A DNA stretch of 64,000 nt, taken from NCBI GenBank assembly GCA_015478725.1, contig JADMIG010000004.1:1-64000 (forward strand), written 5' to 3'. The notes under the pieces are model-generated. The model had not been told where the DNA came from. It searched no databases and was given only the letters and a program-made list of their open reading frames with translations. How positions within the stretch are numbered: position 1 is the first letter of the stretch; each line of letters starts with the position of its first letter. Below are positions 1 through 64,000 of this stretch, piece by piece. Source of the DNA: Chloroflexota bacterium. Lineage in GTDB: Bacteria > Chloroflexota > Limnocylindria > Limnocylindrales > CSP1-4. Both the position numbers and the translations under genes were made by a program.

Positions 1-1
1 C

Positions 2-1007
<1,006 letters not shown>

Positions 1008-1021
1008 ACCCGCGCCCGGAC

Positions 1022-1963
1022 TCAGGCCGCGGAGGACATCTCGGCTTCGAACGCCGCGACCGTCCGGGTGAGACCCTCGGACAGATCGATGCCCGGGGTC
1101 CAGCCGTAGCGCGCCCGCATCCTTGCGATGTCAGGCTGGCGGTGCTCGGGATCGCCCGGTCGTCGTTCGGCGTAATCGATGGGTGAGTCGGTACCGGTGA
1201 TCCCGCGGATCCGTTCGGCGAGCTCGCGCATCGTGACCTCATCCGGGTTGCCGATGTTGAGCACCGCGCCGTCGAGGTCGCGGTCCAGGGTGACCGCCAG
1301 GAGTCCGTCCACCAGATCGCTGACATAGCAGAACGAGCGGGTCTGCCCGCCGTCGCCGTGGAGCACCATCGGCCGCCCGGCCAGCGCGGCCGTTATGAGT
1401 TCTGGGATGACCCGGCCGTCGTCGTGCCGCATCCGCGGGCCGTACGTATTGAAGAGGCGGACGATGTTGGCCTGGACCCCGTGTCGCCGGCGCATCGACA
1501 TGACGAGCGCCTCGCCGAACCGCTTCGACTCGTCGTAGCACGAACGCGGGCCGATCGGATCCACGTTTCCCCAGTACGTCTCGGGCTGCGGATGGACCAA
1601 CGGGTCCCCGTAGACCTCGGACGTCGAGACGAAGGTCATGACGGCGCCCGACTCGCGCGCGACATCGAGCAGTCGCCAGGTGCCGGTCGAGTTCGCCGCC
1701 AGCGTCTCAAGGGGCATCCGCACGTAATCGATCGGGCTGGCCGGCGAGGCAAGATGGAGGACGACGTCTGCCTGCATGGAGAGCGGCCTGGTGATGTCGC
1801 GTTCGACGAACTGGAAGTCCGGACGAACCTCGAGCTCGGAAATGTTCCGTCGAGCGCCGGTCGAGAGATCGTCCACACAGACGACCTCGTGCCCTCTGGA
1901 GAGAAGCTCGCGGCAGACGTGGCTGCCGATGAAGCCCGCGCCGCCGGCGACGAGGACCCTCAA
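1022..1963 (-). CDS. UDP-glucuronate decarboxylase (UDP-xylose synthase) type SDR
   Basis: Extended short-chain dehydrogenase that most likely converts UDP-glucuronate to UDP-xylose through a 4-keto intermediate. The N-terminal Rossmann motif is GGAGFIGSH, the catalytic pair lies in YDESK, and the TSEVYGDP and GPRMRHDDGRVIP segments are typical of UXS enzymes. The start is a TTG whose last bases overlap the upstream stop (TTGA), with GGAG nine bases before it. The length of 313 residues matches soluble bacterial UXS. It sits directly behind UDP-glucose dehydrogenase, so the pair gives UDP-glucose to UDP-glucuronate to UDP-xylose. A different UDP-sugar epimerase is possible but less likely in this context. 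Confidence 0.88.
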   Translation of the reverse strand: MRVLVAGGAGFIGSHVCRELLSRGHEVVCVDDLSTGARRNISELEVRPDFQFVERDITRPLSMQADVVLHLASPASPIDYVRMPLETLAANSTGTWRLLDVARESGAVMTFVSTSEVYGDPLVHPQPETYWGNVDPIGPRSCYDESKRFGEALVMSMRRRHGVQANIVRLFNTYGPRMRHDDGRVIPELITAALAGRPMVLHGDGGQTRSFCYVSDLVDGLLAVTLDRDLDGAVLNIGNPDEVTMRELAERIRGITGTDSPIDYAERRPGDPEHRQPDIARMRARYGWTPGIDLSEGLTRTVAAFEAEMSSAA

Positions 1964-3381
1964 TAGTCCGAGCTCCGTCGGCGCGGCGTCGTCGCCGTCC
2001 GGCCAACTCCCATGTACGCCAGCCCCTCAGCCTCGACCAGGTGCCGGTCCAGGACGTTCCGCCCGTCGAAGACGAGACTGCCCTTCATCGCGGTCCGCAC
2101 CGCGGCGAGATCGACGGACCGGAACTCGGCCCAATCGGTGAGGATCGCCAGGGCGTCAGCGTCCCGTGCCGCCTCGAGCGCGCTGGATCGAAGGTACGGG
2201 GCGAACCGGCCGGGCACGAGCCCCGCGTCACCGGCGACCGCGGGGTCGTAGGCCTGGATGTTCGCGCCGGCGTTCGCCAGGAGGCCGACGACGTCCATCG
2301 CCGGGGACTCTCGCGTGTCCTCGGTGTCCGCCTTGAAGGTGAGCCCCCAGACACCGATACGTCGACCTTCGAGGCTGCCGAGCCTCCCCTGGAGGCGGCG
2401 GACCGCGCTCGTGCGCTGCGCCTGATTGACCTCCTGGACCCCGGACAGGACCGGGGTCGCCACCCCGAACGTCTCACCGATGTAGCGCAGAGCGGCGACA
2501 TCCTTGGGCAGGCAGCTGCCGCCGAACCCGATGCCCGGTCGGAAGAAATGATCGCCGATCCGCGGGTCGAGGGCGATTCCCTCGACGACGCGGTCGATAT
2601 CCACGCCGATCGCGTCGCACAGGCGGCCGATCTCGTTGATGAACGAGATGCGCGTCGCGAGGAACGAGTTGGCGACGTACTTGATCATCTCCGCCGTGCG
2701 CAGATCCGTGACGATCACCGCGCCACCGGTGCCCGTGTAGAGGTCCGCCACCTCACGCGCGTCGGCGGAGGACCGGGAGCCGACGACGATGCGTTCGGGA
2801 TGGAAGAAGTCGTGCACCGCCCGGCCCTGACGGAGGAATTCGGGGTTGGAGACGATGCGCGGCGCGCGGTGCCGCCCGGCGAGCTCCGTCCGCAGGACTT
2901 CCTCGATCGTCTCGCCGGTGCCGATCGGCGACGTGCTCTTGTTGGCGATGATCGGCGACGTCCCGTTGAGCGAAGCGGCGATGGTCCGGGTGGCTGCGCG
3001 GATGTTGCGGAGATCCGCCGCCCCCGCGAGGGTCTCCGGCGTGTCCACGGCGAGGAAGATGATCTCCGCCTCCGGGATCGCCGCGGCGTAGCTCGTCGTG
3101 AAGGCGAGCCGGCCGGAGGTGAGTCCGGAGACGACAAGATCCTGTAGGTCCGTCTCGCGGATGCGGACGACGCCGCTGCAGAGCTCCGACACGAGACTCT
3201 CCTGCGTGTCGATGCCCACGACGGAATGGCCGAGCCTCGCGAGACCTGCGGCGAGGACGAGACCGACGTGCCCGCAACCGACGACCGCGACGCGGCGCGA
3301 GCCGGGTGCTCGCCCGTAGCCGTCAGCGATCGCGGCAGCGACCGGAACCTGGTCCGGCGTTTCGTTCAGTGGATCGATCAA
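1960..3381 (-). CDS. ugd: UDP-glucose 6-dehydrogenase (nucleotide sugar dehydrogenase)
   Basis: NAD-dependent four-electron oxidation of UDP-glucose to UDP-glucuronate. The order is an N-terminal NAD-binding domain (VVGCGHVGLVLAAGLARLG, about residues 32-50), a central dimerisation helix, and a C-terminal UDP-binding domain. The catalytic cysteine is in GFGGSCLPKD (Cys290). The TTG start follows the upstream stop directly and has GGAGGG seven bases before it. Its stop overlaps the UDP-xylose synthase start. The 473 residues are slightly longer than the family norm because of an N-terminal tail of about 30 residues. A UDP-ManNAc or UDP-GlcNAc dehydrogenase cannot be fully excluded, but the UXS partner favours UDP-glucose. 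Confidence 0.9.
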   Translation of the reverse strand: MIDPLNETPDQVPVAAAIADGYGRAPGSRRVAVVGCGHVGLVLAAGLARLGHSVVGIDTQESLVSELCSGVVRIRETDLQDLVVSGLTSGRLAFTTSYAAAIPEAEIIFLAVDTPETLAGAADLRNIRAATRTIAASLNGTSPIIANKSTSPIGTGETIEEVLRTELAGRHRAPRIVSNPEFLRQGRAVHDFFHPERIVVGSRSSADAREVADLYTGTGGAVIVTDLRTAEMIKYVANSFLATRISFINEIGRLCDAIGVDIDRVVEGIALDPRIGDHFFRPGIGFGGSCLPKDVAALRYIGETFGVATPVLSGVQEVNQAQRTSAVRRLQGRLGSLEGRRIGVWGLTFKADTEDTRESPAMDVVGLLANAGANIQAYDPAVAGDAGLVPGRFAPYLRSSALEAARDADALAILTDWAEFRSVDLAAVRTAMKGSLVFDGRNVLDRHLVEAEGLAYMGVGRTATTPRRRSSDY

Positions 3382-4887
3382 TCAGCGGCCCTCCGCGCGA
3401 AGCATGGCTGGGATGGTCTGGACGATGAGGCGGAGGTCGAGCCAGATCGACCAGTGGTCGATGTACTCGAGGTCCAGCTGGACCCACCGATCGAAGCTGG
3501 GTTCGGACCGACCGGCGATCTGCCAGAGCCCGGTGATGCCGGGCTTCATGGAAAGGCGACGGCGATGCCACGGGTGGTAGCCGGCCAGGTCGTCGAACGG
3601 ATGGGGCCGCGGCCCCACGAGGCTCATGTCGCCCCTCAGGACGTTGAGCAGCTGGGGAAGCTCGTCGACGCTCGTCTTGCGCAGGATGCGACCGATCGGC
3701 GTGATCCGGGGATCGTTCGTCATCTTGAACGAGGCGCTTCCGGCGATCTCGTTATGGGCACGGAGTGCCGCTCGCTGCGCGTCCGCCTCCCGCGTCATGG
3801 TCCGGAACTTCACCATCCTGAAATGCCGGCCGTTCACGCCTGCCCGCTCCTGGATGAACAGGATGGGCCGGCCATCGGCAACAAGGATGGCGACCGCGGC
3901 GGCGGCGAAGATGGGCGCGAGGATGACAAGGCCGATCGTCGCCCCGACGACGTCCACCACCCGCTTTGCGGCGAGGGCGACGGTGTGATCCGGGCCGCTG
4001 ACGACGGACAGGACGGGCGTGCCGTCGAGATCCTCGACCCGGCCGGAGGACAGCACCTGATCGGGAAGCTCGATGGGGATGCGGATCGTCTTGCCCTCGT
4101 CCGCGCAGAGCTGGTAGATGCTCTCGATCCGGCGCCGTTCACTGGCCGGAAGACAGATCGCGACTTCATCGACCACCTGCTCGTGGAGGATGGCCGGGAT
4201 GCGGTCGAGGGTGCCCAGGTATGGATCCGGTCGGCCGCCCCGCTGGTTTCCGGGCCCCACGTACCCGACGACCCGCAGCCCAAGGTCCCACCGTTCGGCG
4301 ATCTTCCGACCGAACTCGACGGCGGGCCTGCCCGTGCCGACGATGAGGACGGTCTCGAAGTTCCGTCCCCTGCGGCGGGCCTGCCGGAAGACTTCGCGAA
4401 GCGCGGCCCGGGCGACGATGGTGGCGGTCGCGAGGAGTGGGAAGATCGCGAGCAGGGCGAACCGGCTCATGCTCGTCCAGCCGAGCATGAACAGCACGGC
4501 GATCGTGCCGAAGGCAAGGAGGACCGCCGCTCGCGCCACGCCGATCGCGTCGCTCCGGACGGACCATCGCGCGCGGGGGCGGTACAGGCCGTGGGCGGCG
4601 AGGAGGCCGATCCAGGCGACGCAGAAGATGGCGATCGAGACTGCCGGCTGGGGCAGCAGCTCGGTGAGGACGTCTGGCCATCCAGGTCCGAAGCGTGCGG
4701 CGAACACGACCACGATGAGGGCCGACGCAAGGGCAGCGTCTGAGCCCATCAATGCGACCCGGAAACCGGTCTCATGACGACGGATCATGTCCTGGGACCC
4801 GTTCCAGCGCCCGGCGGTGACGAGATCGATCTCGCGTTGCGGCCGGCGGCCGGGAGGATCCGTCTCCCTTCTGAATGACTCATGCAT
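3382..4887 (-). CDS. Polyprenyl glycosylphosphotransferase (initiating sugar transferase)
   Basis: Integral membrane enzyme that transfers a sugar-1-phosphate from a UDP-sugar to undecaprenyl phosphate, the first step of exopolysaccharide repeat assembly. The first ~150 residues hold several hydrophobic segments. A nucleotide-binding-like CoA-binding domain follows (VLIVGTGRPAVEFG), then the C-terminal bacterial sugar transferase domain with the usual KFRTMTREAD, RKTSVDELPQLLNVLRGDMS and GLWQIAGRSE motifs. The ATG at 4887 sits flush against a strong hairpin. A second in-frame ATG about 31 codons later is an alternative start. It heads the transferase-ugd-UXS operon. Substrate (glucose, galactose or other) cannot be told. 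Confidence 0.9.
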   Translation of the reverse strand: MHESFRRETDPPGRRPQREIDLVTAGRWNGSQDMIRRHETGFRVALMGSDAALASALIVVVFAARFGPGWPDVLTELLPQPAVSIAIFCVAWIGLLAAHGLYRPRARWSVRSDAIGVARAAVLLAFGTIAVLFMLGWTSMSRFALLAIFPLLATATIVARAALREVFRQARRRGRNFETVLIVGTGRPAVEFGRKIAERWDLGLRVVGYVGPGNQRGGRPDPYLGTLDRIPAILHEQVVDEVAICLPASERRRIESIYQLCADEGKTIRIPIELPDQVLSSGRVEDLDGTPVLSVVSGPDHTVALAAKRVVDVVGATIGLVILAPIFAAAAVAILVADGRPILFIQERAGVNGRHFRMVKFRTMTREADAQRAALRAHNEIAGSASFKMTNDPRITPIGRILRKTSVDELPQLLNVLRGDMSLVGPRPHPFDDLAGYHPWHRRRLSMKPGITGLWQIAGRSEPSFDRWVQLDLEYIDHWSIWLDLRLIVQTIPAMLRAEGR

Positions 4888-4915
4888 CCCCCATCGCGTG
4901 CGCGATCGATGGGGG
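4888..4915. promoter_or_regulatory. Hairpin immediately before sugar-transferase start
   Basis: Two 9-base arms (CCCCCATCG and CGATGGGGG) enclose ten bases that can pair further, so the hairpin touches the ATG of the downstream gene on the minus strand. It would mask the only G-rich ribosome-binding sequence. It could be a translational control element or, if the start is further in, a 5'-UTR structure. The rest of the gap up to 5127 shows nothing recognisable. Confidence 0.35.
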
Positions 4916-5127
4916 TCGGGCTGGCCAGTTCACCACCCGACCACAGGCATCGTCAAGCGCAATTACCCGATATGTCGGCCATGGTGGTGACACGACGCAC
5001 CAACCCATCTGAAGCAGTCGAGGGGCGATGACGTCTGAGCCGTCACCGCCCCTCGTATAGGAAGTCCAGGTCAGCTACCGGGCGTCGTCCCGCTGGACGG
5101 CCAGGCCGGTGTGACCGGGCGCGCCGG

Positions 5128-5850
5128 TCAGCGGCGCCGCCGGGTCGTGCGGGAGACCGCCTGACGCGGTGTCAGGAGGAGGACGGAGAGGCCGAGGCCG
5201 ACGAGGGCAGCGATGGCGATCGGCAGGCCCGAACCCGTCGAGCCGCCGACCGAACCGATCGTCGAGGTGGACGGTGGCGTGACGCCGGGTGTCCCGGTCG
5301 CTCCCAGGACGCCACCGCTCGGCGTCGAGGAGGCGGATGGAGTCGGCGTCAGGACGGGGGTCGGGGTGGGCGTCGGCGTCGAGGGCGGCGGGGGCGGGGT
5401 GTTGAAGAAGCAGTTGTTGGCCGGTGTGCACGGGATGACCGGCGGCGTCGGTGTCGAGGGCGGCGGGGGCGGGGGCGATTCCGTGCACGCGCCGACCTTG
5501 AGATCAAAGGTCACGATCGGAGGCGAATCCTGGTCGAACGTCGTGATGACGACCTTCGCGGTGTGGGGCGACGTCGTGGGCGGAATGGGATTGAGCTGCC
5601 AGTGGTAGTCCCCCCAGAAAATGAGACTCGAAACGATCGGAACGCCGTCGACGGTGATCGACACAGTGTTGACGAAGCGGCTGTCCCCGGAATGGGGATA
5701 GCCCAATAGGTCGACTTTGAGTCCGTTCGTGCAGTCCATCGTCGCGCTCGGCGTGTTCCCGACGGCCGTGCCGGCGAACAAGGCGAGACCGAGAGCCGCG
5801 GCCATCACCGCCCCGCCAAACCGCAGGGCTGTTCGGCGTTGACGAGACAT
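5128..5850 (-). CDS. Secreted, C-terminally membrane-anchored Pro-rich protein
   Basis: Not a recognised family. The start ATG has GGAGG eight bases upstream. Residues 1-31 form a Sec signal peptide (basic start, then a hydrophobic Ala/Leu core, cut near AVGN). A domain of about 95 residues follows (to about residue 127), apparently beta-rich and with two cysteines (Cys40 and Cys123) that could form a disulfide. Then come a Pro/Thr-rich linker with PTPT repeats, the stretch VLGATGTPGVTPP, a hydrophobic helix and an RRRR tail. This tripartite tail resembles a cell-surface anchoring or sorting signal without a canonical LPxTG. It lies alone between the polysaccharide operon and a divergent gene. 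Likely a surface protein of unknown function. Confidence 0.75.
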   Translation of the reverse strand: MSRQRRTALRFGGAVMAAALGLALFAGTAVGNTPSATMDCTNGLKVDLLGYPHSGDSRFVNTVSITVDGVPIVSSLIFWGDYHWQLNPIPPTTSPHTAKVVITTFDQDSPPIVTFDLKVGACTESPPPPPPSTPTPPVIPCTPANNCFFNTPPPPPSTPTPTPTPVLTPTPSASSTPSGGVLGATGTPGVTPPSTSTIGSVGGSTGSGLPIAIAALVGLGLSVLLLTPRQAVSRTTRRRR

Positions 5851-6158
5851 CAGTTGAACCTCCGTCGAGCGATATGGAGTGCGGCCGCGTCCACGGAGCG
5901 TCTCCGATGAGGATGGATGAGTGCTCCCCGTCGTTCCCGATTCGGGAGCGCCGGGAGGGCCATTCTGCCCCTGCAGTCGTGCGCGCGTCTAGTACCTTTG
6001 CAGGACCGGATACTACTCGTAACCGGACCCGATTCACACTATCCAACCCGCACCACGGCACTGATGTGGTGTGAGCGGGCAACGCCGGTCCCACCCGATG
6101 GGCAGGACCATCGCCGCCGGGCCACGGCTCGGACGTCGTCTTGGGAAGGGATCGCCGG
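5851..6158. other. Divergent intergenic region
   Basis: This 308-bp gap between divergent genes contains a relatively AT-rich stretch at about 5985-6060, likely to hold promoters for both sides. No convincing -35/-10 pair, repeat or ORF was identified. Confidence 0.3.
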
Positions 6159-7052
6159 ATGCTGGATCACCTTCGGGGCCTCATCAGGAACCCGTTAAAG
6201 GTGCTCGTCTGGATGTACTACGCGTGGCGGTTCACGGTGGCGCGCCTGATCCGACGCCGATCCGGCTCCGCCTTCTTCACCCCGGAACAGCCGCGCCTGG
6301 TCTACTCAGTCTGGAAGATCTGCCGCGAGCTCGGGCTGCGCGTCACGGAAACGTACGGCTCCGACTGCGTCATGGCCTTCAGCTGGGAGGACACCACGGT
6401 CAACCGGCAGCCGCCAGCGGCGCCGCCGCTCGGCCGGCCGCGCCTGATCAACGAGCGCTGCGTCGACATCCGCAAGTCGACGGTGGAGGCGGCATCCATC
6501 GCCGCGTTCGGGTACGGGCTCGCCGTGGATCCCCGCACCCACGTCGGGCGCTACGTGCGGAAATCGGAGGAGAACGCCGTCCACGACGGGACGCTGATCG
6601 AGGGCCCGAGGGAGCCCGAGGCCGGCTATGTCTACCAGCAGCTCGTGGACAACGTCGTCGACGGTGATCGGGTGGTGGACGTGCGCGTGCCGATCGTGGG
6701 CCGACGCATCCCCTTCGTGTACCTCCGTCATCGGAGCGAAAGGGAGCGCTTCACCCAGCTCCACGACCGCACCGAGATGCGGTCGACGGCCAGCGTGCTG
6801 GCCGTCCGGGAGATCGAGCTGCTCCTGGACTTCTGCGCGCTGATCGGTCTCGAGTTCGGAGAGCTCGACGTCCTCCGGGATCGCCACGACGGGCGGATCC
6901 ACGTCGTGGATGCGAACAAGACACCTGGCGGGCCGCCGCTCCACGCCCCCTTCTGGCTCGGCGTGCGCGCGAACCGGATCCTGGCAAGGGCGGTGGCCCA
7001 GGAGTTCCTCGCGGATCGCGGGCAGCAACCCACCGGGCGCGACGTTCGGTGA
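6159..7052 (+). CDS. ATP-grasp-like protein of polysaccharide loci
   Basis: Uncharacterised protein whose C-terminal half looks like an ATP-grasp ligase. KSEENAVHD, the DVRVPIVGRRIPFVYL strand, and the final block GELDVLRD...DANKTPGGPP supply the Glu, Asp and Asn expected of an ATP-grasp metal site. The N-terminus has a hydrophobic, membrane-proximal helix (VLVWMYYAWRF). The ATG at 6159 is preferred because GGGAAGGG lies just upstream. A TTG 18 bases earlier is an alternative. It is next to surface-polysaccharide genes, and similar proteins are often found in capsule clusters, so a ligase acting on a glycan or peptide decoration is plausible. The substrate is unknown. Confidence 0.6.
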   Translation: MLDHLRGLIRNPLKVLVWMYYAWRFTVARLIRRRSGSAFFTPEQPRLVYSVWKICRELGLRVTETYGSDCVMAFSWEDTTVNRQPPAAPPLGRPRLINERCVDIRKSTVEAASIAAFGYGLAVDPRTHVGRYVRKSEENAVHDGTLIEGPREPEAGYVYQQLVDNVVDGDRVVDVRVPIVGRRIPFVYLRHRSERERFTQLHDRTEMRSTASVLAVREIELLLDFCALIGLEFGELDVLRDRHDGRIHVVDANKTPGGPPLHAPFWLGVRANRILARAVAQEFLADRGQQPTGRDVR

Positions 7053-7057
7053 GCACC

Positions 7058-7063
7058 TATGAT
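7058..7063 (+). promoter_or_regulatory. -10-like hexamer, possible leaderless start
   Basis: TATGAT ends eight bases before the ATG at 7072, a spacing that would place transcription initiation at or next to the start codon. Confidence 0.3.
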
Positions 7064-7071
7064 CGGAGCCC

Positions 7072-7620
7072 ATGGCGAGTGTCCACCTCCTCCACGCTGG
7101 CTATGCCGGCGATCGCGTCGCGAGCAGCGTCGTCCTGGTCCTCGACGGAGCGGCCCGGATCGTCGTGGACCCGGGGATGGTCGCCGACCGGGCCCGCATC
7201 CTCGATCCGCTCGCGGCCCTCGACGTGACTCCGGACTCCGTGACCCACGTCTTCCTCAGCCATCACCACCCCGATCACACGATCAACGTGGCCCTCTTCC
7301 CGAACGCCGAGGTGGTGGACTTCTGGGCCCGCTACGTCGGCGACCAGTGGCTCGACCACGACGGCGACGGGTATCGCCTCGCCCCGTGCTCGCAGCTGTG
7401 GCTGACGCCCGGCCACACGGAGGAGGACGCATCGCTCATCGTGCAGGCGGACGATGGGATGTACGCGATGACCCATGCGTGGTGGCGCGGCGACCGCACC
7501 CCGGAGGTGGACCCATACGCGCCCGATCAGGCGGTCCTCGCCGCGAGCCGGGCCCGGATCCTCGCCGTCGCGGACATCGTCATCCCCGGCCACGGATCGC
7601 CGTTCACGGTCCGCCGCTGA
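7072..7620 (+). CDS. MBL-fold metallo-hydrolase
   Basis: Small metallo-beta-lactamase-fold hydrolase of 182 residues. The metal-binding HxHxDH signature is present as HHHPDH (about residues 64-69), followed by LTPGHTEEDAS and the C-terminal IPGHGSPF loop that supplies the last histidine of the dinuclear site. The early part (LDGAARIVVDPGMV) is typical of MBLAC1-like or glyoxalase-II-like members. The substrate cannot be assigned. It follows the ATP-grasp-like gene by 19 bp but may have its own promoter (TATGAT at 7058). It converges on a methyltransferase gene. Confidence 0.85.
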   Translation: MASVHLLHAGYAGDRVASSVVLVLDGAARIVVDPGMVADRARILDPLAALDVTPDSVTHVFLSHHHPDHTINVALFPNAEVVDFWARYVGDQWLDHDGDGYRLAPCSQLWLTPGHTEEDASLIVQADDGMYAMTHAWWRGDRTPEVDPYAPDQAVLAASRARILAVADIVIPGHGSPFTVRR

Positions 7621-7626
7621 GGTGAG

Positions 7627-7641
7627 CGCCGCCTCGCGGCG
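7627..7641. terminator. Short GC hairpin between convergent genes
   Basis: CGCCGC and GCGGCG flank a three-base loop in the 21-bp gap between two convergent genes. There is no clear T-tract, so intrinsic termination is only a possibility. Confidence 0.3.
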
Positions 7642-8403
7642 TCAGACAGCGCGCGTCGCGACGATGTTGAGCCGGACGTAGTCGATCGGCGCGCCGGCCA
7701 GGCGGGCGGCGACGGCGCGGACGAACGGCATTCGGTCCACCTCCGGTAGCCGGAGGAGATGCGCCCGGAGGATGACGGTCGCGAGGTAGGTCTCGAGCGG
7801 CTCGCCGGGCTCGATCGGCGTCGGCTCCGGCTTGAGCCAGGTGGCGATCTCGCTGAAGCCCGCAGCGGCGAGTCGGACCGTCGTCGCAACCGGCGACTCG
7901 AAGCGCCACGGACCCTGCCAGCCCGGGTCGATACCAAAGCCCTCCCCCACCTCCGAGGCTGCCGCGAGGACGGCCGCGATGTTGCCCAGCCCGCCGCACT
8001 GGGCGACGAGGCGACCGCCCGGCCGCAGGACTGCCGCGAGGTTCGAGAACAGCGCGTCGTGATCCGTCACCCAGTGGAACGTCGCGGTCGAGAGGATGGC
8101 GTCGAGCGGCTCGATCGGCAGCGGCTCGAGGAGGTCGGCGACGATGAACGTCACGCGGTCGCCGGCCGCAGCCAGACGGCGGCGAGCCTCCGCCACCATC
8201 GCCGCGGAGGCATCGAGGGCGACGACACGGCCAGTCGGCAGCCGTTCGAGGAGCTGTTCGGTCACCCGACCGGACCCGCATCCGGCGTCGAGGACCCGCT
8301 CGTCACCGGCGAGCGGCAGGCGGTCGAGGACGGCCGAGCCCCAGCGGGTCATCGGGTCCGCGATCCGGTCGTACGTCGCGGCGTCCCACTCGCGGGCGCT
8401 CAC
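7642..8403 (-). CDS. Class I SAM-dependent methyltransferase
   Basis: Methyltransferase of the trans-aconitate methyltransferase/UbiE type, 253 residues. The SAM-binding motif I is VLDAGCGSGRVTEQL (about residues 37-51). VALDASAAM and the motif IV-like ILSTATFHWV follow, the latter typical of the Tam subgroup (FHWV). The start is GTG at 8403. No obvious Shine-Dalgarno sequence is seen. The substrate cannot be determined, and the family acts on small molecules such as aconitate, quinones or lipids. It stands alone between convergent genes and an RDD protein. Confidence 0.82.
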   Translation of the reverse strand: MSAREWDAATYDRIADPMTRWGSAVLDRLPLAGDERVLDAGCGSGRVTEQLLERLPTGRVVALDASAAMVAEARRRLAAAGDRVTFIVADLLEPLPIEPLDAILSTATFHWVTDHDALFSNLAAVLRPGGRLVAQCGGLGNIAAVLAAASEVGEGFGIDPGWQGPWRFESPVATTVRLAAAGFSEIATWLKPEPTPIEPGEPLETYLATVILRAHLLRLPEVDRMPFVRAVAARLAGAPIDYVRLNIVATRAV

Positions 8404-8496
8404 CGAGCGAGCGTCGCCGGACGCAGGCGCCGGGTCATGGATCGGCCCCGCCGGGGTCCGGTGGGGCCGATGGAGGCGCCGATGTGACGAGAGCGA

Positions 8497-9183
8497 TCAG
8501 GCGACGCTGCGCGCCGCCTTCGCGACGATCGTGCCGGCGAACTTGTCGTGCCAGCCTTGCTTGGTCGGACTCTGTGCAGTGGTGACGAGGAGGAAGATGA
8601 CCCACACGAGGGCCGCGAGGCCGATGAGCAGGCCGACGAGCGGCAGCGGGTTGAGCGTCTGGGCGAGCGAGAAGATCCCGCCGAGGGCGAGCCAGCGCCG
8701 GATCGCCTGGTCCATGGACATCGTCGCGCCGTTGGCCGCGTTGCCGACCTGCATCCCGAGGGCCCGCATCCCGATCGTGCCGCGCATCGCGGTCCACGTG
8801 TAGATGAAGTAGCCGGCGGAGAGGCCGATCCCGAGGACGGCGTACACGAGCGTCGGCAGGATGTTCGTCTGGGTCTCGAAGCGGACGCCGAGGAGGGCGT
8901 TCGGATCGGCCACGGTGGAGACCGACGTCGGCGAGCCGAGGACCGCGAAGACGACGATCGAGATGATGAGCCCGACGATGCCGACGATGATCGCATCGAT
9001 GATATAGGCGATGACCCGGTTCGGAACGTCAGCGTAGAACAGGCCGGCCGGTCCGGGCGTCGGAGCCGTCGAGGTGAGCGCGCCCGTCCAGGCGGGCATG
9101 CTCGGCGGGGCGGACATCGGCCCGGGCGGTGGGGCGCTCGGTGGCTGCGGCGACGGTGCGTTCTCTGGCCCTGGACCGGACAT
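8497..9183 (-). CDS. RDD family membrane protein
   Basis: The ATG at 9183 is chosen over an upstream in-frame start because GGAGGG lies nine bases before it and the preceding residues are not conserved-looking. The N-terminal ~45 residues are Pro/Gly/Ser-rich. The RDD domain then starts with the diagnostic NRVIAYIIDAIIVG, containing the Arg and Asp residues that give the family its name. Three to four hydrophobic segments follow, and the protein ends with a basic tail (KQGWHDKFAGTIVAK), the usual RDD C-terminal signature. RDD proteins have proposed transport or membrane-modulating roles. No specific function is assigned. Confidence 0.85.
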   Translation of the reverse strand: MSGPGPENAPSPQPPSAPPPGPMSAPPSMPAWTGALTSTAPTPGPAGLFYADVPNRVIAYIIDAIIVGIVGLIISIVVFAVLGSPTSVSTVADPNALLGVRFETQTNILPTLVYAVLGIGLSAGYFIYTWTAMRGTIGMRALGMQVGNAANGATMSMDQAIRRWLALGGIFSLAQTLNPLPLVGLLIGLAALVWVIFLLVTTAQSPTKQGWHDKFAGTIVAKAARSVA

Positions 9184-9336
9184 GGACGACCCTCCGTTAT
9201 GGCCGCGATTCCCGCGCCGGCGGCGTGGGCATCGCCGGATGGCGACGGGCGACCGGCTCGCGTCCCGACAGCATACGCACGTCGGCAAGCGTCGAACAGG
9301 CCGATTCGCGCCCCGCCTCCACAGCGGGCACCGATG

Positions 9337-10095
9337 TCAGCGGCGACGGCGGCCGAGGAGCTCGTCCGCGCGGAGCTGGCAGACGACGACGAGCGCCTCA
9401 ACGACGATCCGGCGGCTCATCTTTGACTGGCCGACGCGCCGGTCGCGAAAGGTGATCGGGATCTCGCGGATGCGCGCGCCGGCCCGGCTCGCCCGGTAGG
9501 TCATCTCGATCTGGAAGACGTAGCCGCCGGCGTGGACTCCGTCGAACGGGATCGCCGCCAGCGTCTCCGCCCGCCAGGCCTTGAAGCCACCGGTGAGGTC
9601 GTGCGCCCGGAGCCCGAGGACGAGGCGGGCGAACAGGCTCCCGCCGCGACTGACGATGCGACGCCCGAGGCCCCAGTCCACGACGCCGCCGCCCTCGACG
9701 TACCGCGAGCCGACGACGAGGTCCGCCCCGTCCTCCGCGATCGGCCGGAGGAGCCCGGGCAGCGCTCCGGGGTCGTGCGACCAGTCCGCGTCCATCTGGA
9801 CGACGGCCGTCGCGCCGCCATCGAGGGCGATCCGGAACCCGTCGAGGTACGCCCGCCCGAGTCCCTGCTTCGCCGGGCGATGGCGGACCCGGATCCGCGG
9901 CTCTGCGGCGGCGAGCTCGTCCGCCAGCCGGCCGGTCCCGTCCGGCGAGCCGTCGTCCACCACGAGGAGCGTCGCAGCCGGGAGCGCGGCGAGGATCGCA
10001 GCCGAGATCGACGGCAGGTTCTCGGCCTCGTTGTACGTGGGGAGGACGATCCACGGACGGTGTTCTGCCGGCCGGCCGCTCACCTCATCGTCCAT
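9337..10095 (-). CDS. Dpm1-like polyprenol-phosphate glycosyltransferase (GT2)
   Basis: Transfers a hexose, probably mannose from GDP-mannose, to polyprenyl phosphate at the cytoplasmic face. The GT-A fold shows VLPTYNEAENL at the start, VDDGSPDGTG, the metal-binding MDADWSHDP, and the acceptor-site block with GFKAWR. The length of 252 residues without a C-terminal membrane domain matches the soluble Dpm1 class of polyprenol monophosphomannose synthases. The ATG at 10095 is chosen because a TACACT hexamer ends seven bases before it, and the longer ORF adds only an unconserved 18-residue tail. The lipid-linked sugar could feed protein or glycan mannosylation. Confidence 0.85.
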   Translation of the reverse strand: MDDEVSGRPAEHRPWIVLPTYNEAENLPSISAAILAALPAATLLVVDDGSPDGTGRLADELAAAEPRIRVRHRPAKQGLGRAYLDGFRIALDGGATAVVQMDADWSHDPGALPGLLRPIAEDGADLVVGSRYVEGGGVVDWGLGRRIVSRGGSLFARLVLGLRAHDLTGGFKAWRAETLAAIPFDGVHAGGYVFQIEMTYRASRAGARIREIPITFRDRRVGQSKMSRRIVVEALVVVCQLRADELLGRRRR

Positions 10096-10102
10096 CGCTC
10101 GC

Positions 10103-10108
10103 AGTGTA
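10103..10108 (-). promoter_or_regulatory. -10-like hexamer, possible leaderless start
   Basis: TACACT on the minus strand, seven bases before the ATG of the Dpm1-like gene. Confidence 0.4.
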
Positions 10109-10203
10109 CCGGGCGGCAGCAGCGTGCTCGGCAGCCGCGCGCTCGCCAACCGCGCACCCGGCAGCGGTCAGACCGGGGTACGGCGCGACAGGCCGTTTCG
10201 GAC

Positions 10204-10371
10204 AGGTGACCCCCAGGCGGGCGCACGTCAATGACTCCCCACACGGCGCTGGCAGATCTGAGCGTGGACCGGGCCGGGCCGACGGGTGGATCCTGCCAGA
10301 TGCCCGGCTGAGGGCCACCTGTCAGCGACGTGCAGACCAACGCCCGCCTGATGGCCATATGCCGGAATCTC
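10204..10371. repeat. Interspersed palindromic repeat locus 1 (three copies)
   Basis: This locus lies in a 308-bp gap that holds no gene. It contains one copy of the window's dispersed repeat in reverse orientation (10204-10230, core CCCAGGCGGGCGCACGTCA) and two in forward orientation (10301-10325, and 10335-10371 with core GCCCGCCTGATGGCCATATG). The last two are head-to-tail, and the middle one is preceded by a reverse-type end (GATCCTGCCAGATG), giving an imperfect palindrome. Confidence 0.65.
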
Positions 10372-10403
10372 GGACGGCGGGCTCGATCCGATGGGCGTCC
10401 TCG

Positions 10404-11918
10404 TCACCCAGACGCCGGCGGTGCGGTGTCGTGGAGGAACGCGAGGGCCAGCGCGCGGTTGAGCTCGGGCCGCGTCCCGTCGTAGCCGAGCGCCCAGATC
10501 CCCACGCCGCGGAGTCCGCTGCGGATGACGAGGTCGCAGCGCGCCCTGAGCGCCTGCGCGTCGTCGAAGTAGACCTGCCGCCAGCTCGTCGCGCAACCGG
10601 ACGTGGTGCACGTCAGGCGACGGTAGGAGAACCAGGCGACCTGCTCGGTCGGGTCGTACCGGCGCCCATAGACCGTGGCGAACGATGCCGCGTCGCTGTA
10701 GAGGACCGGGTTCGACGTCCCGTATCTCGTCCCGCTGCGGTTCGGGGCGCGAACGGCGTTCGTCGTCGTGGACCAGGCCCGACCGAAATACGGGAGGCCG
10801 AGGATGAGTTTGGACGGCGAGACTCGGGCCGTGTACGCCGCGATCGTGTCGGCGAGGGTGTAGCCGGATCCGCCGAGGGGATCGATGGAGCCGGCGATGG
10901 ACGTGCCGGCGGTCCGGTAGTCGTAGCCCATGATGAAGATCGCGTCCGCGCCGCCCCGGGCGGTCGCCGCCTCGACCGGATAGTTGCCGATCCAGCCGGT
11001 CGTATCGAACGTCACCTGGTAGCCGCGGTGGACCCGGTCGAGCTCGGTGCGCATCGCCCGGACGAGCGCCGTGAACTCCCGCGCGCGGCCGGCGGCGAGC
11101 GGCTCGACGTCGAGGTTGATCCCATCGGCACCCCGGGCGCGGACGGCCGCGGCCGCCTGGCGGGCGAGGTTGCGTCGTGCCGAGGCGCTGCCGAGGGTGG
11201 CGCCCTGGAGCGCGGCGCCGGCGGTCGTCCAGCCGAACATGGAGATCGTGAGGACGACGCGCGTGCTGCGCCGATGGGCGGCCGTGATGACGCTCGAGAG
11301 CGCCGAGCTCGTCCAGCCGGCCCAGCCGAGTGCCGTCGAGCCGTCCGGGTTCCGCCTGACGAGGTTCCCGCTGCGGTCCACACCGACGCTGAAGTAGGCG
11401 ATCGTCGAGAGGAGCGAGTAGTCGAGGCGGGTGGTCCGGTCGCCGAGCGTCCAGTAGGGGAGGAAGCCGAAGACCTCGCGGCGCCTCTTCGTCGTGGCAG
11501 CGACGTTCTGGACGGCGACGTTCGGGCCGAGGGCCATGACTCGAGACGCCGCGCCGGCGGCGGGCAGCGCTGTTGGCGCTCCGCCACCCACCGGCCAGTT
11601 GTCGGCGCTGCTCGGGGTGAATCCCACCTCGACCGGGGGCCCGGGCGTGAACCGGATCGGATCGTGGGCGTGGGCTGCGGCCTCCTCGTACTGGATGGAC
11701 GGCTGGATTGCCGGCGGGAGGTCCGGCTGCGTCGCCGGCGAAGCGGCGGTCACGGCCGCCGGGAGGGCCGGCTCGAAGGTGGGGGCGGTCGCGGTCGAGC
11801 CCGGGATGTCGGCCGGCGCGACGATGACGGCGACGGACGTCGCGGTGAGGATCGCGACGAGGATTCCGACGACGGCTCCGAGGACGAGGCGCCCGGCACG
11901 GCGGCCGGGATGCTCCAT
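10404..11918 (-). CDS. GH18 family hydrolase, membrane-anchored (YaaH/chitinase-like)
   Basis: Extracytoplasmic glycoside hydrolase family 18 protein likely to cleave peptidoglycan or another amino-sugar polymer. Residues ~10-35 form a single N-terminal hydrophobic anchor, followed by about 100 residues of Ala/Pro-rich linker. The catalytic barrel starts at FGFLPYWTLGD. The DGxxxDxE signature appears as DGINLDVE with the acid at about residue 272, and YDYRTAG and LPYFGRAW are further family landmarks. The ATG at 11918 is taken, with an in-frame GTG two codons earlier. It lies 25 bp downstream of, and probably in one operon with, a secreted caspase/CHAT-like protein, which points to a joint job at the cell surface. 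Confidence 0.85.
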   Translation of the reverse strand: MEHPGRRAGRLVLGAVVGILVAILTATSVAVIVAPADIPGSTATAPTFEPALPAAVTAASPATQPDLPPAIQPSIQYEEAAAHAHDPIRFTPGPPVEVGFTPSSADNWPVGGGAPTALPAAGAASRVMALGPNVAVQNVAATTKRRREVFGFLPYWTLGDRTTRLDYSLLSTIAYFSVGVDRSGNLVRRNPDGSTALGWAGWTSSALSSVITAAHRRSTRVVLTISMFGWTTAGAALQGATLGSASARRNLARQAAAAVRARGADGINLDVEPLAAGRAREFTALVRAMRTELDRVHRGYQVTFDTTGWIGNYPVEAATARGGADAIFIMGYDYRTAGTSIAGSIDPLGGSGYTLADTIAAYTARVSPSKLILGLPYFGRAWSTTTNAVRAPNRSGTRYGTSNPVLYSDAASFATVYGRRYDPTEQVAWFSYRRLTCTTSGCATSWRQVYFDDAQALRARCDLVIRSGLRGVGIWALGYDGTRPELNRALALAFLHDTAPPASG

Positions 11919-11943
11919 TCGCACCGTAACGATCTGCTGCCGC

Positions 11944-13185
11944 TCAGTGGAGCGGGAGCCGCACCGTCGTCGAGTTCACGTGCCCGCTGCGGTCCCGTCC
12001 GCTCACGATGAGGAACATCGTGCCGGTGTGACCCGCCACGAGGCGGATGGAGGCCCGAAACGTCGTGGCCGAGACCTTCGTCATCGTCACGGCACGGGCG
12101 GCGAGGCGCGGCTGGACGATCGTGAGTCGCGGGTTCGCGCTCAGCGGCCCGGCGCTCGTGGCCGTGACGGTGATGATCTGACCGCGGCCCGGTGTGGTGT
12201 CGGAGACGACGACCTTCGCCCACGGTGACGCGGTGGGCGTCGGCGGCGGCGCGGTGAGCGTCGGCGGGACGGTCGGGGTCGGGGTCGGGGTCGGCATCGG
12301 CGTCGGCGTCGGCGTCGGCGGAACCGTGGGTGCCCCGCCGGCCGGGACGGTCGTCGTGCCGGCGACGACATCCGCCGTGCGGAGCGCGAGATCGGCCACG
12401 ATCGAGCGGTGATACGGCGGCGCGAGAGGACCGTCGGGGTCCATCGCCGCGCTGAAGCCGGGCGATCGGACGGACGGGAAGCTCACGACGTTGCCATGAG
12501 CGGTGGGATCGCTCCGCCAGACCTGGTCGATGGATTGACTGGCCCCGAAGAGCTGGTCCACGTACCAGGCGGCGCCGCCGTAGAGTCCCTCGCCGTAGAC
12601 CTCCGCGATGACCGCACGGGCTCCCGCGCCGATCCAGCCCGCGGCCATGTTGTCCACACGCTGGTGGGCGACGGCGAACGTGGGATCCGGATTCCCGGGC
12701 TCCGAGTTGCCGGCCGAGTAGCAGAGGTGGGCGAGGATAACGATCGCGTTCGGGGCAAGCCTGACGTCGCTCGCGAGGTACGACTCGCCCCAGTACTGGG
12801 TCGTCGTGTCGTCCGTCCCGGCGGTCGGGTTGAGCCCGAGGCCGTCCATGAGGTTCGGCCGGAACGGTGGATACGGGCTCGGCCAGCCCGTTCCGTGGCC
12901 CATGTAGATGACGATCGACGCGCCCTGGAGGGCCGCCTTCGCCGCGGCCCAGGTGGCCGTCGGCGAGTAGACCTTGACGACGTTCGGGGTGTACCTGAGG
13001 GCCTCCGCGGCCGCCGCGTCGGCATCGCTCCGATAGGCGTCCGTCGTCGCGCCCACCGGACCGACGATGATGACGACCTTGGGACCCGTCCCGCTCGTCG
13101 CGGCCGCCGTGGCGACCATCCCGGTCGACGGGAGCGCCCCGACGACGAGACAGGCGAGCACGACCGCGGTGAGAGTGTTCCGCAC
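11944..13185 (-). CDS. Secreted clan CD-like (caspase/CHAT-like) putative cysteine protease
   Basis: Unrecognised secreted protein. The GTG start has GGAGGT six bases before it. Residues 1-30 form a signal peptide. In the next domain a hydrophobic strand ends in GHG (His97) and another, about 58 residues later, ends in ILAHLCYSAGNSE (Cys155). This is the His-Gly / strand-then-Cys layout of clan CD peptidases (caspases, gingipains, CHAT). Residues about 290-330 are a PTPTPT linker encoded by GGCGTC-type hexamer repeats. The last ~90 residues look like a beta-sandwich ending in LPLH. The domain order of peptidase, linker and Ig-like module resembles gingipain-type secreted proteases. Catalysis is inferred from pattern only. 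It is co-transcribed with a GH18 hydrolase. Confidence 0.55.
   Translation of the reverse strand: MRNTLTAVVLACLVVGALPSTGMVATAAATSGTGPKVVIIVGPVGATTDAYRSDADAAAAEALRYTPNVVKVYSPTATWAAAKAALQGASIVIYMGHGTGWPSPYPPFRPNLMDGLGLNPTAGTDDTTTQYWGESYLASDVRLAPNAIVILAHLCYSAGNSEPGNPDPTFAVAHQRVDNMAAGWIGAGARAVIAEVYGEGLYGGAAWYVDQLFGASQSIDQVWRSDPTAHGNVVSFPSVRSPGFSAAMDPDGPLAPPYHRSIVADLALRTADVVAGTTTVPAGGAPTVPPTPTPTPMPTPTPTPTVPPTLTAPPPTPTASPWAKVVVSDTTPGRGQIITVTATSAGPLSANPRLTIVQPRLAARAVTMTKVSATTFRASIRLVAGHTGTMFLIVSGRDRSGHVNSTTVRLPLH
12271..12325. repeat. Hexanucleotide repeat encoding Pro-Thr linker
   Basis: Tandem GGGGTC/GGCGTC hexamers (forward strand) encode the PT-repeat linker of the secreted clan CD-like protein. 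A similar tract at about 5340-5395 encodes the linker of the other secreted protein. Confidence 0.6.
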
Positions 13186-13423
13186 TGGGTGACCTCCGCT
13201 GAACAGGGACGGTGCACGGGCTCCGAGCCCAGCGCACGTCGTTCAGCCTGGCCGACCGGCGGCGCGCCCTCAATCGCGGGATGGTCCGGGTGGCGATGGC
13301 CCCATCGTCGGGCGCGACCGCCGGTGAGTGGCGGAGCGGTGGGCTGTTGTGCGGTCGGGCTGGCGAGGCCGGTGTTCGGTCCGCGTCGCGCTCAGGCGCG
13401 GCCGCTGCCCGGTCGCGTCGCGC

Positions 13424-13978
13424 TCAGGCCCGCAGGCGGTCGACGAGCGTGGCGAGGGTCGGCGTCGTCCGGTCCCGCTCGGAGAGGATCGGCCGACCAT
13501 CCGCGGTCGGCAGCGCCGCCGGCCACGGCACGGCGGCGAGCGGATCGTCCCAGGCGAAGCCGTACTCGTCCGTGCCGTCGTACTCGTTGGTCACGAGGTA
13601 GAGGAGCTCGAGCGGCTCGAGGGCGAGGAACCCGTGACCGACGCCGGCGGGGATGACGACCCAGTCGTCCACGGTGAGCTCGTGGGTCTCGACGATCGGC
13701 GCACCCGCCCCGGCGACGAACGGCCGGACATCGACGAGGGCGACGAACGCCCGACCGGACACGACGACCCAGTAGTCGAGCTGCTGCCGATGGAGATGGA
13801 TCCCGCGGAGGACGCCCGCCGCCGAAGTCGAGAGATTCGCCTGGACGAACGCCGGCGTGCCGTCGAAGGCGCTCGCTCGCCACAGCTCGCGGAAGGCGCC
13901 GCGGCCGTCCTCGTGACGGACGAGGCGCCCCACGCGGACGCCCTGGATGGGCACCTCCTCCGTGCGGTCGCCGCTCAC
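13424..13978 (-). CDS. rfbC: dTDP-4-dehydrorhamnose 3,5-epimerase-like protein
   Basis: Third step of dTDP-L-rhamnose synthesis, a double epimerisation. The cupin core contains NLSTSAAGVLRGIHLHRQQ, the usual active-site strand with the catalytic histidine, then DWVVIPAGVGHGFLALEP, the conserved dimer-face block with the second histidine. The GTG at 13978 overlaps the rfbD stop by four bases (GTGA) and gives 184 residues, the family size. A GTG 24 bases later is also possible. It is last in the rfbABDC operon. Non-epimerising relatives exist, so activity rests on context. Confidence 0.85.
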   Translation of the reverse strand: MSGDRTEEVPIQGVRVGRLVRHEDGRGAFRELWRASAFDGTPAFVQANLSTSAAGVLRGIHLHRQQLDYWVVVSGRAFVALVDVRPFVAGAGAPIVETHELTVDDWVVIPAGVGHGFLALEPLELLYLVTNEYDGTDEYGFAWDDPLAAVPWPAALPTADGRPILSERDRTTPTLATLVDRLRA

Positions 13979-14916
13979 GGGGCGGTGGCCCTCCCGACGC
14001 CGGCCCGCACGAGATCCGCCGCCCGGGCCCGGAGGAGGATCGGGGCGTAGTCGGCCATCGCCTCCTGCCAGGCGCGCAGTGGCTCGCCGGACGGCAGCTC
14101 GGTCGGCTCGAGGACGCCCCAGCGGGGCGGCGTGGAGCCACGTGACCAGGTCGAGCCGGGGACATCCTCGATCTCCACGTCGAGTCCGGCCCGACCGACG
14201 ATCGCCCTCGCCCAGTCGGACCGCCGGGCGGATCCGCCATTCACGATGTGGTGCGTGCCCGCGAACGCGCCGGAGCCGAGCAGCTCGACGATCGCGTCGG
14301 CGAGGTCGACGACATAGGTCGGCGTGCCCCACTCGTCGGCGACGACACGGAGGGGCGCGCCGGCCGCTCGGGCGCGGTCCGCCGCGAGGAGGATCTTCGT
14401 CGGGAAGTCGGGGGCTCCCGGGCCGAAGAGCCAGGCGGTCCGGACGATGGCGAGCTGGCCCGGGTCCGCGCCGGCCCGGAAGGCAGAGCGAGCGGCCTCT
14501 TCGCCCGCGAGCTTGGACGCGCCGTAGGCATTGATCGGACCCGGAGGATCCGCGAGCCCGTAGCCGCGTCCGTCCGTCCGGGCGCCGTCGAAGATCTCGT
14601 TCGTCGAGACGACCACGAGGTCGAGGCCGGCGCCGACACAGGCGTCGGCGAGGACGGCGGTGGCCTGCGCGTTCCGCCGGTCCGCGGTGGCGGGGTCGCG
14701 GGCGCAGCCGTCGACGTCAGTCCAGGCCGCGGCGTGGAGGACGACCTCCGGTCGATCCCGCCCGATCGCGGCCACCGCGGTCTCCGGCTCGTCGAGGTCG
14801 AAGTCGCGACGCGTCCAGCCGATCGGGCCGGCGAGACCGGTGAAGGGCGCGTCGGCGAGGGCGGTCATGAGGGCCCGGCCCAGTCGGCCGCTCGAGCCGG
14901 TGACGGCGATGCGCAC
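13975..14916 (-). CDS. rfbD: dTDP-4-dehydrorhamnose reductase
   Basis: NADPH-dependent reductase forming dTDP-L-rhamnose. The N-terminus reads VRIAVTGSSGRLGRAL (Rossmann glycine motif). Further landmarks are VVLHAAAWTDVD, STNEIFDG, the catalytic YGASK with Tyr and Lys, and VADEWGTPTYVVDLA. The GTG at 14916 lies one base after the rfbB stop. The ORF is open far upstream in this frame, but that part is antisense noise. The 313 residues fit the family. It is coupled to rfbB upstream and rfbC downstream. Confidence 0.92.
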   Translation of the reverse strand: MRIAVTGSSGRLGRALMTALADAPFTGLAGPIGWTRRDFDLDEPETAVAAIGRDRPEVVLHAAAWTDVDGCARDPATADRRNAQATAVLADACVGAGLDLVVVSTNEIFDGARTDGRGYGLADPPGPINAYGASKLAGEEAARSAFRAGADPGQLAIVRTAWLFGPGAPDFPTKILLAADRARAAGAPLRVVADEWGTPTYVVDLADAIVELLGSGAFAGTHHIVNGGSARRSDWARAIVGRAGLDVEIEDVPGSTWSRGSTPPRWGVLEPTELPSGEPLRAWQEAMADYAPILLRARAADLVRAGVGRATAP

Positions 14917-14917
14917 C

Positions 14918-16111
14918 TCAGTCCGTCGCGGGTGGAGCGACGCGCTCGGTCGTCGCGACGTGCTCGTTCGTCGCCTGGCCATGGGCGAGTCGCATCCCGT
15001 ACTGGCGGTCGTAGTAGGCGTCCCAGCCTCCCGAGCGGGCTGCCCGCCACCAGGGCTCGTTCGCCCGGTACCAGTCGACCGTCGTCGCGATCCCATCCTC
15101 GAATGACACCCGATTCCGCCAGCCGAGCGCCTCGAGCCTCGAGCCGTCCATCGCGTAGCGGCGGTCGTGGCCGGGCCGATCCTCGACGGTCCGCACGAGC
15201 GACCACGGCTTGCCGAGCCGGTCGAGCAGCGCCGCCACGACATCGCGGTTCGCCAGCTCGACGGAGCCGGGGATGTTGTACGTCTCCCCGGAGGTGCCGT
15301 GCCGGAGGACGTGCTCGACAGCCCCGGCATGGTCGGAGACGAAGAGCCAGTCGCGACGCTGGAGCCCGTCGCCGTAGAGCGGGAGGGGTTCGTCGTCCAT
15401 AGCGTTCGTGATGAAGAGCGGGATGAGCTTCTCCGGGTGCTGGTACGGACCGTACGTGTTCGAGCCGCGCGTGACGACCGCATCGAGGCCGTGGGTCACG
15501 ACGTAGGACTGGACGAGCAGCTCGCCGGCGGCCTTTGCGGCGCTGTACGGGGAACGTGGCCCGAGTGGGTCTCCCTCCCCCGATCGGCCGGTCGCGACGG
15601 ACCCGTAGACCTCGTCCGTGGACACCTGGAGGAAGCGCGGCGCGGCAGCGCGTTCGCCGATCGCGGCGCGATCGCGCTCGCGGCGGCACGCTTCGAGGAG
15701 CACGTGGACACCGATGACGCCGGTCACGAGGAACGCCTCGGGATCGAGGATCGAGCGGTCGACGTGCGATTCGGCGGCGAAGTTCACCACCGCGTCGGCC
15801 GCGGCGACAAGCGGGCGGACGACCTCCGGGTCGGCGATGTCGCCGTGGACGAACGCGAGTCGCTCGGCCTGCTCGGGATCCGCCGTCGTCGGATCGAGGT
15901 TGCGCTCGCTGCCGGCGTACGTGAGCTTGTCGAGGACGGTGATCCTCGTCCCGTCGTGGCGGGCGAGGATGCCGCGGACGAACGCACTGCCGATGAAGCC
16001 TGCACCGCCGGTCACGAGGAGATGCGACCTCGCCGGGGCACGGTCGGCGGCGGCGGTCCGCGGTCCTGCGGCAGCGGTCGGCGGTCCTCCGGCGGGGAGT
16101 CGACCGGTCAT
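14918..16111 (-). CDS. rfbB: dTDP-glucose 4,6-dehydratase
   Basis: Converts dTDP-glucose to dTDP-4-keto-6-deoxyglucose. An extended SDR with GGAGFIGSAFVRG, NFAAESHVDRSI (a hallmark of the enzyme), the active-site STDEVYGS, and YSAAK. The NTYGPYQHPEKLIPLF and DWLFVSDH blocks are diagnostic for RmlB. The ATG at 16111 overlaps the rfbA stop (ATGA). The first ~28 residues before the Rossmann fold are an Ala/Pro-rich extension, so a later start is possible. Total length is 397 residues, somewhat above the usual 330-360, because of both ends. Confidence 0.93.
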   Translation of the reverse strand: MTGRLPAGGPPTAAAGPRTAAADRAPARSHLLVTGGAGFIGSAFVRGILARHDGTRITVLDKLTYAGSERNLDPTTADPEQAERLAFVHGDIADPEVVRPLVAAADAVVNFAAESHVDRSILDPEAFLVTGVIGVHVLLEACRRERDRAAIGERAAAPRFLQVSTDEVYGSVATGRSGEGDPLGPRSPYSAAKAAGELLVQSYVVTHGLDAVVTRGSNTYGPYQHPEKLIPLFITNAMDDEPLPLYGDGLQRRDWLFVSDHAGAVEHVLRHGTSGETYNIPGSVELANRDVVAALLDRLGKPWSLVRTVEDRPGHDRRYAMDGSRLEALGWRNRVSFEDGIATTVDWYRANEPWWRAARSGGWDAYYDRQYGMRLAHGQATNEHVATTERVAPPATD

Positions 16112-16866
16112 GCGTTGTCCCGGGGCGGTGGGGAGAGACGCCCGGCCGCGTCGTCCTCGGCGGCGAGTTCGGCCGCCCGGAGCAGGGACGGAACCGTGCC
16201 GGCGTCCATCCAGTGGCCTTCGTAGACGCGGCTGTAGAGGCCACCCTCGGCGATGTAGTGGTTGAGGACGTCCGTGATCTCGAACTCGCCACGCCCGGAC
16301 GGGGCGAGACGCTCGATGACGGCGAAGGCGTCCGGGCGGAGGAAGTAGACGCCGATCGGGATGAGGTCGCTCCGCGGGTGAGCGGGCTTCTCCTCGAAGC
16401 GGATGACGTGGCCGCCCTCGTCGAGCTCCGCGACCCCGAATCGCTCGGGGTCCGGGACGCGGTAGAGGAGGGTCCCGGCGCCCCACGACCCCTCCTCGAA
16501 CTCGCGGGCGGTCGCCGCGAGCGTGGGACCGCGGAGGATGTTGTCGCCGAGGACGCAGCAGAAGGCGTCGTCGCCGACAAAGTCACGGGCGAGACCGATC
16601 GCATGGGCGATGCCGAGCGCGCCGCGCTGGTAGCGGTAGGTGAGGTCGATGCCGAAATGCCGCCCGTCCCCGAGCAGCTCGACGACGTCGCCCACGCTCT
16701 TGCCGCCGACGATGACGAGGACCTGCCGGATGCCCATCCCGGCGAGCGTCTCGATCGGGTGGTAGATCATCGGCCGGTCGTAGATCGGCAGCAGGTGCTT
16801 GTTCGTGACGATCGTCAGCGGGAAGAGCCGCGTCGCGGTGCCGCCGGCCAGGACGATGCCCTTCAT
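16108..16866 (-). CDS. rfbA: Glucose-1-phosphate thymidylyltransferase (short type)
   Basis: Forms dTDP-glucose from glucose-1-phosphate and dTTP, the first step of the rhamnose pathway. It begins MKGIVLAGGTATRLFPLT, with the nucleotide-binding GG and the Arg-containing loop. KHLLPIYDRPMIYHPI, VLGDNIL (metal Asp), FEEKP (sugar-binding Glu and Lys) and GHWMDAGT follow. At 252 residues it belongs to the shorter RmlA subgroup that lacks part of the C-terminal regulatory region. The start ATG has a TGCTACGCT promoter-like sequence ending eight bases before it. It heads the rfbABDC operon, 70 bp behind mreC. Confidence 0.92.
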   Translation of the reverse strand: MKGIVLAGGTATRLFPLTIVTNKHLLPIYDRPMIYHPIETLAGMGIRQVLVIVGGKSVGDVVELLGDGRHFGIDLTYRYQRGALGIAHAIGLARDFVGDDAFCCVLGDNILRGPTLAATAREFEEGSWGAGTLLYRVPDPERFGVAELDEGGHVIRFEEKPAHPRSDLIPIGVYFLRPDAFAVIERLAPSGRGEFEITDVLNHYIAEGGLYSRVYEGHWMDAGTVPSLLRAAELAAEDDAAGRLSPPPRDNA

Positions 16867-16874
16867 CGACGCGC

Positions 16875-16880
16875 AGCGTA
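16875..16880 (-). promoter_or_regulatory. -10-like hexamer, possible leaderless start of rfbA
   Basis: TACGCT in the extended form TGCTACGCT on the minus strand, eight bases before the rfbA ATG. Confidence 0.4.
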
Positions 16881-16936
16881 GCAGGCCGCGGATGACGAGC
16901 GGCCACTCTCCCGGCCCTGGGCCGCAGCGATGCGGC

Positions 16937-17836
16937 CTACGGCACCGGCGACGGCGACCCCGGCGCCGAGGGCAGCGGCAGCCCGCCCTGGTAGTCGGTG
17001 ATGACGAGGAGGTACTCGACTTTGTCGAGGTCCGCGGTGGGCTGGAGGAACGCGGTCTGGACGATCGCGTTCGCGTCCCGCTGGACATCGACGACCTGAC
17101 CGACGAGAAGTCCCTTCGGATACGGCGAGCGGATCCCGCCGCCAAGGTCGATCCCGGCGGTGACGACCTGGTCGCCGATGTTGACCCGCGCGGTCGCCTC
17201 GATGTTCCGCATGACGAGCACCCCCCCGAGCTGGCCGGTCACGTCGCCGGTCACCCGATTCGATTCCATCATCCCGGTCACGGTGGAGGTCGGATCGTTG
17301 ATGAGGGTCACGTGGGCGGTGGTCGATGCGGCGTCCGTCACCCGACCGGCGAGCGCGCCGCCCGCAGCGACGACGACATCGCCGACCGCCAGCCCGTCGT
17401 TCGTGCCGCGGTCGATGGTGACGATCCGTCCGATCTCGGGACGCTCCCGTCCGATGACGGTGGCCGCGATCGTGTGGAAGGTCGTCCCGTTCTTCACGGC
17501 GAGGAGCGCGGTGAGGAGATCGTTCTCGTGCTGGATCTCCCGGAGTCGCCCGTTGTCGGCGGTGAGACGGTCATTCGCCGCGCGCAGCGCCGCGTTGTCC
17601 TGCCGCAGCGAATCGATCTCCTGGACGGTGGCGACGACCGATCCGATGGAGGCCGCCACGCTCGACGCAGTCACCTGGAGCGGGCGGAACGCGAAGCCGA
17701 CCCCGGACTGGAGCTCCCGCACGCTCGATGAGCCCGAAATCGCCATGAAGCCGATCGAGACACTCACGAGGACCGCATACACGATCGCCCGGCGGCGGGC
17801 GAGGCGGCTGCTGCGGGACGAGATGAGACCGGTCAT
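16937..17836 (-). CDS. mreC: Rod shape-determining protein MreC
   Basis: Periplasmic scaffold of the elongation machinery that links MreB to cell-wall synthases. A short basic N-terminus is followed by a transmembrane helix (IVYAVLVSVSIGFMAI, about residues 18-33). A coiled coil of about 40 residues comes next (EIDSLRQDNAALRAANDRL). The MreC beta-domain follows, with the TVIGRERPE, TIDRGTNDGLAVGDVVV and VTAGIDLGGGIRSPYPKGLLVG motifs. It lies 23 bp behind mreB. No mreD is next to it: dTDP-rhamnose genes follow instead. Confidence 0.93.
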   Translation of the reverse strand: MTGLISSRSSRLARRRAIVYAVLVSVSIGFMAISGSSSVRELQSGVGFAFRPLQVTASSVAASIGSVVATVQEIDSLRQDNAALRAANDRLTADNGRLREIQHENDLLTALLAVKNGTTFHTIAATVIGRERPEIGRIVTIDRGTNDGLAVGDVVVAAGGALAGRVTDAASTTAHVTLINDPTSTVTGMMESNRVTGDVTGQLGGVLVMRNIEATARVNIGDQVVTAGIDLGGGIRSPYPKGLLVGQVVDVQRDANAIVQTAFLQPTADLDKVEYLLVITDYQGGLPLPSAPGSPSPVP

Positions 17837-17859
17837 CGCCGTCGCGCGTGCCCGGGCCG

Positions 17860-18912
17860 TCAGCGGGGGGCGCGGGCGTACGTGTCGGCGACGAGCACCC
17901 GCTGCATGCGATCGAGCTCCTCGAGGACGACGCCCGTTCCCCGGGCGACGCAGGTGAGCGGGTCATCGGCCACGTGGACCGGCATCTGGGTCGCCTCGGC
18001 CACCCGCCGGTCGAGGCCCGACAGGAGGGCACCGCCGCCGGCGAGGACGATGCCCTGGTCCATGATGTCCGCGACGAGCTCCGGCGGCGTCTCCTCGATC
18101 GTATCCTTGATCGTGTCGACGATCTGCTGGACGGAGGGCTCGATCGCCTCGCGGATCTGGTCTGCGCCCACCTCGACGGCCCGCGGCAGGCCAGTCAGGA
18201 GGTCGCGGCCCCGAAGGGTGACCCGCTGGACGTCCCAGTCCCCGGGACACGCCGAGGCGATCGCGATCTTGATGTCCTCCGCCGTCCGCTCGCCGAGCAG
18301 CAGGTTGTACTCGCGACGGGCGAAGGTGACGATGTCCTGATCCATCTCGTCGCCGCCGATGCGGATGCTGCGGCTGACGACGATCCCGCCGAGGCTGATG
18401 ACGGCGACCTCCGTCGTGCCACCGCCGATGTCCACGATGAGGCTGCCGGACGGCTCGCTCACCGGCAGCCCGGCCCCGATCGCGGCGGCCATCGGCTCCT
18501 CGATGAGGCGGGCCCAGCGGGCACCGGCGTTGAGCGCCGCGTCGCGGACCGCCCGCTTCTCGACCTCCGTGACGCCGGACGGGACGCCGAGGATCATCCG
18601 CGGCCGCGGGATGAGGCCGTGGCTCTTGTGAACCTCGTGGACGAAATAACGGAGCATCTGCTCGGTGACGTCGAAGTCGCTGATGACGCCGTCGCGGAGC
18701 GGTCGGATCGCGATGATGTTCGCTGGCGTCCGGCCGACCATCCGCTTCGCCTCCGCGCCGATGGCGAGGACCTTCCGCGTCTTCGCGTCGATCGCGACGA
18801 CGCTCGGCTCGCTCATGACGATGCCGCGGTCGCGGACGTGGACGAGCGTGTTCGCCGTCCCGAGATCGATCCCGATATCACGGGAGAAGAGGCCGAGGAG
18901 AGCGTCGAACAT
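17860..18912 (-). CDS. mreB: Rod shape-determining protein MreB
   Basis: Actin-like cytoskeletal ATPase guiding lateral cell-wall synthesis at the membrane. It starts MFDALLGLFSRDIGIDLGTANTL, with the phosphate-1 loop. EPSVVAID, the phosphate-2 loop IVDIGGGTTEVAVISLGG, and the adenosine loop IVLAGGGALLSGLD are all present. At 350 residues it is of normal length. The likely promoter is a TATACT box about 90 bp upstream. It forms an operon with mreC. The presence of mreBC suggests a rod-shaped or elongating cell. Confidence 0.96.
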   Translation of the reverse strand: MFDALLGLFSRDIGIDLGTANTLVHVRDRGIVMSEPSVVAIDAKTRKVLAIGAEAKRMVGRTPANIIAIRPLRDGVISDFDVTEQMLRYFVHEVHKSHGLIPRPRMILGVPSGVTEVEKRAVRDAALNAGARWARLIEEPMAAAIGAGLPVSEPSGSLIVDIGGGTTEVAVISLGGIVVSRSIRIGGDEMDQDIVTFARREYNLLLGERTAEDIKIAIASACPGDWDVQRVTLRGRDLLTGLPRAVEVGADQIREAIEPSVQQIVDTIKDTIEETPPELVADIMDQGIVLAGGGALLSGLDRRVAEATQMPVHVADDPLTCVARGTGVVLEELDRMQRVLVADTYARAPR

Positions 18913-19003
18913 CGGCGGGTGAGGGTCCTCGTCGGGGTCGCAGGCCGCGGTCGCGGATCCGTCGGCCCACGTCGCCGACGGTGGCCGCCGGCAGGGCCCG
19001 AGC

Positions 19004-19009
19004 AGTATA
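19004..19009 (-). promoter_or_regulatory. -10-like hexamer upstream of mreB
   Basis: TATACT on the minus strand, about 90 bases before the mreB start and next to the 14-bp repeat array. The -35 box is unclear. Confidence 0.35.
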
Positions 19010-19030
19010 CCCGCCGTCGCGCGAGGGTCC

Positions 19031-19114
19031 GGTCGCGTGGCTCAGGTCACGTGGCTCCCGTCACGTGGCTCCGGTCGCGTGGCTCAGGTCACATGGCTCC
19101 GGTCACGCGTGACG
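19031..19114. repeat. 14-bp tandem repeat array between mreB and radC
   Basis: Five units at exact 14-bp spacing (consensus GGTCACGTGGCTCC, positions 19031, 19045, 19059, 19073, 19087) plus a partial sixth at 19101 that contains the radC stop codon. Most units carry CACGTG or CGCGTG. The core resembles the 34-bp array at 50.5 kb. Confidence 0.85.
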
Positions 19115-19864
19115 ATCGAACGCCACGCCGCGGTCGCGGAGCGAGACCCATGCATCGTGGCCGATGACGAGATGGTCGAGCAGGTCGATATCGAGGAGCC
19201 GTCCCGCGGCGAGCGCTTCCGCCGTGAGGTGGAGGTCGTCCGAGCTCGGTGTCGGATCGCCGGACGGATGGTTGTGGACGAGGATGACGCCCGTCGCGTT
19301 GAGCCTGACCGCGTCGCGAAACAGCTCGCCGACCCGCACGAGCGAGGCGCTCACGTTGCCCTGGTAGACCGTGACGACGCGGAGGACGGTGTTCTTCGTG
19401 TTGAGGAGGACCGCCCGGAGCTCCTCGCGCTCGAGGCGGCCCATCTGGAGGACGAGCCGGTCCGCGACATCGGTCGGCGAACGGACGGTCCACCTGCCGG
19501 CCGGCCAGTCGGCGAGGAGCCGGCGTCCGAGCTCGAACGCCGCCACGAGCTGGCCGGCCCGGACGGCTCCGACACCGGGGAGTGCAGCGAGCTCCAGCTC
19601 GCTCGCCCGGGCGAGGCCGGTGACGCCGTCGTGGCGGGCGAGCGCCTCTTCGGCGAGGTCGAGGGCGGACGCGCCGCGGGTGCCCGATCCCCAGATGAGC
19701 GCGATGAGCTCCGCGGTCGTCAGGCCGCCGACGCCCCGCAGGGCGAGGCGCTCGCGCGGCCGCTCGGCGGCCGGGACTTCGCGGATCCGCCGACCCGCAG
19801 GCACGGCCGTGGGCGCCGTCCGGGGACTCGGGGCGTCAGGGGTGGGTTCGAGGATCGCGACCAA
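19103..19864 (-). CDS. radC: RadC family JAB/MPN-domain protein
   Basis: DUF2466/RadC protein of unknown molecular function; the historic DNA-repair link is weak. A helix-hairpin-helix-like N-terminal part (RLALRGVGGLTTAELIALIWGSG, then a second GVGAVRAGQL) precedes the JAMM domain. The metal-binding motif is intact as HNHPSGDPTPSSDD. A TTG start at 19864 is preferred since GGAG lies seven bases upstream, giving 253 residues. An ATG at 19942 would add 26 low-complexity residues. Its stop codon falls within the 14-bp tandem repeat. Confidence 0.87.
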   Translation of the reverse strand: MVAILEPTPDAPSPRTAPTAVPAGRRIREVPAAERPRERLALRGVGGLTTAELIALIWGSGTRGASALDLAEEALARHDGVTGLARASELELAALPGVGAVRAGQLVAAFELGRRLLADWPAGRWTVRSPTDVADRLVLQMGRLEREELRAVLLNTKNTVLRVVTVYQGNVSASLVRVGELFRDAVRLNATGVILVHNHPSGDPTPSSDDLHLTAEALAAGRLLDIDLLDHLVIGHDAWVSLRDRGVAFDRHA

Positions 19865-20326
19865 TGTACGTCTCCGCTCGTGGACACGCTCGGGGCGTCC
19901 CCCGGACCCGGACGACGGGAGCCCGCCGATTCCCCCCGCCATCCGGATCCGAGGAACGAGGCGAAGACTAGCGAAGCTCGCTCACCTGGCCATTACCGCG
20001 GGCGGCGGTTCGCGCGCGGCGGTTCGCGCGCGGCGGGTTCATCGCATATCGCTCCGCCGAGACCGTTACGGGGCGAACCGGGGCGGATCGACCGCCCCGC
20101 TGATCGCCGTGCGAGTCGACGCGCCACGGGTTGAGCGTGACGAGGACACCGGAACGCGCGCCACGCAGGCAGGAAGTGGGCCGTTGCCGGAGCTCGAGTG
20201 CCGTAAAAGTCTGCCGGTGTCGATACGCGATGAAATGGCGTTCCCGACCCGGGCCGTTACCCGTCCCCGGCCGCGCCGGGCGCGTGCGCGGTCGACGCCG
20301 CCGGTCACCACGCACTGCCCGGCGAC
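19865..20326. other. 462-bp intergenic region with repeats and hairpin, no gene assigned
   Basis: Contains a direct repeat of about 14 bp (GCGGCGGTTCGCGC, 20000-20040) and a perfect 8-bp stem with 5-nt loop at 20079-20099. A stretch at 20190-20260 has clearly lower G+C than its surroundings. Short ORFs cross it in several frames, but none has a start, codon pattern or motif that supports a gene. It could be a decayed gene or a structured RNA. Confidence 0.35.
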
Positions 20327-21319
20327 TCAGCCGTGCGTGGCGACCTGGGCGAGGACGAGGAGCAGTCCGTTGAACGTCGCGTGGAGGGCGAGCGGGGCGG
20401 CAAGCGACCGCCGCCGGACGAAGATCGCCCCGAGGGCGAGGGCCACCGGCAGGCGGGTCACGAACGCCACCACCGCCCGGCCGGTCGCATCGCCGAAGTC
20501 GGTCCCGCCCACGGTGAGGACGTGGCCGATGGCGAAGAAGACCGCCGCCCGGAGGACAGCCGCTCGGACCGGCATGGAGCGGGCCCAGATCGTCGTCGAG
20601 AAGCCGCGGAAGAACAGCTCTTCGCCCAGGGGAGCGACGACGACGGCAGCCAGGACGTTGGCGGCGAGACCGCCGCCGCTGCCGGACGGCGGGAGCGGAC
20701 TGTCCGGTGTCGGCAGGATCGGCGAGAGGAGCACCGCGAGGAGCGCGCTCGCGAGGAGGACGGGAACGGCGATCACGACACCCCAGGCGACGTCCTCCAC
20801 GAGGGCGGGCAGCGGCCGTCCGCCGATCCCCATCGCCCGCCACGTGAGCGTCCCAGGGCCGACGACGAGGAGCCGGATGAGGGCGAGGTAGACGAGCGCC
20901 TGGACGGCGACCGAGAGGAGCGTCGCGACAGGTCCCGCGGTGTCCATGCCGAGCGCCACGAGGGGCACGCCGAGGATCGCGATGATGAGAAGCGAGAGCG
21001 GGATCGAGGCGGCGAAGACGAGGAACGGTGACGGCCCGACCGGCGACGATGGCGGTCCGTCCGGGGCGTGAGCCGCCCGCTCGATCGTCTGCGACCCCGC
21101 CCCGGCGACCAGCCCGAGCGAGAGGAGGGCGAGCCCGATGAGCGCGAGCGCGAAGGAGACGCCCTCGGCCACGCCGGACAGGAACGCCACGACGAGGAAC
21201 CCGGCACCCATGAGGAAGGCGAGCCAGCCGACGAGGAAGAGCCCCGGTGCGGCGCGACCCTCGAGGGTGAACGTCCGCGCTCCGGGACGCGGCGGTCCCG
21301 GGAGATCGGGTCCGGTCAA
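20327..21319 (-). CDS. CPBP family intramembrane glutamic metalloprotease
   Basis: Polytopic membrane protein of the Rce1/CPBP (Abi) family, with about eight hydrophobic helices. All three catalytic motifs are present: EELFFR (Glu233/Glu234), FAIGH, and HATFN near the C-terminus. Many bacterial CPBP proteins act in prenyl-protein or bacteriocin-related processing or have unknown substrates. The ATG overlaps the upstream zinc-ribbon gene by four bases (ATGA), so the two are co-translated. Residues 1-25 are a Pro-rich cytosolic tail. Confidence 0.88.
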   Translation of the reverse strand: MTGPDLPGPPRPGARTFTLEGRAAPGLFLVGWLAFLMGAGFLVVAFLSGVAEGVSFALALIGLALLSLGLVAGAGSQTIERAAHAPDGPPSSPVGPSPFLVFAASIPLSLLIIAILGVPLVALGMDTAGPVATLLSVAVQALVYLALIRLLVVGPGTLTWRAMGIGGRPLPALVEDVAWGVVIAVPVLLASALLAVLLSPILPTPDSPLPPSGSGGGLAANVLAAVVVAPLGEELFFRGFSTTIWARSMPVRAAVLRAAVFFAIGHVLTVGGTDFGDATGRAVVAFVTRLPVALALGAIFVRRRSLAAPLALHATFNGLLLVLAQVATHG

Positions 21320-21984
21320 CGCTCCGGCAGCGGGTCGGACGAGGAGCGGGTCGGGTTCGCCGGGCGGATCGGGCGGGCTGGTCGGACGCGGGTCGACGGC
21401 GGGACCGCGAGCGGGTCCGGCGCGATCTCCGGCATCGCGCCCCGAGGGATCGAGCGGCCGACGCTCACGTCGGTCACGGCCGGGGCGAGCGCGGCCGGCG
21501 CCTCACGCCGCTCGAAGTCGCGTCCGCACCAAGCACAGAGCGACCAGTCCAGGCCGACGAGCCGGCTGCAGTTCGGACAGACGCGCTTGAGGCGGGTCCG
21601 ACACGTGGGGCAGAGGATCCACTCGTCGTTGACGCGGCGGGCGCATGCGGGGCACGACGAGACGGACTCCACCTCCGCGAGGAGCGCCTCCTCGGCGAGC
21701 GTCCGCTCGAATACCTCGCCGATCTTCTCCTGCGGCCGGACGATCCGGTAGACGATGACCGCGGCGACGAAGGCGACCGGCGAGAAGACGATGATGAACG
21801 CCGCCGCCACGTACGGCAGCACCGGATTCTCGGTCCGCAGCTGCATGTCGCGGAACGCCCAGTACGACGCGGCGAGCCAGATGACGACGACGTAGACCGC
21901 GACGACCTGGGATGTCAGCTGGACGATCGGATTGCCGACGATCCCGCCGAAGAAGGATCCGACCTGCTGGATGAGTTGGTCCAT
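21316..21984 (-). CDS. Membrane protein with double zinc ribbon
   Basis: Two hydrophobic helices in the first ~80 residues (QVVAVYVVVIWLAASYWAF and a second Val/Ala-rich one) are followed by a short helix. Four CxxC knuckles (CPAC, CPTC, CPNC, CAWC) form two zinc ribbons between about residues 113 and 163. The last ~55 residues are Pro/Arg-rich. Not a characterised family. The layout suggests a membrane-tethered adaptor with cytosolic zinc ribbons. It is translationally coupled to the downstream CPBP protease. A likely promoter (TGCTACACT, near 22060-22068 on the minus strand) lies about 75 bp upstream. Confidence 0.75.
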   Translation of the reverse strand: MDQLIQQVGSFFGGIVGNPIVQLTSQVVAVYVVVIWLAASYWAFRDMQLRTENPVLPYVAAAFIIVFSPVAFVAAVIVYRIVRPQEKIGEVFERTLAEEALLAEVESVSSCPACARRVNDEWILCPTCRTRLKRVCPNCSRLVGLDWSLCAWCGRDFERREAPAALAPAVTDVSVGRSIPRGAMPEIAPDPLAVPPSTRVRPARPIRPANPTRSSSDPLPER

Positions 21985-22140
21985 GGGTCGGTTCGCGCGC
22001 CTCCATGGGTCGCCGATCCGGGAGTCGACGGGACGGCCCGGGGGGCGACGACGTGGGCCGCAGTGTAGCAGGGGCCCCGCCGCGGACCCGCCGGCTGGCG
22101 CGGACCCGGGTTTGGGCCGACGCGCCGTCCGTCCGGCCCG

Positions 22141-23052
22141 TCACACCGCGTCGCGGGCCGAGGGCCTCGTTCCGCCGGATCGGACGCGGGCCGTCCAGAG
22201 CGCGCTTCGCCACGCCGCGGCGATCGCGAGGATCGTCAGGCCCACCAGCCAGGCCGTGACGAGGAGGACGATCCACAGCCCGATGAGCGGCGGCGGCGCT
22301 GCCTTCGCGATGAGGTCGTGCACGGCGCCCCTCGCCGCCGCCGGTGCCCCGAGGGCGGGGACGAGGGCGACGAGCAGGCCGGCGAGCCCGACGACGACGA
22401 CGACGGCGCTCGCCAGCGGGTCGCGGACCAGTCGCAGCACGGACCGTCCGAGCGCCCGGACCGTCGATGCATCCTCGACGAGGACGATGCGCAGGGCGAC
22501 CCCGCCGATCGCCTCGACGGCGATCCAGGTGGCGACGACCGCGACGATCTGCGGGACGGATGCGCGGACGACGCGCTCGACGAGCGAGACGGCGATATCC
22601 GACGGTGTGAGCAGCTCGCGATAGACGGCCTCGCCGATGGACGGCGCCACGGCCACCACGACGAGCGCGAGCGGCAGGAGCGCGACGAGCCGCACGCCGA
22701 CAAGCCGGCCGAAGCGGCGCGGTCGGTCGGCTGGAAGCGGCGGCTGGAGCGACGCCCGGACCAGCGTCGCCTCCATGATCGCCCCGAGCGCGACGCCGAG
22801 GAGGACGGCTCCGAGCGCCACCGCCGCGACCGCGCCGAGCGCGAGGATCGTCGAGCTCGTGGGGCCGGCCGCCGTGACCGCCGTGGGGCCGACGAGGTTC
22901 GCCAGGCCGACCGCCGAGGGGAACGGGATGAGCGGCAGGAGGACCACGCCGATCCCACCGCGAACGAGGAAGCCGGCGAGTGCGATGGGCCAGAGGCCCG
23001 GATCCTCGAGCGTCCGGCGGACGGCGGCGCGGACCGGCGCGGTCCAGCCCAT
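22141..23052 (-). CDS. Polytopic membrane protein of unknown function
   Basis: 303 residues with about six hydrophobic segments separated by short loops, rich in Ala, Val and Leu. The first ~20 residues are an amphipathic lead-in and the tail is basic. No catalytic motif was recognised. Proteins of this look are often annotated as membrane proteins with glycerophosphodiesterase-type membrane domains, but I cannot assign that here. Its ATG shares a base with the stop of the UPF0182 gene (TGATG), so the two are coupled and may work together in the membrane. Confidence 0.65.
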   Translation of the reverse strand: MGWTAPVRAAVRRTLEDPGLWPIALAGFLVRGGIGVVLLPLIPFPSAVGLANLVGPTAVTAAGPTSSTILALGAVAAVALGAVLLGVALGAIMEATLVRASLQPPLPADRPRRFGRLVGVRLVALLPLALVVVAVAPSIGEAVYRELLTPSDIAVSLVERVVRASVPQIVAVVATWIAVEAIGGVALRIVLVEDASTVRALGRSVLRLVRDPLASAVVVVVGLAGLLVALVPALGAPAAARGAVHDLIAKAAPPPLIGLWIVLLVTAWLVGLTILAIAAAWRSALWTARVRSGGTRPSARDAV

Positions 23053-26000
23053 CAGGGCGCGAGGCTCGCTCCGGACGATGGCGCTGCGGGGGATGAGGTT
23101 GGGGCGGCGGGTGACGAGGGAGCCGGAGATCCGCCCGTCAGGGTCGCGAGGCGCGCGAGCGCGTCCCGGACGAGGGCGATCTCCGATCCATACGTCGCGA
23201 AGTCTCCGGCCCGGAGGGCGGCCTGCGCTCGCTCGAAGTGGAGGTTCGCGTAGCCGACGAGTGCCTGGACATCCGCCGGCAGGGCCTGGCCGGTCCCTGG
23301 GCTCGCCGTGGGACCGGGGCTTGTTCCCGGACCCGGACTCGCGGTCGGGCCGCCGGATCCGCCGCCAGCCGCCCCGTTGCTGCCCGGGAATCCGCCGGCG
23401 AGGAGGAGCCGCAGCGCCTGGTCGAGCGTGTCGCCCCAGACGACGGTGGTCGACGTCGCGAGGACGACTTTCTGCAGCTGCGGGAAGGCCGCATTCGCCG
23501 ATTGCAGGTAGATCGGCTGGAGATAGATGAGCGAGTCCTGGAGCGGGATGACGATGAGGTTGCCCTTGATGACCTTGCTCCCGGCCTGGTCCCACAGGCT
23601 CACCTGGGAGGAGATCGTCGGTTCCGCGTCGATCTTCGCCTCGATCTGGTTCGGGCCGAGGACGCTCGTGTCCTGGGGGAACTGGTAGACCAGGACCTGG
23701 CCCCGGTTCGACCCGTCGTTGCGAGCGGCGATCCAGGCGATCATGTTCGGTCGGGACTTGGGGACCATCGGCTGGAGGAGGAGGAATTCCGCCTTCGGCT
23801 GATCGGGCAGGCGCATGACGACGTAGTACGCCTCGGTCGGCAGGCTCTGCGAGCCGCCCGGGTTGGCGGGGACCGTCCACAGGTCGCTGTTCGAGTAGAA
23901 CGCCGCCGTATCCGTCACGTGGTACTTCGCGAACTGGTTCGTCTCGACGTTGAACAGGTCCTCCGGGACGCGGAGGTGGGCCTGGAGATCAGCCGGCATG
24001 CTCGCCAGCGGGGTGAACAGTCCCGGGAAGATGCCCTCATAGGCCCGGATGATCGGGTCCGTGGGATCGGCGACGTAGAACGTCATGGACCCGTCGTAGG
24101 CGTTCATGACGATCTTCACGCTGTTCCGGATGTAGTTGAACGAATCGGCCGCGAGACCGCTCGTCGAGCCGAGGGTCGAACCGTCGAACGACTGGGCGTT
24201 CGGGAAGCGGTCGCTGATCGTGTACGCGTCCTGGACGTAGAACAGCTTTCCGCCCGAGATCACGAGGTACGGGTCCTGGTCGAAGCGAAGGAATGGCGCG
24301 ATGAGGCCGAGCCGGTCGCTGAGCGAGCGGTGGAAGAGCAGCTGGCTGTCCGCGGTGATCTGGTCGCTGATGAGGAGGTTGACGTCCCCGAACCGGATGG
24401 CGAACAGCGCACGCGCGAGGGTCGTGTCGAGCCTGATTCCGGAGGTGCCGGTCCAGGGCGGCGCGGCGGTCCCGTCCGTCGCGCTCGTCGTGCTGCCGAC
24501 CGGGTAGTCGAATGCCGCCTGCTTCGCGTCCACGATCACGTAGTCCGAGGGACGCTCACCGAAGTAGATCCGCGGCTGGGCGATCGCGGGCGCACCGCCG
24601 ACCGAGACCGGCGGCAGATCCTTGATGATGAGGTCCGGCTGACCGGCCGGCGTCGCCTGGTTCACCGGGACCATCGCGACGCCCACGCCATGGGTGAACG
24701 TGATCCGCTGGTTCACCCACGAGTTTGCCTGCGGGTTCTTGTCCGGCGCCAGCTCCCGCGCCGAGAGCATCACCTGGCGTAGCTGGCCGTCGATCGTGTA
24801 GCGGTCCGTGTCGACGTCCGTGAAGGCGTAGTACTGCCGGATCGTCTGCAGCTGGCCAAGCGCGTCGCCGAGCGGCACCTTGTCCCACAGGCGCGCGTTC
24901 TGGAAGGTCGCTGATTCCGCCGTGACCTTCGCCTGGGTGAGCGGGGCGGCACCGTCGAACGGCGTCGGCGACCATGCGGACAGGCCGAACGCGAGTCGCG
25001 TCATCGCGATGTTGTTCGCGATGTATGGCTGCTCCTGGGCGTACTGGTTCGGCAGGACCGAGAACTGCTGGACGAGCGCCGGGTACACCGTCCCGAGCAC
25101 GAACGAGGCGACGAGCCAGCTCGCCACGGCGAACCCGAGCGGCCAGACCCAGCGGGTGAAGGCGGCGCCCACAAGGAACGCTCCGGCGAGCGCGGCGATG
25201 ACGGTGAGGACGTCGAAGGCGAGGAACTGGGCGTGCGCATCCGTGTAGCTCACGCCGGTCGCGACGCCGCGGTTCGAGTAGACGAGCTCGAGCTTGTCGA
25301 GCTGGTAGCCGACGGCGATGAGGATGAGCAGGAGGCCGCCGAGGACCGCGAGATGGACCCGCACGCGCGTCGTGAGCTGCAGGCCGGCTTCCACGAGACC
25401 GACCGCGTACCGCGCGCCGGCGAGGATGAGACTGCCGATCAGCAGCGTCGTCGCGACGGACTGCAGGAGCCGGATGAACGGCAGCTGGAAGAGGAAGAAG
25501 CCGATGTCGCGCCCGAAGACCGGGTCCGTCACCGGCGGAGCGCCGGCCGGTGCATACGGGACCTGGTGGGCCCAGAGCTGGATCGTCTCCCATCGGCCGG
25601 CCACGGTGCCGGCGATGCCGAGGGCGAAGAGGACGGCGATGACCACGAGCGCGATGCGGAGGATCGGCGTGAGCTCCGGCATCTCGTCTCCGTCGACGAC
25701 CACGGGACGGGGCCCGCCGGGCCCTCGACCGCCACCGGCCCGCTGGTCGAACCGCTCGAACCGGGGATCGTCGCCGAGTCGACCGCCGAAGCGCCGGGCG
25801 TTCGCCACCCGCGCCTCCATGGAGCGTTCCTCCATCGTCCGCATCGCCTCGGCGAGACGGTCGAACAGCGAGCCGGCACCGCCGCGGCCGGTCGATCGCG
25901 GCACGCCTCGATCGGCAAGCCACAGCCCGCCGAGGAGGAGGACGAGGGCGACGACGAGGGTGCCGACGAAGAGGCCGAGCTGGGTGAGGACGCGGGTCCA

Positions 26001-26504
26001 GAAGACGCTCTCGAAGCCGACGCTCCGGAACCAGATCGCGTCCGTCCAGAACGTGACCGTCGTGCCGCCGAGTGCGAGGACGAGGAGGATCGCAACGACG
26101 AGGACCGCGAGGCCGATCCGCCGCCCTCCGCCGCGAGGGGATCTGCCGGCGCCGTCGTCCGGTCCGCCCGGCGGAGGCGATCCGCCGCCGCCCGTCGGGC
26201 GCCGCCCCCGAGGGCCTCGCAGGCCGCGCGGGCGGCGAGGCCGGTCGTCGATCGGCGTCGGGCGCGGTCCTGGTGGGACGTCGTCCCGCTCGTCAGGCGA
26301 CGCGTCATCGAGTGCCTCGGCGGCCTCCGGCTCTGACGGCGGCGGCGCCGGGACCTCGTCCGACGCGTCCTCCACCGGGGCCTCGTCCGGTCCATGCGGC
26401 TCGCCGCTCGCCCGACGGTTCACCGATCCGCCGGCGGCCTGACCCGACGCCGCCGCCTGACGGCGTCGGAGTTCGTCCATGAACTCGTCGAACAGGTCAC
26501 GCAT
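23052..26504 (-). CDS. UPF0182 family large membrane protein
   Basis: Large integral membrane protein of the UPF0182/COG1615 family, function unknown, found mainly in Actinobacteria, Cyanobacteria and Chloroflexi. Residues 1-140 are an Asp/Pro/Arg-rich cytosolic tail. About seven transmembrane helices follow (to about residue 470). A large soluble part comes next with the family blocks GVATGVSYTDAHAQFLAFDVL, QEQPYIANNIAMTR and ARELAPDKNPQANSWVNQRITFTHG. The last ~100 residues include a Gly/Pro-rich linker and a helical segment with LPADVQALVGYANLHFERAQAAL. At 1150 residues it is longer than typical because of both tails. A TAGACT box ends 12 bases before the ATG. Confidence 0.93.
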   Translation of the reverse strand: MRDLFDEFMDELRRRQAAASGQAAGGSVNRRASGEPHGPDEAPVEDASDEVPAPPPSEPEAAEALDDASPDERDDVPPGPRPTPIDDRPRRPRGLRGPRGRRPTGGGGSPPPGGPDDGAGRSPRGGGRRIGLAVLVVAILLVLALGGTTVTFWTDAIWFRSVGFESVFWTRVLTQLGLFVGTLVVALVLLLGGLWLADRGVPRSTGRGGAGSLFDRLAEAMRTMEERSMEARVANARRFGGRLGDDPRFERFDQRAGGGRGPGGPRPVVVDGDEMPELTPILRIALVVIAVLFALGIAGTVAGRWETIQLWAHQVPYAPAGAPPVTDPVFGRDIGFFLFQLPFIRLLQSVATTLLIGSLILAGARYAVGLVEAGLQLTTRVRVHLAVLGGLLLILIAVGYQLDKLELVYSNRGVATGVSYTDAHAQFLAFDVLTVIAALAGAFLVGAAFTRWVWPLGFAVASWLVASFVLGTVYPALVQQFSVLPNQYAQEQPYIANNIAMTRLAFGLSAWSPTPFDGAAPLTQAKVTAESATFQNARLWDKVPLGDALGQLQTIRQYYAFTDVDTDRYTIDGQLRQVMLSARELAPDKNPQANSWVNQRITFTHGVGVAMVPVNQATPAGQPDLIIKDLPPVSVGGAPAIAQPRIYFGERPSDYVIVDAKQAAFDYPVGSTTSATDGTAAPPWTGTSGIRLDTTLARALFAIRFGDVNLLISDQITADSQLLFHRSLSDRLGLIAPFLRFDQDPYLVISGGKLFYVQDAYTISDRFPNAQSFDGSTLGSTSGLAADSFNYIRNSVKIVMNAYDGSMTFYVADPTDPIIRAYEGIFPGLFTPLASMPADLQAHLRVPEDLFNVETNQFAKYHVTDTAAFYSNSDLWTVPANPGGSQSLPTEAYYVVMRLPDQPKAEFLLLQPMVPKSRPNMIAWIAARNDGSNRGQVLVYQFPQDTSVLGPNQIEAKIDAEPTISSQVSLWDQAGSKVIKGNLIVIPLQDSLIYLQPIYLQSANAAFPQLQKVVLATSTTVVWGDTLDQALRLLLAGGFPGSNGAAGGGSGGPTASPGPGTSPGPTASPGTGQALPADVQALVGYANLHFERAQAALRAGDFATYGSEIALVRDALARLATLTGGSPAPSSPAAPTSSPAAPSSGASLAP

Positions 26505-26567
26505 GACGGTCCGCCGAGTCTACCCTGCGCGCCTCCGCTGCGCCGTGGGGCCGGGTCGAACGGCGGA

Positions 26568-26942
26568 TCAGGGTCGCGCCAGGCCTTCGACGGAGCGGCG
26601 GAACCCGGCGAGGACAGCCTCCGCGAGCTCGTTCGGCCGCATCGCCGCGGCCCGGGCCGGTTCGGGCCGGATGGCCACGAGGACCGCGAGCGGCAGGTCC
26701 CACGGTCGCAGCGGATCGTCCGCCGCGCTGGCGGGGGCGAGTCGGAACTGGAGCCGGCCGGCCTCCTCGAGGACGAGGCCGGACAGCGATCCTGCAAGGC
26801 TGGGCCCCAGGCGCAGGGCCGGAGGATCCGGCGGTGGTCCCGCCGCGGGCGCCACGTCGCGGAACGAGACGATGCCGTCGCCGTCCGTCACCCAGCACAT
26901 CGCCGTCCACCAGCCGCCCTCGATCTCGGTCGGGCGCCCCAT
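26568..26942 (-). CDS. Small protein of unknown function
   Basis: No family recognised. The ATG at 26942 starts MGRPTEIEGGWWTAMCWV and gives 124 residues. A TTG four codons earlier is an alternative. The sequence alternates short beta-like segments (GGWWTAMCWVTDGDGIVSFRDV, with two Trp) and ends in a helical region LAVLVAIRPEPARAAAMRPNELAEAVLAGFRRSVEGL. Composition is unlike the shadow frames around it, and it keeps the strand and tight spacing of its neighbours, so it is probably real. It lies between the zinc-ribbon gene and UPF0182. Confidence 0.5.
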   Translation of the reverse strand: MGRPTEIEGGWWTAMCWVTDGDGIVSFRDVAPAAGPPPDPPALRLGPSLAGSLSGLVLEEAGRLQFRLAPASAADDPLRPWDLPLAVLVAIRPEPARAAAMRPNELAEAVLAGFRRSVEGLARP

Positions 26943-27037
26943 GCCGGCCCGCAAGTCACGATCGCGGACGCGGATGACCTGCTCGCGGAGAAAGGATGGA
27001 CCGGGGGATGGCAGTCGGGCTGGCACTCGAACGGAGT

Positions 27038-27502
27038 CTAGTCGTCGGACGGCGCGGGTCCCGGCGGTACGGTCGACGGTGGCGACGCGGTGGGCCGAGC
27101 GGACTCCTCGACGGCCGCCTCCGCGGCGAGCGCCGCAGCCTCCGCCGCAAGGCGCCCCCGGAAGGCCTCGAGCTCGAGCCGGACGATCTCCATCCGGACG
27201 TCGCCGCCCGGCGGGGCGAGCCGCTCGAGATCGGCCTCCGACGGGACCTCCGACTCGTCGCGGGTCTCGCCGGACAGGAAGCCGAGGATCCCCCCGCGCG
27301 ACCTCCGGGCGCTTCGGGACTGGAGGACCGCCGCCGCATCGATGGTCGTCACGCCGGGGACCGAACTGTCTGCCGTCGAGACGAAGGAGGCGCCGCACGT
27401 CGGGCAGGTAGTCGTTCCTGCCGGAGCCTCCGTGGAGCACCACGGACATCGGATGGACCCGGGCGCAGGATCGGCGGTCGGACCGCTCGGAGCGTCGGAC
27501 AT
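27038..27502 (-). CDS. Zinc-ribbon protein of unknown function
   Basis: 154 residues. A single zinc ribbon near the N-terminus (CPWC, then CPTC 12 residues on) is followed by a short basic region and a charged helical segment (LEAFRGRLAAEAAALAAEAAVEE) that may form a coiled coil. The tail is Pro/Ser-rich. The ATG at 27502 has no Shine-Dalgarno sequence but has a TACAGT hexamer ending seven bases before it, suggesting a leaderless message. It lies between guaA and the 124-residue unknown protein. The role is unknown. Confidence 0.6.
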   Translation of the reverse strand: MSDAPSGPTADPAPGSIRCPWCSTEAPAGTTTCPTCGASFVSTADSSVPGVTTIDAAAVLQSRSARRSRGGILGFLSGETRDESEVPSEADLERLAPPGGDVRMEIVRLELEAFRGRLAAEAAALAAEAAVEESARPTASPPSTVPPGPAPSDD

Positions 27503-27509
27503 GGCGGAC

Positions 27510-27515
27510 ACTGTA
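27510..27515 (-). promoter_or_regulatory. -10-like hexamer, possible leaderless start
   Basis: TACAGT on the minus strand, seven bases before the ATG of the zinc-ribbon gene. Confidence 0.4.
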
Positions 27516-27615
27516 CCGCCTGCGAAGCGGCCGCCGCACCCCTCGATGGTCCCGGGAGCGGTGCGACGGTGCACCGCGACCGCGGACGACCCGGTCCGTC
27601 ACGCCGGGCCGGCGG

Positions 27616-29415
27616 TCACTCCCATTCGATGGTCGCCGGCGGCTTGCTGCTGATGTCGTACACGACGCGATTGACGCCCGGGACCTCGTTGACGATCCGG
27701 CTGCTGATCCGGCCGAGGACGTCGTACGGGAGCTTCGCCCAGTCAGCGGTCATGCCGTCCTCCGAGGTGACGGCCCGGATCGCGACGACATTCGCGTAGG
27801 TCCGCCCGTCACCCATGACCCCGACGCTGAGGACCGGGGTGAGGATCGCGAACGACTGCCAGACGCTGCGGTAGAGTCCGGCGGCCTTGATCTCGTCGAT
27901 GACTATCCAGTCCGCGTCGCGCAGCGTGTCGAGGCGCTCGGCGGTCACTTCGCCGATGATCCGGATCGCCAGGCCGGGTCCCGGGAACGGCTGGCGCTGG
28001 ACCATCGCGTCCGGCAGACCGAGCTCGATCCCCACCGCCCGGACCTCGTCCTTGAACAGGTAGCGGAGCGGCTCGATGAGCTGGAATCGGAGATCCGCCG
28101 GCAGCCCCCCGACGTTGTGGTGGGTCTTGATCTTCTGGGCGGCCTTCGTCTCGGGGGCGGTCGATTCGATGACGTCCGGGTAGAGCGTCCCCTGGGTGAG
28201 GAAATCGATCCGCCCGAGCCTCGTGGCCTCCTCCTCGAAGACGCGGATGAACTCGTCGCCGATGATCCGCCGCTTCTGCTCGGGGTCCTCGACGCCGGCG
28301 AGCCGGGCGAGGAAGCGACCGCGGGCGTCCACCATGACGAGGCGCATCCCGAGGTGCTCGGCGAACGTGGCCCGGAGGAGCTCGGACTCGCGCTTCCGCA
28401 TGAGACCGTGATCGACGTAGATGCAGGTGAGCCGATCCCCCACGGCGCGATGGACGAGCGCCGCCGCGACAGCCGAGTCGACCCCGCCGGAGAGGGCGCA
28501 GATCACGAGCCCGTCCGATCCGGTGATACGGGCGTGAGCGTCCACGCGCGCCCGGATGTCCGCCACGGTCTGGTCGATGAAATTCGTCGGTGTCCAGCTC
28601 GGGGTCGCACCGGCGATGCCGACGATGAAGTTCCGGAGCACATCGCGCCCGCGCGGCGTGTGGACGACCTCGGGATGGAACTGGATGCCGTGGAGGCCGC
28701 GAGCGTCGTCGACGAGGCCGGCGTACGGTGTGGAGTCCGTCTGGGCGGTCGCCCGGAATCCCTCGGGCAGGCGGGTGATCGAGTCGCCGTGACTCATCCA
28801 GACGGGCTGCTCCCGATCGAGGCCGGCGAAGAGACCGTCGTCCTCCGTGACCGTCACGCTCGCCGGTCCGTATTCACGACGCGTCGCCGGCAGGACGTCG
28901 CCGCCGAGCTCATGGGCCATGAGCTGGGCGCCGTAGCAGATGCCGAGGACAGGGATCCGGCCGGTCCAGATCGCCGGATCCGGTTTCGGCGCGTCGGCGT
29001 CGTAGACGGAGTTCGGACCACCGGAGAGGACGATCGCCTTCGGCCGCCGCCGCAGGATCTCCGCCCAGGATGTGTCGTGCGGGAGGAGCTCCGAGTAGAC
29101 ATTGAGCTCCCGGATCCGGCGCGCGATGAGCTGGGCGAACTGACTGCCGAAGTCGAGGACGACGACGGTGTCCGGTTCGGCGGGCCGATCCGCGGACGAT
29201 CGGGCGGGCGCCCCGGCGTCGAGCGCGACCTCGAGGTACGCCTCCACCTCCGCATCGTCGGGAGCGAGGACGCGGTGGCCGGCGTTGGCGGCCGTCCCGT
29301 GGACGGTCTTGCCGCGGTCCGATCGAGGGTCGGGGCTGGCCTCCCCGACCGGGTGGGCGGCTGTTGGTTCGGGATCTCGCCGCTGGGCCTTCGTGTCCTC
29401 TGCCGCCTCGGTCAA
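27616..29415 (-). CDS. guaA: GMP synthase (glutamine-hydrolysing)
   Basis: Converts XMP to GMP using glutamine-derived ammonia. The class I amidotransferase part has [17 protein letters not shown] at its start, the nucleophile in [15 protein letters not shown] and the His-Glu pair in GIQFHPEV. The ATP-pyrophosphatase P-loop is [15 protein letters not shown]. The C-terminal dimerisation domain with [13 protein letters not shown] is complete and ends in the family signature [13 protein letters not shown] at 29415 with GGAGGAGG six bases upstream is the best start. It leaves an N-terminal extension of roughly 75 residues not seen in most GuaA. It forms part of a purine cluster with guaB3. Confidence 0.94.
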
Positions 29416-29499
29416 TGCCCGCCTCCTCCGCCGCCGCCTGTCCGGCCAGTCTAGCGGACGGTCGTGGCACCGAGCTCCCGGCACACCGAGCTCCCGGCG

Positions 29500-29895
29500 T
29501 CAGGCCCGGTTGCGCATCGCCTCGGCGGCCATCACGAAATAGCCGTCGAGCTCCGCGGCGACATCCGCCGGCGGTGCGAGGGCGGCGATCGCGGCCCGCA
29601 TGTGGACGAGCCATCCATCGCGCTCGGACGTGCCGATGGCGAACGGCGCGTGGCGCATCCGCAGGCGCGGGTGACCGCGCTCCTCGTCGTACGTGGTGGG
29701 TCCGCCCCAGTACTGGGTGAGGAAAAGGGTCAACCGGCGGCGGGCCTCGGGGAGGCCCTCGTCCGTCTCCGGATAGAGCGGCCGGATGAGGGGATCGCCG
29801 GCGACCCCATCGTAGAAGCGCCCGACGAGTGCCTCGAAGAACGGCATGCCGCCGGCCCGTTCGAACAGCGTCGTGCGTCCGGCGAGGCCATCCAT
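29500..29895 (-). CDS. Group II truncated haemoglobin
   Basis: Haem protein of the trHbO/2-on-2 globin class, 131 residues, probably for O2/NO or peroxide chemistry. The N-terminal FYDGVAGDPLIRPLYPE holds the B10 tyrosine (Tyr28). LTLFLTQYWGGPTTYDEERGHPRLRMRHAPFAIG is the diagnostic E-F region with the proximal histidine, and W near the G helix follows. It is placed between guaB3 (35 bp upstream) and guaA, an odd position that suggests cotranscription with purine genes. Confidence 0.92.
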   Translation of the reverse strand: MDGLAGRTTLFERAGGMPFFEALVGRFYDGVAGDPLIRPLYPETDEGLPEARRRLTLFLTQYWGGPTTYDEERGHPRLRMRHAPFAIGTSERDGWLVHMRAAIAALAPPADVAAELDGYFVMAAEAMRNRA

Positions 29896-29930
29896 GGACG
29901 AGGCGACGACGACGTCCGGGACCGGCCGGA

Positions 29931-31208
29931 CTAACGGCCCCTTTGCCAGGACTTGCCCTCGGTCTGGACGGACGGCGCATACACCATTTCGACCTGCTGC
30001 ATCTCGCGAATCGTGCGGGCCCCGAGCGCCGCCATCGACTGGCGAAGGGCACCGACGAGGTTCTCCGATCCGTCCGTCACGCCGGCCGGCCCGTACAGGA
30101 TCCTCTCGAGCGGACCGACAGTCCCGACCCGGATCCGCGTCCCCCGCGGCAGGACCGGCGACGGGGCGGCCATCCCCCAGTTCACGCCGCCGCCGGGCGC
30201 CTCGGCCGCGCGGGCCAGTGGACTCCCGAGCATGACGACGTCCGCTCCGGCCGCGATCGCCTTGGCGATCTCGCCGCCCCGGCGCATCCCGCCGTCGGCG
30301 ACGATCGGCACGTACCGACCGCTCGCCTCGTAGAACGCGTCACGGGCACCGGCCACGTCGCTGATCGCGGTCACCTGGGGGATCCCGATGCCGAGGACCT
30401 CGCGCGTCGTGCAGGCCGCGCCCGGGCCGACCCCGACGAAGACGGCCGCCGCACCCTGCTCCATCAGCTGGAATGCCGCCTCGGGGTTGGTCGTATTGCC
30501 GACGGCGACGGGGATCGGCATGAACCGGGTGAACTCGACGAGCGACAGCGGGTCATAGCCGGTCGCGAGGTGCCGGGCGCTCGAGACCTGGCTCTGGACG
30601 AGGAACAGGTCCGCGCCATGCTCGGCACAGAACGGACCGAAGCGGCGGGCGGCGGCGGGCGTCGCCGCAACGGCGACCTTCGAGCCGGCCGCGCGGATCT
30701 CCTCAATCCGGCGAGCGACGAGCTCATCGCGGATCGGCGCGGCGTACGCCTCGCCGAGCACGTCGTGGACCTCGACGTCCGGGGCGGCGGCGATCCGGGC
30801 GAGGATGGTGGCGGGTTCGTCGTAGCGGGTCTGGACGCCCTCGAGGTTCAGGATCGCGAGGCCGCCGAGGCGGGCAAGCTCCCCGGCGAGGCGGGCATCG
30901 ACGACGGCGTCCATGGCGGCGGCAAGGATGGGGATCCGAAGGTCGATCCCGCAGAACGCCTGGCCGAGGTCGACGTCCGCCGGCTCGATGGTGTCCGTGC
31001 CGGGGGCGAGCGAGACGTCCTCGAAGCCATAGGTCCGCCGGATCGAATCGACCTTCGAGCGGAAGACCCGACGATTTGCAGCCGGACTCGCCGGACTCGC
31101 GGTCGTGGTGGCGGCGGCGGTCGTGGTCGTGGCAGCGGTCGCGGTCGCGGTCGCGGTCGTGGCAGCGGTCGCGGTCGCGGTCGCGGTCGTGCCTTCAGCG
31201 TGCGTCAT
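29931..31208 (-). CDS. GuaB3-type IMP dehydrogenase-related protein
   Basis: IMPDH/GMPR-family TIM barrel without CBS domains, matching the GuaB3 group typical of Actinobacteria and relatives. VDSIRRTYGFEDVSLAPG starts the domain, and ILAAAMDAVVDARLAGELARLGGLAILNLEG, GVGPGAACTTREVLGIGIPQ (with the catalytic-type Cys) and IVADGGMRRGGEIAKAIAAGADVVMLG follow. Residues 5-45 are an Ala/Thr tract encoded by a 30-bp minisatellite. Recent work shows some GuaB3 proteins act on purine nucleotides, but the exact reaction here is unproven. It heads the guaB3-trHb-guaA run. Confidence 0.88.
   Translation of the reverse strand: MTHAEGTTATATATAATTATATATAATTTTAAATTTASPASPAANRRVFRSKVDSIRRTYGFEDVSLAPGTDTIEPADVDLGQAFCGIDLRIPILAAAMDAVVDARLAGELARLGGLAILNLEGVQTRYDEPATILARIAAAPDVEVHDVLGEAYAAPIRDELVARRIEEIRAAGSKVAVAATPAAARRFGPFCAEHGADLFLVQSQVSSARHLATGYDPLSLVEFTRFMPIPVAVGNTTNPEAAFQLMEQGAAAVFVGVGPGAACTTREVLGIGIPQVTAISDVAGARDAFYEASGRYVPIVADGGMRRGGEIAKAIAAGADVVMLGSPLARAAEAPGGGVNWGMAAPSPVLPRGTRIRVGTVGPLERILYGPAGVTDGSENLVGALRQSMAALGARTIREMQQVEMVYAPSVQTEGKSWQRGR
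31131..31190. repeat. 30-bp tandem repeat in the guaB3-like 5' end
   Basis: Two perfect 30-bp units (31131 and 31161) built from nested GCGGTC hexamers. They lie in frame and create the Ala/Thr-rich N-terminal tail. Confidence 0.85.
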
Positions 31209-31368
31209 CGATCGATCCGTGCCTCCGCCGTGTCGTCGTCAGTGCCGCCGCCCGCACCCGGTCGACGACCACAGTCTACCGCGCCCCCACCACCGCGCTC
31301 CCGGGATCCGGCCGCGGGATCGGACCGCCAGCGCGAGGCGCCGACCTCGCGAGGCTCCCACGCTGCGC

Positions 31369-31446
31369 CGATCCTGCCAGATGGTCACCAGGCGGGCGCT
31401 CGTCACGCCGATCCCGCCAGGTGGTCTCCACGCGGGCAGATGACAC
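31369..31446. repeat. Interspersed palindromic repeat locus 2 (two reverse copies in tandem)
   Basis: This 389-bp gap between the guaB3-like gene and the Nudix gene holds two head-to-tail copies in reverse orientation, 31369-31407 and 31409-31446. The first matches the consensus closely: GATCCTGCCAGATGGTCACC, then AGGCGGGCGCTCGTCAC. A TAGACT box near 31272 may be the guaB3 promoter. No gene is seen in the gap. Confidence 0.7.
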
Positions 31447-31597
31447 ATAACGGATCCGCGGCGGTCGGCAGCCCACGCTCGATCCGGAACGTTGATCGTC
31501 GTGGGACCTCGCGCGCCCCGGACGAGTGCCTGCCTGGGGGTCGTTTGGCGGAAACGGCGCCCCGGCTCGACGGATTTGCCGGCGGCGCGATCCACCG

Positions 31598-32086
31598 TCA
31601 GGCGATCCGCCGTTGACCCTGGAGGTCGAGCTCGAACCAGGCGGCTCGATCCGGGTCGACGAGGTTGTCGGCGATCGCGCGGAGGGCGACGCGGTACCCG
31701 GGCCAGATGACGGTCGCGTGGGCGGCTTCGAGCGAGATCCAGCGAGCCGCGTCGTGTTCGTGCGAGAGGATCGGCTCGATGTCCGGGCGAACGCGCACCG
31801 CGAACACGGCAGCGCTGACGATCGCATCGGCCGGCGCCCAGTGGAACTGGTTCACGAGGTCGAGATCGTAGAACGCCTCGATCGCTGTCGGTCCGAAACC
31901 TGTCTCTTCGACGAGCTCGCGGAGAGCGCCCGCCGTCACCCGTTCCTCCGGCTCGAGCGTGCCCGAGACACCCTGCCACAGGCCGCCGAGGATCCGGCCG
32001 TGGGCGCGGCGGAGGAGGAGTATCTCGGGCGTGCCGTCCACCATCCTGTGGATCCACACGTCGACGAGGTCCGGCCGGAACGCCAT
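31598..32086 (-). CDS. Nudix hydrolase
   Basis: Hydrolyses a nucleoside diphosphate linked to another moiety; the substrate is unknown. The Nudix box is clear: GTLEPEERVTAGALRELVEETGF (GX5EX7REUXEEXGU type), with preceding strand EILLLRRAHGRILGGLWQGVSG. The 162-residue length fits a single-domain enzyme close to dATP/NTP pyrophosphohydrolases. The ATG shares a base with the DinB stop (TGATG), so it is the last gene of a four-gene operon with darA. Housecleaning of nucleotides is a reasonable guess. Confidence 0.9.
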   Translation of the reverse strand: MAFRPDLVDVWIHRMVDGTPEILLLRRAHGRILGGLWQGVSGTLEPEERVTAGALRELVEETGFGPTAIEAFYDLDLVNQFHWAPADAIVSAAVFAVRVRPDIEPILSHEHDAARWISLEAAHATVIWPGYRVALRAIADNLVDPDRAAWFELDLQGQRRIA

Positions 32087-32685
32087 CAGCCCGGGACCTT
32101 CGCGTCGACCGTGCCGAGCTGCGCGGCGAGCCCCTGGAGCTGCTCGAGGTGCATGAGGTCGTGGACGCCGGCGAAGAGCAGCCACTCGCCGCAGCGGAGC
32201 CGCCCGACGAGCGGATGTTCGAGCGGGCACGGATCCGTCTCGTGGCCGGCGATGGCACGAGCCGCCCGCTCCACGATCCGCTGGCTCGCTGCCAGCCGCC
32301 GGCGCAGCCCGTCCCGATCCGCCCCCGCCGGCCCCGGCACGCCCGGGACCACGACCGGCGCGTCCGCCGGCCAGCGCCCGGACGCGGCGAGGGAGCCCGC
32401 CATCGCCAACCCGGCCCGCGACTCCGCGTCGTGCCCGATCGCCTCGGCGACGTTCCAGCCCGCCTCGCCGCCGGGCATCGCGAACGCCTCGTCCGGCAGG
32501 CCGGACACGAGCGCGTCGAGCGCCCCGGCGACCGCCGCCAGCTGGTCGACGATCCTCTCGGCCGAACCCATGCCGGCCCGGCGACGGACCTCACGACGGA
32601 CCGCAACGAACCGCCCGGCCTCGATCCCGCTGAACGCCGCGACGACGTCCGGGGCACCGGCTTCCAGATCGTCGAGCCACGTCAT
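32086..32685 (-). CDS. DinB/maleylpyruvate-isomerase-fold protein
   Basis: Four-helix-bundle protein of the DinB superfamily, 199 residues. A first helix pair (VVAAFSGIEAGRFVAVRREV, ERIVDQLAAVAGALDALVSGL) is followed by the family pattern GGEAGWNVAEAIGHDAESRAGL, with a metal-site histidine. A late helix, EWLLFAGVHDLMHLEQLQGLAAQL, supplies HDxxH-like histidines. Members bind a divalent metal, and some are thiol-dependent transferases. The ATG at 32685 overlaps a small upstream ORF by four bases. A longer ORF to 32844 is not used since the small ORF occupies that segment in another frame. Confidence 0.78.
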   Translation of the reverse strand: MTWLDDLEAGAPDVVAAFSGIEAGRFVAVRREVRRRAGMGSAERIVDQLAAVAGALDALVSGLPDEAFAMPGGEAGWNVAEAIGHDAESRAGLAMAGSLAASGRWPADAPVVVPGVPGPAGADRDGLRRRLAASQRIVERAARAIAGHETDPCPLEHPLVGRLRCGEWLLFAGVHDLMHLEQLQGLAAQLGTVDAKVPG

Positions 32686-32822
32686 CGTCGCCGCTCGATC
32701 ACCACCCCGTCCCTGCCGATACATCTCACGAAGAGCTGCTCGGGTCCAGGATCGACCGGTTCGCCGAGTTCCAGCGTGCCCCAGACGTCGTCCAGCGGGC
32801 TGTGCGCGGTCGTCTTGCGCAC
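32682..32822 (-). CDS. Small ORF (46 codons) coupled to DinB gene
   Basis: Too short for most ORF cut-offs. From GTG at 32822 it encodes 46 residues with a sensible composition: VRKTTAHSPLDDVWGTLELG near the start and LFVRCIGRDGVVIERRR at the end. An in-frame TGA lies just upstream, so the start must be here. Its stop overlaps the DinB ATG (ATGA), the coupling mode used throughout this window, and it sits 43 bp behind darA. No homologue is recognised. It could be a small regulatory or adaptor protein. Confidence rests on coupling and residue pattern only. Confidence 0.5.
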   Translation of the reverse strand: MRKTTAHSPLDDVWGTLELGEPVDPGPEQLFVRCIGRDGVVIERRR

Positions 32823-32865
32823 GATGGGAGACGGTGGCTTTCATACCTCGAGTGCAGGACCGGCG

Positions 32866-33195
32866 CTACAGCCGCTCGAACCGATCGACCGGGACGACGA
32901 AGACCGTCGCTCCGCCGACCTCGACTTCGAGCGGGTAGGGCATGAAGAACTCACCCGGCTCCATGATGGGCGGCATCGGGTTGACGACCTGGGTCCGGGC
33001 CTTGCAGTTCGCGGCGATGATCGACATGACCTCGTCCACGGCGGGCTCCTCGACGCCGAGGATGATCGTGGCGTTCGATTGCTTGAGGAAGCCGCCGGAC
33101 GAATGGAGTCGCGTCGCGCGATATTCCCGCTTGAGGAGCGCCTCAACGAGCGCACCGGCGTCCTCGTTGTGGACGATCGCGACGACAAGCTTCAC
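32866..33195 (-). CDS. darA: Cyclic-di-AMP receptor DarA/PstA (PII-like)
   Basis: PII-like trimeric protein that binds c-di-AMP (DUF970 family). At 109 residues it has exactly the family length. The N-terminal strand VKLVVAIVHNEDAGALVEAL, the loop RLHSSGGFLKQSNATIILGVEE with the T-loop-type Gly-Gly-Phe-Leu, and the C-terminal VEVGGATVFVVPVDRFERL are all typical. The start is GTG at 33195 with a TATACT box six bases before it. It leads the operon darA, small ORF, DinB, Nudix, and is back to back with a diguanylate cyclase gene. Confidence 0.93.
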   Translation of the reverse strand: MKLVVAIVHNEDAGALVEALLKREYRATRLHSSGGFLKQSNATIILGVEEPAVDEVMSIIAANCKARTQVVNPMPPIMEPGEFFMPYPLEVEVGGATVFVVPVDRFERL

Positions 33196-33201
33196 GCGGC
33201 G

Positions 33202-33207
33202 AGTATA
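33202..33207 (-). promoter_or_regulatory. -10 box, leaderless start of darA
   Basis: TATACT on the minus strand, only six bases before the GTG of darA, so the transcript probably begins at the start codon. Confidence 0.5.
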
Positions 33208-33307
33208 GACATCGGTCGCGGGGGAACCACAGCCGCACCGAACCACCCGGAGGCGAGGTGTACGATGCCGTGCGATCCGTCTCCGCCGCCCGACAGGAGC
33301 CCCTGCA

Positions 33308-34324
33308 GTGTCCGCCGCCGACCGCTCCGCCGCGTCCACGCCGTTCGCCGTCCTCGCCCACGGCGCCGATCTCCTCGCTCACGGTCAGGATTCCGACGAC
33401 AGCCTGGCCGCCCTGCTCGCCGCCGCACGTGAGGCGCTCGGCGGCCCGGTGATGAGCATGTTCGCCCAGGATCCGGACCGCGGCGGACTCCAGCTCGTGG
33501 CCGCCGTGGGCCTCGACGAGGCCTCCCTCGCAGCCCTCGTCAGCGCGGTCACCGATCCGAGCCATCCGATCAGTCGGGCGGCCGACGAGCGAGCAACCTC
33601 GTTCGACGTCCCGCCGGTCGGGTCCGGTGGCCCTGCGCTCCGGAGCCACCTGCCGTTGGCCGTCAGCCGCGACGGGATCGAAGTGACGCTCGGTGTCCTG
33701 GCCGTCGCCCACGACCGCCCGCTCGGCGCGGATGCCCGCGGACTCCTCCGCGCGGTCGCCGACCTTGCCGCGATCGCGATCGACCGGGCCCGCCTCGGCT
33801 CGCTCGCTGCCGAACGGTCCGAGTGGTTCGAACGGATGGCGCACACGGATCCGCTCACCGGCCTCGCGAACGGCCGCACGTTCGGGCGCGTCCTCGAGCT
33901 CGAGCTGGCTCGCGCCGGCCGTCAGGACAGCGAGGTCTCCGTCGCGATCTTCGACGTCGACGGGTTCGAGGCCATCAACGCCGAGCTCGGTCGGGAGGCC
34001 GGCGACGACGTCCTGCGGGCCGTCGCGGCGGTCCTCGCGGAGTCCGTCCGGCTCGTCGACACGGTGGCCCGCTACGGCGGCGACGAGTTCGTCGTGGTGG
34101 CACCCGGGTCGGCGGGCGTCACGGTCGCCCAGCGCGTCCTCGATGGGATCGCCCGGCTCGACCCGATCGCCGGTCGTACGGCGACCGTCTCCGCCGGCGT
34201 CGCCCGCTTCCCGGTCGACGGGACCACGTCGGAGGAACTCCTCGGGGCCGCCGAGGCGGCTGTGGGCCGGGCGCGGAACACCGGGCGCGGCACGCTCGCG
34301 ACGGCGGCCGCCGCGTCGGGCTAG
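33308..34324 (+). CDS. GAF-GGDEF diguanylate cyclase
   Basis: Makes c-di-GMP from two GTP. Residues ~20-165 form a GAF-type sensor domain (LLAAAREALGGPVMSMFA to LRAVADLAAIAIDRARL). A helix leads to the GGDEF domain (AHTDPLTGLANGRTF onward). The active-site GGDEF is intact at residues 257-261, and a product-inhibition I-site RLVD lies at 248-251, five residues before it. The GTG start has AGGAG upstream. No transmembrane segment is seen, so it is cytosolic. The stop TAG shares the palindrome CTAG with the stop of the convergent anti-sigma gene. Confidence 0.93.
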   Translation: MSAADRSAASTPFAVLAHGADLLAHGQDSDDSLAALLAAAREALGGPVMSMFAQDPDRGGLQLVAAVGLDEASLAALVSAVTDPSHPISRAADERATSFDVPPVGSGGPALRSHLPLAVSRDGIEVTLGVLAVAHDRPLGADARGLLRAVADLAAIAIDRARLGSLAAERSEWFERMAHTDPLTGLANGRTFGRVLELELARAGRQDSEVSVAIFDVDGFEAINAELGREAGDDVLRAVAAVLAESVRLVDTVARYGGDEFVVVAPGSAGVTVAQRVLDGIARLDPIAGRTATVSAGVARFPVDGTTSEELLGAAEAAVGRARNTGRGTLATAAAASG

Positions 34325-35181
34325 GAAGAGCTTCCGGCGACCCCGCTCGACACGATCGGGAGCGTCGGCGTCGTCGCCCCGGGCCCCGGCTCGAGCGTCA
34401 GCGCCACCGTCACCCCGGCCGCGCCCGGGCCGGCCCCGGTCAGCGATCCGGTCCCGTCCGGACCCACCGTGAACGATCCGATCGGGGTCGGGGCCGCAGA
34501 GCCCGCGATGACCCAGGCTTCGTAGACGTGGCCGCCGGTCGTCGGGGCGAGGCCGTGCATGACCACGTGCACGGAGCCGTCGGCTGCGATCGCGGCGAGG
34601 CCCGCACGACCGGGATTGTCCCTGCTCGACAGGACGGCGGTGTGACTGCCGGGCGCGGCGGCGGCGGCGAGCACCTGCCCGACGGCCTGCCGATATGCGG
34701 TGGCGCTGTCGAGCTGCGCGCGAAGGGCCACATTCCACGCTCCCAGCGCGACGATCGCGAGCACGGCGGCGATCCCGATCGCCCAGGCGAAGCGCGGTCG
34801 TCCGAGCCCTGCTCGTGCGGGAGCGATGGATGGCGGCGCGCTCCGCCGCTCAGCGAGATCGACCGCGGCAGCCGCCATGGATGACGGCGCGCTCCGCCGC
34901 TCAGCGAGATCGACCGCGGCAGCCGCCATGGATGACGGCGCGCTCCGCCGCTCAGCGAGATCGACCGCGGCAGCCGCCATGATCCGATCGCGGAGCGATG
35001 CGGGGGGCTCCACGAGCTCGATCGGCACATCGAGGGCCGGCACGACCGAGCCGAGCTCGGCGAACTCCTCATGCGCGTGCGGGCAGGTGGCCAGATGGCC
35101 GCGCACCGTCTGCTCCTCGTCTCGCTCGAGGGCGCCGAGCACGTAGGCGGGTGCCAAATCGCGGGCCTCGTCGCACGTCAT
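34321..35181 (-). CDS. Anti-sigma factor of RskA type
   Basis: Membrane anti-sigma factor for the adjacent ECF sigma. The cytosolic anti-sigma domain starts MTCDEARDLAPAYVLGALERDE with HLATCPHAHEEF. A single transmembrane helix (FAWAIGIAAVLAIVALGAW) follows. The RskA C-terminal domain is extracytoplasmic, with VHVVMHGLAPTTGGHVYEAWVIAG and TVALTLEPGPG. Between the anti-sigma domain and the membrane helix a 17-residue segment (MAAAAVDLAERRSAPSS) is repeated three times because of a 51-bp DNA triplication. Its ATG overlaps the sigma stop (ATGA). Confidence 0.92.
   Translation of the reverse strand: MTCDEARDLAPAYVLGALERDEEQTVRGHLATCPHAHEEFAELGSVVPALDVPIELVEPPASLRDRIMAAAAVDLAERRSAPSSMAAAAVDLAERRSAPSSMAAAAVDLAERRSAPPSIAPARAGLGRPRFAWAIGIAAVLAIVALGAWNVALRAQLDSATAYRQAVGQVLAAAAAPGSHTAVLSSRDNPGRAGLAAIAADGSVHVVMHGLAPTTGGHVYEAWVIAGSAAPTPIGSFTVGPDGTGSLTGAGPGAAGVTVALTLEPGPGATTPTLPIVSSGVAGSSS
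34828..34980. repeat. 51-bp tandem repeat, three copies, in the anti-sigma gene
   Basis: Near-perfect units at 34828, 34879 and 34930, each 17 codons. The period is a multiple of three, so the frame is kept, and the juxtamembrane helix of the anti-sigma factor is triplicated. Confidence 0.95.
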
Positions 35182-35792
35182 GGGGCATCCCCCATTCGCG
35201 GCTCCTCGACGACGAGGACTCGACGCATGGCGAGGAGGCCGAGGCGCATCCGGCTCTTCACGGTCCCGAGCGGCGTGTCCGTGCGGGCCGCGATCTCCTG
35301 CTGCGTGAGGCCACCGAAGTAGGCGAGCTCGATCGCCTCGCGCTGGACCGCGCTCAGCGTCCCGAGGGCCGCCCGAACCGCCTCCCGATCAAGGTTCGCG
35401 GCGACGTCCGACCAGATGTCCGGCAGTGTGAGGCCGGGCGGCGGGATGTCCTCGCGATCCGGCAGCTCGATGGTGGGGCGCCGACGGCGGATCGCATCCA
35501 CCGCGCGATGGTGGACGATCGACAGGAGCCAGGTCTTCACGCTGCCCCGACCCTCGACATACCGGGCGGCGTTTCGCCACGCGCCGAGGTACGCCTCCTG
35601 CACGACGTCTTCGGCGAGGGTGGCGTCGGCGGTGATGCGCAGGGCGATCGAGTAGGCCATCGTTCGGTATCGGTCGTACAACTCTTCGAGGGCACGGAGC
35701 TCACCGGCGGCCACCCGCTCGAGCACGGCTCGGTCCGCGTCGTCATCCGCGGACGGACGACGACCGGCGACCTGTCCACCAGGGTCCGTCAC
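35178..35792 (-). CDS. ECF RNA polymerase sigma factor (SigK/SigL-like)
   Basis: Extracytoplasmic-function sigma factor, 204 residues. Region 2 spans ALEELYDRYRTMAYSIALRI to the promoter-melting DVVQEAYLGAWRNAARY and the -10 recognition helix (TWLLSIVHHRAVDAIRRRR). Region 4 has LGTLSAVQREAIELAYFGGLTQQEIAARTDTPLGTVKSRMRLGL, including the HTH that reads the -35. The GTG start overlaps the tmk stop (GTGA), and its stop overlaps the anti-sigma ATG. Activity is expected to be held by the RskA-like partner until an envelope signal. Its position behind tmk is unusual. Confidence 0.94.
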   Translation of the reverse strand: MTDPGGQVAGRRPSADDDADRAVLERVAAGELRALEELYDRYRTMAYSIALRITADATLAEDVVQEAYLGAWRNAARYVEGRGSVKTWLLSIVHHRAVDAIRRRRPTIELPDREDIPPPGLTLPDIWSDVAANLDREAVRAALGTLSAVQREAIELAYFGGLTQQEIAARTDTPLGTVKSRMRLGLLAMRRVLVVEEPRMGDAP

Positions 35793-36601
35793 GTGGTGAT
35801 GCGCAGACGGGGCCGCTCCGGTTCACCGGGCTGGCGCTCCCCGTCGGCAGCGGTGCGATCCCGATTCGCGACGGGCTCGGGGTTCGCGGCGAGCTCCTGG
35901 TTCGCGGCGAGCTCCGCGTTCGCGACGGGCTCGGGGGGCCGGGCCTCGATCGCGAGTTCCGGGAGTCGGGCAGCGACCATCGCGAGCACCCTCGCGAACA
36001 CCAGGTCCGCGGATCCGGTCGCGTCGACCACGGCGATGCGACCGGGGTCGGCGGCCGCGATGGCACGGAACCCAGCCCCGACCCGACCATGGAACGCGGC
36101 ATCGTAGGCGGCCTCGAAGCGGGTGATCTCGTCGCCGGCCTTGCGTGCCAGTCCGGCGGACACCGGCAGGTCGAGGAGGATCGTAAGGTCGGGTACAAGC
36201 CCGCCGGTGGCGAACCGTTCGAGCGCACGGAGCTCGTCGAGGGGAAGCCCCGCTCCGTATCCCTGGTAGGCGAGCGTGGAGTCCGCGAACCGGGCACTGA
36301 TCACAAGGTCACCACGGGCGATGGCCGGTCGGACGACTTCGGCAACGAGCTGGGCGCGGGCCGCGTTGAAGAGGAGGGCGTCGGACCGTCCGTCCGATGA
36401 CCGTGATCGTCGGTCGAGGAGGATCTCGCGAATGCGTTCGCCGGTGGTGGTCCCGCCGGGTTCCCGGGTGAGCGTGGCGGCGAAACCCGCCTCGCGGAGT
36501 GTGGCGTGGAGTCGCGCCGCCTGGGTCGTCTTGCCAGATCCGTCGGGTCCCTCGAACGTGATGAAGCGCCCGATCGAGGTCGCTCCACGCCGCATCGTCA
36601 C
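35789..36601 (-). CDS. tmk: Thymidylate kinase
   Basis: Phosphorylates dTMP to dTDP. The P-loop is FEGPDGSGKTTQ, TREPGGT is the diagnostic dTMP-site motif, and STLAYQGYGAGLP is the conserved YQG block. The usual DR[YH] motif reads ARF here, a deviation worth noting. The fold ends near residue 225. Beyond it the tail carries four hexapeptide repeats (PEPVAN/AELAAN type) encoded by an 18-bp minisatellite. The start is GTG at 36601 with TACACT six bases upstream, or ATG two codons later. It leads a coupled tmk-sigma-anti-sigma unit. Confidence 0.9.
   Translation of the reverse strand: MTMRRGATSIGRFITFEGPDGSGKTTQAARLHATLREAGFAATLTREPGGTTTGERIREILLDRRSRSSDGRSDALLFNAARAQLVAEVVRPAIARGDLVISARFADSTLAYQGYGAGLPLDELRALERFATGGLVPDLTILLDLPVSAGLARKAGDEITRFEAAYDAAFHGRVGAGFRAIAAADPGRIAVVDATGSADLVFARVLAMVAARLPELAIEARPPEPVANAELAANQELAANPEPVANRDRTAADGERQPGEPERPRLRITT
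35863..35934. repeat. 18-bp tandem repeat in the tmk 3' end
   Basis: Four units starting at 35863, 35881, 35899 and 35917 (consensus GGTTCGCGGCGAGCTCGG), in frame, encoding a repeated six-residue motif in the C-terminal tail of thymidylate kinase. Confidence 0.85.
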
Positions 36602-36607
36602 AGCCTG

Positions 36608-36613
36608 AGTGTA
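36608..36613 (-). promoter_or_regulatory. -10-like hexamer, possible leaderless start of tmk
   Basis: TACACT on the minus strand, six bases before the GTG start of tmk. Confidence 0.45.
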
Positions 36614-36723
36614 CCCGGCGTCGCGGCCCGCCTTGGCCGAAGCGGCACCAAGCGGCGCCGCATCCTGAGGTTGGCCGCCGGGTTGGTGCGCCGGGTTGGT
36701 GCGCCGGGTTGGTGCGCCGATCC

Positions 36724-36910
36724 CGATCCTGACAATCGACCATCAGGCGGGCGCTCGTCGCGGGTCACTCTGCCAGATGCCCGCGTGGTGGTCCGTTGGC
36801 AGCGACGGAACATGGAACGGTGGGCGACCACGTTCAGGACGGCGGGCCTCACCCGGGTGCGCCTGGGTTCCGGTGACCAATGGCCGCCTGAGGCACATCT
36901 GGCGGGATCG
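36724..36910. repeat. Interspersed palindromic repeat locus 3 (three copies)
   Basis: The 434-bp divergent gap between tmk and tldD holds a reverse copy (36724-36763), a degenerate forward copy (36776-36808) and a good forward copy (36872-36910, ending in GCACATCTGGCGGGATCG). A short direct repeat CGCCGGGTTGGTG (three times, about 36677-36720) precedes them. No gene was found in the gap. Confidence 0.65.
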
Positions 36911-37021
36911 CCGTCCCCGGACCGGACGGGGTGCGGAGCGCCGCCCGCCATCGCCGTCTCCGGACGGGGTGCGGGTCACTGGCCCGTCGACCACAGACCG
37001 CGTCGGAGAGGTCTCCTCTGC

Positions 37022-37027
37022 TACCCT
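37022..37027 (+). promoter_or_regulatory. -10-like hexamer, possible leaderless start of tldD
   Basis: TACCCT in the extended form TGCTACCCT, eight bases before the tldD ATG. Confidence 0.4.
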
Positions 37028-37035
37028 GACCGGCG

Positions 37036-38481
37036 ATGCGCGAGCTCACGGACCGAGCGCTCGACACGGCCGCCCGGCGTGGGGCGACGTACGCCGACGT
37101 ACGCATCGTCCGCCGGCTCGACGAGTCGATCTCGGTGAAGTCCGGTCGACTCGAAGGCGCCTCGTCCGGGGAAAGCGAAGGGTTCGGCGTTCGCGTCCTC
37201 GTCGACGGCGCGTGGGGCTTCGCGGCGTCGCATCGGCTCGAAACACCGGAGATCGACCGGGTCGCGGCAGAGGCGGTCCGCATCGCCCGGGCCTCGGCGA
37301 CCGCCCTTCGCCGGGCCGTCGCCCTCGACGACCGACCAGCGGCCCACGGTACCTACGAGACGCCGGTGGCGGAGGACCCGTTCACCGTCCCGCTCGAGGC
37401 CAAGATCGGCGACCTCCTTGCGGCGGACGCGGCGATGAACCGGGTGAAGGGCCTCGCCTACACGGAGTCCATGTACGCCGCGCAGCGTGAATGGAAGACG
37501 TTCGCCGCTTCGGACGGCAGCTTCACCGAGCAGACGATCACGCACGTGGGATCGGCCGTCGAGGCGAATGCGGTCGACGGAGACGAGCACCAGCGGCGGA
37601 GTTATCCGGACAACGGCGGCGGTTGGCAGGCGGCGGGTTACGAGCACGTCCGCCGGCTCGACCTCCTCGGCAACGCCGAGGCCTATGCGGACGAGGCGGT
37701 CGCACTCCTCTCCGCACCGCAGTGCCCGCCCGGGCGGCGGACGATCGTCCTCGATCCCTCGCAGCTGTACATGCAGATCCATGAGTCGTGCGGCCATCCG
37801 ACCGAGCTCGACCGGGTCTTCGGGACGGAGGCGAGCTACGCAGGGACGAGCTTCCTCACGACGGACAAGCTGGAGTCGGGCTTTCGCTACGGATCCGACC
37901 TCGTCACGATCGTCGCCGACGCAACGGCAGCGGGGGGCATGGGCACGTTCGGCTGGGACGACGAGGGCGTGGCGGCGCAGTCCGTGCCACTCATCCGCGA
38001 AGGGATCCTCGCCGGCTACCTCACGAGCCGCGAGACGGCGCCGCGGATCGGGCGGCGGTCTGGCGGCGCGATGCGGGCGGATGGATGGAACCGCATCCCG
38101 CTCATCCGGATGACGAACATCAACCTCCTGCCGGTCGCGGGGATGAGCCTCGACGACATCGTCGCCGACACGGATGACGGGCTCTACCTCGCCCAGTGCC
38201 GGAGCTGGTCGATCGACGACCGCCGCCTCAACTTCCAGTTCGCCACGGAGGTCGCCTACGAGATCAAGGGCGGCAGGAAGGGCCGGCTCCTCAAGAACCC
38301 GACGTACACCGGCATCACGTACGAGCTGTGGCGATCGTGCGACGCGGTGGGCGACGCGTCGAGCTACCGGATGCTCGGGACGCCCAACTGCGGCAAGGGT
38401 GAGCCGGGCCAGGCCGGCCACATCGGCCACGCGGTCTCCGGCGCCCGCTTCCGCAACGTCCAGGTCGGGGTCCTCGACTGA
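37036..38481 (+). CDS. tldD: TldD metalloprotease subunit
   Basis: Catalytic subunit of the TldD-TldE heterodimeric peptidase that degrades unfolded peptides and, in some bacteria, matures modified peptides. The zinc motif HExxxH is present as HESCGH (residues 249-254). GTFGWDDEGVAAQ, GRRSGGAMRADGWNRIPLIRMTNINL and the C-terminal GTPNCGKGEPGQAGHIGHAVSGARFRNVQVGV match TldD. At 481 residues it has the family length. Its stop shares a base with the tldE ATG, matching an obligate pair. No precursor peptide for a RiPP was recognised nearby. Confidence 0.95.
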   Translation: MRELTDRALDTAARRGATYADVRIVRRLDESISVKSGRLEGASSGESEGFGVRVLVDGAWGFAASHRLETPEIDRVAAEAVRIARASATALRRAVALDDRPAAHGTYETPVAEDPFTVPLEAKIGDLLAADAAMNRVKGLAYTESMYAAQREWKTFAASDGSFTEQTITHVGSAVEANAVDGDEHQRRSYPDNGGGWQAAGYEHVRRLDLLGNAEAYADEAVALLSAPQCPPGRRTIVLDPSQLYMQIHESCGHPTELDRVFGTEASYAGTSFLTTDKLESGFRYGSDLVTIVADATAAGGMGTFGWDDEGVAAQSVPLIREGILAGYLTSRETAPRIGRRSGGAMRADGWNRIPLIRMTNINLLPVAGMSLDDIVADTDDGLYLAQCRSWSIDDRRLNFQFATEVAYEIKGGRKGRLLKNPTYTGITYELWRSCDAVGDASSYRMLGTPNCGKGEPGQAGHIGHAVSGARFRNVQVGVLD

Positions 38482-39836
38482 TGGGCTCGACGCCTCCCGG
38501 GGAGTGGCTCGCCGTCGCCGAACGGGTGGTCGCCCTCGCGATGGCGGCCGGGGCGACGGAGGCGGAGGCGCTCGTGAGCGCGGACGATGCCCAGCTCACC
38601 CGATTCGCCAACAGCGAGATCCACCAGAACGTCGCAGAGACGAGCGTCGGCTGCAACCTCCGATTCGTCGTCGGAAAGCGGATCGGCGTCGCCTCGACCG
38701 GGCGACTCCACGATGACGGTCTGCGTCGCCTCGTCGAACGGGCCGGCGCGATCGCCCGGCACGTCGAGGAGCTCGAGGATTGGGCCGGGCTTCCGGAGCC
38801 GGCCGGACCGATCCTCGACCTTCCGGCGGCCTTCGCCACCGGTACCGCGTCATCCTCGCCGGAGGAACGCGCTGCCGGAGCGCGAGCGGTGATCGCCGCA
38901 GCCGACGCAGCGGGCGTGACCGCCTACGGGTCGTTCGCGACCACCACCGAGCGACTCGCGGTCGCCAACAGCAGGGACGTCCGCGCGGCGGGCGAACGGA
39001 CATGGTCGCAGCTCATCACCGTCTCGATGGGACCGGACGGCGGTACCGGCTACGCGGAGTCGGCCGCGGTGGACGCGACCGCGATCGACGCGGCGGCCCT
39101 CGGCCGGGAGGCGGCCGCGAAGGCGCGAGCGACAGCGGCTGCCCGCCCGATCGAGCCGGGCGACTACCCGGTCGTCCTCGAGGAGTATGCGGTCGTCGAT
39201 CTCCTCGACATGCTCGGCTACCTCGGCTTCAGCGCCCTCGCCGTCCAGGAGGAGCGGTCGTTCGTCGAGATCGGGAAGCGGGTCGGCTCGGACCTCGTCA
39301 CGATCTGGGACGACGGGGCGGACCCGGCAGGCCTGCCGATGGCGTTCGACTACGAGGGTCTCGCGAAGCGAAGGGTCTCGCTCATCGATCATGGCGTATG
39401 CCGCGGCCTGGTCTACGACGCGCAGACCGCGGCGCGGGCGGGAGTCCACTCGACCGGCCACGGCCTGCCGGCCCCGAACCCCTACGGACCGTTCCCCCTC
39501 AACATGCTCATGGCGCCCGGGACGACGCCTCGAGACGAGCTCATCGGCGGCCTGGACCGGGGCCTCCTCGTCACGCGCTTCCACTACACGAACCCCGTCC
39601 ATCCGAAGCTCGCGATCGTCACCGGGATGACCCGCGACGGGACCTTCCTCGTCGAGGGCGGCCGGATCGTCGCTCCCGTCCGCAACCTCCGGTTCACGCA
39701 GAGCTACCTCGAGGCGATCGCCGGCGTCTCGGCCGTCGCGAGCGAGCGGCGGACACTCAAGGGGTTCCTCGGCGGGGTGGTCGTGCCGGCTGTCCGGATC
39801 GACGCGTTCACGTTCACCGGCGCGACCGAGCACTGA
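38481..39836 (+). CDS. pmbA: TldE/PmbA subunit
   Basis: Non-catalytic partner of TldD that shapes the substrate channel. TEAEALVSADDAQLTRFANSEIHQNVAET is the usual N-terminal domain. The central EEYAVVDLLDMLGYLGFSALAVQEERSF and the C-terminal NPVHPKLAIVTGMTRDGTFLVEGG and RNLRFTQSYLEAI blocks are diagnostic. No HExxxH is present, as expected. At 451 residues it is of normal length and is translationally coupled to tldD. A set of GCGCGACCGG repeats lies just after the stop. Confidence 0.94.
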   Translation: MGSTPPGEWLAVAERVVALAMAAGATEAEALVSADDAQLTRFANSEIHQNVAETSVGCNLRFVVGKRIGVASTGRLHDDGLRRLVERAGAIARHVEELEDWAGLPEPAGPILDLPAAFATGTASSSPEERAAGARAVIAAADAAGVTAYGSFATTTERLAVANSRDVRAAGERTWSQLITVSMGPDGGTGYAESAAVDATAIDAAALGREAAAKARATAAARPIEPGDYPVVLEEYAVVDLLDMLGYLGFSALAVQEERSFVEIGKRVGSDLVTIWDDGADPAGLPMAFDYEGLAKRRVSLIDHGVCRGLVYDAQTAARAGVHSTGHGLPAPNPYGPFPLNMLMAPGTTPRDELIGGLDRGLLVTRFHYTNPVHPKLAIVTGMTRDGTFLVEGGRIVAPVRNLRFTQSYLEAIAGVSAVASERRTLKGFLGGVVVPAVRIDAFTFTGATEH

Positions 39837-39850
39837 GGGCGACGGTGCCA

Positions 39851-39899
39851 GCGCGACCGGCGCGAGGACCCGCGCGACCGGCGCGACCGGCGCGAGGAC
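39851..39899. repeat. Short direct repeats after pmbA
   Basis: A 19-bp sequence (GCGCGACCGGCGCGAGGAC) occurs at 39851 and 39881, with an extra half-copy between, giving a 30-bp period. Confidence 0.7.
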
Positions 39900-39912
39900 G
39901 AGGAGGACGCGG

Positions 39913-40356
39913 GTGACGGACCGCGGATCGATCCGGGGGCGCCTCGCGCGTCGATTCGACCCTGCCGAGCTCCGCCAGATCAAGCGTCTCTGGGTACGCC
40001 ACTCGATCGCCGAGGATCGGCGCGACATCGACGGTCTCGTCGCCACGCTCGCCCCGGATTGTGTCTACGAGCTCATCCCGACCGGCCAGCGCTGGGACGG
40101 CCACGACGGTGCCCGGGCGTTCTACTCGGAGCTGTTCGCCGCCTTCCCGGACAACGCCTTCGCCCTGAGCGAGATCGTCGTCGGGCCGCAGGGCGTCTTC
40201 GAGGTCGCGACCCTCACCGCGACGAACCTCGGACCGTGGGCGGGCGTACCGCCGAGCGGCCTGCCGATCCGCATGACCGTCCTCATCCTCTTCCCCTGGG
40301 ATCCCGCCACGGAACGCTTCGGCGGGGAGCGGATCTGGCTCGACCGGGGTCCGTGA
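39913..40356 (+). CDS. SnoaL/NTF2-like protein
   Basis: Cone-shaped alpha+beta barrel of the NTF2 superfamily, 147 residues. LRQIKRLWVRHSIAEDRRDIDGLVATLAPDCVYELIPTG is the typical N-terminal helix plus first strand, and GHDGARAFYSELFAAFPD and the polyketide-cyclase-like RMTVLILFPWDPATERFGGERIWLDRG follow. The GTG start has GGAGG ten bases upstream. Such proteins act as cyclases, isomerases or binding proteins, and the ligand is unknown. It stands alone behind pmbA. Confidence 0.82.
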   Translation: MTDRGSIRGRLARRFDPAELRQIKRLWVRHSIAEDRRDIDGLVATLAPDCVYELIPTGQRWDGHDGARAFYSELFAAFPDNAFALSEIVVGPQGVFEVATLTATNLGPWAGVPPSGLPIRMTVLILFPWDPATERFGGERIWLDRGP

Positions 40357-40438
40357 GGCGCGCATGTCACGGGGTCCGAGCTGGTCGCCGGGCACTTCCT
40401 CCCCAGCCCCAGCTGCGCACCGCCGGCCACCGGATTCC

Positions 40439-40600
40439 CTGTCATATGTTCCTCAGGAGGGCACTCGTCAGGCCGCGCGCACGCCCCGATCGACGGGCCG
40501 TACGGCGGTGACCTGTCCGGTCGTGACAACCGACCCTCAGGCGGTCATCAGACGCTGGCCTGGTGACGAGTGACCGCCTGAGGGTCATCTGGCGGGATCG
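40439..40600. repeat. Interspersed palindromic repeat locus 4 (three copies with perfect inverted repeat)
   Basis: In the 320-bp gap two reverse copies (40439-40472 and 40523-40553) and one forward copy (40562-40600) occur. The last two face each other and create a perfect 16-bp inverted repeat (40532-40547 and 40571-40586, arm GACCCTCAGGCGGTCA) around a 23-nt loop. No gene is seen. Confidence 0.75.
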
Positions 40601-40676
40601 CGGACCCACGAGGACGCGCGCCACGCCGTCCGCCGATCCGACGACGCGTGAGGCGCCGCTCCGCGACCATAGGGGG

Positions 40677-42128
40677 ATGAACGGCGATCGCGCCCCCGAT
40701 GTCGTCGTGGTCGGCTCGGGCCCGAACGGTCTGGCGGCTGCGATCACCCTCGCCCGGGCGGGCCGCTCGGTCGTGGTCTACGAGGCGGCGGCGACGCCCG
40801 GCGGCGGGACGCGCTCGGCGGCGCTCACGCTCCCCGGCTACGTCCACGACGTCTGCTCGGCGATCCACGGGGTGGCCCTCGCGTCGCCGTTCCTCCGGAC
40901 CGTCGACCTCGCCGCCCGCGGCGTCACGTGGATCCAGCCGGATGCGCCCGCCGCGCACCCGTTCGACGACGGCCGGGCGGCGATCCTCGAGCGGGACGTT
41001 CGCGCCACCGCAGACGGGCTCGACGCGCTCGGCGGTTCGGACGGCCGGGCCTGGCGCCGGCTCTTTGAGCCGCTCGTCACCTCGGCTGAGCGACTCCTCC
41101 CCGAGCTCCTCGGACCGGTCCGCCACGCCCCTCGACCGGGCGGCGTGCTGCCACTCCTGCGGTTCGGTCCGCCGGCTCTTCTGCCGGCGCGGCGACTCGC
41201 GGCGACGGCCTTCCGCGGCGATGCCGCGCGCGCCCTCTTCGGAGGATTGGCCGCCCACTCGATGGTCGCCCTTGACCGTGCGGCCACGGCAAGCTTCGGG
41301 CTCGTCCTCGGGACCGTCGCCCACGCCTACGGCTGGCCGATGGCGCGGGGTGGGTCGGGTGCCATCGCCGACGCCCTCGTCGCCGAGCTCCGCTCGCTGG
41401 GCGGAGAGGTCGTCACGGATCGGCGGATCGCCTCACTCGCCGAGCTGCCGCCGGCGCGGGCGATCGTCCTCGACGTCACCCCGCGTCAGGTCGTCGCGAT
41501 CGCCGGCGAGCGGCTGCCGGCCGGCTACCGACGTCGTCTGGAGCGCTTCCGCTACGGCCCCGGGATCTTCAAGCTCGACTGGGCGCTCGAGGGGCCGATC
41601 CCGTGGACGGATCCCGCGGTCTCCCGCGCCGCGACGGTGCACCTCGGCGGACGGCTCGAGGAGATCAGATCGGCCGAGGCTGACGTGGCGGCAGGTCGCC
41701 ATCCGGACCGTCCGTACGTCCTCCTCGTCCAGCACACGCTGTTCGACCCGAGTCGAGCGCCCGCCGGGAAGCACACCGCCTGGGCCTACTGCCACGTACC
41801 GAATGGCTCGACCGTCGACATGACCGACCGGATTGAATCGCAGATCGAGCGCTTCGCGCCCGGATTCCGGGGTCTGGTCCTGGCGCGATCGGCGCGCGAC
41901 AGCCGGACGATGGAGGAGTACGACGAGAACACCGTCGGCGGCGACATCAACGGCGGGCTGCAGGACCTGGGCCAGCTCATCTTCCGGCCGACCCCACGCC
42001 TCGACCCCTACGCGACACCCGTCCGAGGGCTCTATCTCTGCTCGTCGTCGACGCCACCCGGCGGCGGCGTGCACGGGATGTCCGGCTACCACGCCGCGCG
42101 GTCCGTCCTGCGACGGGAGTTTCGGTAG
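40677..42128 (+). CDS. Phytoene-desaturase-like FAD-dependent oxidoreductase (COG1233)
   Basis: Flavoprotein of the CrtI/COG1233 group, 483 residues. The N-terminal dinucleotide-binding motif VVVVGSGPNGLAAAITLARAG with VVYEAAATPGGGTRS binds FAD. The C-terminal FAD block GGDINGGLQDLGQLIFRPTP and LYLCSSSTPPGGGVHGMSGYHAA is complete. Close relatives are annotated as phytoene dehydrogenase-like, but no other carotenoid gene is present here, so the substrate is open. ATG at 40677 is chosen, flush behind AGGGGG. The longer ORF crosses the dispersed repeat and is not credible. Confidence 0.87.
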   Translation: MNGDRAPDVVVVGSGPNGLAAAITLARAGRSVVVYEAAATPGGGTRSAALTLPGYVHDVCSAIHGVALASPFLRTVDLAARGVTWIQPDAPAAHPFDDGRAAILERDVRATADGLDALGGSDGRAWRRLFEPLVTSAERLLPELLGPVRHAPRPGGVLPLLRFGPPALLPARRLAATAFRGDAARALFGGLAAHSMVALDRAATASFGLVLGTVAHAYGWPMARGGSGAIADALVAELRSLGGEVVTDRRIASLAELPPARAIVLDVTPRQVVAIAGERLPAGYRRRLERFRYGPGIFKLDWALEGPIPWTDPAVSRAATVHLGGRLEEIRSAEADVAAGRHPDRPYVLLVQHTLFDPSRAPAGKHTAWAYCHVPNGSTVDMTDRIESQIERFAPGFRGLVLARSARDSRTMEEYDENTVGGDINGGLQDLGQLIFRPTPRLDPYATPVRGLYLCSSSTPPGGGVHGMSGYHAARSVLRREFR

Positions 42129-42175
42129 GGCGGGCGGAGGCGGCGGGACCGCCGAGCGGGACGCGCCCCGTTTGG

Positions 42176-42338
42176 TGTCAACTGCTCCTCAGACGCGCAC
42201 TGGTCCGCGTCCGCGACGATCCAGAGCAGGCTCGCGTGCATGAGACCCGCGTCGAGCAGTGCCATCGGGTCGCCTGGCGCACATCTGGCAGGGACCAGGT
42301 GACGAGTGCCCGTGTCAGGGCCATCTGGCAGGAACCGC
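42176..42338. repeat. Interspersed palindromic repeat locus 5 (three copies)
   Basis: The 291-bp convergent gap contains a weak reverse copy (42176-42207) and two forward copies in tandem (42266-42295 and 42298-42338). The last keeps the full core GACGAGTGCCCGTGTCAGGG followed by CCATCTGGCAGGAACCG. It is followed by CGCGAGCGCCCG-type short repeats to about 42400. No gene is seen. Confidence 0.65.
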
Positions 42339-42419
42339 GAGCGACGAAACCGCGAGCGCCCGTACCGCGAGCGCCCGAACCGCGAGCCCTCGAACCGGCC
42401 CGGCCCCCCGCACCGCGAC

Positions 42420-52294: not shown

Positions 52295-52873
52295 TCAGGC
52301 CGGGTGGGCGTCGAGCCAGGCGATGACGTGCTCCGCGTCGCGGTCGGACGGGAAGACCGGGTAGAGGACGTGCTCGATGCGGCCGTCGCGGATGATGAGC
52401 GTGTGGCGCCGGTGGAGCGTCAGCCCGCTCGTCTCGAAGGTCGGGAGGCCGAGCGCCCGGGTGAGCTCGAGCCGCTCATCGGAGAGGATCGGATACGGGA
52501 GATGGAGCCGCTTGACCGCCTCCCGCTGGTAGGCGGTGTCCTGCGTGGAGAGGCCGAAGACGCGGACGCCCCGCCCCACGATCTCCGCGTACCGGTCGCG
52601 ATAGGCGCATGCCTGTGGGGTGCAGCCGCGGGCCCCTGGGATCGCATTCCAGGACTCCATCCCACCCGGCGGATCCTCGTTCGGACGACCGGTCCGCGGA
52701 TAGGCGAAGACGACGGTCCGCGACACCGTGGGCTCGTCGAGCCGGACCACGGATCCGTCGGTCGCCGGCAGTCCGATCGGCGGCAGCGGCGTGCCCGGAA
52801 GGTGAGCGCACGCACCGTCGTCGACGGGGACGGGAAGTCCCTCCGGGAGGTTGAGCAGCTCGTCGGTCCGCAT
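52295..52873 (-). CDS. Peroxiredoxin (AhpC/TSA, BCP-like)
   Basis: Thiol peroxidase, 192 residues. The thioredoxin-fold core starts PLPPIGLPATDGSVVRL. The peroxidatic cysteine lies in GARGCTPQACAYRD (Cys84) with a second cysteine at 89, the CxxxxC pattern of Bcp/PrxQ atypical two-cysteine enzymes. YPRTGRPNEDPPGGMESWNAIPG is an insertion before the active site seen in some actinobacterial-type members. GLSTQDTAYQREAVKRLHLPYPILSDERLE completes the domain. TACGAT seven bases before the ATG suggests a leaderless message. It is divergent from the hydratase gene. Confidence 0.92.
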   Translation of the reverse strand: MRTDELLNLPEGLPVPVDDGACAHLPGTPLPPIGLPATDGSVVRLDEPTVSRTVVFAYPRTGRPNEDPPGGMESWNAIPGARGCTPQACAYRDRYAEIVGRGVRVFGLSTQDTAYQREAVKRLHLPYPILSDERLELTRALGLPTFETSGLTLHRRHTLIIRDGRIEHVLYPVFPSDRDAEHVIAWLDAHPA

Positions 52874-52880
52874 CGAGGCG

Positions 52881-52886
52881 ATCGTA
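52881..52886 (-). promoter_or_regulatory. -10-like hexamer of peroxiredoxin
   Basis: TACGAT on the minus strand, seven bases before the peroxiredoxin ATG. Confidence 0.4.
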
Positions 52887-52908
52887 CTCCGCTCCGCAGC
52901 GGCCCGGG

Positions 52909-52914
52909 TACGAT
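52909..52914 (+). promoter_or_regulatory. -10-like hexamer of the enoyl-CoA hydratase
   Basis: TACGAT, six bases before the GTG at 52921. It lies only 23 bp from the divergent peroxiredoxin box. Confidence 0.45.
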
Positions 52915-52920
52915 GCGCCG

Positions 52921-53733
52921 GTGAGCGACCGACTGCGGATCGAGCGAAGCGGGCCGAACGAGACGGTCGCCCGGGTGACGTTCTCCCGGCCGGAGATCCA
53001 CAACGCCTTCGACGCCGCCGTCATCGCCGAGCTTCGGACGGCCTTCGCCGGCTTCGCGCGCGAGAACCGCGAGAACGCCGCCGGTCTTCGCGTCGTCGTC
53101 CTCGCGGGCGAGGGACCGAGCTTCTGCGCCGGCGCGGACCTCGCGTGGATGCGGGCGGCCATGGCGCTCGATCGCGAGGCGAACGAGCAGGACGCGATGG
53201 CCATGGCCGAGATGTTCGACGCGATCGACACCTGCCCGGCGCCCGTCATCGCTCGCGTCCACGGGGCCGCACTCGGCGGCGGGATGGGCCTGTGTGCCGT
53301 CGCCGATCTCGTCATCGCCGAGAGCGGCACGCGCTTCGGGTTCACCGAAACGCGGCTCGGCATGCTCCCGGCGGTCATCGCTCCGTTCGTCATCGCGAAG
53401 ATCGGCGAGAGCCATGCCCGGGCGCTCTTCCCGTCCGGTCGCCGGTTCGACGCCGTCCGGGCGATGCGCGTTGGGCTCGTCCACGAGATCGTGGAGGGGG
53501 AGGCTGCCCTCGACGCGTCGGTCGAGGCGGCGGTCGCCGACATCCTCGCCGCCGGGCCCACCGCGGCGCGCGCCGCGAAATCGATCGTCCGCGAGGTCCG
53601 CGGGTTGCCGCACGGATCGTCGAAATGGCACACCGCCCGGATCATCGCGAAGCAGCGCCAGACCGAGGAGGCGGCGGAGGGCTTCCGCGCGTTCGCGGAG
53701 AAGCGTCGCCCGGCCTGGGCACCGGAGGACTGA
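52921..53733 (+). CDS. Enoyl-CoA hydratase, probable methylglutaconyl-CoA hydratase
   Basis: Crotonase-fold enzyme hydrating 3-methylglutaconyl-CoA to HMG-CoA in leucine degradation. FSRPEIHNAFDAAVIAEL, FCAGADLAWM (oxyanion-hole strand with the Trp-Met seen in LiuC-type hydratases), and the second oxyanion block ARVHGAALGGGMGLCAVADLVIA are present. Catalytic glutamate candidates are in FGFTETRLGMLPAVIAPFV. At 270 residues it fits the family. GTG start. It opens the run hydratase, aminotransferase, MCC alpha, small ORF, HMG-CoA lyase. Confidence 0.9.
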   Translation: MSDRLRIERSGPNETVARVTFSRPEIHNAFDAAVIAELRTAFAGFARENRENAAGLRVVVLAGEGPSFCAGADLAWMRAAMALDREANEQDAMAMAEMFDAIDTCPAPVIARVHGAALGGGMGLCAVADLVIAESGTRFGFTETRLGMLPAVIAPFVIAKIGESHARALFPSGRRFDAVRAMRVGLVHEIVEGEAALDASVEAAVADILAAGPTAARAAKSIVREVRGLPHGSSKWHTARIIAKQRQTEEAAEGFRAFAEKRRPAWAPED

Positions 53734-53739
53734 CCGGCG

Positions 53740-54870
53740 ATGCGGATCGCCGACTTCGAGCTCGAGCGGTATTTCGCCCGCTGGGAGTTCGCCGTTCGAT
53801 ACGTCCTCTGCGCATCGGACGTCGAGGGCTGGCGGATGGCGGACCTGCTCGCCCTCGCCGATCCCGAGGCCCGGGCGTTGTGGGAGGGCCTCCGGCTGGG
53901 CTACACGGAGTCGACCGGGCATCCGGCCCTGCGGGCGGAGATCGCGACCCTCTACGAGACCGTCCGCCCGGATGACGTGCTCGTGTTCGCCGGCGCCGAG
54001 GAGGCGATCTTCTGCCTCGCCAACGTCCTCCTCGGACCGGGCGATCACACCATCGTCGCCTGGCCGGGCTACCAGAGCCTGCACGAGGTCGCGCGGGCGG
54101 TGGGGGCGGATGTCACGCTCCACGAGCTCCGCGAGGACGACGGTTGGGCGCTCGGCGTGGATCGTCTCCTCGGTGCCATCCGGCCGGAGACCCGGGCCGT
54201 CATCGTGAACGCCCCGCACAACCCCACCGGTTCGCTGCCGACGCACGAGGAGTGGCGTGCCCTGAGCGCTACGTGTGTCGAGCGCGGGATCCACCTCGTC
54301 GCCGACGAGGTCTACCGGTTCCTCGAGTTCGACGAGGCGGACCGGCTCCCCGCGGGGGCGGATGCCGCGCCCGGCCTCGGGATCTCGATCGGTGTCATGT
54401 CGAAGTCGTTCGCCCTCGCCGGGCTGCGGATCGGCTGGCTCGCGAGCACGGACCGGGAGCTCCTCGCCCGTTGCGCCGCGTTCAAGGACTACACGACGAT
54501 CTGCTCGTCGGCACCGGCGGAGATCCTCGCCCTCATCGCGCTTCGGGCGCGCGACGTCGTGCTGGCCCGATCGCGAGGGATCGTCGCTGCGCACCTGCCG
54601 CTCGTGGACGCATTCCTCGAGCGATGGGCCGCGGCGTTCTCCTGGGTCCGGCCGCGTGGCGGCTCGATCGGGTTCCCGCGGTTGCGAGCGGACGTCTCCA
54701 TCGAGCGATTCGCGGCGGACCTCGTCGAAGCCGAGGGGGTCCTCCTCCTGCCGGGCTCGACCTTCGGTCATCGGGGCAACCACTTCCGGCTCGGTCTCGG
54801 CCGCGAGGACCTACCGGCGGCGCTGGCCGGCCTCGATCGGTTCGCCGAACGGACGCTCCGTGGAGGTTGA
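53740..54870 (+). CDS. PLP-dependent class I/II aminotransferase
   Basis: Fold type I aminotransferase, 376 residues. The domain reads from LGYTESTGHPALRAEIATLYETV through FAGAEEAIFCLANVLL, VNAPHNPTGSLP (substrate Asn), VADEVYRFLEF and the Schiff-base lysine in MSKSFALAGLRIGW (Lys222). The C-terminal arginine for carboxylate binding is in HFRLGLGRED. The amino donor is unknown. Leucine is suggested by the operon, although the usual BCAA transaminase is a different fold (class IV). It overlaps the MCC alpha start. Confidence 0.88.
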   Translation: MRIADFELERYFARWEFAVRYVLCASDVEGWRMADLLALADPEARALWEGLRLGYTESTGHPALRAEIATLYETVRPDDVLVFAGAEEAIFCLANVLLGPGDHTIVAWPGYQSLHEVARAVGADVTLHELREDDGWALGVDRLLGAIRPETRAVIVNAPHNPTGSLPTHEEWRALSATCVERGIHLVADEVYRFLEFDEADRLPAGADAAPGLGISIGVMSKSFALAGLRIGWLASTDRELLARCAAFKDYTTICSSAPAEILALIALRARDVVLARSRGIVAAHLPLVDAFLERWAAAFSWVRPRGGSIGFPRLRADVSIERFAADLVEAEGVLLLPGSTFGHRGNHFRLGLGREDLPAALAGLDRFAERTLRGG

Positions 54871-56827
54871 GTCGGACGCCTTCGTGGCTCGCACGCCGCC
54901 GAGTCGGCCCGCTCCGGCGCCCGTCCGGCGGCTCTTCATCGCGAACCGCGGCGAGATCGCCGCTCGGATCTCGCGGACGGCGAGCCGCCTCGGGATCGAG
55001 TGCGTCCTCCCGGACCAGGCCGGCGACGCGCCTCTCGACTTCCTCGACGGCGACGCGGTCGTGGCCGCTGCTCGCGGCGGCGGTGCGGATGCGCTCCACC
55101 CGGGCTATGGCTTCCTCGCCGAGTCGGCCGACTTCGCCGCGGCCGTTGAACGGGCGGGCATCCGCTGGGTGGGTCCGCCGCCCGCGGCGATCCGCGCGAT
55201 GGGCGACAAGGCCGCCGCCCGGCAGCTCGCTGCGTCCCTCGAGATCCCGACCATTCCCGGCTACGACGGTCCGGACCAGACGGACCCGGCACTCACCGCG
55301 GCCGCCGAGCGCATCGGTGCGCCGATCATCGTCAAGCCGGCCGCAGGCGGCGGAGGGAAAGGGATGCGCGTCGTGCGCGACCTCGGCGCCGCGGACCTCG
55401 GCGCCGAGTTCAGCGCGGCTCGTCGCGCGGCGCTTGCCGCCTTCGGCGACGACCGACTCATCCTCGAACGCCTCGTCGGCGACGCCCGGCACGTGGAGGT
55501 CCAGGTCCTCTTCGACGCGGCCGGAGAGGGGGTCACGCTCGGCGAACGTGACTGCTCGCTCCAGCGTCGCCATCAGAAGATCCTCGAGGAGGCACCGGCA
55601 CCGGGACTCCCGCGCGCCACCCGCCGGGCACTTGCGGAGGCCGCCATCCGCCTCGGCGCCGCCGCGGGCTACCGGAACATCGGGACGTGCGAGTTCCTCG
55701 TCGAGGAGCGGGGCGGCTGGTACTTCCTCGAGATGAACACCCGACTTCAGGTGGAGCATCCCGTCACCGAGGCGGTCACCGGCCGCGACCTCGTCGCGGA
55801 CCAGCTCGCGATCGCCGCCGGCGCGACCCTCTCGGACCTCGCGCTCGATCGCCCGCGGCCGACGGGCGCCACGCGCGGTCACGCCATCGAAGTCCGCCTC
55901 TGCGCCGAGGATGCCGAGGCGGACTTCCTGCCGGCGAACGGGCGGGTGGAGGCCCTCCGCTGGCCGGCCGGCGACGGGATCCGGGTGGAGGCCGGGATCA
56001 AGCTCGGGACCGTCGTCGGGGTGCAGTTCGATCCCCTGCTGGCGAAGATCGTCGCCCACGGCACGGACCGGGCGGACGCGCTCGGCCGCCTCGAGGCCGC
56101 GCTCGACGGGACCGTGGTGCTCGGCCTCACGACGAACCTCCGATTCCTCCGCTGGCTCGTCCGCGAGCCGATCGTCCGTGACGCCGCGGCGCGCACGGAC
56201 AGCCTGGAACGGATCTGGCCGCCGGCGGATCGGCCGGATCGGGCGGCGACCCCGGATGCGGCCTGGTCCGTCGCAGCCCGATGCCTCGCCTCGGCGCGCG
56301 CCGAGGCGCGCGCCGAGGCGCGCACCGGCGCGACCGACCCGTTCCGCCGAACCTGGCGACTCAACGCTCCCCCGACGCTGCGCGTTGAGGCCGAGGGCGA
56401 GGCTGACGGCAAGTGGCGAACGATCGTCCTCGAGACGCCGCGCGCGCGAGCGGGCGAAGTGGTCGAGCCGTCCGCCATCCGGGTCGAGGATGTCGTCCAC
56501 GTCGACGTCGGCGGGCGAAGCGTCGCGTTCCGGCTCGCCCCGCCGCCGGACGCCGGCCGTGCGGTCGTCGCGCCCGGTGCACGGTTCGGGCCGTCGGGCG
56601 TCGCGAGCGTCATATCGCCCATGCCGGGCCGGGTCATCGCCCTCCGCGCCGAGGTCGGCGACGAGCTCGTGGCGGGGGATCCGATCGTCGTCCTCGAGGC
56701 GATGAAGATGGAGCACGTGGTCGTCGCCCCGGTCTCCGGCCGGCTCGTCGAGTGCTTCGTCGTCGTGGCGGATCAGGTGAGCCGCGGCGCGGCCCTCGCG
56801 ACGATGGAGCCGTCGGCGCTACCCTGA
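54860..56827 (+). CDS. Methylcrotonyl-CoA carboxylase biotin-containing subunit (alpha)
   Basis: Biotin carboxylase plus biotin carrier, 655 residues. RRLFIANRGEIAARI opens the domain, and the ATP site KPAAGGGGKGMRVV, ERDCSLQRRHQKILEEAP and EMNTRLQVEHPVTE are intact. The carrier motif EAMKMEH near residue 620 holds the biotinyl lysine. Compared with typical members the segment between the first strand and HPGYGF is about 18 residues shorter, missing most of the usual VAVYSDAD to LDID stretch. A short Ala-Arg-Glu repeat (12-bp units near 56294) sits before the carrier. The GTG at 54860 overlaps the aminotransferase by 11 bases, and a later GTG at 54884 is possible. Confidence 0.9.
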   Translation: MEVESDAFVARTPPSRPAPAPVRRLFIANRGEIAARISRTASRLGIECVLPDQAGDAPLDFLDGDAVVAAARGGGADALHPGYGFLAESADFAAAVERAGIRWVGPPPAAIRAMGDKAAARQLAASLEIPTIPGYDGPDQTDPALTAAAERIGAPIIVKPAAGGGGKGMRVVRDLGAADLGAEFSAARRAALAAFGDDRLILERLVGDARHVEVQVLFDAAGEGVTLGERDCSLQRRHQKILEEAPAPGLPRATRRALAEAAIRLGAAAGYRNIGTCEFLVEERGGWYFLEMNTRLQVEHPVTEAVTGRDLVADQLAIAAGATLSDLALDRPRPTGATRGHAIEVRLCAEDAEADFLPANGRVEALRWPAGDGIRVEAGIKLGTVVGVQFDPLLAKIVAHGTDRADALGRLEAALDGTVVLGLTTNLRFLRWLVREPIVRDAAARTDSLERIWPPADRPDRAATPDAAWSVAARCLASARAEARAEARTGATDPFRRTWRLNAPPTLRVEAEGEADGKWRTIVLETPRARAGEVVEPSAIRVEDVVHVDVGGRSVAFRLAPPPDAGRAVVAPGARFGPSGVASVISPMPGRVIALRAEVGDELVAGDPIVVLEAMKMEHVVVAPVSGRLVECFVVVADQVSRGAALATMEPSALP

Positions 56828-56909
56828 CGCGAAGCCAGCGGCGCACCGGGCCAGGACCGGTCGACGGCACCGTTGGCGATGCGACCGAGGACGGACGGAG
56901 GACGGACCG

Positions 56910-57086
56910 ATGACGACTGAGCCGAAGACCCGCGAGACCCTGCTCGTCGAGCACCTGGCCGCCCGCCATCGCCGCGACGCTGCGCCGCTCGGGAGCGAGG
57001 CGTACGAGGCCGCCTGCGGCGAGATCGCGCGGATCGAAGTCGAGATCGCCCGGCTCGAGCGGTCGATGACGCCGCCGCGCGTCTGA
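56910..57086 (+). CDS. Small protein in the leucine-degradation operon
   Basis: 58 codons, below usual length limits, but with GGAGG eight bases before the ATG and in line with the operon. The product starts MTTEPKTRETLLVEHLAARH and is a highly charged helix pair (AYEAACGEIARIEVEIARLERS) that could form a coiled coil. No cysteine, signal or membrane segment. No family recognised. The position between MCC alpha and HMG-CoA lyase suggests a small accessory or assembly factor, which is inference only. Confidence 0.6.
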   Translation: MTTEPKTRETLLVEHLAARHRRDAAPLGSEAYEAACGEIARIEVEIARLERSMTPPRV

Positions 57087-57130
57087 CGGACGCGGCCCGC
57101 AGCACGCCAGACCTCGCCGCACGACCACCG

Positions 57131-58072
57131 ATGGACTCGTCCGCCGCGGACCGCCGCGTCCGGATCTACGAGGTCGGACCCCGCGATGGCCTCCAGAACG
57201 AGGCGACGCCGATCCCGACCGCGACGAAGGTCCGCTTCATCGAGCAGCTCGCCCGCGCGGGCCTCCGTGAGATCGAGGCGACAAGCTTCGTCTCGCCCCT
57301 GGCGATCCCCCAGCTCGCCGACGCCGAGGCGCTGATCGCGGCCCTGCCCCCGCTGCCCGGCTTTCGCCTTCCCGTCCTCATCCCCAACGAGCGCGGGATG
57401 GCGCGGGCAGAGGCCGCCGGCGCACGGGCCGTCGCCGTCTTCACTGCCGCGACAGACGCGTTCACAACGCGGAACATCGGGATGACGATCGCCGAGTCGA
57501 TCGACGCGGCGCGACCCGTCCTTCGACGCGCGGCCGAGCTCGGATGGTGGCGTCGGGCCTACGTGTCCACCGCGTTCGGCTGTCCGTACAGCGGTCGCGT
57601 CGAGCCGGCCCGCGCCGTGGACGTCGCCACTCGCATGCTCGGGCTCGGCGTCGACGAGGTCTGCTTCGGCGACACCATCGGCATCGCCGTCCCCGACCAG
57701 GTCGCCGAGCTGAGCGGCCTCGCGGTCGCGGCCGGGATCCCGCTCGAACGGATCGCCCACCACTTCCACGACACGCGCGGAACGGCCCTCGCGAACGTGT
57801 CGGCCGGGCTGGCCGCCGGCGTCCGCTGCTTCGACGCGTCGACCGGGGGGACTGGCGGCTGCCCGTACGCGCCGGGTGCGGCGGGCAACCTCGCGACGGA
57901 GGACCTCGTGTACTTCCTCGACGCCTCCGGCTGGGAGCACGAGGCTTCCCTCGCCGGCGTGCTCGACGCCGCCCGTTTCATCGCCGACGCGCTCGGCCGG
58001 CCGCTCGCCTCGAAAGTCGGCCAGGCCGGGGGCTGGGATGCCGCGACCGGCGCGGCGACGTTCCGCGCCTGA
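57131..58072 (+). CDS. mvaB: Hydroxymethylglutaryl-CoA lyase
   Basis: Cleaves HMG-CoA to acetoacetate and acetyl-CoA, the last step of leucine degradation. TIM barrel with YEVGPRDGLQNE (metal Asp and catalytic Arg) and IEATSFVSPLAIPQLADAEAL. The metal histidines follow in HHFHDTRGTALAN, and the family signature with the catalytic cysteine is GGTGGCPYAPGAAGN. At 313 residues it matches bacterial MvaB. ATG at 57131. Confidence 0.94.
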   Translation: MDSSAADRRVRIYEVGPRDGLQNEATPIPTATKVRFIEQLARAGLREIEATSFVSPLAIPQLADAEALIAALPPLPGFRLPVLIPNERGMARAEAAGARAVAVFTAATDAFTTRNIGMTIAESIDAARPVLRRAAELGWWRRAYVSTAFGCPYSGRVEPARAVDVATRMLGLGVDEVCFGDTIGIAVPDQVAELSGLAVAAGIPLERIAHHFHDTRGTALANVSAGLAAGVRCFDASTGGTGGCPYAPGAAGNLATEDLVYFLDASGWEHEASLAGVLDAARFIADALGRPLASKVGQAGGWDAATGAATFRA

Positions 58073-58108
58073 TCGCGTCCGCCGGCCGTGCGGGGCCGGG
58101 GTTCTTGC

Positions 58109-58114
58109 TATCCT
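58109..58114 (+). promoter_or_regulatory. -10-like hexamer before the HNH gene
   Basis: TATCCT in the extended form TTGCTATCCT, nine bases before the ATG at 58124. Confidence 0.35.
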
Positions 58115-58123
58115 CCCGCCACG

Positions 58124-58639
58124 ATGAACGGCGCCGTGCTCGTGCTGAACCAGAATTACGAGCCCCTGAACGTGTGCAACCTGCCGCGCGCCTTCCGGCT
58201 CCTGTTCGGCGAGAAAGCAGAGGTCATCGAGTTCAATCATCAGGAGATCCGGACGCCCCGTCAGGCGTTCCGGGCTCCGTCCGTCATCCGCCTCCAGCAC
58301 CAGGTGCGCCGCCCGCGGCCGCGCGTCCGGCTCACCCGCCGCGAGGTGTTCGTCCGCGATCGCCACACCTGCCAGTACTGCGGCCGGCAGGCGACCGACC
58401 TCACCCTCGACCACATCGTCCCCCGCCATCGAGGCGGTGGCCACACGTGGGAGAACCTCGTCGCGGCCTGCAAGGGCTGCAACCATCGGAAGGGCGGCAA
58501 GACGCTCGACGAGGCGCACCTGCGCCTGCAGCGACCGCCGTTCGAACCGCGCAGCGACGTGTACTCGGTCTTCGTCCCGTACCTCGAAGACGTCCGGAAC
58601 GAGGCCTGGCGGGATTACCTCTTCCTCGGTCGGAACTGA
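58124..58639 (+). CDS. HNH endonuclease family protein
   Basis: 171 residues. The N-terminal block AVLVLNQNYEPLNVCNLPRAFRLLFGEKAEVIE is typical of the small stand-alone HNH proteins widespread in Actinobacteria, Cyanobacteria and Chloroflexi. The HNH core follows: VFVRDRHTCQYCG (zinc Cys pair), LTLDHIVPRHRGG (catalytic His), and CKGCNHRKGG (second Cys pair). The function of this group is unknown. Nicking or repair is a guess. It precedes the CCA-adding enzyme by 11 bp. Confidence 0.93.
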   Translation: MNGAVLVLNQNYEPLNVCNLPRAFRLLFGEKAEVIEFNHQEIRTPRQAFRAPSVIRLQHQVRRPRPRVRLTRREVFVRDRHTCQYCGRQATDLTLDHIVPRHRGGGHTWENLVAACKGCNHRKGGKTLDEAHLRLQRPPFEPRSDVYSVFVPYLEDVRNEAWRDYLFLGRN

Positions 58640-58650
58640 GGGTCGCGGCG

Positions 58651-60048
58651 ATGACGCCGGCCGTGAGACTCGCGCTCGAGCCGGGCATGGACCCCGGCAT
58701 CGGGCACGCGATCGACGCGGCGATTCCGCCGCACGTCGCGGCGATCCTCGAGCAGCTCCACGCCACCGGCCACGCGGCGTATGTCGTCGGCGGGAGCATC
58801 CGCGACGTCCTCCTCGGACGGGTGCCGGCGGACTGGGACATCGCGACGGACGCCCGTCCCGAGCGCCTTGCGACGATCTTCGCCGGCGCGCGCTCGGACA
58901 ACCCCTTCGGGACCGTGTTCGTTCCGACGGGCGGCGGGCCGGTCGAGATCACGACCTTCCGCACGGACCGCGACTACGCCGACTTCCGCCGGCCGACCAG
59001 CGTGGAGTTCGGCGACCGGATCGAGGACGATCTCGCCCGCCGCGACTTCACGGTCAACGCGATCGCCTGGGGCGGCGCACCCGGCGCCGCGCCGGCGCTC
59101 CTCGATCCGTACGACGGCCGGGGCGACATCGGGCTGCGGCGGCTTCGCGCGGTCGGCGCTGCGGACCTCCGATTCCGGGAGGATGCGCTGCGAACGCTGC
59201 GGGCGGTCCGGCTCGCCGCGGTGCTCGGATTCGCGGTGGAGCCGGCGACGCTCGCCGCCATGCGGGACGCCGCGCCGCTCACCGCCCACCTCTCCGGCGA
59301 GCGCGTCGCGACCGAGATCGAGCGACTGCTCGCCGCGGCCAGGCCGTCGATCGGCCTGCGGCTGGCCTTCGAGACGGGCCTCCTCCCGTTCGTCGCTCCG
59401 CTCCTGGCGGCGGAGCGCGGCGTCGCCCAGAACAAGTTCCCGAACGAGGACCTCTGGGATCACACTCTGCGGACCGTCGACGCGGCAGCGACCGCGGATC
59501 GGTCGCCGATCGTACGGCTGGCCGCCCTCCTTCACGACGTCGGCAAGCCGGCGACCGCCGCGGACGGGCACTTCCACGGCCACGATGTTGTCGGGGCGGA
59601 GCAGGCCGCCGACCTCCTCCGGCGCTGGCATCGGCCGCGCGAGACGGTCGAACGGATCGCCCATCTCATCCGCCACCACATGTTCGCCTATGAGACCGCC
59701 TGGAGCGACGCCGCCGTCCGGCGCTTCATCGGGAAGGTGGGCCGGGGCGAGCTCGACGATCTGTTCGCGCTCCGGGCGGCCGACAACGTGGGGAGCGGTC
59801 GGCCGGCGGAGGCCGACGGCCTTGGCGAGCTCCGGCAGCGGGTCGCGCGGGAGCTCGCGGCGGACGTCGCGCTCGACCGGTCCGGCCTCGCCATCGACGG
59901 AGCCGATCTCGTGCGCGAGCTCGGCCTCGCTCCCGGGCCGGAGATCGGCCGGATCCTCGATCGGCTCGTCGCGCGGGTCATCGCCGACCCTGCGGTCAAC
60001 GACCGCGATCGACTGCTCGGCATCGCGCGGGCGGTGCCCAGGCGATGA
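58651..60048 (+). CDS. cca: CCA tRNA nucleotidyltransferase / polyA polymerase family protein
   Basis: Adds or repairs the 3' CCA of tRNAs. Class II nucleotidyltransferase head: AAYVVGGSIRDVLLGR with DWDIATDARPE (metal Asp pair) and the RRDFTVNAIA motif. The RFREDALRTLRAVRLAA arm and a C-terminal HD-type domain (LLHDVGKPATA, ERIAHLIRHH) follow. At 465 residues it matches HD-containing CCA enzymes. The ATG at 58651 is preferred over the much longer open frame. Its last bases overlap the TPR gene (ATGA), starting a chain of five overlaps. Confidence 0.93.
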   Translation: MTPAVRLALEPGMDPGIGHAIDAAIPPHVAAILEQLHATGHAAYVVGGSIRDVLLGRVPADWDIATDARPERLATIFAGARSDNPFGTVFVPTGGGPVEITTFRTDRDYADFRRPTSVEFGDRIEDDLARRDFTVNAIAWGGAPGAAPALLDPYDGRGDIGLRRLRAVGAADLRFREDALRTLRAVRLAAVLGFAVEPATLAAMRDAAPLTAHLSGERVATEIERLLAAARPSIGLRLAFETGLLPFVAPLLAAERGVAQNKFPNEDLWDHTLRTVDAAATADRSPIVRLAALLHDVGKPATAADGHFHGHDVVGAEQAADLLRRWHRPRETVERIAHLIRHHMFAYETAWSDAAVRRFIGKVGRGELDDLFALRAADNVGSGRPAEADGLGELRQRVARELAADVALDRSGLAIDGADLVRELGLAPGPEIGRILDRLVARVIADPAVNDRDRLLGIARAVPRR

Positions 60049-60476
60049 TCGAGATCCTCCTCCAGGCCGAGCGGACGCTGTCCATGGGGCGCCTCGACGA
60101 GGCGGAGCGCCTGTACCGACTCGTCGCCGACGCGGATCCGCACGACGCGATCGCCCTCGTCGGCCTCGCCCGAGTCGCCGCCGAGCGGGCGGACGACGCC
60201 CGAGCGCTGGGCTACGCGCGACAGGCACTCGCGCTCGATTCCCAGAACCCTGCGGCGGCCAGGCTCGTCGAGCGCCTGACGGATCTTGCCGCCGAGCGGG
60301 CGCCGACCATCCCGCCCGCTGCGGGCAACGGCCCGGCCCCGGCCGCCGTCCCGGCCCCGGTCACCGCCCCGATCACCGCCCCGATCTCGGCCACCCTCCC
60401 GGCCTCGGCCCCGGATGCCGCCCCGGCCTCGGCGCGCAGCCGAGGATTCCTCGCCCGATTTCGCAGGAAGCCCTGA
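60045..60476 (+). CDS. Small TPR protein
   Basis: 143 residues. Residues 1-80 form about two TPR units (AERTLSMGRLDEAERLYRLVADADPHDAIALVGLARVAAE, then DDARALGYARQALALDSQNPAAARLVERL). The rest is a Pro/Ala/Thr-rich tail with repeated PAPVTAP-like segments, ending in a basic FLARFRRKP. Scaffold role likely, partner unknown. It overlaps CCA by four bases and galE by one. Confidence 0.75.
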   Translation: MIEILLQAERTLSMGRLDEAERLYRLVADADPHDAIALVGLARVAAERADDARALGYARQALALDSQNPAAARLVERLTDLAAERAPTIPPAAGNGPAPAAVPAPVTAPITAPISATLPASAPDAAPASARSRGFLARFRRKP

Positions 60477-61489
60477 TGCGCGTCCTCGTCACCGGTGGAG
60501 CGGGCTACGTGGGCTCGGTGAGTGTCGAGGCGCTCGTCGCCGCCGGTCACTCGGTGGTCGTCCTCGACGACTGCTCGACGGGACACGCCGGCGCGATTCC
60601 CCCGGGCATCGTCCACCTCCGCCAGGATTACACGGATGAGGCCGCGATGACGGCCGCGCTCCGCGAGCACGACATCGACACGATCCTCCACTGCGCGGCT
60701 CGCTCCCTCGTCGGCGAATCGATGCGCGATCCGGCCCGCTACTACCGCCAGAACGTCGCCGGCGGCATCGCCCTCCTCGACGCGGCTCGGGCCGCGAACG
60801 TCCGCCGCTTCGTCTTCAGCTCGACCGCAGCCGTCTACGGCATCCCGCTGACGACGCCGATCGACGAGGACGCACCGCTCCGGCCGATCAACCCGTACGG
60901 TGAGACGAAGCGCACGTTCGAAGGCGCGCTCGACTGGTACAGCCGCGCGTACGGCCTCCGAGCCGTCAGCCTCCGCTACTTCAACGTCGCTGGGGCGACC
61001 GAGGCGAACGGCGAGGACCACGACCCCGAGACGCACCTCATCCCGGCGATCCTCCGGGCGGCGGAAACATCCGGCGAGTTGACGATGTACGGGGATGACT
61101 ACCCGACGCCGGACGGGACGCCCATCCGCGACTACATCGATGTCCGGGATCTCGCCGCTGCGCACCTCCTCGCGCTCGAGGCGACCGCCGACGCGCCGAG
61201 CGCGGCCGTGACGCCCGGCCTCCTGGCCTGCAACCTCGGTGTCGGTGACGGCTTCAGTGTCCGCCAGGTGATCGCCGCGACGGAGCGGGTCGTCGGCCGA
61301 TCCATCCCGGTCAGGGTCGGCCCGCGGCGGGAGGGTGATCCGCCGGTCCTCGTCGCACGAGCGGATCGAGCGCGGGACACCCTCGGCTGGCGACCGCGTC
61401 ACGACTCGCTCGAGGAGATGATCGGCTCCGCGTGGGCCTGGCGCCGCCGACACCCGGACGGCTACGGCGATCGAACGGGTGGTCGGTGA
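60476..61489 (+). CDS. galE: UDP-glucose 4-epimerase
   Basis: NAD-dependent interconversion of UDP-glucose and UDP-galactose. GGAGYVGSVSVEAL, VVLDDCSTGHAGAIP, SSTAAVYG, the catalytic NPYGETK and YFNVAGATEANGEDHDPETHLIP are all classic GalE blocks, the last being the diagnostic insertion. IRDYIDVRDLAAAHLLAL and VRVGPRREGDPPVLVARADRARDTLGW complete it. 337 residues. Start shares a base with the TPR stop, and its stop with the next gene. Confidence 0.93.
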   Translation: MRVLVTGGAGYVGSVSVEALVAAGHSVVVLDDCSTGHAGAIPPGIVHLRQDYTDEAAMTAALREHDIDTILHCAARSLVGESMRDPARYYRQNVAGGIALLDAARAANVRRFVFSSTAAVYGIPLTTPIDEDAPLRPINPYGETKRTFEGALDWYSRAYGLRAVSLRYFNVAGATEANGEDHDPETHLIPAILRAAETSGELTMYGDDYPTPDGTPIRDYIDVRDLAAAHLLALEATADAPSAAVTPGLLACNLGVGDGFSVRQVIAATERVVGRSIPVRVGPRREGDPPVLVARADRARDTLGWRPRHDSLEEMIGSAWAWRRRHPDGYGDRTGGR

Positions 61490-62361
61490 TGGCGACCGTG
61501 CACGGCGACGACGTGATCCGAGGCGACGACGCGATCCGAAGCGACGACGCGATCCGCGGCGACTTCACTGATCGTGGCGAGTTCGCCGGGCGGGTCGCCC
61601 TTGTCACGGGTGCCGGGAGCGCCGGCGGCATCGGATTCGCCGCCGCGCGACTCCTCGCACGACGCGGAGCGACCGTGGCGATCGCCGCGACGACGGCCCG
61701 CATCCACGATCGGGTCGCGGAGCTCCGGGCCACCGGCTGCAGCGCATCCGGGCATGTCGGCAACCTCATCTCGGCGGGCGTCGCCGAGCGGGTCGTCGTC
61801 GAGGCGGTCGCCGCCCACGGCAGGCTCGACATCCTCGTCAACAACGCGGGGATGATCGCCGTCGGCGAGGACGAGGTGTCACGCGACTTCCTCGAACTCA
61901 CCCACGAGGAGTGGGACCGTGGCATTGCCCAGAACCTCCGCATTCCGTTCGCGGTGACCCGGGCCGCGCTCCCGTCCATCGTCGCCGCAGGCGGCGGTCG
62001 CGTCGTCTTCGTCTCGTCCGTCACCGGCCCGCTCGTCAGCAATCCGGCCTCGACCGTGTACAGCGCGGCGAAGGCCGGCATCATGGGGCTGGTCCGCGGG
62101 CTCGCCATCGAGATGGGGCCGCAGGGCGTGACGGTGAACGCCGTCCTCCCCGGCTGGATCGCGTCCGGTTCGCAGCTCCCCGAAGAGGCGGTCGGCGGCG
62201 AGCACACCCCGCTCGGCCGGTCCGGGACCCCGGACGAGGTCGCCTCGGCCATCGTGTTCCTCGCCTCCACGGGGGCGAGCTACATCACCGGCCAGGGCAT
62301 CGTCGTGGACGGCGGGAACACGATCCAGGAGTTCAAGGGGCCGAAGGCGGCGTGGTACTGA
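61489..62361 (+). CDS. Short-chain dehydrogenase/reductase
   Basis: Classical SDR, 290 residues. The cofactor loop is TGAGSAGGIGFAAARLL (a one-residue longer variant of TGxxxGIG), followed by LVNNAGMIAVGEDEV and the active site VSSVTGPLVSNPASTVYSAAKAG with Ser, Tyr and Lys. The N-terminal ~25 residues carry a hexapeptide repeat (GDDAIR-like) from an 18-bp DNA repeat. The substrate is unknown. It is coupled on both sides (galE and the second SDR). Confidence 0.88.
   Translation: MATVHGDDVIRGDDAIRSDDAIRGDFTDRGEFAGRVALVTGAGSAGGIGFAAARLLARRGATVAIAATTARIHDRVAELRATGCSASGHVGNLISAGVAERVVVEAVAAHGRLDILVNNAGMIAVGEDEVSRDFLELTHEEWDRGIAQNLRIPFAVTRAALPSIVAAGGGRVVFVSSVTGPLVSNPASTVYSAAKAGIMGLVRGLAIEMGPQGVTVNAVLPGWIASGSQLPEEAVGGEHTPLGRSGTPDEVASAIVFLASTGASYITGQGIVVDGGNTIQEFKGPKAAWY
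61515..61566. repeat. 18-bp in-frame repeat in the SDR 5' end
   Basis: Units begin at 61515, 61533 and 61551 (GATCCGAGGCGACGACGC type) with a partial unit before. The frame is kept. Confidence 0.8.
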
Positions 62362-63224
62362 TGCCCGGCGGCACGACACGACCCGGCGGACCGGCGACGG
62401 ACAGACCGAGGCCGTCGGCGGAGAGACCGGGACCGGGACCGTCGGCCGACGGATCGACGCCCGGCCGGGTCGTCATCGTCACCGGCGGCGCGTCCGGGAT
62501 CGGGCTCGCGACCGCGGAGCGATTCGCCGCGGACGAAGCCGCCGTCGCGCTCGTCGACCGCGACGCGGCCGGTCTGGACGTCGCCGTGGCCACGATCTCC
62601 GCCGCCGGAGGCACGGCGCTCGGGATCGTGGCGGACGTTCGGGTCGTGGCGGACTGCGAGCGGTCCGTCGCCGCAGCCGTCGACCGGTTCGGGCGGCTCG
62701 ACGCCCTCGTCAACTCCGCTGGCGTCTGGGTCGAGGGACCGTCGGACACGATGACCGAGGACGATTGGGATCGCGTCGTCGACGTGAACCTCAAGGGCAC
62801 ATTCTTCATGTGCCGGCATGCGATCCCGGCGCTCGAGCGGACCGGCGGCTGTATCGTCAATGTCTCATCGGACGCCGGACTGTGGGGCAACAGGGAGGCC
62901 GCGATCTACTGCGCATCCAAGGGCGGCGTGACGGTCCTCACGAAGGCGCTCGCAGTCGAGCTCGCGCCCCGTGGCATCCGGGCGAACGCGGTCTGCCCGG
63001 GCGACGTCGACTCCCCGATGATCCGGTATCAGGCCGATACGTTCGGCGGGGGCGATCCGGACGCCTATCTCGCCGGCCTCCTCACCGCATATCCGCAGCG
63101 ACCGGCGCGCTTCATCCGCCCGTCGGAGGTCGCCGAGCTCATCCACTACCTCGCTTCGCCGGCGGCGGCACCGATCACCGGCGCGGCGCTCTCGATCGAC
63201 TTCGGGCTCACGGCGGGCTACTGA
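62361..63224 (+). CDS. Short-chain dehydrogenase/reductase
   Basis: FabG-like SDR, 287 residues. An N-terminal Pro-rich tail of about 35 residues precedes VVIVTGGASGIGLATAERFA (cofactor loop), LVNSAGVWVEG and the active site VSSDAGLWGNREAAIYCASKGG. NAVCPGDVDSPMIRYQAD and ITGAALSIDFGLTAGY close the fold. The substrate is unknown. Pairing two SDRs behind galE hints at sugar or polyol oxidation, but gives no proof. Overlaps the next gene by one base. Confidence 0.88.
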   Translation: MPGGTTRPGGPATDRPRPSAERPGPGPSADGSTPGRVVIVTGGASGIGLATAERFAADEAAVALVDRDAAGLDVAVATISAAGGTALGIVADVRVVADCERSVAAAVDRFGRLDALVNSAGVWVEGPSDTMTEDDWDRVVDVNLKGTFFMCRHAIPALERTGGCIVNVSSDAGLWGNREAAIYCASKGGVTVLTKALAVELAPRGIRANAVCPGDVDSPMIRYQADTFGGGDPDAYLAGLLTAYPQRPARFIRPSEVAELIHYLASPAAAPITGAALSIDFGLTAGY

Positions 63225-63946
63225 TGACGCTCCGCACCGCCGACCTCGACGTCCGTGCCTGGCGGCCGCAATCCTTCGGACGGTCGCACGTCCGGAAGGT
63301 GGCAGACCCCCTGATCGAGCCCGTCTGGAGCGGCGACCGCGTGCTGCTCGTGGCCGGAGCGATCGTCCGGAGGCTCGACGTTCTCGCCGGCGGGGCCCAC
63401 GCGGTCTTCTTCGACGACGAGGGCGAGGAGCTCGAGGGAGCGGCGCTCGACGCCGTCGCCGCCAACCTGCGCGATGCCCTTCGCGCCGAGTCGGTGATCC
63501 TCGACGGGTACCTGAGCCGGCAGCCGAACGCACCTCGCGACGCGACACCCGGCCTGGGACTGACGATCCCGACGACGACGCAGGTCATGGGCCAGATGCT
63601 CTTCGGCCGGCGGAGCGCCCGCGCCGCGCGAGCCCCGATCCCGGCCGCCGCCACTCCGGTGGACCCGGACGTTCCGCTCGCGTTCGTCGCCGTCGATCTC
63701 CTCGCCATCGACGATGACGCCCTGCTCGGCATCCCGCTGCTCGAACGAAAGCGCATCCTCGACACGGCGTTCGACGAGACGAGCCTGCTCCGCCGAAGTC
63801 CGTACGTTCGCCCGCCGGTGGACAGCTGGCTTGTCGCCTGGAGGGCGCTCGGTTTCCGCGAGCTCGCCTACAAGGCGGCGAACAGCCGCTATACACCGGG
63901 CGCCCCGAACGAGGCCTGGGCGCGGATCGCCATCCCGCTCGACTGA
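63224..63946 (+). CDS. Degenerate ATP-dependent DNA-ligase-like protein
   Basis: 240 residues resembling only the adenylation domain of ATP-dependent DNA ligases. The motif I position reads PVWSGDR (residues 33-39): the catalytic lysine is replaced by Val34 and the Asp by Ser36. Motif III LDGEL reads LDGYL (Glu to Tyr96). The middle FVAVDLLAIDD, LLGIPLLERKRIL, ELAYKAANSRYTPG and final WARI keep the ligase spacing. Thus it looks like a catalytically dead or repurposed nucleotidyltransferase fold. It is coupled to the upstream SDR and ends the gene chain. A short GGCGGGAGCGGGGCCGA repeat follows the stop. Confidence 0.65.
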   Translation: MTLRTADLDVRAWRPQSFGRSHVRKVADPLIEPVWSGDRVLLVAGAIVRRLDVLAGGAHAVFFDDEGEELEGAALDAVAANLRDALRAESVILDGYLSRQPNAPRDATPGLGLTIPTTTQVMGQMLFGRRSARAARAPIPAAATPVDPDVPLAFVAVDLLAIDDDALLGIPLLERKRILDTAFDETSLLRRSPYVRPPVDSWLVAWRALGFRELAYKAANSRYTPGAPNEAWARIAIPLD

Positions 63947-64000
63947 GGACCGAGGGCCGAGGGCGGGAGCGGGGCCGACCGCGGGCGGGAGCGGGGCCGA

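Follow-up and report, generated by a model that had tools for sequence, protein, structure and literature searches.

Five intergenic gaps of the 64-kb window (the whole stretch of DNA that was analysed) carry short palindromic repeats, and the locus raises the question of what these repeats are and which protein acts on them in trans.

Repeat units and modules in the window and the genome

A palindromic weight matrix identifies 15 units in the window, confined to exactly the five gaps named in the earlier note; the only other matches (score >8) are two weak ones, with scores of 9 and 10, at 50.3–50.5 kb. The core pattern of that note matches the window seven times with up to three mismatches, versus 0.33 expected. 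The note had described about 14 copies of a ~38-bp motif, in both orientations and usually paired or in tandem. The recurrent palindromic unit is real and both orientations occur, but the unit is a 41-bp dyad with eight near-invariant bases, the count is 15, and the arrangement is one of five three-unit modules of constant order, P3–spacer–P2–P1, with P2 abutting P1 at a centre-to-centre distance of 40–41 bp (Table 1). A scan of the window against Rfam at gathering thresholds gave zero matches. Module 3 lies upstream of a TldD gene, and Module 5 is 85% identical to the module of locus L141. The outer edge of P1 in Module 5 coincides with the start, at 42332, of a 15-bp tandem repeat.

Table 1. 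Coordinates of the modules and of spacer motif M in the window.
Feature	Position	Strand	Units or sequence	Spacings and remarks
Module 1	10195..10369	+	P3 10195-10235, P2 10289-10329, P1 10329-10369	94 + 40
Motif M, Module 1	10260..10267	+	GAGCGTGG	24 bp from P3, 69 bp ahead of P1
Module 2	31370..31555	-	P1 31370-31410, P2 31410-31450, P3 31515-31555	40 + 105
Motif M, Module 2	31473..31480	-	GAGCGTGG on minus strand	
Module 3	36725..36909	-	P1 36725-36765, P2 36766-36806, P3 36869-36909	41 + 103
Motif M variant, Module 3	36828..36835	-	GAACGTGG on minus strand	
Module 4	40435..40599	+	P3 40435-40475, P2 40519-40559, P1 40559-40599	84 + 40; clear M absent
Module 5	42171..42335	+	P3 42171-42211, P2 42255-42295, P1 42295-42335	84 + 40; clear M absent

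Across the whole draft genome a 25-bp pattern has 32 matches and its reversed control none. A 41-bp model gives 152 genome matches at E≤1, with many dyads matched on both strands. The loci fetched around genome matches contain 53 clusters (modules) with a unit score above 20, of which 52 are distinct because two sit on contigs that share an identical stretch of 5,395 bp. The intergenic confinement that the earlier note reported for the window extends to the genome: among the 43 modules that have gene calls on each flank (from a home-made gene caller), none lies inside a gene. Ten modules have no gene call on one side, and one of these, the exception, overlaps the 3′ end of the gene referred to below as gene B.

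In genome G004, six of the 14 fetched loci have neighbouring genes in common with a module locus of the present genome (G000), which by a rough estimate is roughly the chance level, and this overlap carries no weight in what follows. Loci L210 and L131 of the two genomes are the same convergent gap, and L214 and L162 are the gene B locus. A role as a polar chromosome signal (KOPS- or ter-like) was rejected, module orientation matching the local GC skew in only 14 of 31 cases.

Phased dyads and module sub-families

The units were examined for the compensatory changes that hairpins would show. Paired cells across the dyad amount to 54.1%, compared with 55.2% in shuffles, in an alignment of 50 of 51 units drawn from 74 with eight members of a recent sub-family already left out; a 48-unit set agrees. 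Because partner bases do not covary within the dispersed family, we interpret its units as protein-binding dyads and not as hairpin-type palindromes. A hairpin or RNA element was rejected on these pair counts together with the empty Rfam scan.

The same counts bear on the possibility that these are REP/BIME elements of the RAYT type. The available portions of PMC8266576 and PMC3733652 describe REP/BIMEs as short intergenic palindromic units in opposite-orientation pairs, with many copies per genome, and the RAYT (TnpA-REP) as a resident single-gene enzyme that adjoins copies of its own repeat and co-evolves with it. The modules resemble them, as far as those portions go, in that the units are of similar size, lie between genes, oppose one another and have a partner acting in trans (PMC3733652). 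REPs bear a GTAG or CGTC tag at one end; the listed units contain no GTAG, and by eye the inner edges of P1 and P3 alternate between GGTC and CGTC. However, hairpin covariation is absent, and a search for Y1_Tnp (PF01797; E≤0.001) found no RAYT in the draft genome, the same search being positive in five of 14 control genomes. What survives of the earlier REP/BIME suggestion is an intergenic family in both orientations with signs of mobility, which behaves as REP/BIME elements do when a trans-acting protein serves them; a RAYT and hairpins are not supported, and a RAYT-type origin now seems extremely improbable.

The spacing of the units is helically quantised. For the P1–P3 span of 43 modules the Rayleigh maximum falls at 10.5 bp, one turn of DNA (R 0.87); the set termed non-family in this test predates the full sub-family definition and keeps some members, and both sets include the duplicate contig. 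The P3–M and M–P1 distances each shift independently by about 10 bp. One module, at L131, is out of phase with a span of 139.

Among copies of a sub-family, similarity decays close to the module edges. Sequence common to related modules is largely confined to the stretch between the outer edges, which suggests that it is the module itself that moves. At least 14 modules belong to a sub-family whose longer form is bounded by terminal inverted repeats and measures 331 bp in the three copies with both ends matching; Module 1 is a truncated member, its similarity spanning about 10174–10406. The terminal-repeat pattern occurs at 45 places in the genome, versus six for a reversed control, with 10 at modules and 35 elsewhere; all four places with one mismatch and six of the eight with at most two mismatches are at modules. 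Visual inspection of the aligned sub-family copies revealed no consistent target-site duplication.

The modules could accordingly be read as a selfish MITE family moved by a lost or unseen transposase, the DNA-binding protein described below merely binding or silencing them. The terminal repeats of the 331-bp form suit such a history, as do the patchy distribution of modules among relatives and the 80 related TldD loci (1.15 Mb), which contain no module and just two isolated single unit matches (score 18). The other aligned sub-families, however, end near the module edges without these terminal repeats, and the site is built into a gene across many genera. We consider this history distinctly unlikely for the family, and the MITE-like character proposed earlier fits the one recent sub-family and not the rest. 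As in Correia- and MITE-type repeats, the 331-bp form combines terminal inverted repeats with a protein-binding interior; the other sub-families compared differ from such repeats in having no such termini.

A protein family with the dyad in its own gene

Gene B (G000:C24:427-1197), whose 3′ end one module overlaps, encodes an XRE helix-turn-helix (HTH_31, E 3.8e-12) and a PD-(D/E)XK-like C-terminal domain. Of 126 matches to the gene family 70 were examined, three of them without an anchor, and 46 of 66 full-length proteins were chosen for alignment; HTH_31 and HTH_3 are each found in 43 of the 46 (E≤0.01). Residues E102, D115, E130 and K132 are invariant in all 46, the last three fitting a D...ExK motif. 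Matches to members of the Pfam clan are weak (UPF0102, MmcB-like, Hjc and YhcG_C, in one or two of the 46 each, E 0.002–0.004), one PDB restriction enzyme matches at E 0.0032, and AlphaFold gives a poor model (pLDDT 39). The PD-(D/E)XK-like assignment derives from the motif and the weak clan matches and is tentative. Many genomes contain several diverged paralogs; in G026 (77% complete), G057 and G019 unit matches occur without a gene-family homolog at E≤1e-15.

In 66 genes of the family a dyad lies at one constant position within the 3′ coding end, and an inverted partner in the same helical phase generally follows downstream. The mean unit score by offset peaks at +8 from the codon anchor, a consensus-free palindrome score peaks at that same offset among 780 tried, and GC3 falls there to 0.63, versus 0.83. 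An inverted downstream copy of the gene's own site (at least 21 of 31 matches) is present in 27 of 64 genes versus 0.5 expected, at distances periodic at 10.5 bp; in a thinned list of 20 spans the phase test gives R 0.87 and p 2e-7. At 18 matches the figure is 48 of 64, against 24 of 64 for a direct-orientation control, whose level is that expected for near-palindromes. With at least 20 matches the own site recurs downstream in 38 of 62 genes and upstream in six; the upstream expectation is 1.0, and an upstream module was rejected as a general feature of the gene.

The recognition helix varies together with the dyad. Residue 32 ranks first of 206 columns for base 13, and likewise for base 27, in the 46 aligned proteins: Arg32 goes with G/C in 16 of 22 genes and Gln32 with A/T in 13 of 17, leaving six and four genes, respectively, that break the code. 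At residue 37, Arg accompanies C/G in 17 of 25 and Leu accompanies A/T in seven of 10, with a rank for base 24 that drops to 13 in the non-redundant control subset of 26 proteins below 50% identity. Bases 14/26 and 15/25 covary too, with no helix residue near the top rank. Shared ancestry inflates all p-values of this kind. Because Arg32/Gln32 and Arg37/Leu37 go with the dyad bases, each protein of the family very likely binds the dyad carried in its own gene.

Gene B carries R32 and R37, as predicted from the bases of the dispersed units. The same pair of residues occurs in two of the genome's four aligned paralogs (C16:182 and C3:150174), so the case for gene B as partner rests on its own modules, of which there are two, the upstream one lacking a recognisable P2 or M. 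The trans partner of the modules is likely to be an XRE/PD-(D/E)XK-like protein.

A second specificity is seen in another genus. In G035 a gene of the Gln32 type is flanked by two directly oriented modules with spans of 156 and 157, and its site recurs at two further loci, one of them a full intergenic module with a span of 157; the site type is absent from a congener. Two genera with different specificities thus have a gene with modules on both sides and scattered modules elsewhere.

The usual role of XRE proteins is that of dyad-binding repressors, and helical phasing is typical of repression loops. The modules might then be operators of a global transcription regulator, with gene B autoregulated and the PD-(D/E)XK-like domain serving only in ligand binding or dimerisation. 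The HTH_31 match and the phasing agree with this, and some modules lie near gene starts, 11 of 43 in divergent gaps. Convergent gaps hold 14 of the 43, however, in most cases the own site occupies the 3′ end and not the promoter, and the nuclease-motif residues are invariant. The neighbours moreover share no common function: no Pfam family occurs in more than two of 92 flanking proteins at E≤1e-5 (92 of 96 listed flanking genes, after dropping one repeat, two genes of the duplicate contig L173 and the large partial gene of L167). We regard operators as an unlikely explanation.

A defence or addiction system, in which a nuclease restrained by chromosomal sites is freed on invading DNA, is very unlikely, though compatible with much of the binding-module explanation given below. 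It would draw on the diverged paralogs and on weak similarity, at the level of the XRE domain, to defence controllers, capH among them; in the member shown this similarity spans the HTH only, and a protein scan of a viral collection found no homolog of the family. Carriage by viruses was rejected on that scan and on a pattern scan that gave two places, judged unrelated by eye.

Proposed dispersal of a binding module from its gene

We consider it probable that a resident XRE plus PD-(D/E)XK-like protein, the product of gene B, binds a DNA module of which the repeats are scattered copies. The computational support comprises the module anatomy, the helical quantisation, the module-sized similarity, the fixed site in the gene, the recognition-helix covariation, and the occurrence of gene and solo modules in two genera. 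A symmetric dimer, or a higher oligomer, of the gene B protein would occupy each 41-bp dyad and, since P3, motif M, P2 and P1 lie in phase along one helix face, the whole module would fold up as a single compact complex. Its home would be the 3′ end of the gene, with P3 within the last codons and P1 at or past the stop, and copies having left the gene would form the solo intergenic modules. The PD-(D/E)XK-like domain may cut DNA at or near modules, repair or recombination may spread them, and units of gene plus module may join at modules, loss between direct copies yielding solo modules.

A bolder and more tentative proposal is that this constitutes a new mobile-element logic: a resident DNA-binding nuclease with its module in its own 3′ coding end, an Arg–G/Gln–A code, and solo modules seeded by cutting and repair, without a known transposase or recombinase domain.

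The spread of modules would work like that of REP–RAYT systems or solo LTRs. Solo LTRs are solo ends of mobile elements, many of which stand alone elsewhere in the genome; here too a gene lies between terminal module copies (direct in G035) and many solo modules are found elsewhere, although the module is about 165–200 bp and no retroelement genes were seen beside it. The res site of resolvases has three phased sub-sites and shares with the module the layout of one separate and two adjacent dyads and spacing that changes by whole helical turns; the 41-bp dyads and the XRE protein set the module apart. With REP/BIME–RAYT systems, to the extent that the portions cited above describe them, the modules have in common many short intergenic palindromic units tied to a resident single-gene protein. 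REPs, however, are single-strand hairpins recognised by an HUH enzyme, whereas the modules are dyads without intra-family covariation, up to three per module and helically phased, with an XRE/PD-(D/E)XK-like protein whose own gene carries the site within the 3′ coding end.

If this explanation is true, intragenomic sequence populations of the REP–RAYT style arose a second time from unrelated parts, with double-strand dyads replacing the hairpins and an XRE/PD-(D/E)XK-like protein replacing the HUH enzyme. With dozens of natural protein–site pairs in which amino acids correspond to bases by a code, the family lends itself to the study of how a binder and its site evolve where the site lies within the binder's own coding sequence. 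It also offers a testable reason for the many unannotated XRE-nuclease-like paralogs of the class, and for the repeats at which its genome assemblies apparently break.

Repeat units and module architecture

A palindromic weight matrix recovers 15 units in the five gaps of the window in which the earlier note had counted ~14 repeats, and the rest of the window has only two weak matches scoring above 8. Each unit is a dyad of 41 bp centred on A or T; eight positions (numbered from 0) are 95–98% constant in the scan: G6, C8, G13, C16 and the partners G24, C27, G32 and C34. The core first noticed by eye has 7 matches in the window (0.33 expected by chance), and a 25-bp pattern has 32 matches genome-wide and 0 in the reversed control. 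Using the sequence model R1 of the dispersed dyad together with the palindromic matrix, 53 clusters were identified in the 3.45-Mb draft genome (G000), of which 52 are distinct; two lie on contigs C50 and C52 (loci L172 and L173), which are identical along 5,395 bp of the sequence compared and are probably an assembly duplicate. Several contig ends (C2, C10, C23, C24, C26, C38 and C45) carry modules at or near them, so assembly was probably interrupted by the repeats, which may be more numerous than counted here.

The units form modules in which unit P3 is separated by a spacer from abutting units P2 and P1 (40 or 41 bp). This triple is present in 31 three-unit clusters, and in L139 with one extra weak unit; other clusters have P3 and P1 without recognisable P2, or are single, or are truncated by contig ends. 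P1–P3 spans in 43 modules are 124–125, 133–136, 144–147 or 155 bp, with one exception (139), and their Rayleigh statistic peaks at 10.5 bp (R 0.87). The spacer motif M, GAGCGTGG, lies 24–25 or 33–35 bp from P3 and 59–61 or 69–71 bp from P1—the two distances shift independently, each by about one turn—and is missing or indistinct in a good number of modules, including the fourth and fifth of the window. Locus L131 has an insertion of 5 bp. Module spacings recur in other genera (G004, G006 and G021), and G057, of another family, has a P2–P1-like pair at 40 bp. Pairing between arms is no commoner than in shuffled arms (48 and 50 units), which argues against a hairpin with the arms as strands of its stem; the best reading of the arms is as a pair of protein half-sites.

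The 43 modules with both neighbours lie in 18 tandem, 14 convergent and 11 divergent gaps, versus 44, 9 and 26 of 79 comparison gaps of at least 100 bp. Among the 92 flanking proteins scanned, any one Pfam family is present in two at most.

Coordinates of modules, gene B and other features
Feature	Location	Remarks
Gene B	G000:C24:427-1197	convergent with dnaK; 256 residues
Gene B upstream module	G000:C24:129-304	
Gene B 3'-end module	G000:C24:1071-1244	overlaps the gene's 3' end
Sixth module on the window's contig	G000:C4:64072-64237	72 bp past the window's right end; P1–P3 span 125, no recognisable P2
Short tandem repeats at module edges (examples)	window 42332-42397; L143 2862-2973; L168 169-229	
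Intergenic tandem array	window 50471-50776	34-bp units, seven 102-nt copies in register; flanked by a + gene ending at 50256 and a gene starting near 50853; two weak unit-like matches (50342, 50477) at or before its start
51-bp unit, three copies	window 34823-34981	head-to-tail, 96% alike
Open frame	window 42420-45851, minus strand	Spore_III_AA-like ATPase, PTPase-like and R3H domains
XRE/PD-(D/E)XK-like genes directly upstream of TldD in two relatives	L079 8948-9706; L091 6955-7740	in G000 this place is occupied by module 3 and lacks such a gene

Module edges and distribution

Related modules resemble one another from the outer edge of P3 to that of P1, with dissimilar flanks. The closest pairs, L170/L171 (93%), W42, the fifth window module, with L141 (85%) and L133/L143 (77%), lose their similarity within ~15 bp of the edges, and three G004 modules (77%), L142/L166 (76%) and L150/L168 (69%) within ~40 bp; in L139/L165 similarity runs ~70 bp past one edge. 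This loss of similarity at or near module edges supports the mobility proposed earlier. The likeness to REP/BIME-type or MITE-like elements holds in part: terminal inverted repeats bound a longer form in only one of the G000 sub-families compared (at least 14 modules, the window copy at 10.2 kb being a truncated member; 331 bp in the three copies matching the pattern at both ends), and the RAYT (Y1_Tnp) partner was not found in the G000 draft. Short tandem repeats abut modules at 25 of 88 flanks and are present in 35 of 542 intergenic tiles (odds ratio 5.7, p 2e-8), an excess that would be compatible with DNA being broken and repaired at module edges.

R1-type sites (E≤0.01) are present in 11 of 61 genomes including G000, and most relatives lack them. 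Only G000 (115) and G004 (27) have many, and none is found in G001 or G030, congeners of G000/G004 whose genomes are both 71% complete.

Gene B and the dyad at its 3' end

The protein of gene B combines an XRE helix-turn-helix with a C-terminal region that contains the motif GSIDVLSFD...LLVVEVKS. Homologs are present in 33 of the 61 genomes including G000 (1–9 matches each) and in 8 of 151 genomes of a phylum-wide sample (E≤1e-20), all of the same class. Q21, G41, H81, W97, E102, G112, D115, E130, K132, R150 and P207 are invariant in 46 aligned proteins, which we take to be a PD-(D/E)XK nuclease signature; in domain libraries the helix-turn-helix alone is firm, and PD-(D/E)XK families match weakly in 1–2 of the 46. 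Among the 70 loci examined, six more have a dnaK neighbour, including one in G059, which belongs to another family of the class; this marks the gene at the dnaK locus as a long-term resident.

A set of 66 genes, excluding gene B, was aligned on the Gly codon of the conserved GILFV near the 3' end. Mean unit score is maximal at offset +8 (−15.5, with 15 of 66 genes above 0), the other offsets of the 801 averaging −48.1 (sd 5.8) and the runner-up, −61, reaching −25.9; this second peak (genes L256–L325) lies within the coding region, with 6 of 66 above 0 and the best, L297, at 18. A consensus-free palindrome score also peaks at +8 among 780 offsets (8.05; elsewhere mean 5.75, sd 0.64, next best 7.53). 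Third-position GC is 0.63 in codons 3–16 from the anchor versus 0.83 in the remainder of the gene, a dip to which weaker protein constraint could add.

At 18 or more of 31 matches, 48 of 64 genes have an inverted partner of their own P3 downstream, with 6.3 expected when the sites of other genes are used; at 21 or more the count is 27 of 64, with 0.5 expected. Distances to the partner show a 10.5-bp periodicity (R 0.51, p 3e-6), nearly in phase with the dispersed modules. Downstream matches average 6.33 with a gene's own key bases versus 5.82 (sd 0.08) when swapped, with 0 of 200 swaps reaching 6.33, and at least 20 matches are found downstream in 38 of 62 genes, upstream in 6 and in an inside-gene control in 1.

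Covariation of dyad and recognition helix

The dyad covaries across paralogs, with complementary bases at positions 13/27 in 67% of genes (34% expected), at 16/24 in 58% (34%), at 14/26 in 55% (33%) and at 15/25 in 54% (32%). Among 206 columns of the 46 proteins, residue 32, predicted to be the first of the recognition helix, ranks first for bases 13 and 27; an alternative ranking places it second for base 13, behind a residue whose codon contains that base. Arg at 32 accompanies G/C in 16 of 22 and Gln A/T in 13 of 17. Arg–G and Gln–A are classical contacts for such helices. Residue 37 ranks first for base 24 and second for base 16, behind the codon encoding that base, with Arg accompanying C/G in 17 of 25 and Leu A/T in 7 of 10. 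Restricting the set to 26 proteins that share less than 50% identity puts residue 32 second (base 13) and first (base 27), and residue 37 second (base 16) and thirteenth (base 24). No helix residue is prominent for bases 14/26 and 15/25. Gene B has R32 and R37, matching the prediction from the bases of the dispersed units, as do two of the four that were aligned among five other G000 paralogs.

Dispersed modules are predicted for other specificities and were found in the one case tried. The G035 gene, whose residue 32 is Gln as judged by eye and whose dyad has A at position 13, is flanked by two direct-orientation modules (spans 156 and 157). Two further loci carry its site, as a complete intergenic module (span 157) in one and at a contig end in the other; the site is absent from the congener G015 and from G000, and no match arises with the reversed control.

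No description of this system came up in searches of literature that lies mostly outside subscription journals and includes no preprints. The co-variation gives good support for binding of the dyad by the gene-family proteins; DNA cleavage, the way in which copies arise and any host benefit we infer. Solo modules would be ends of a gene-plus-module unit that have dispersed, following a logic like that of solo LTRs and that of REP–RAYT (PMC3733652, PMC8266576).
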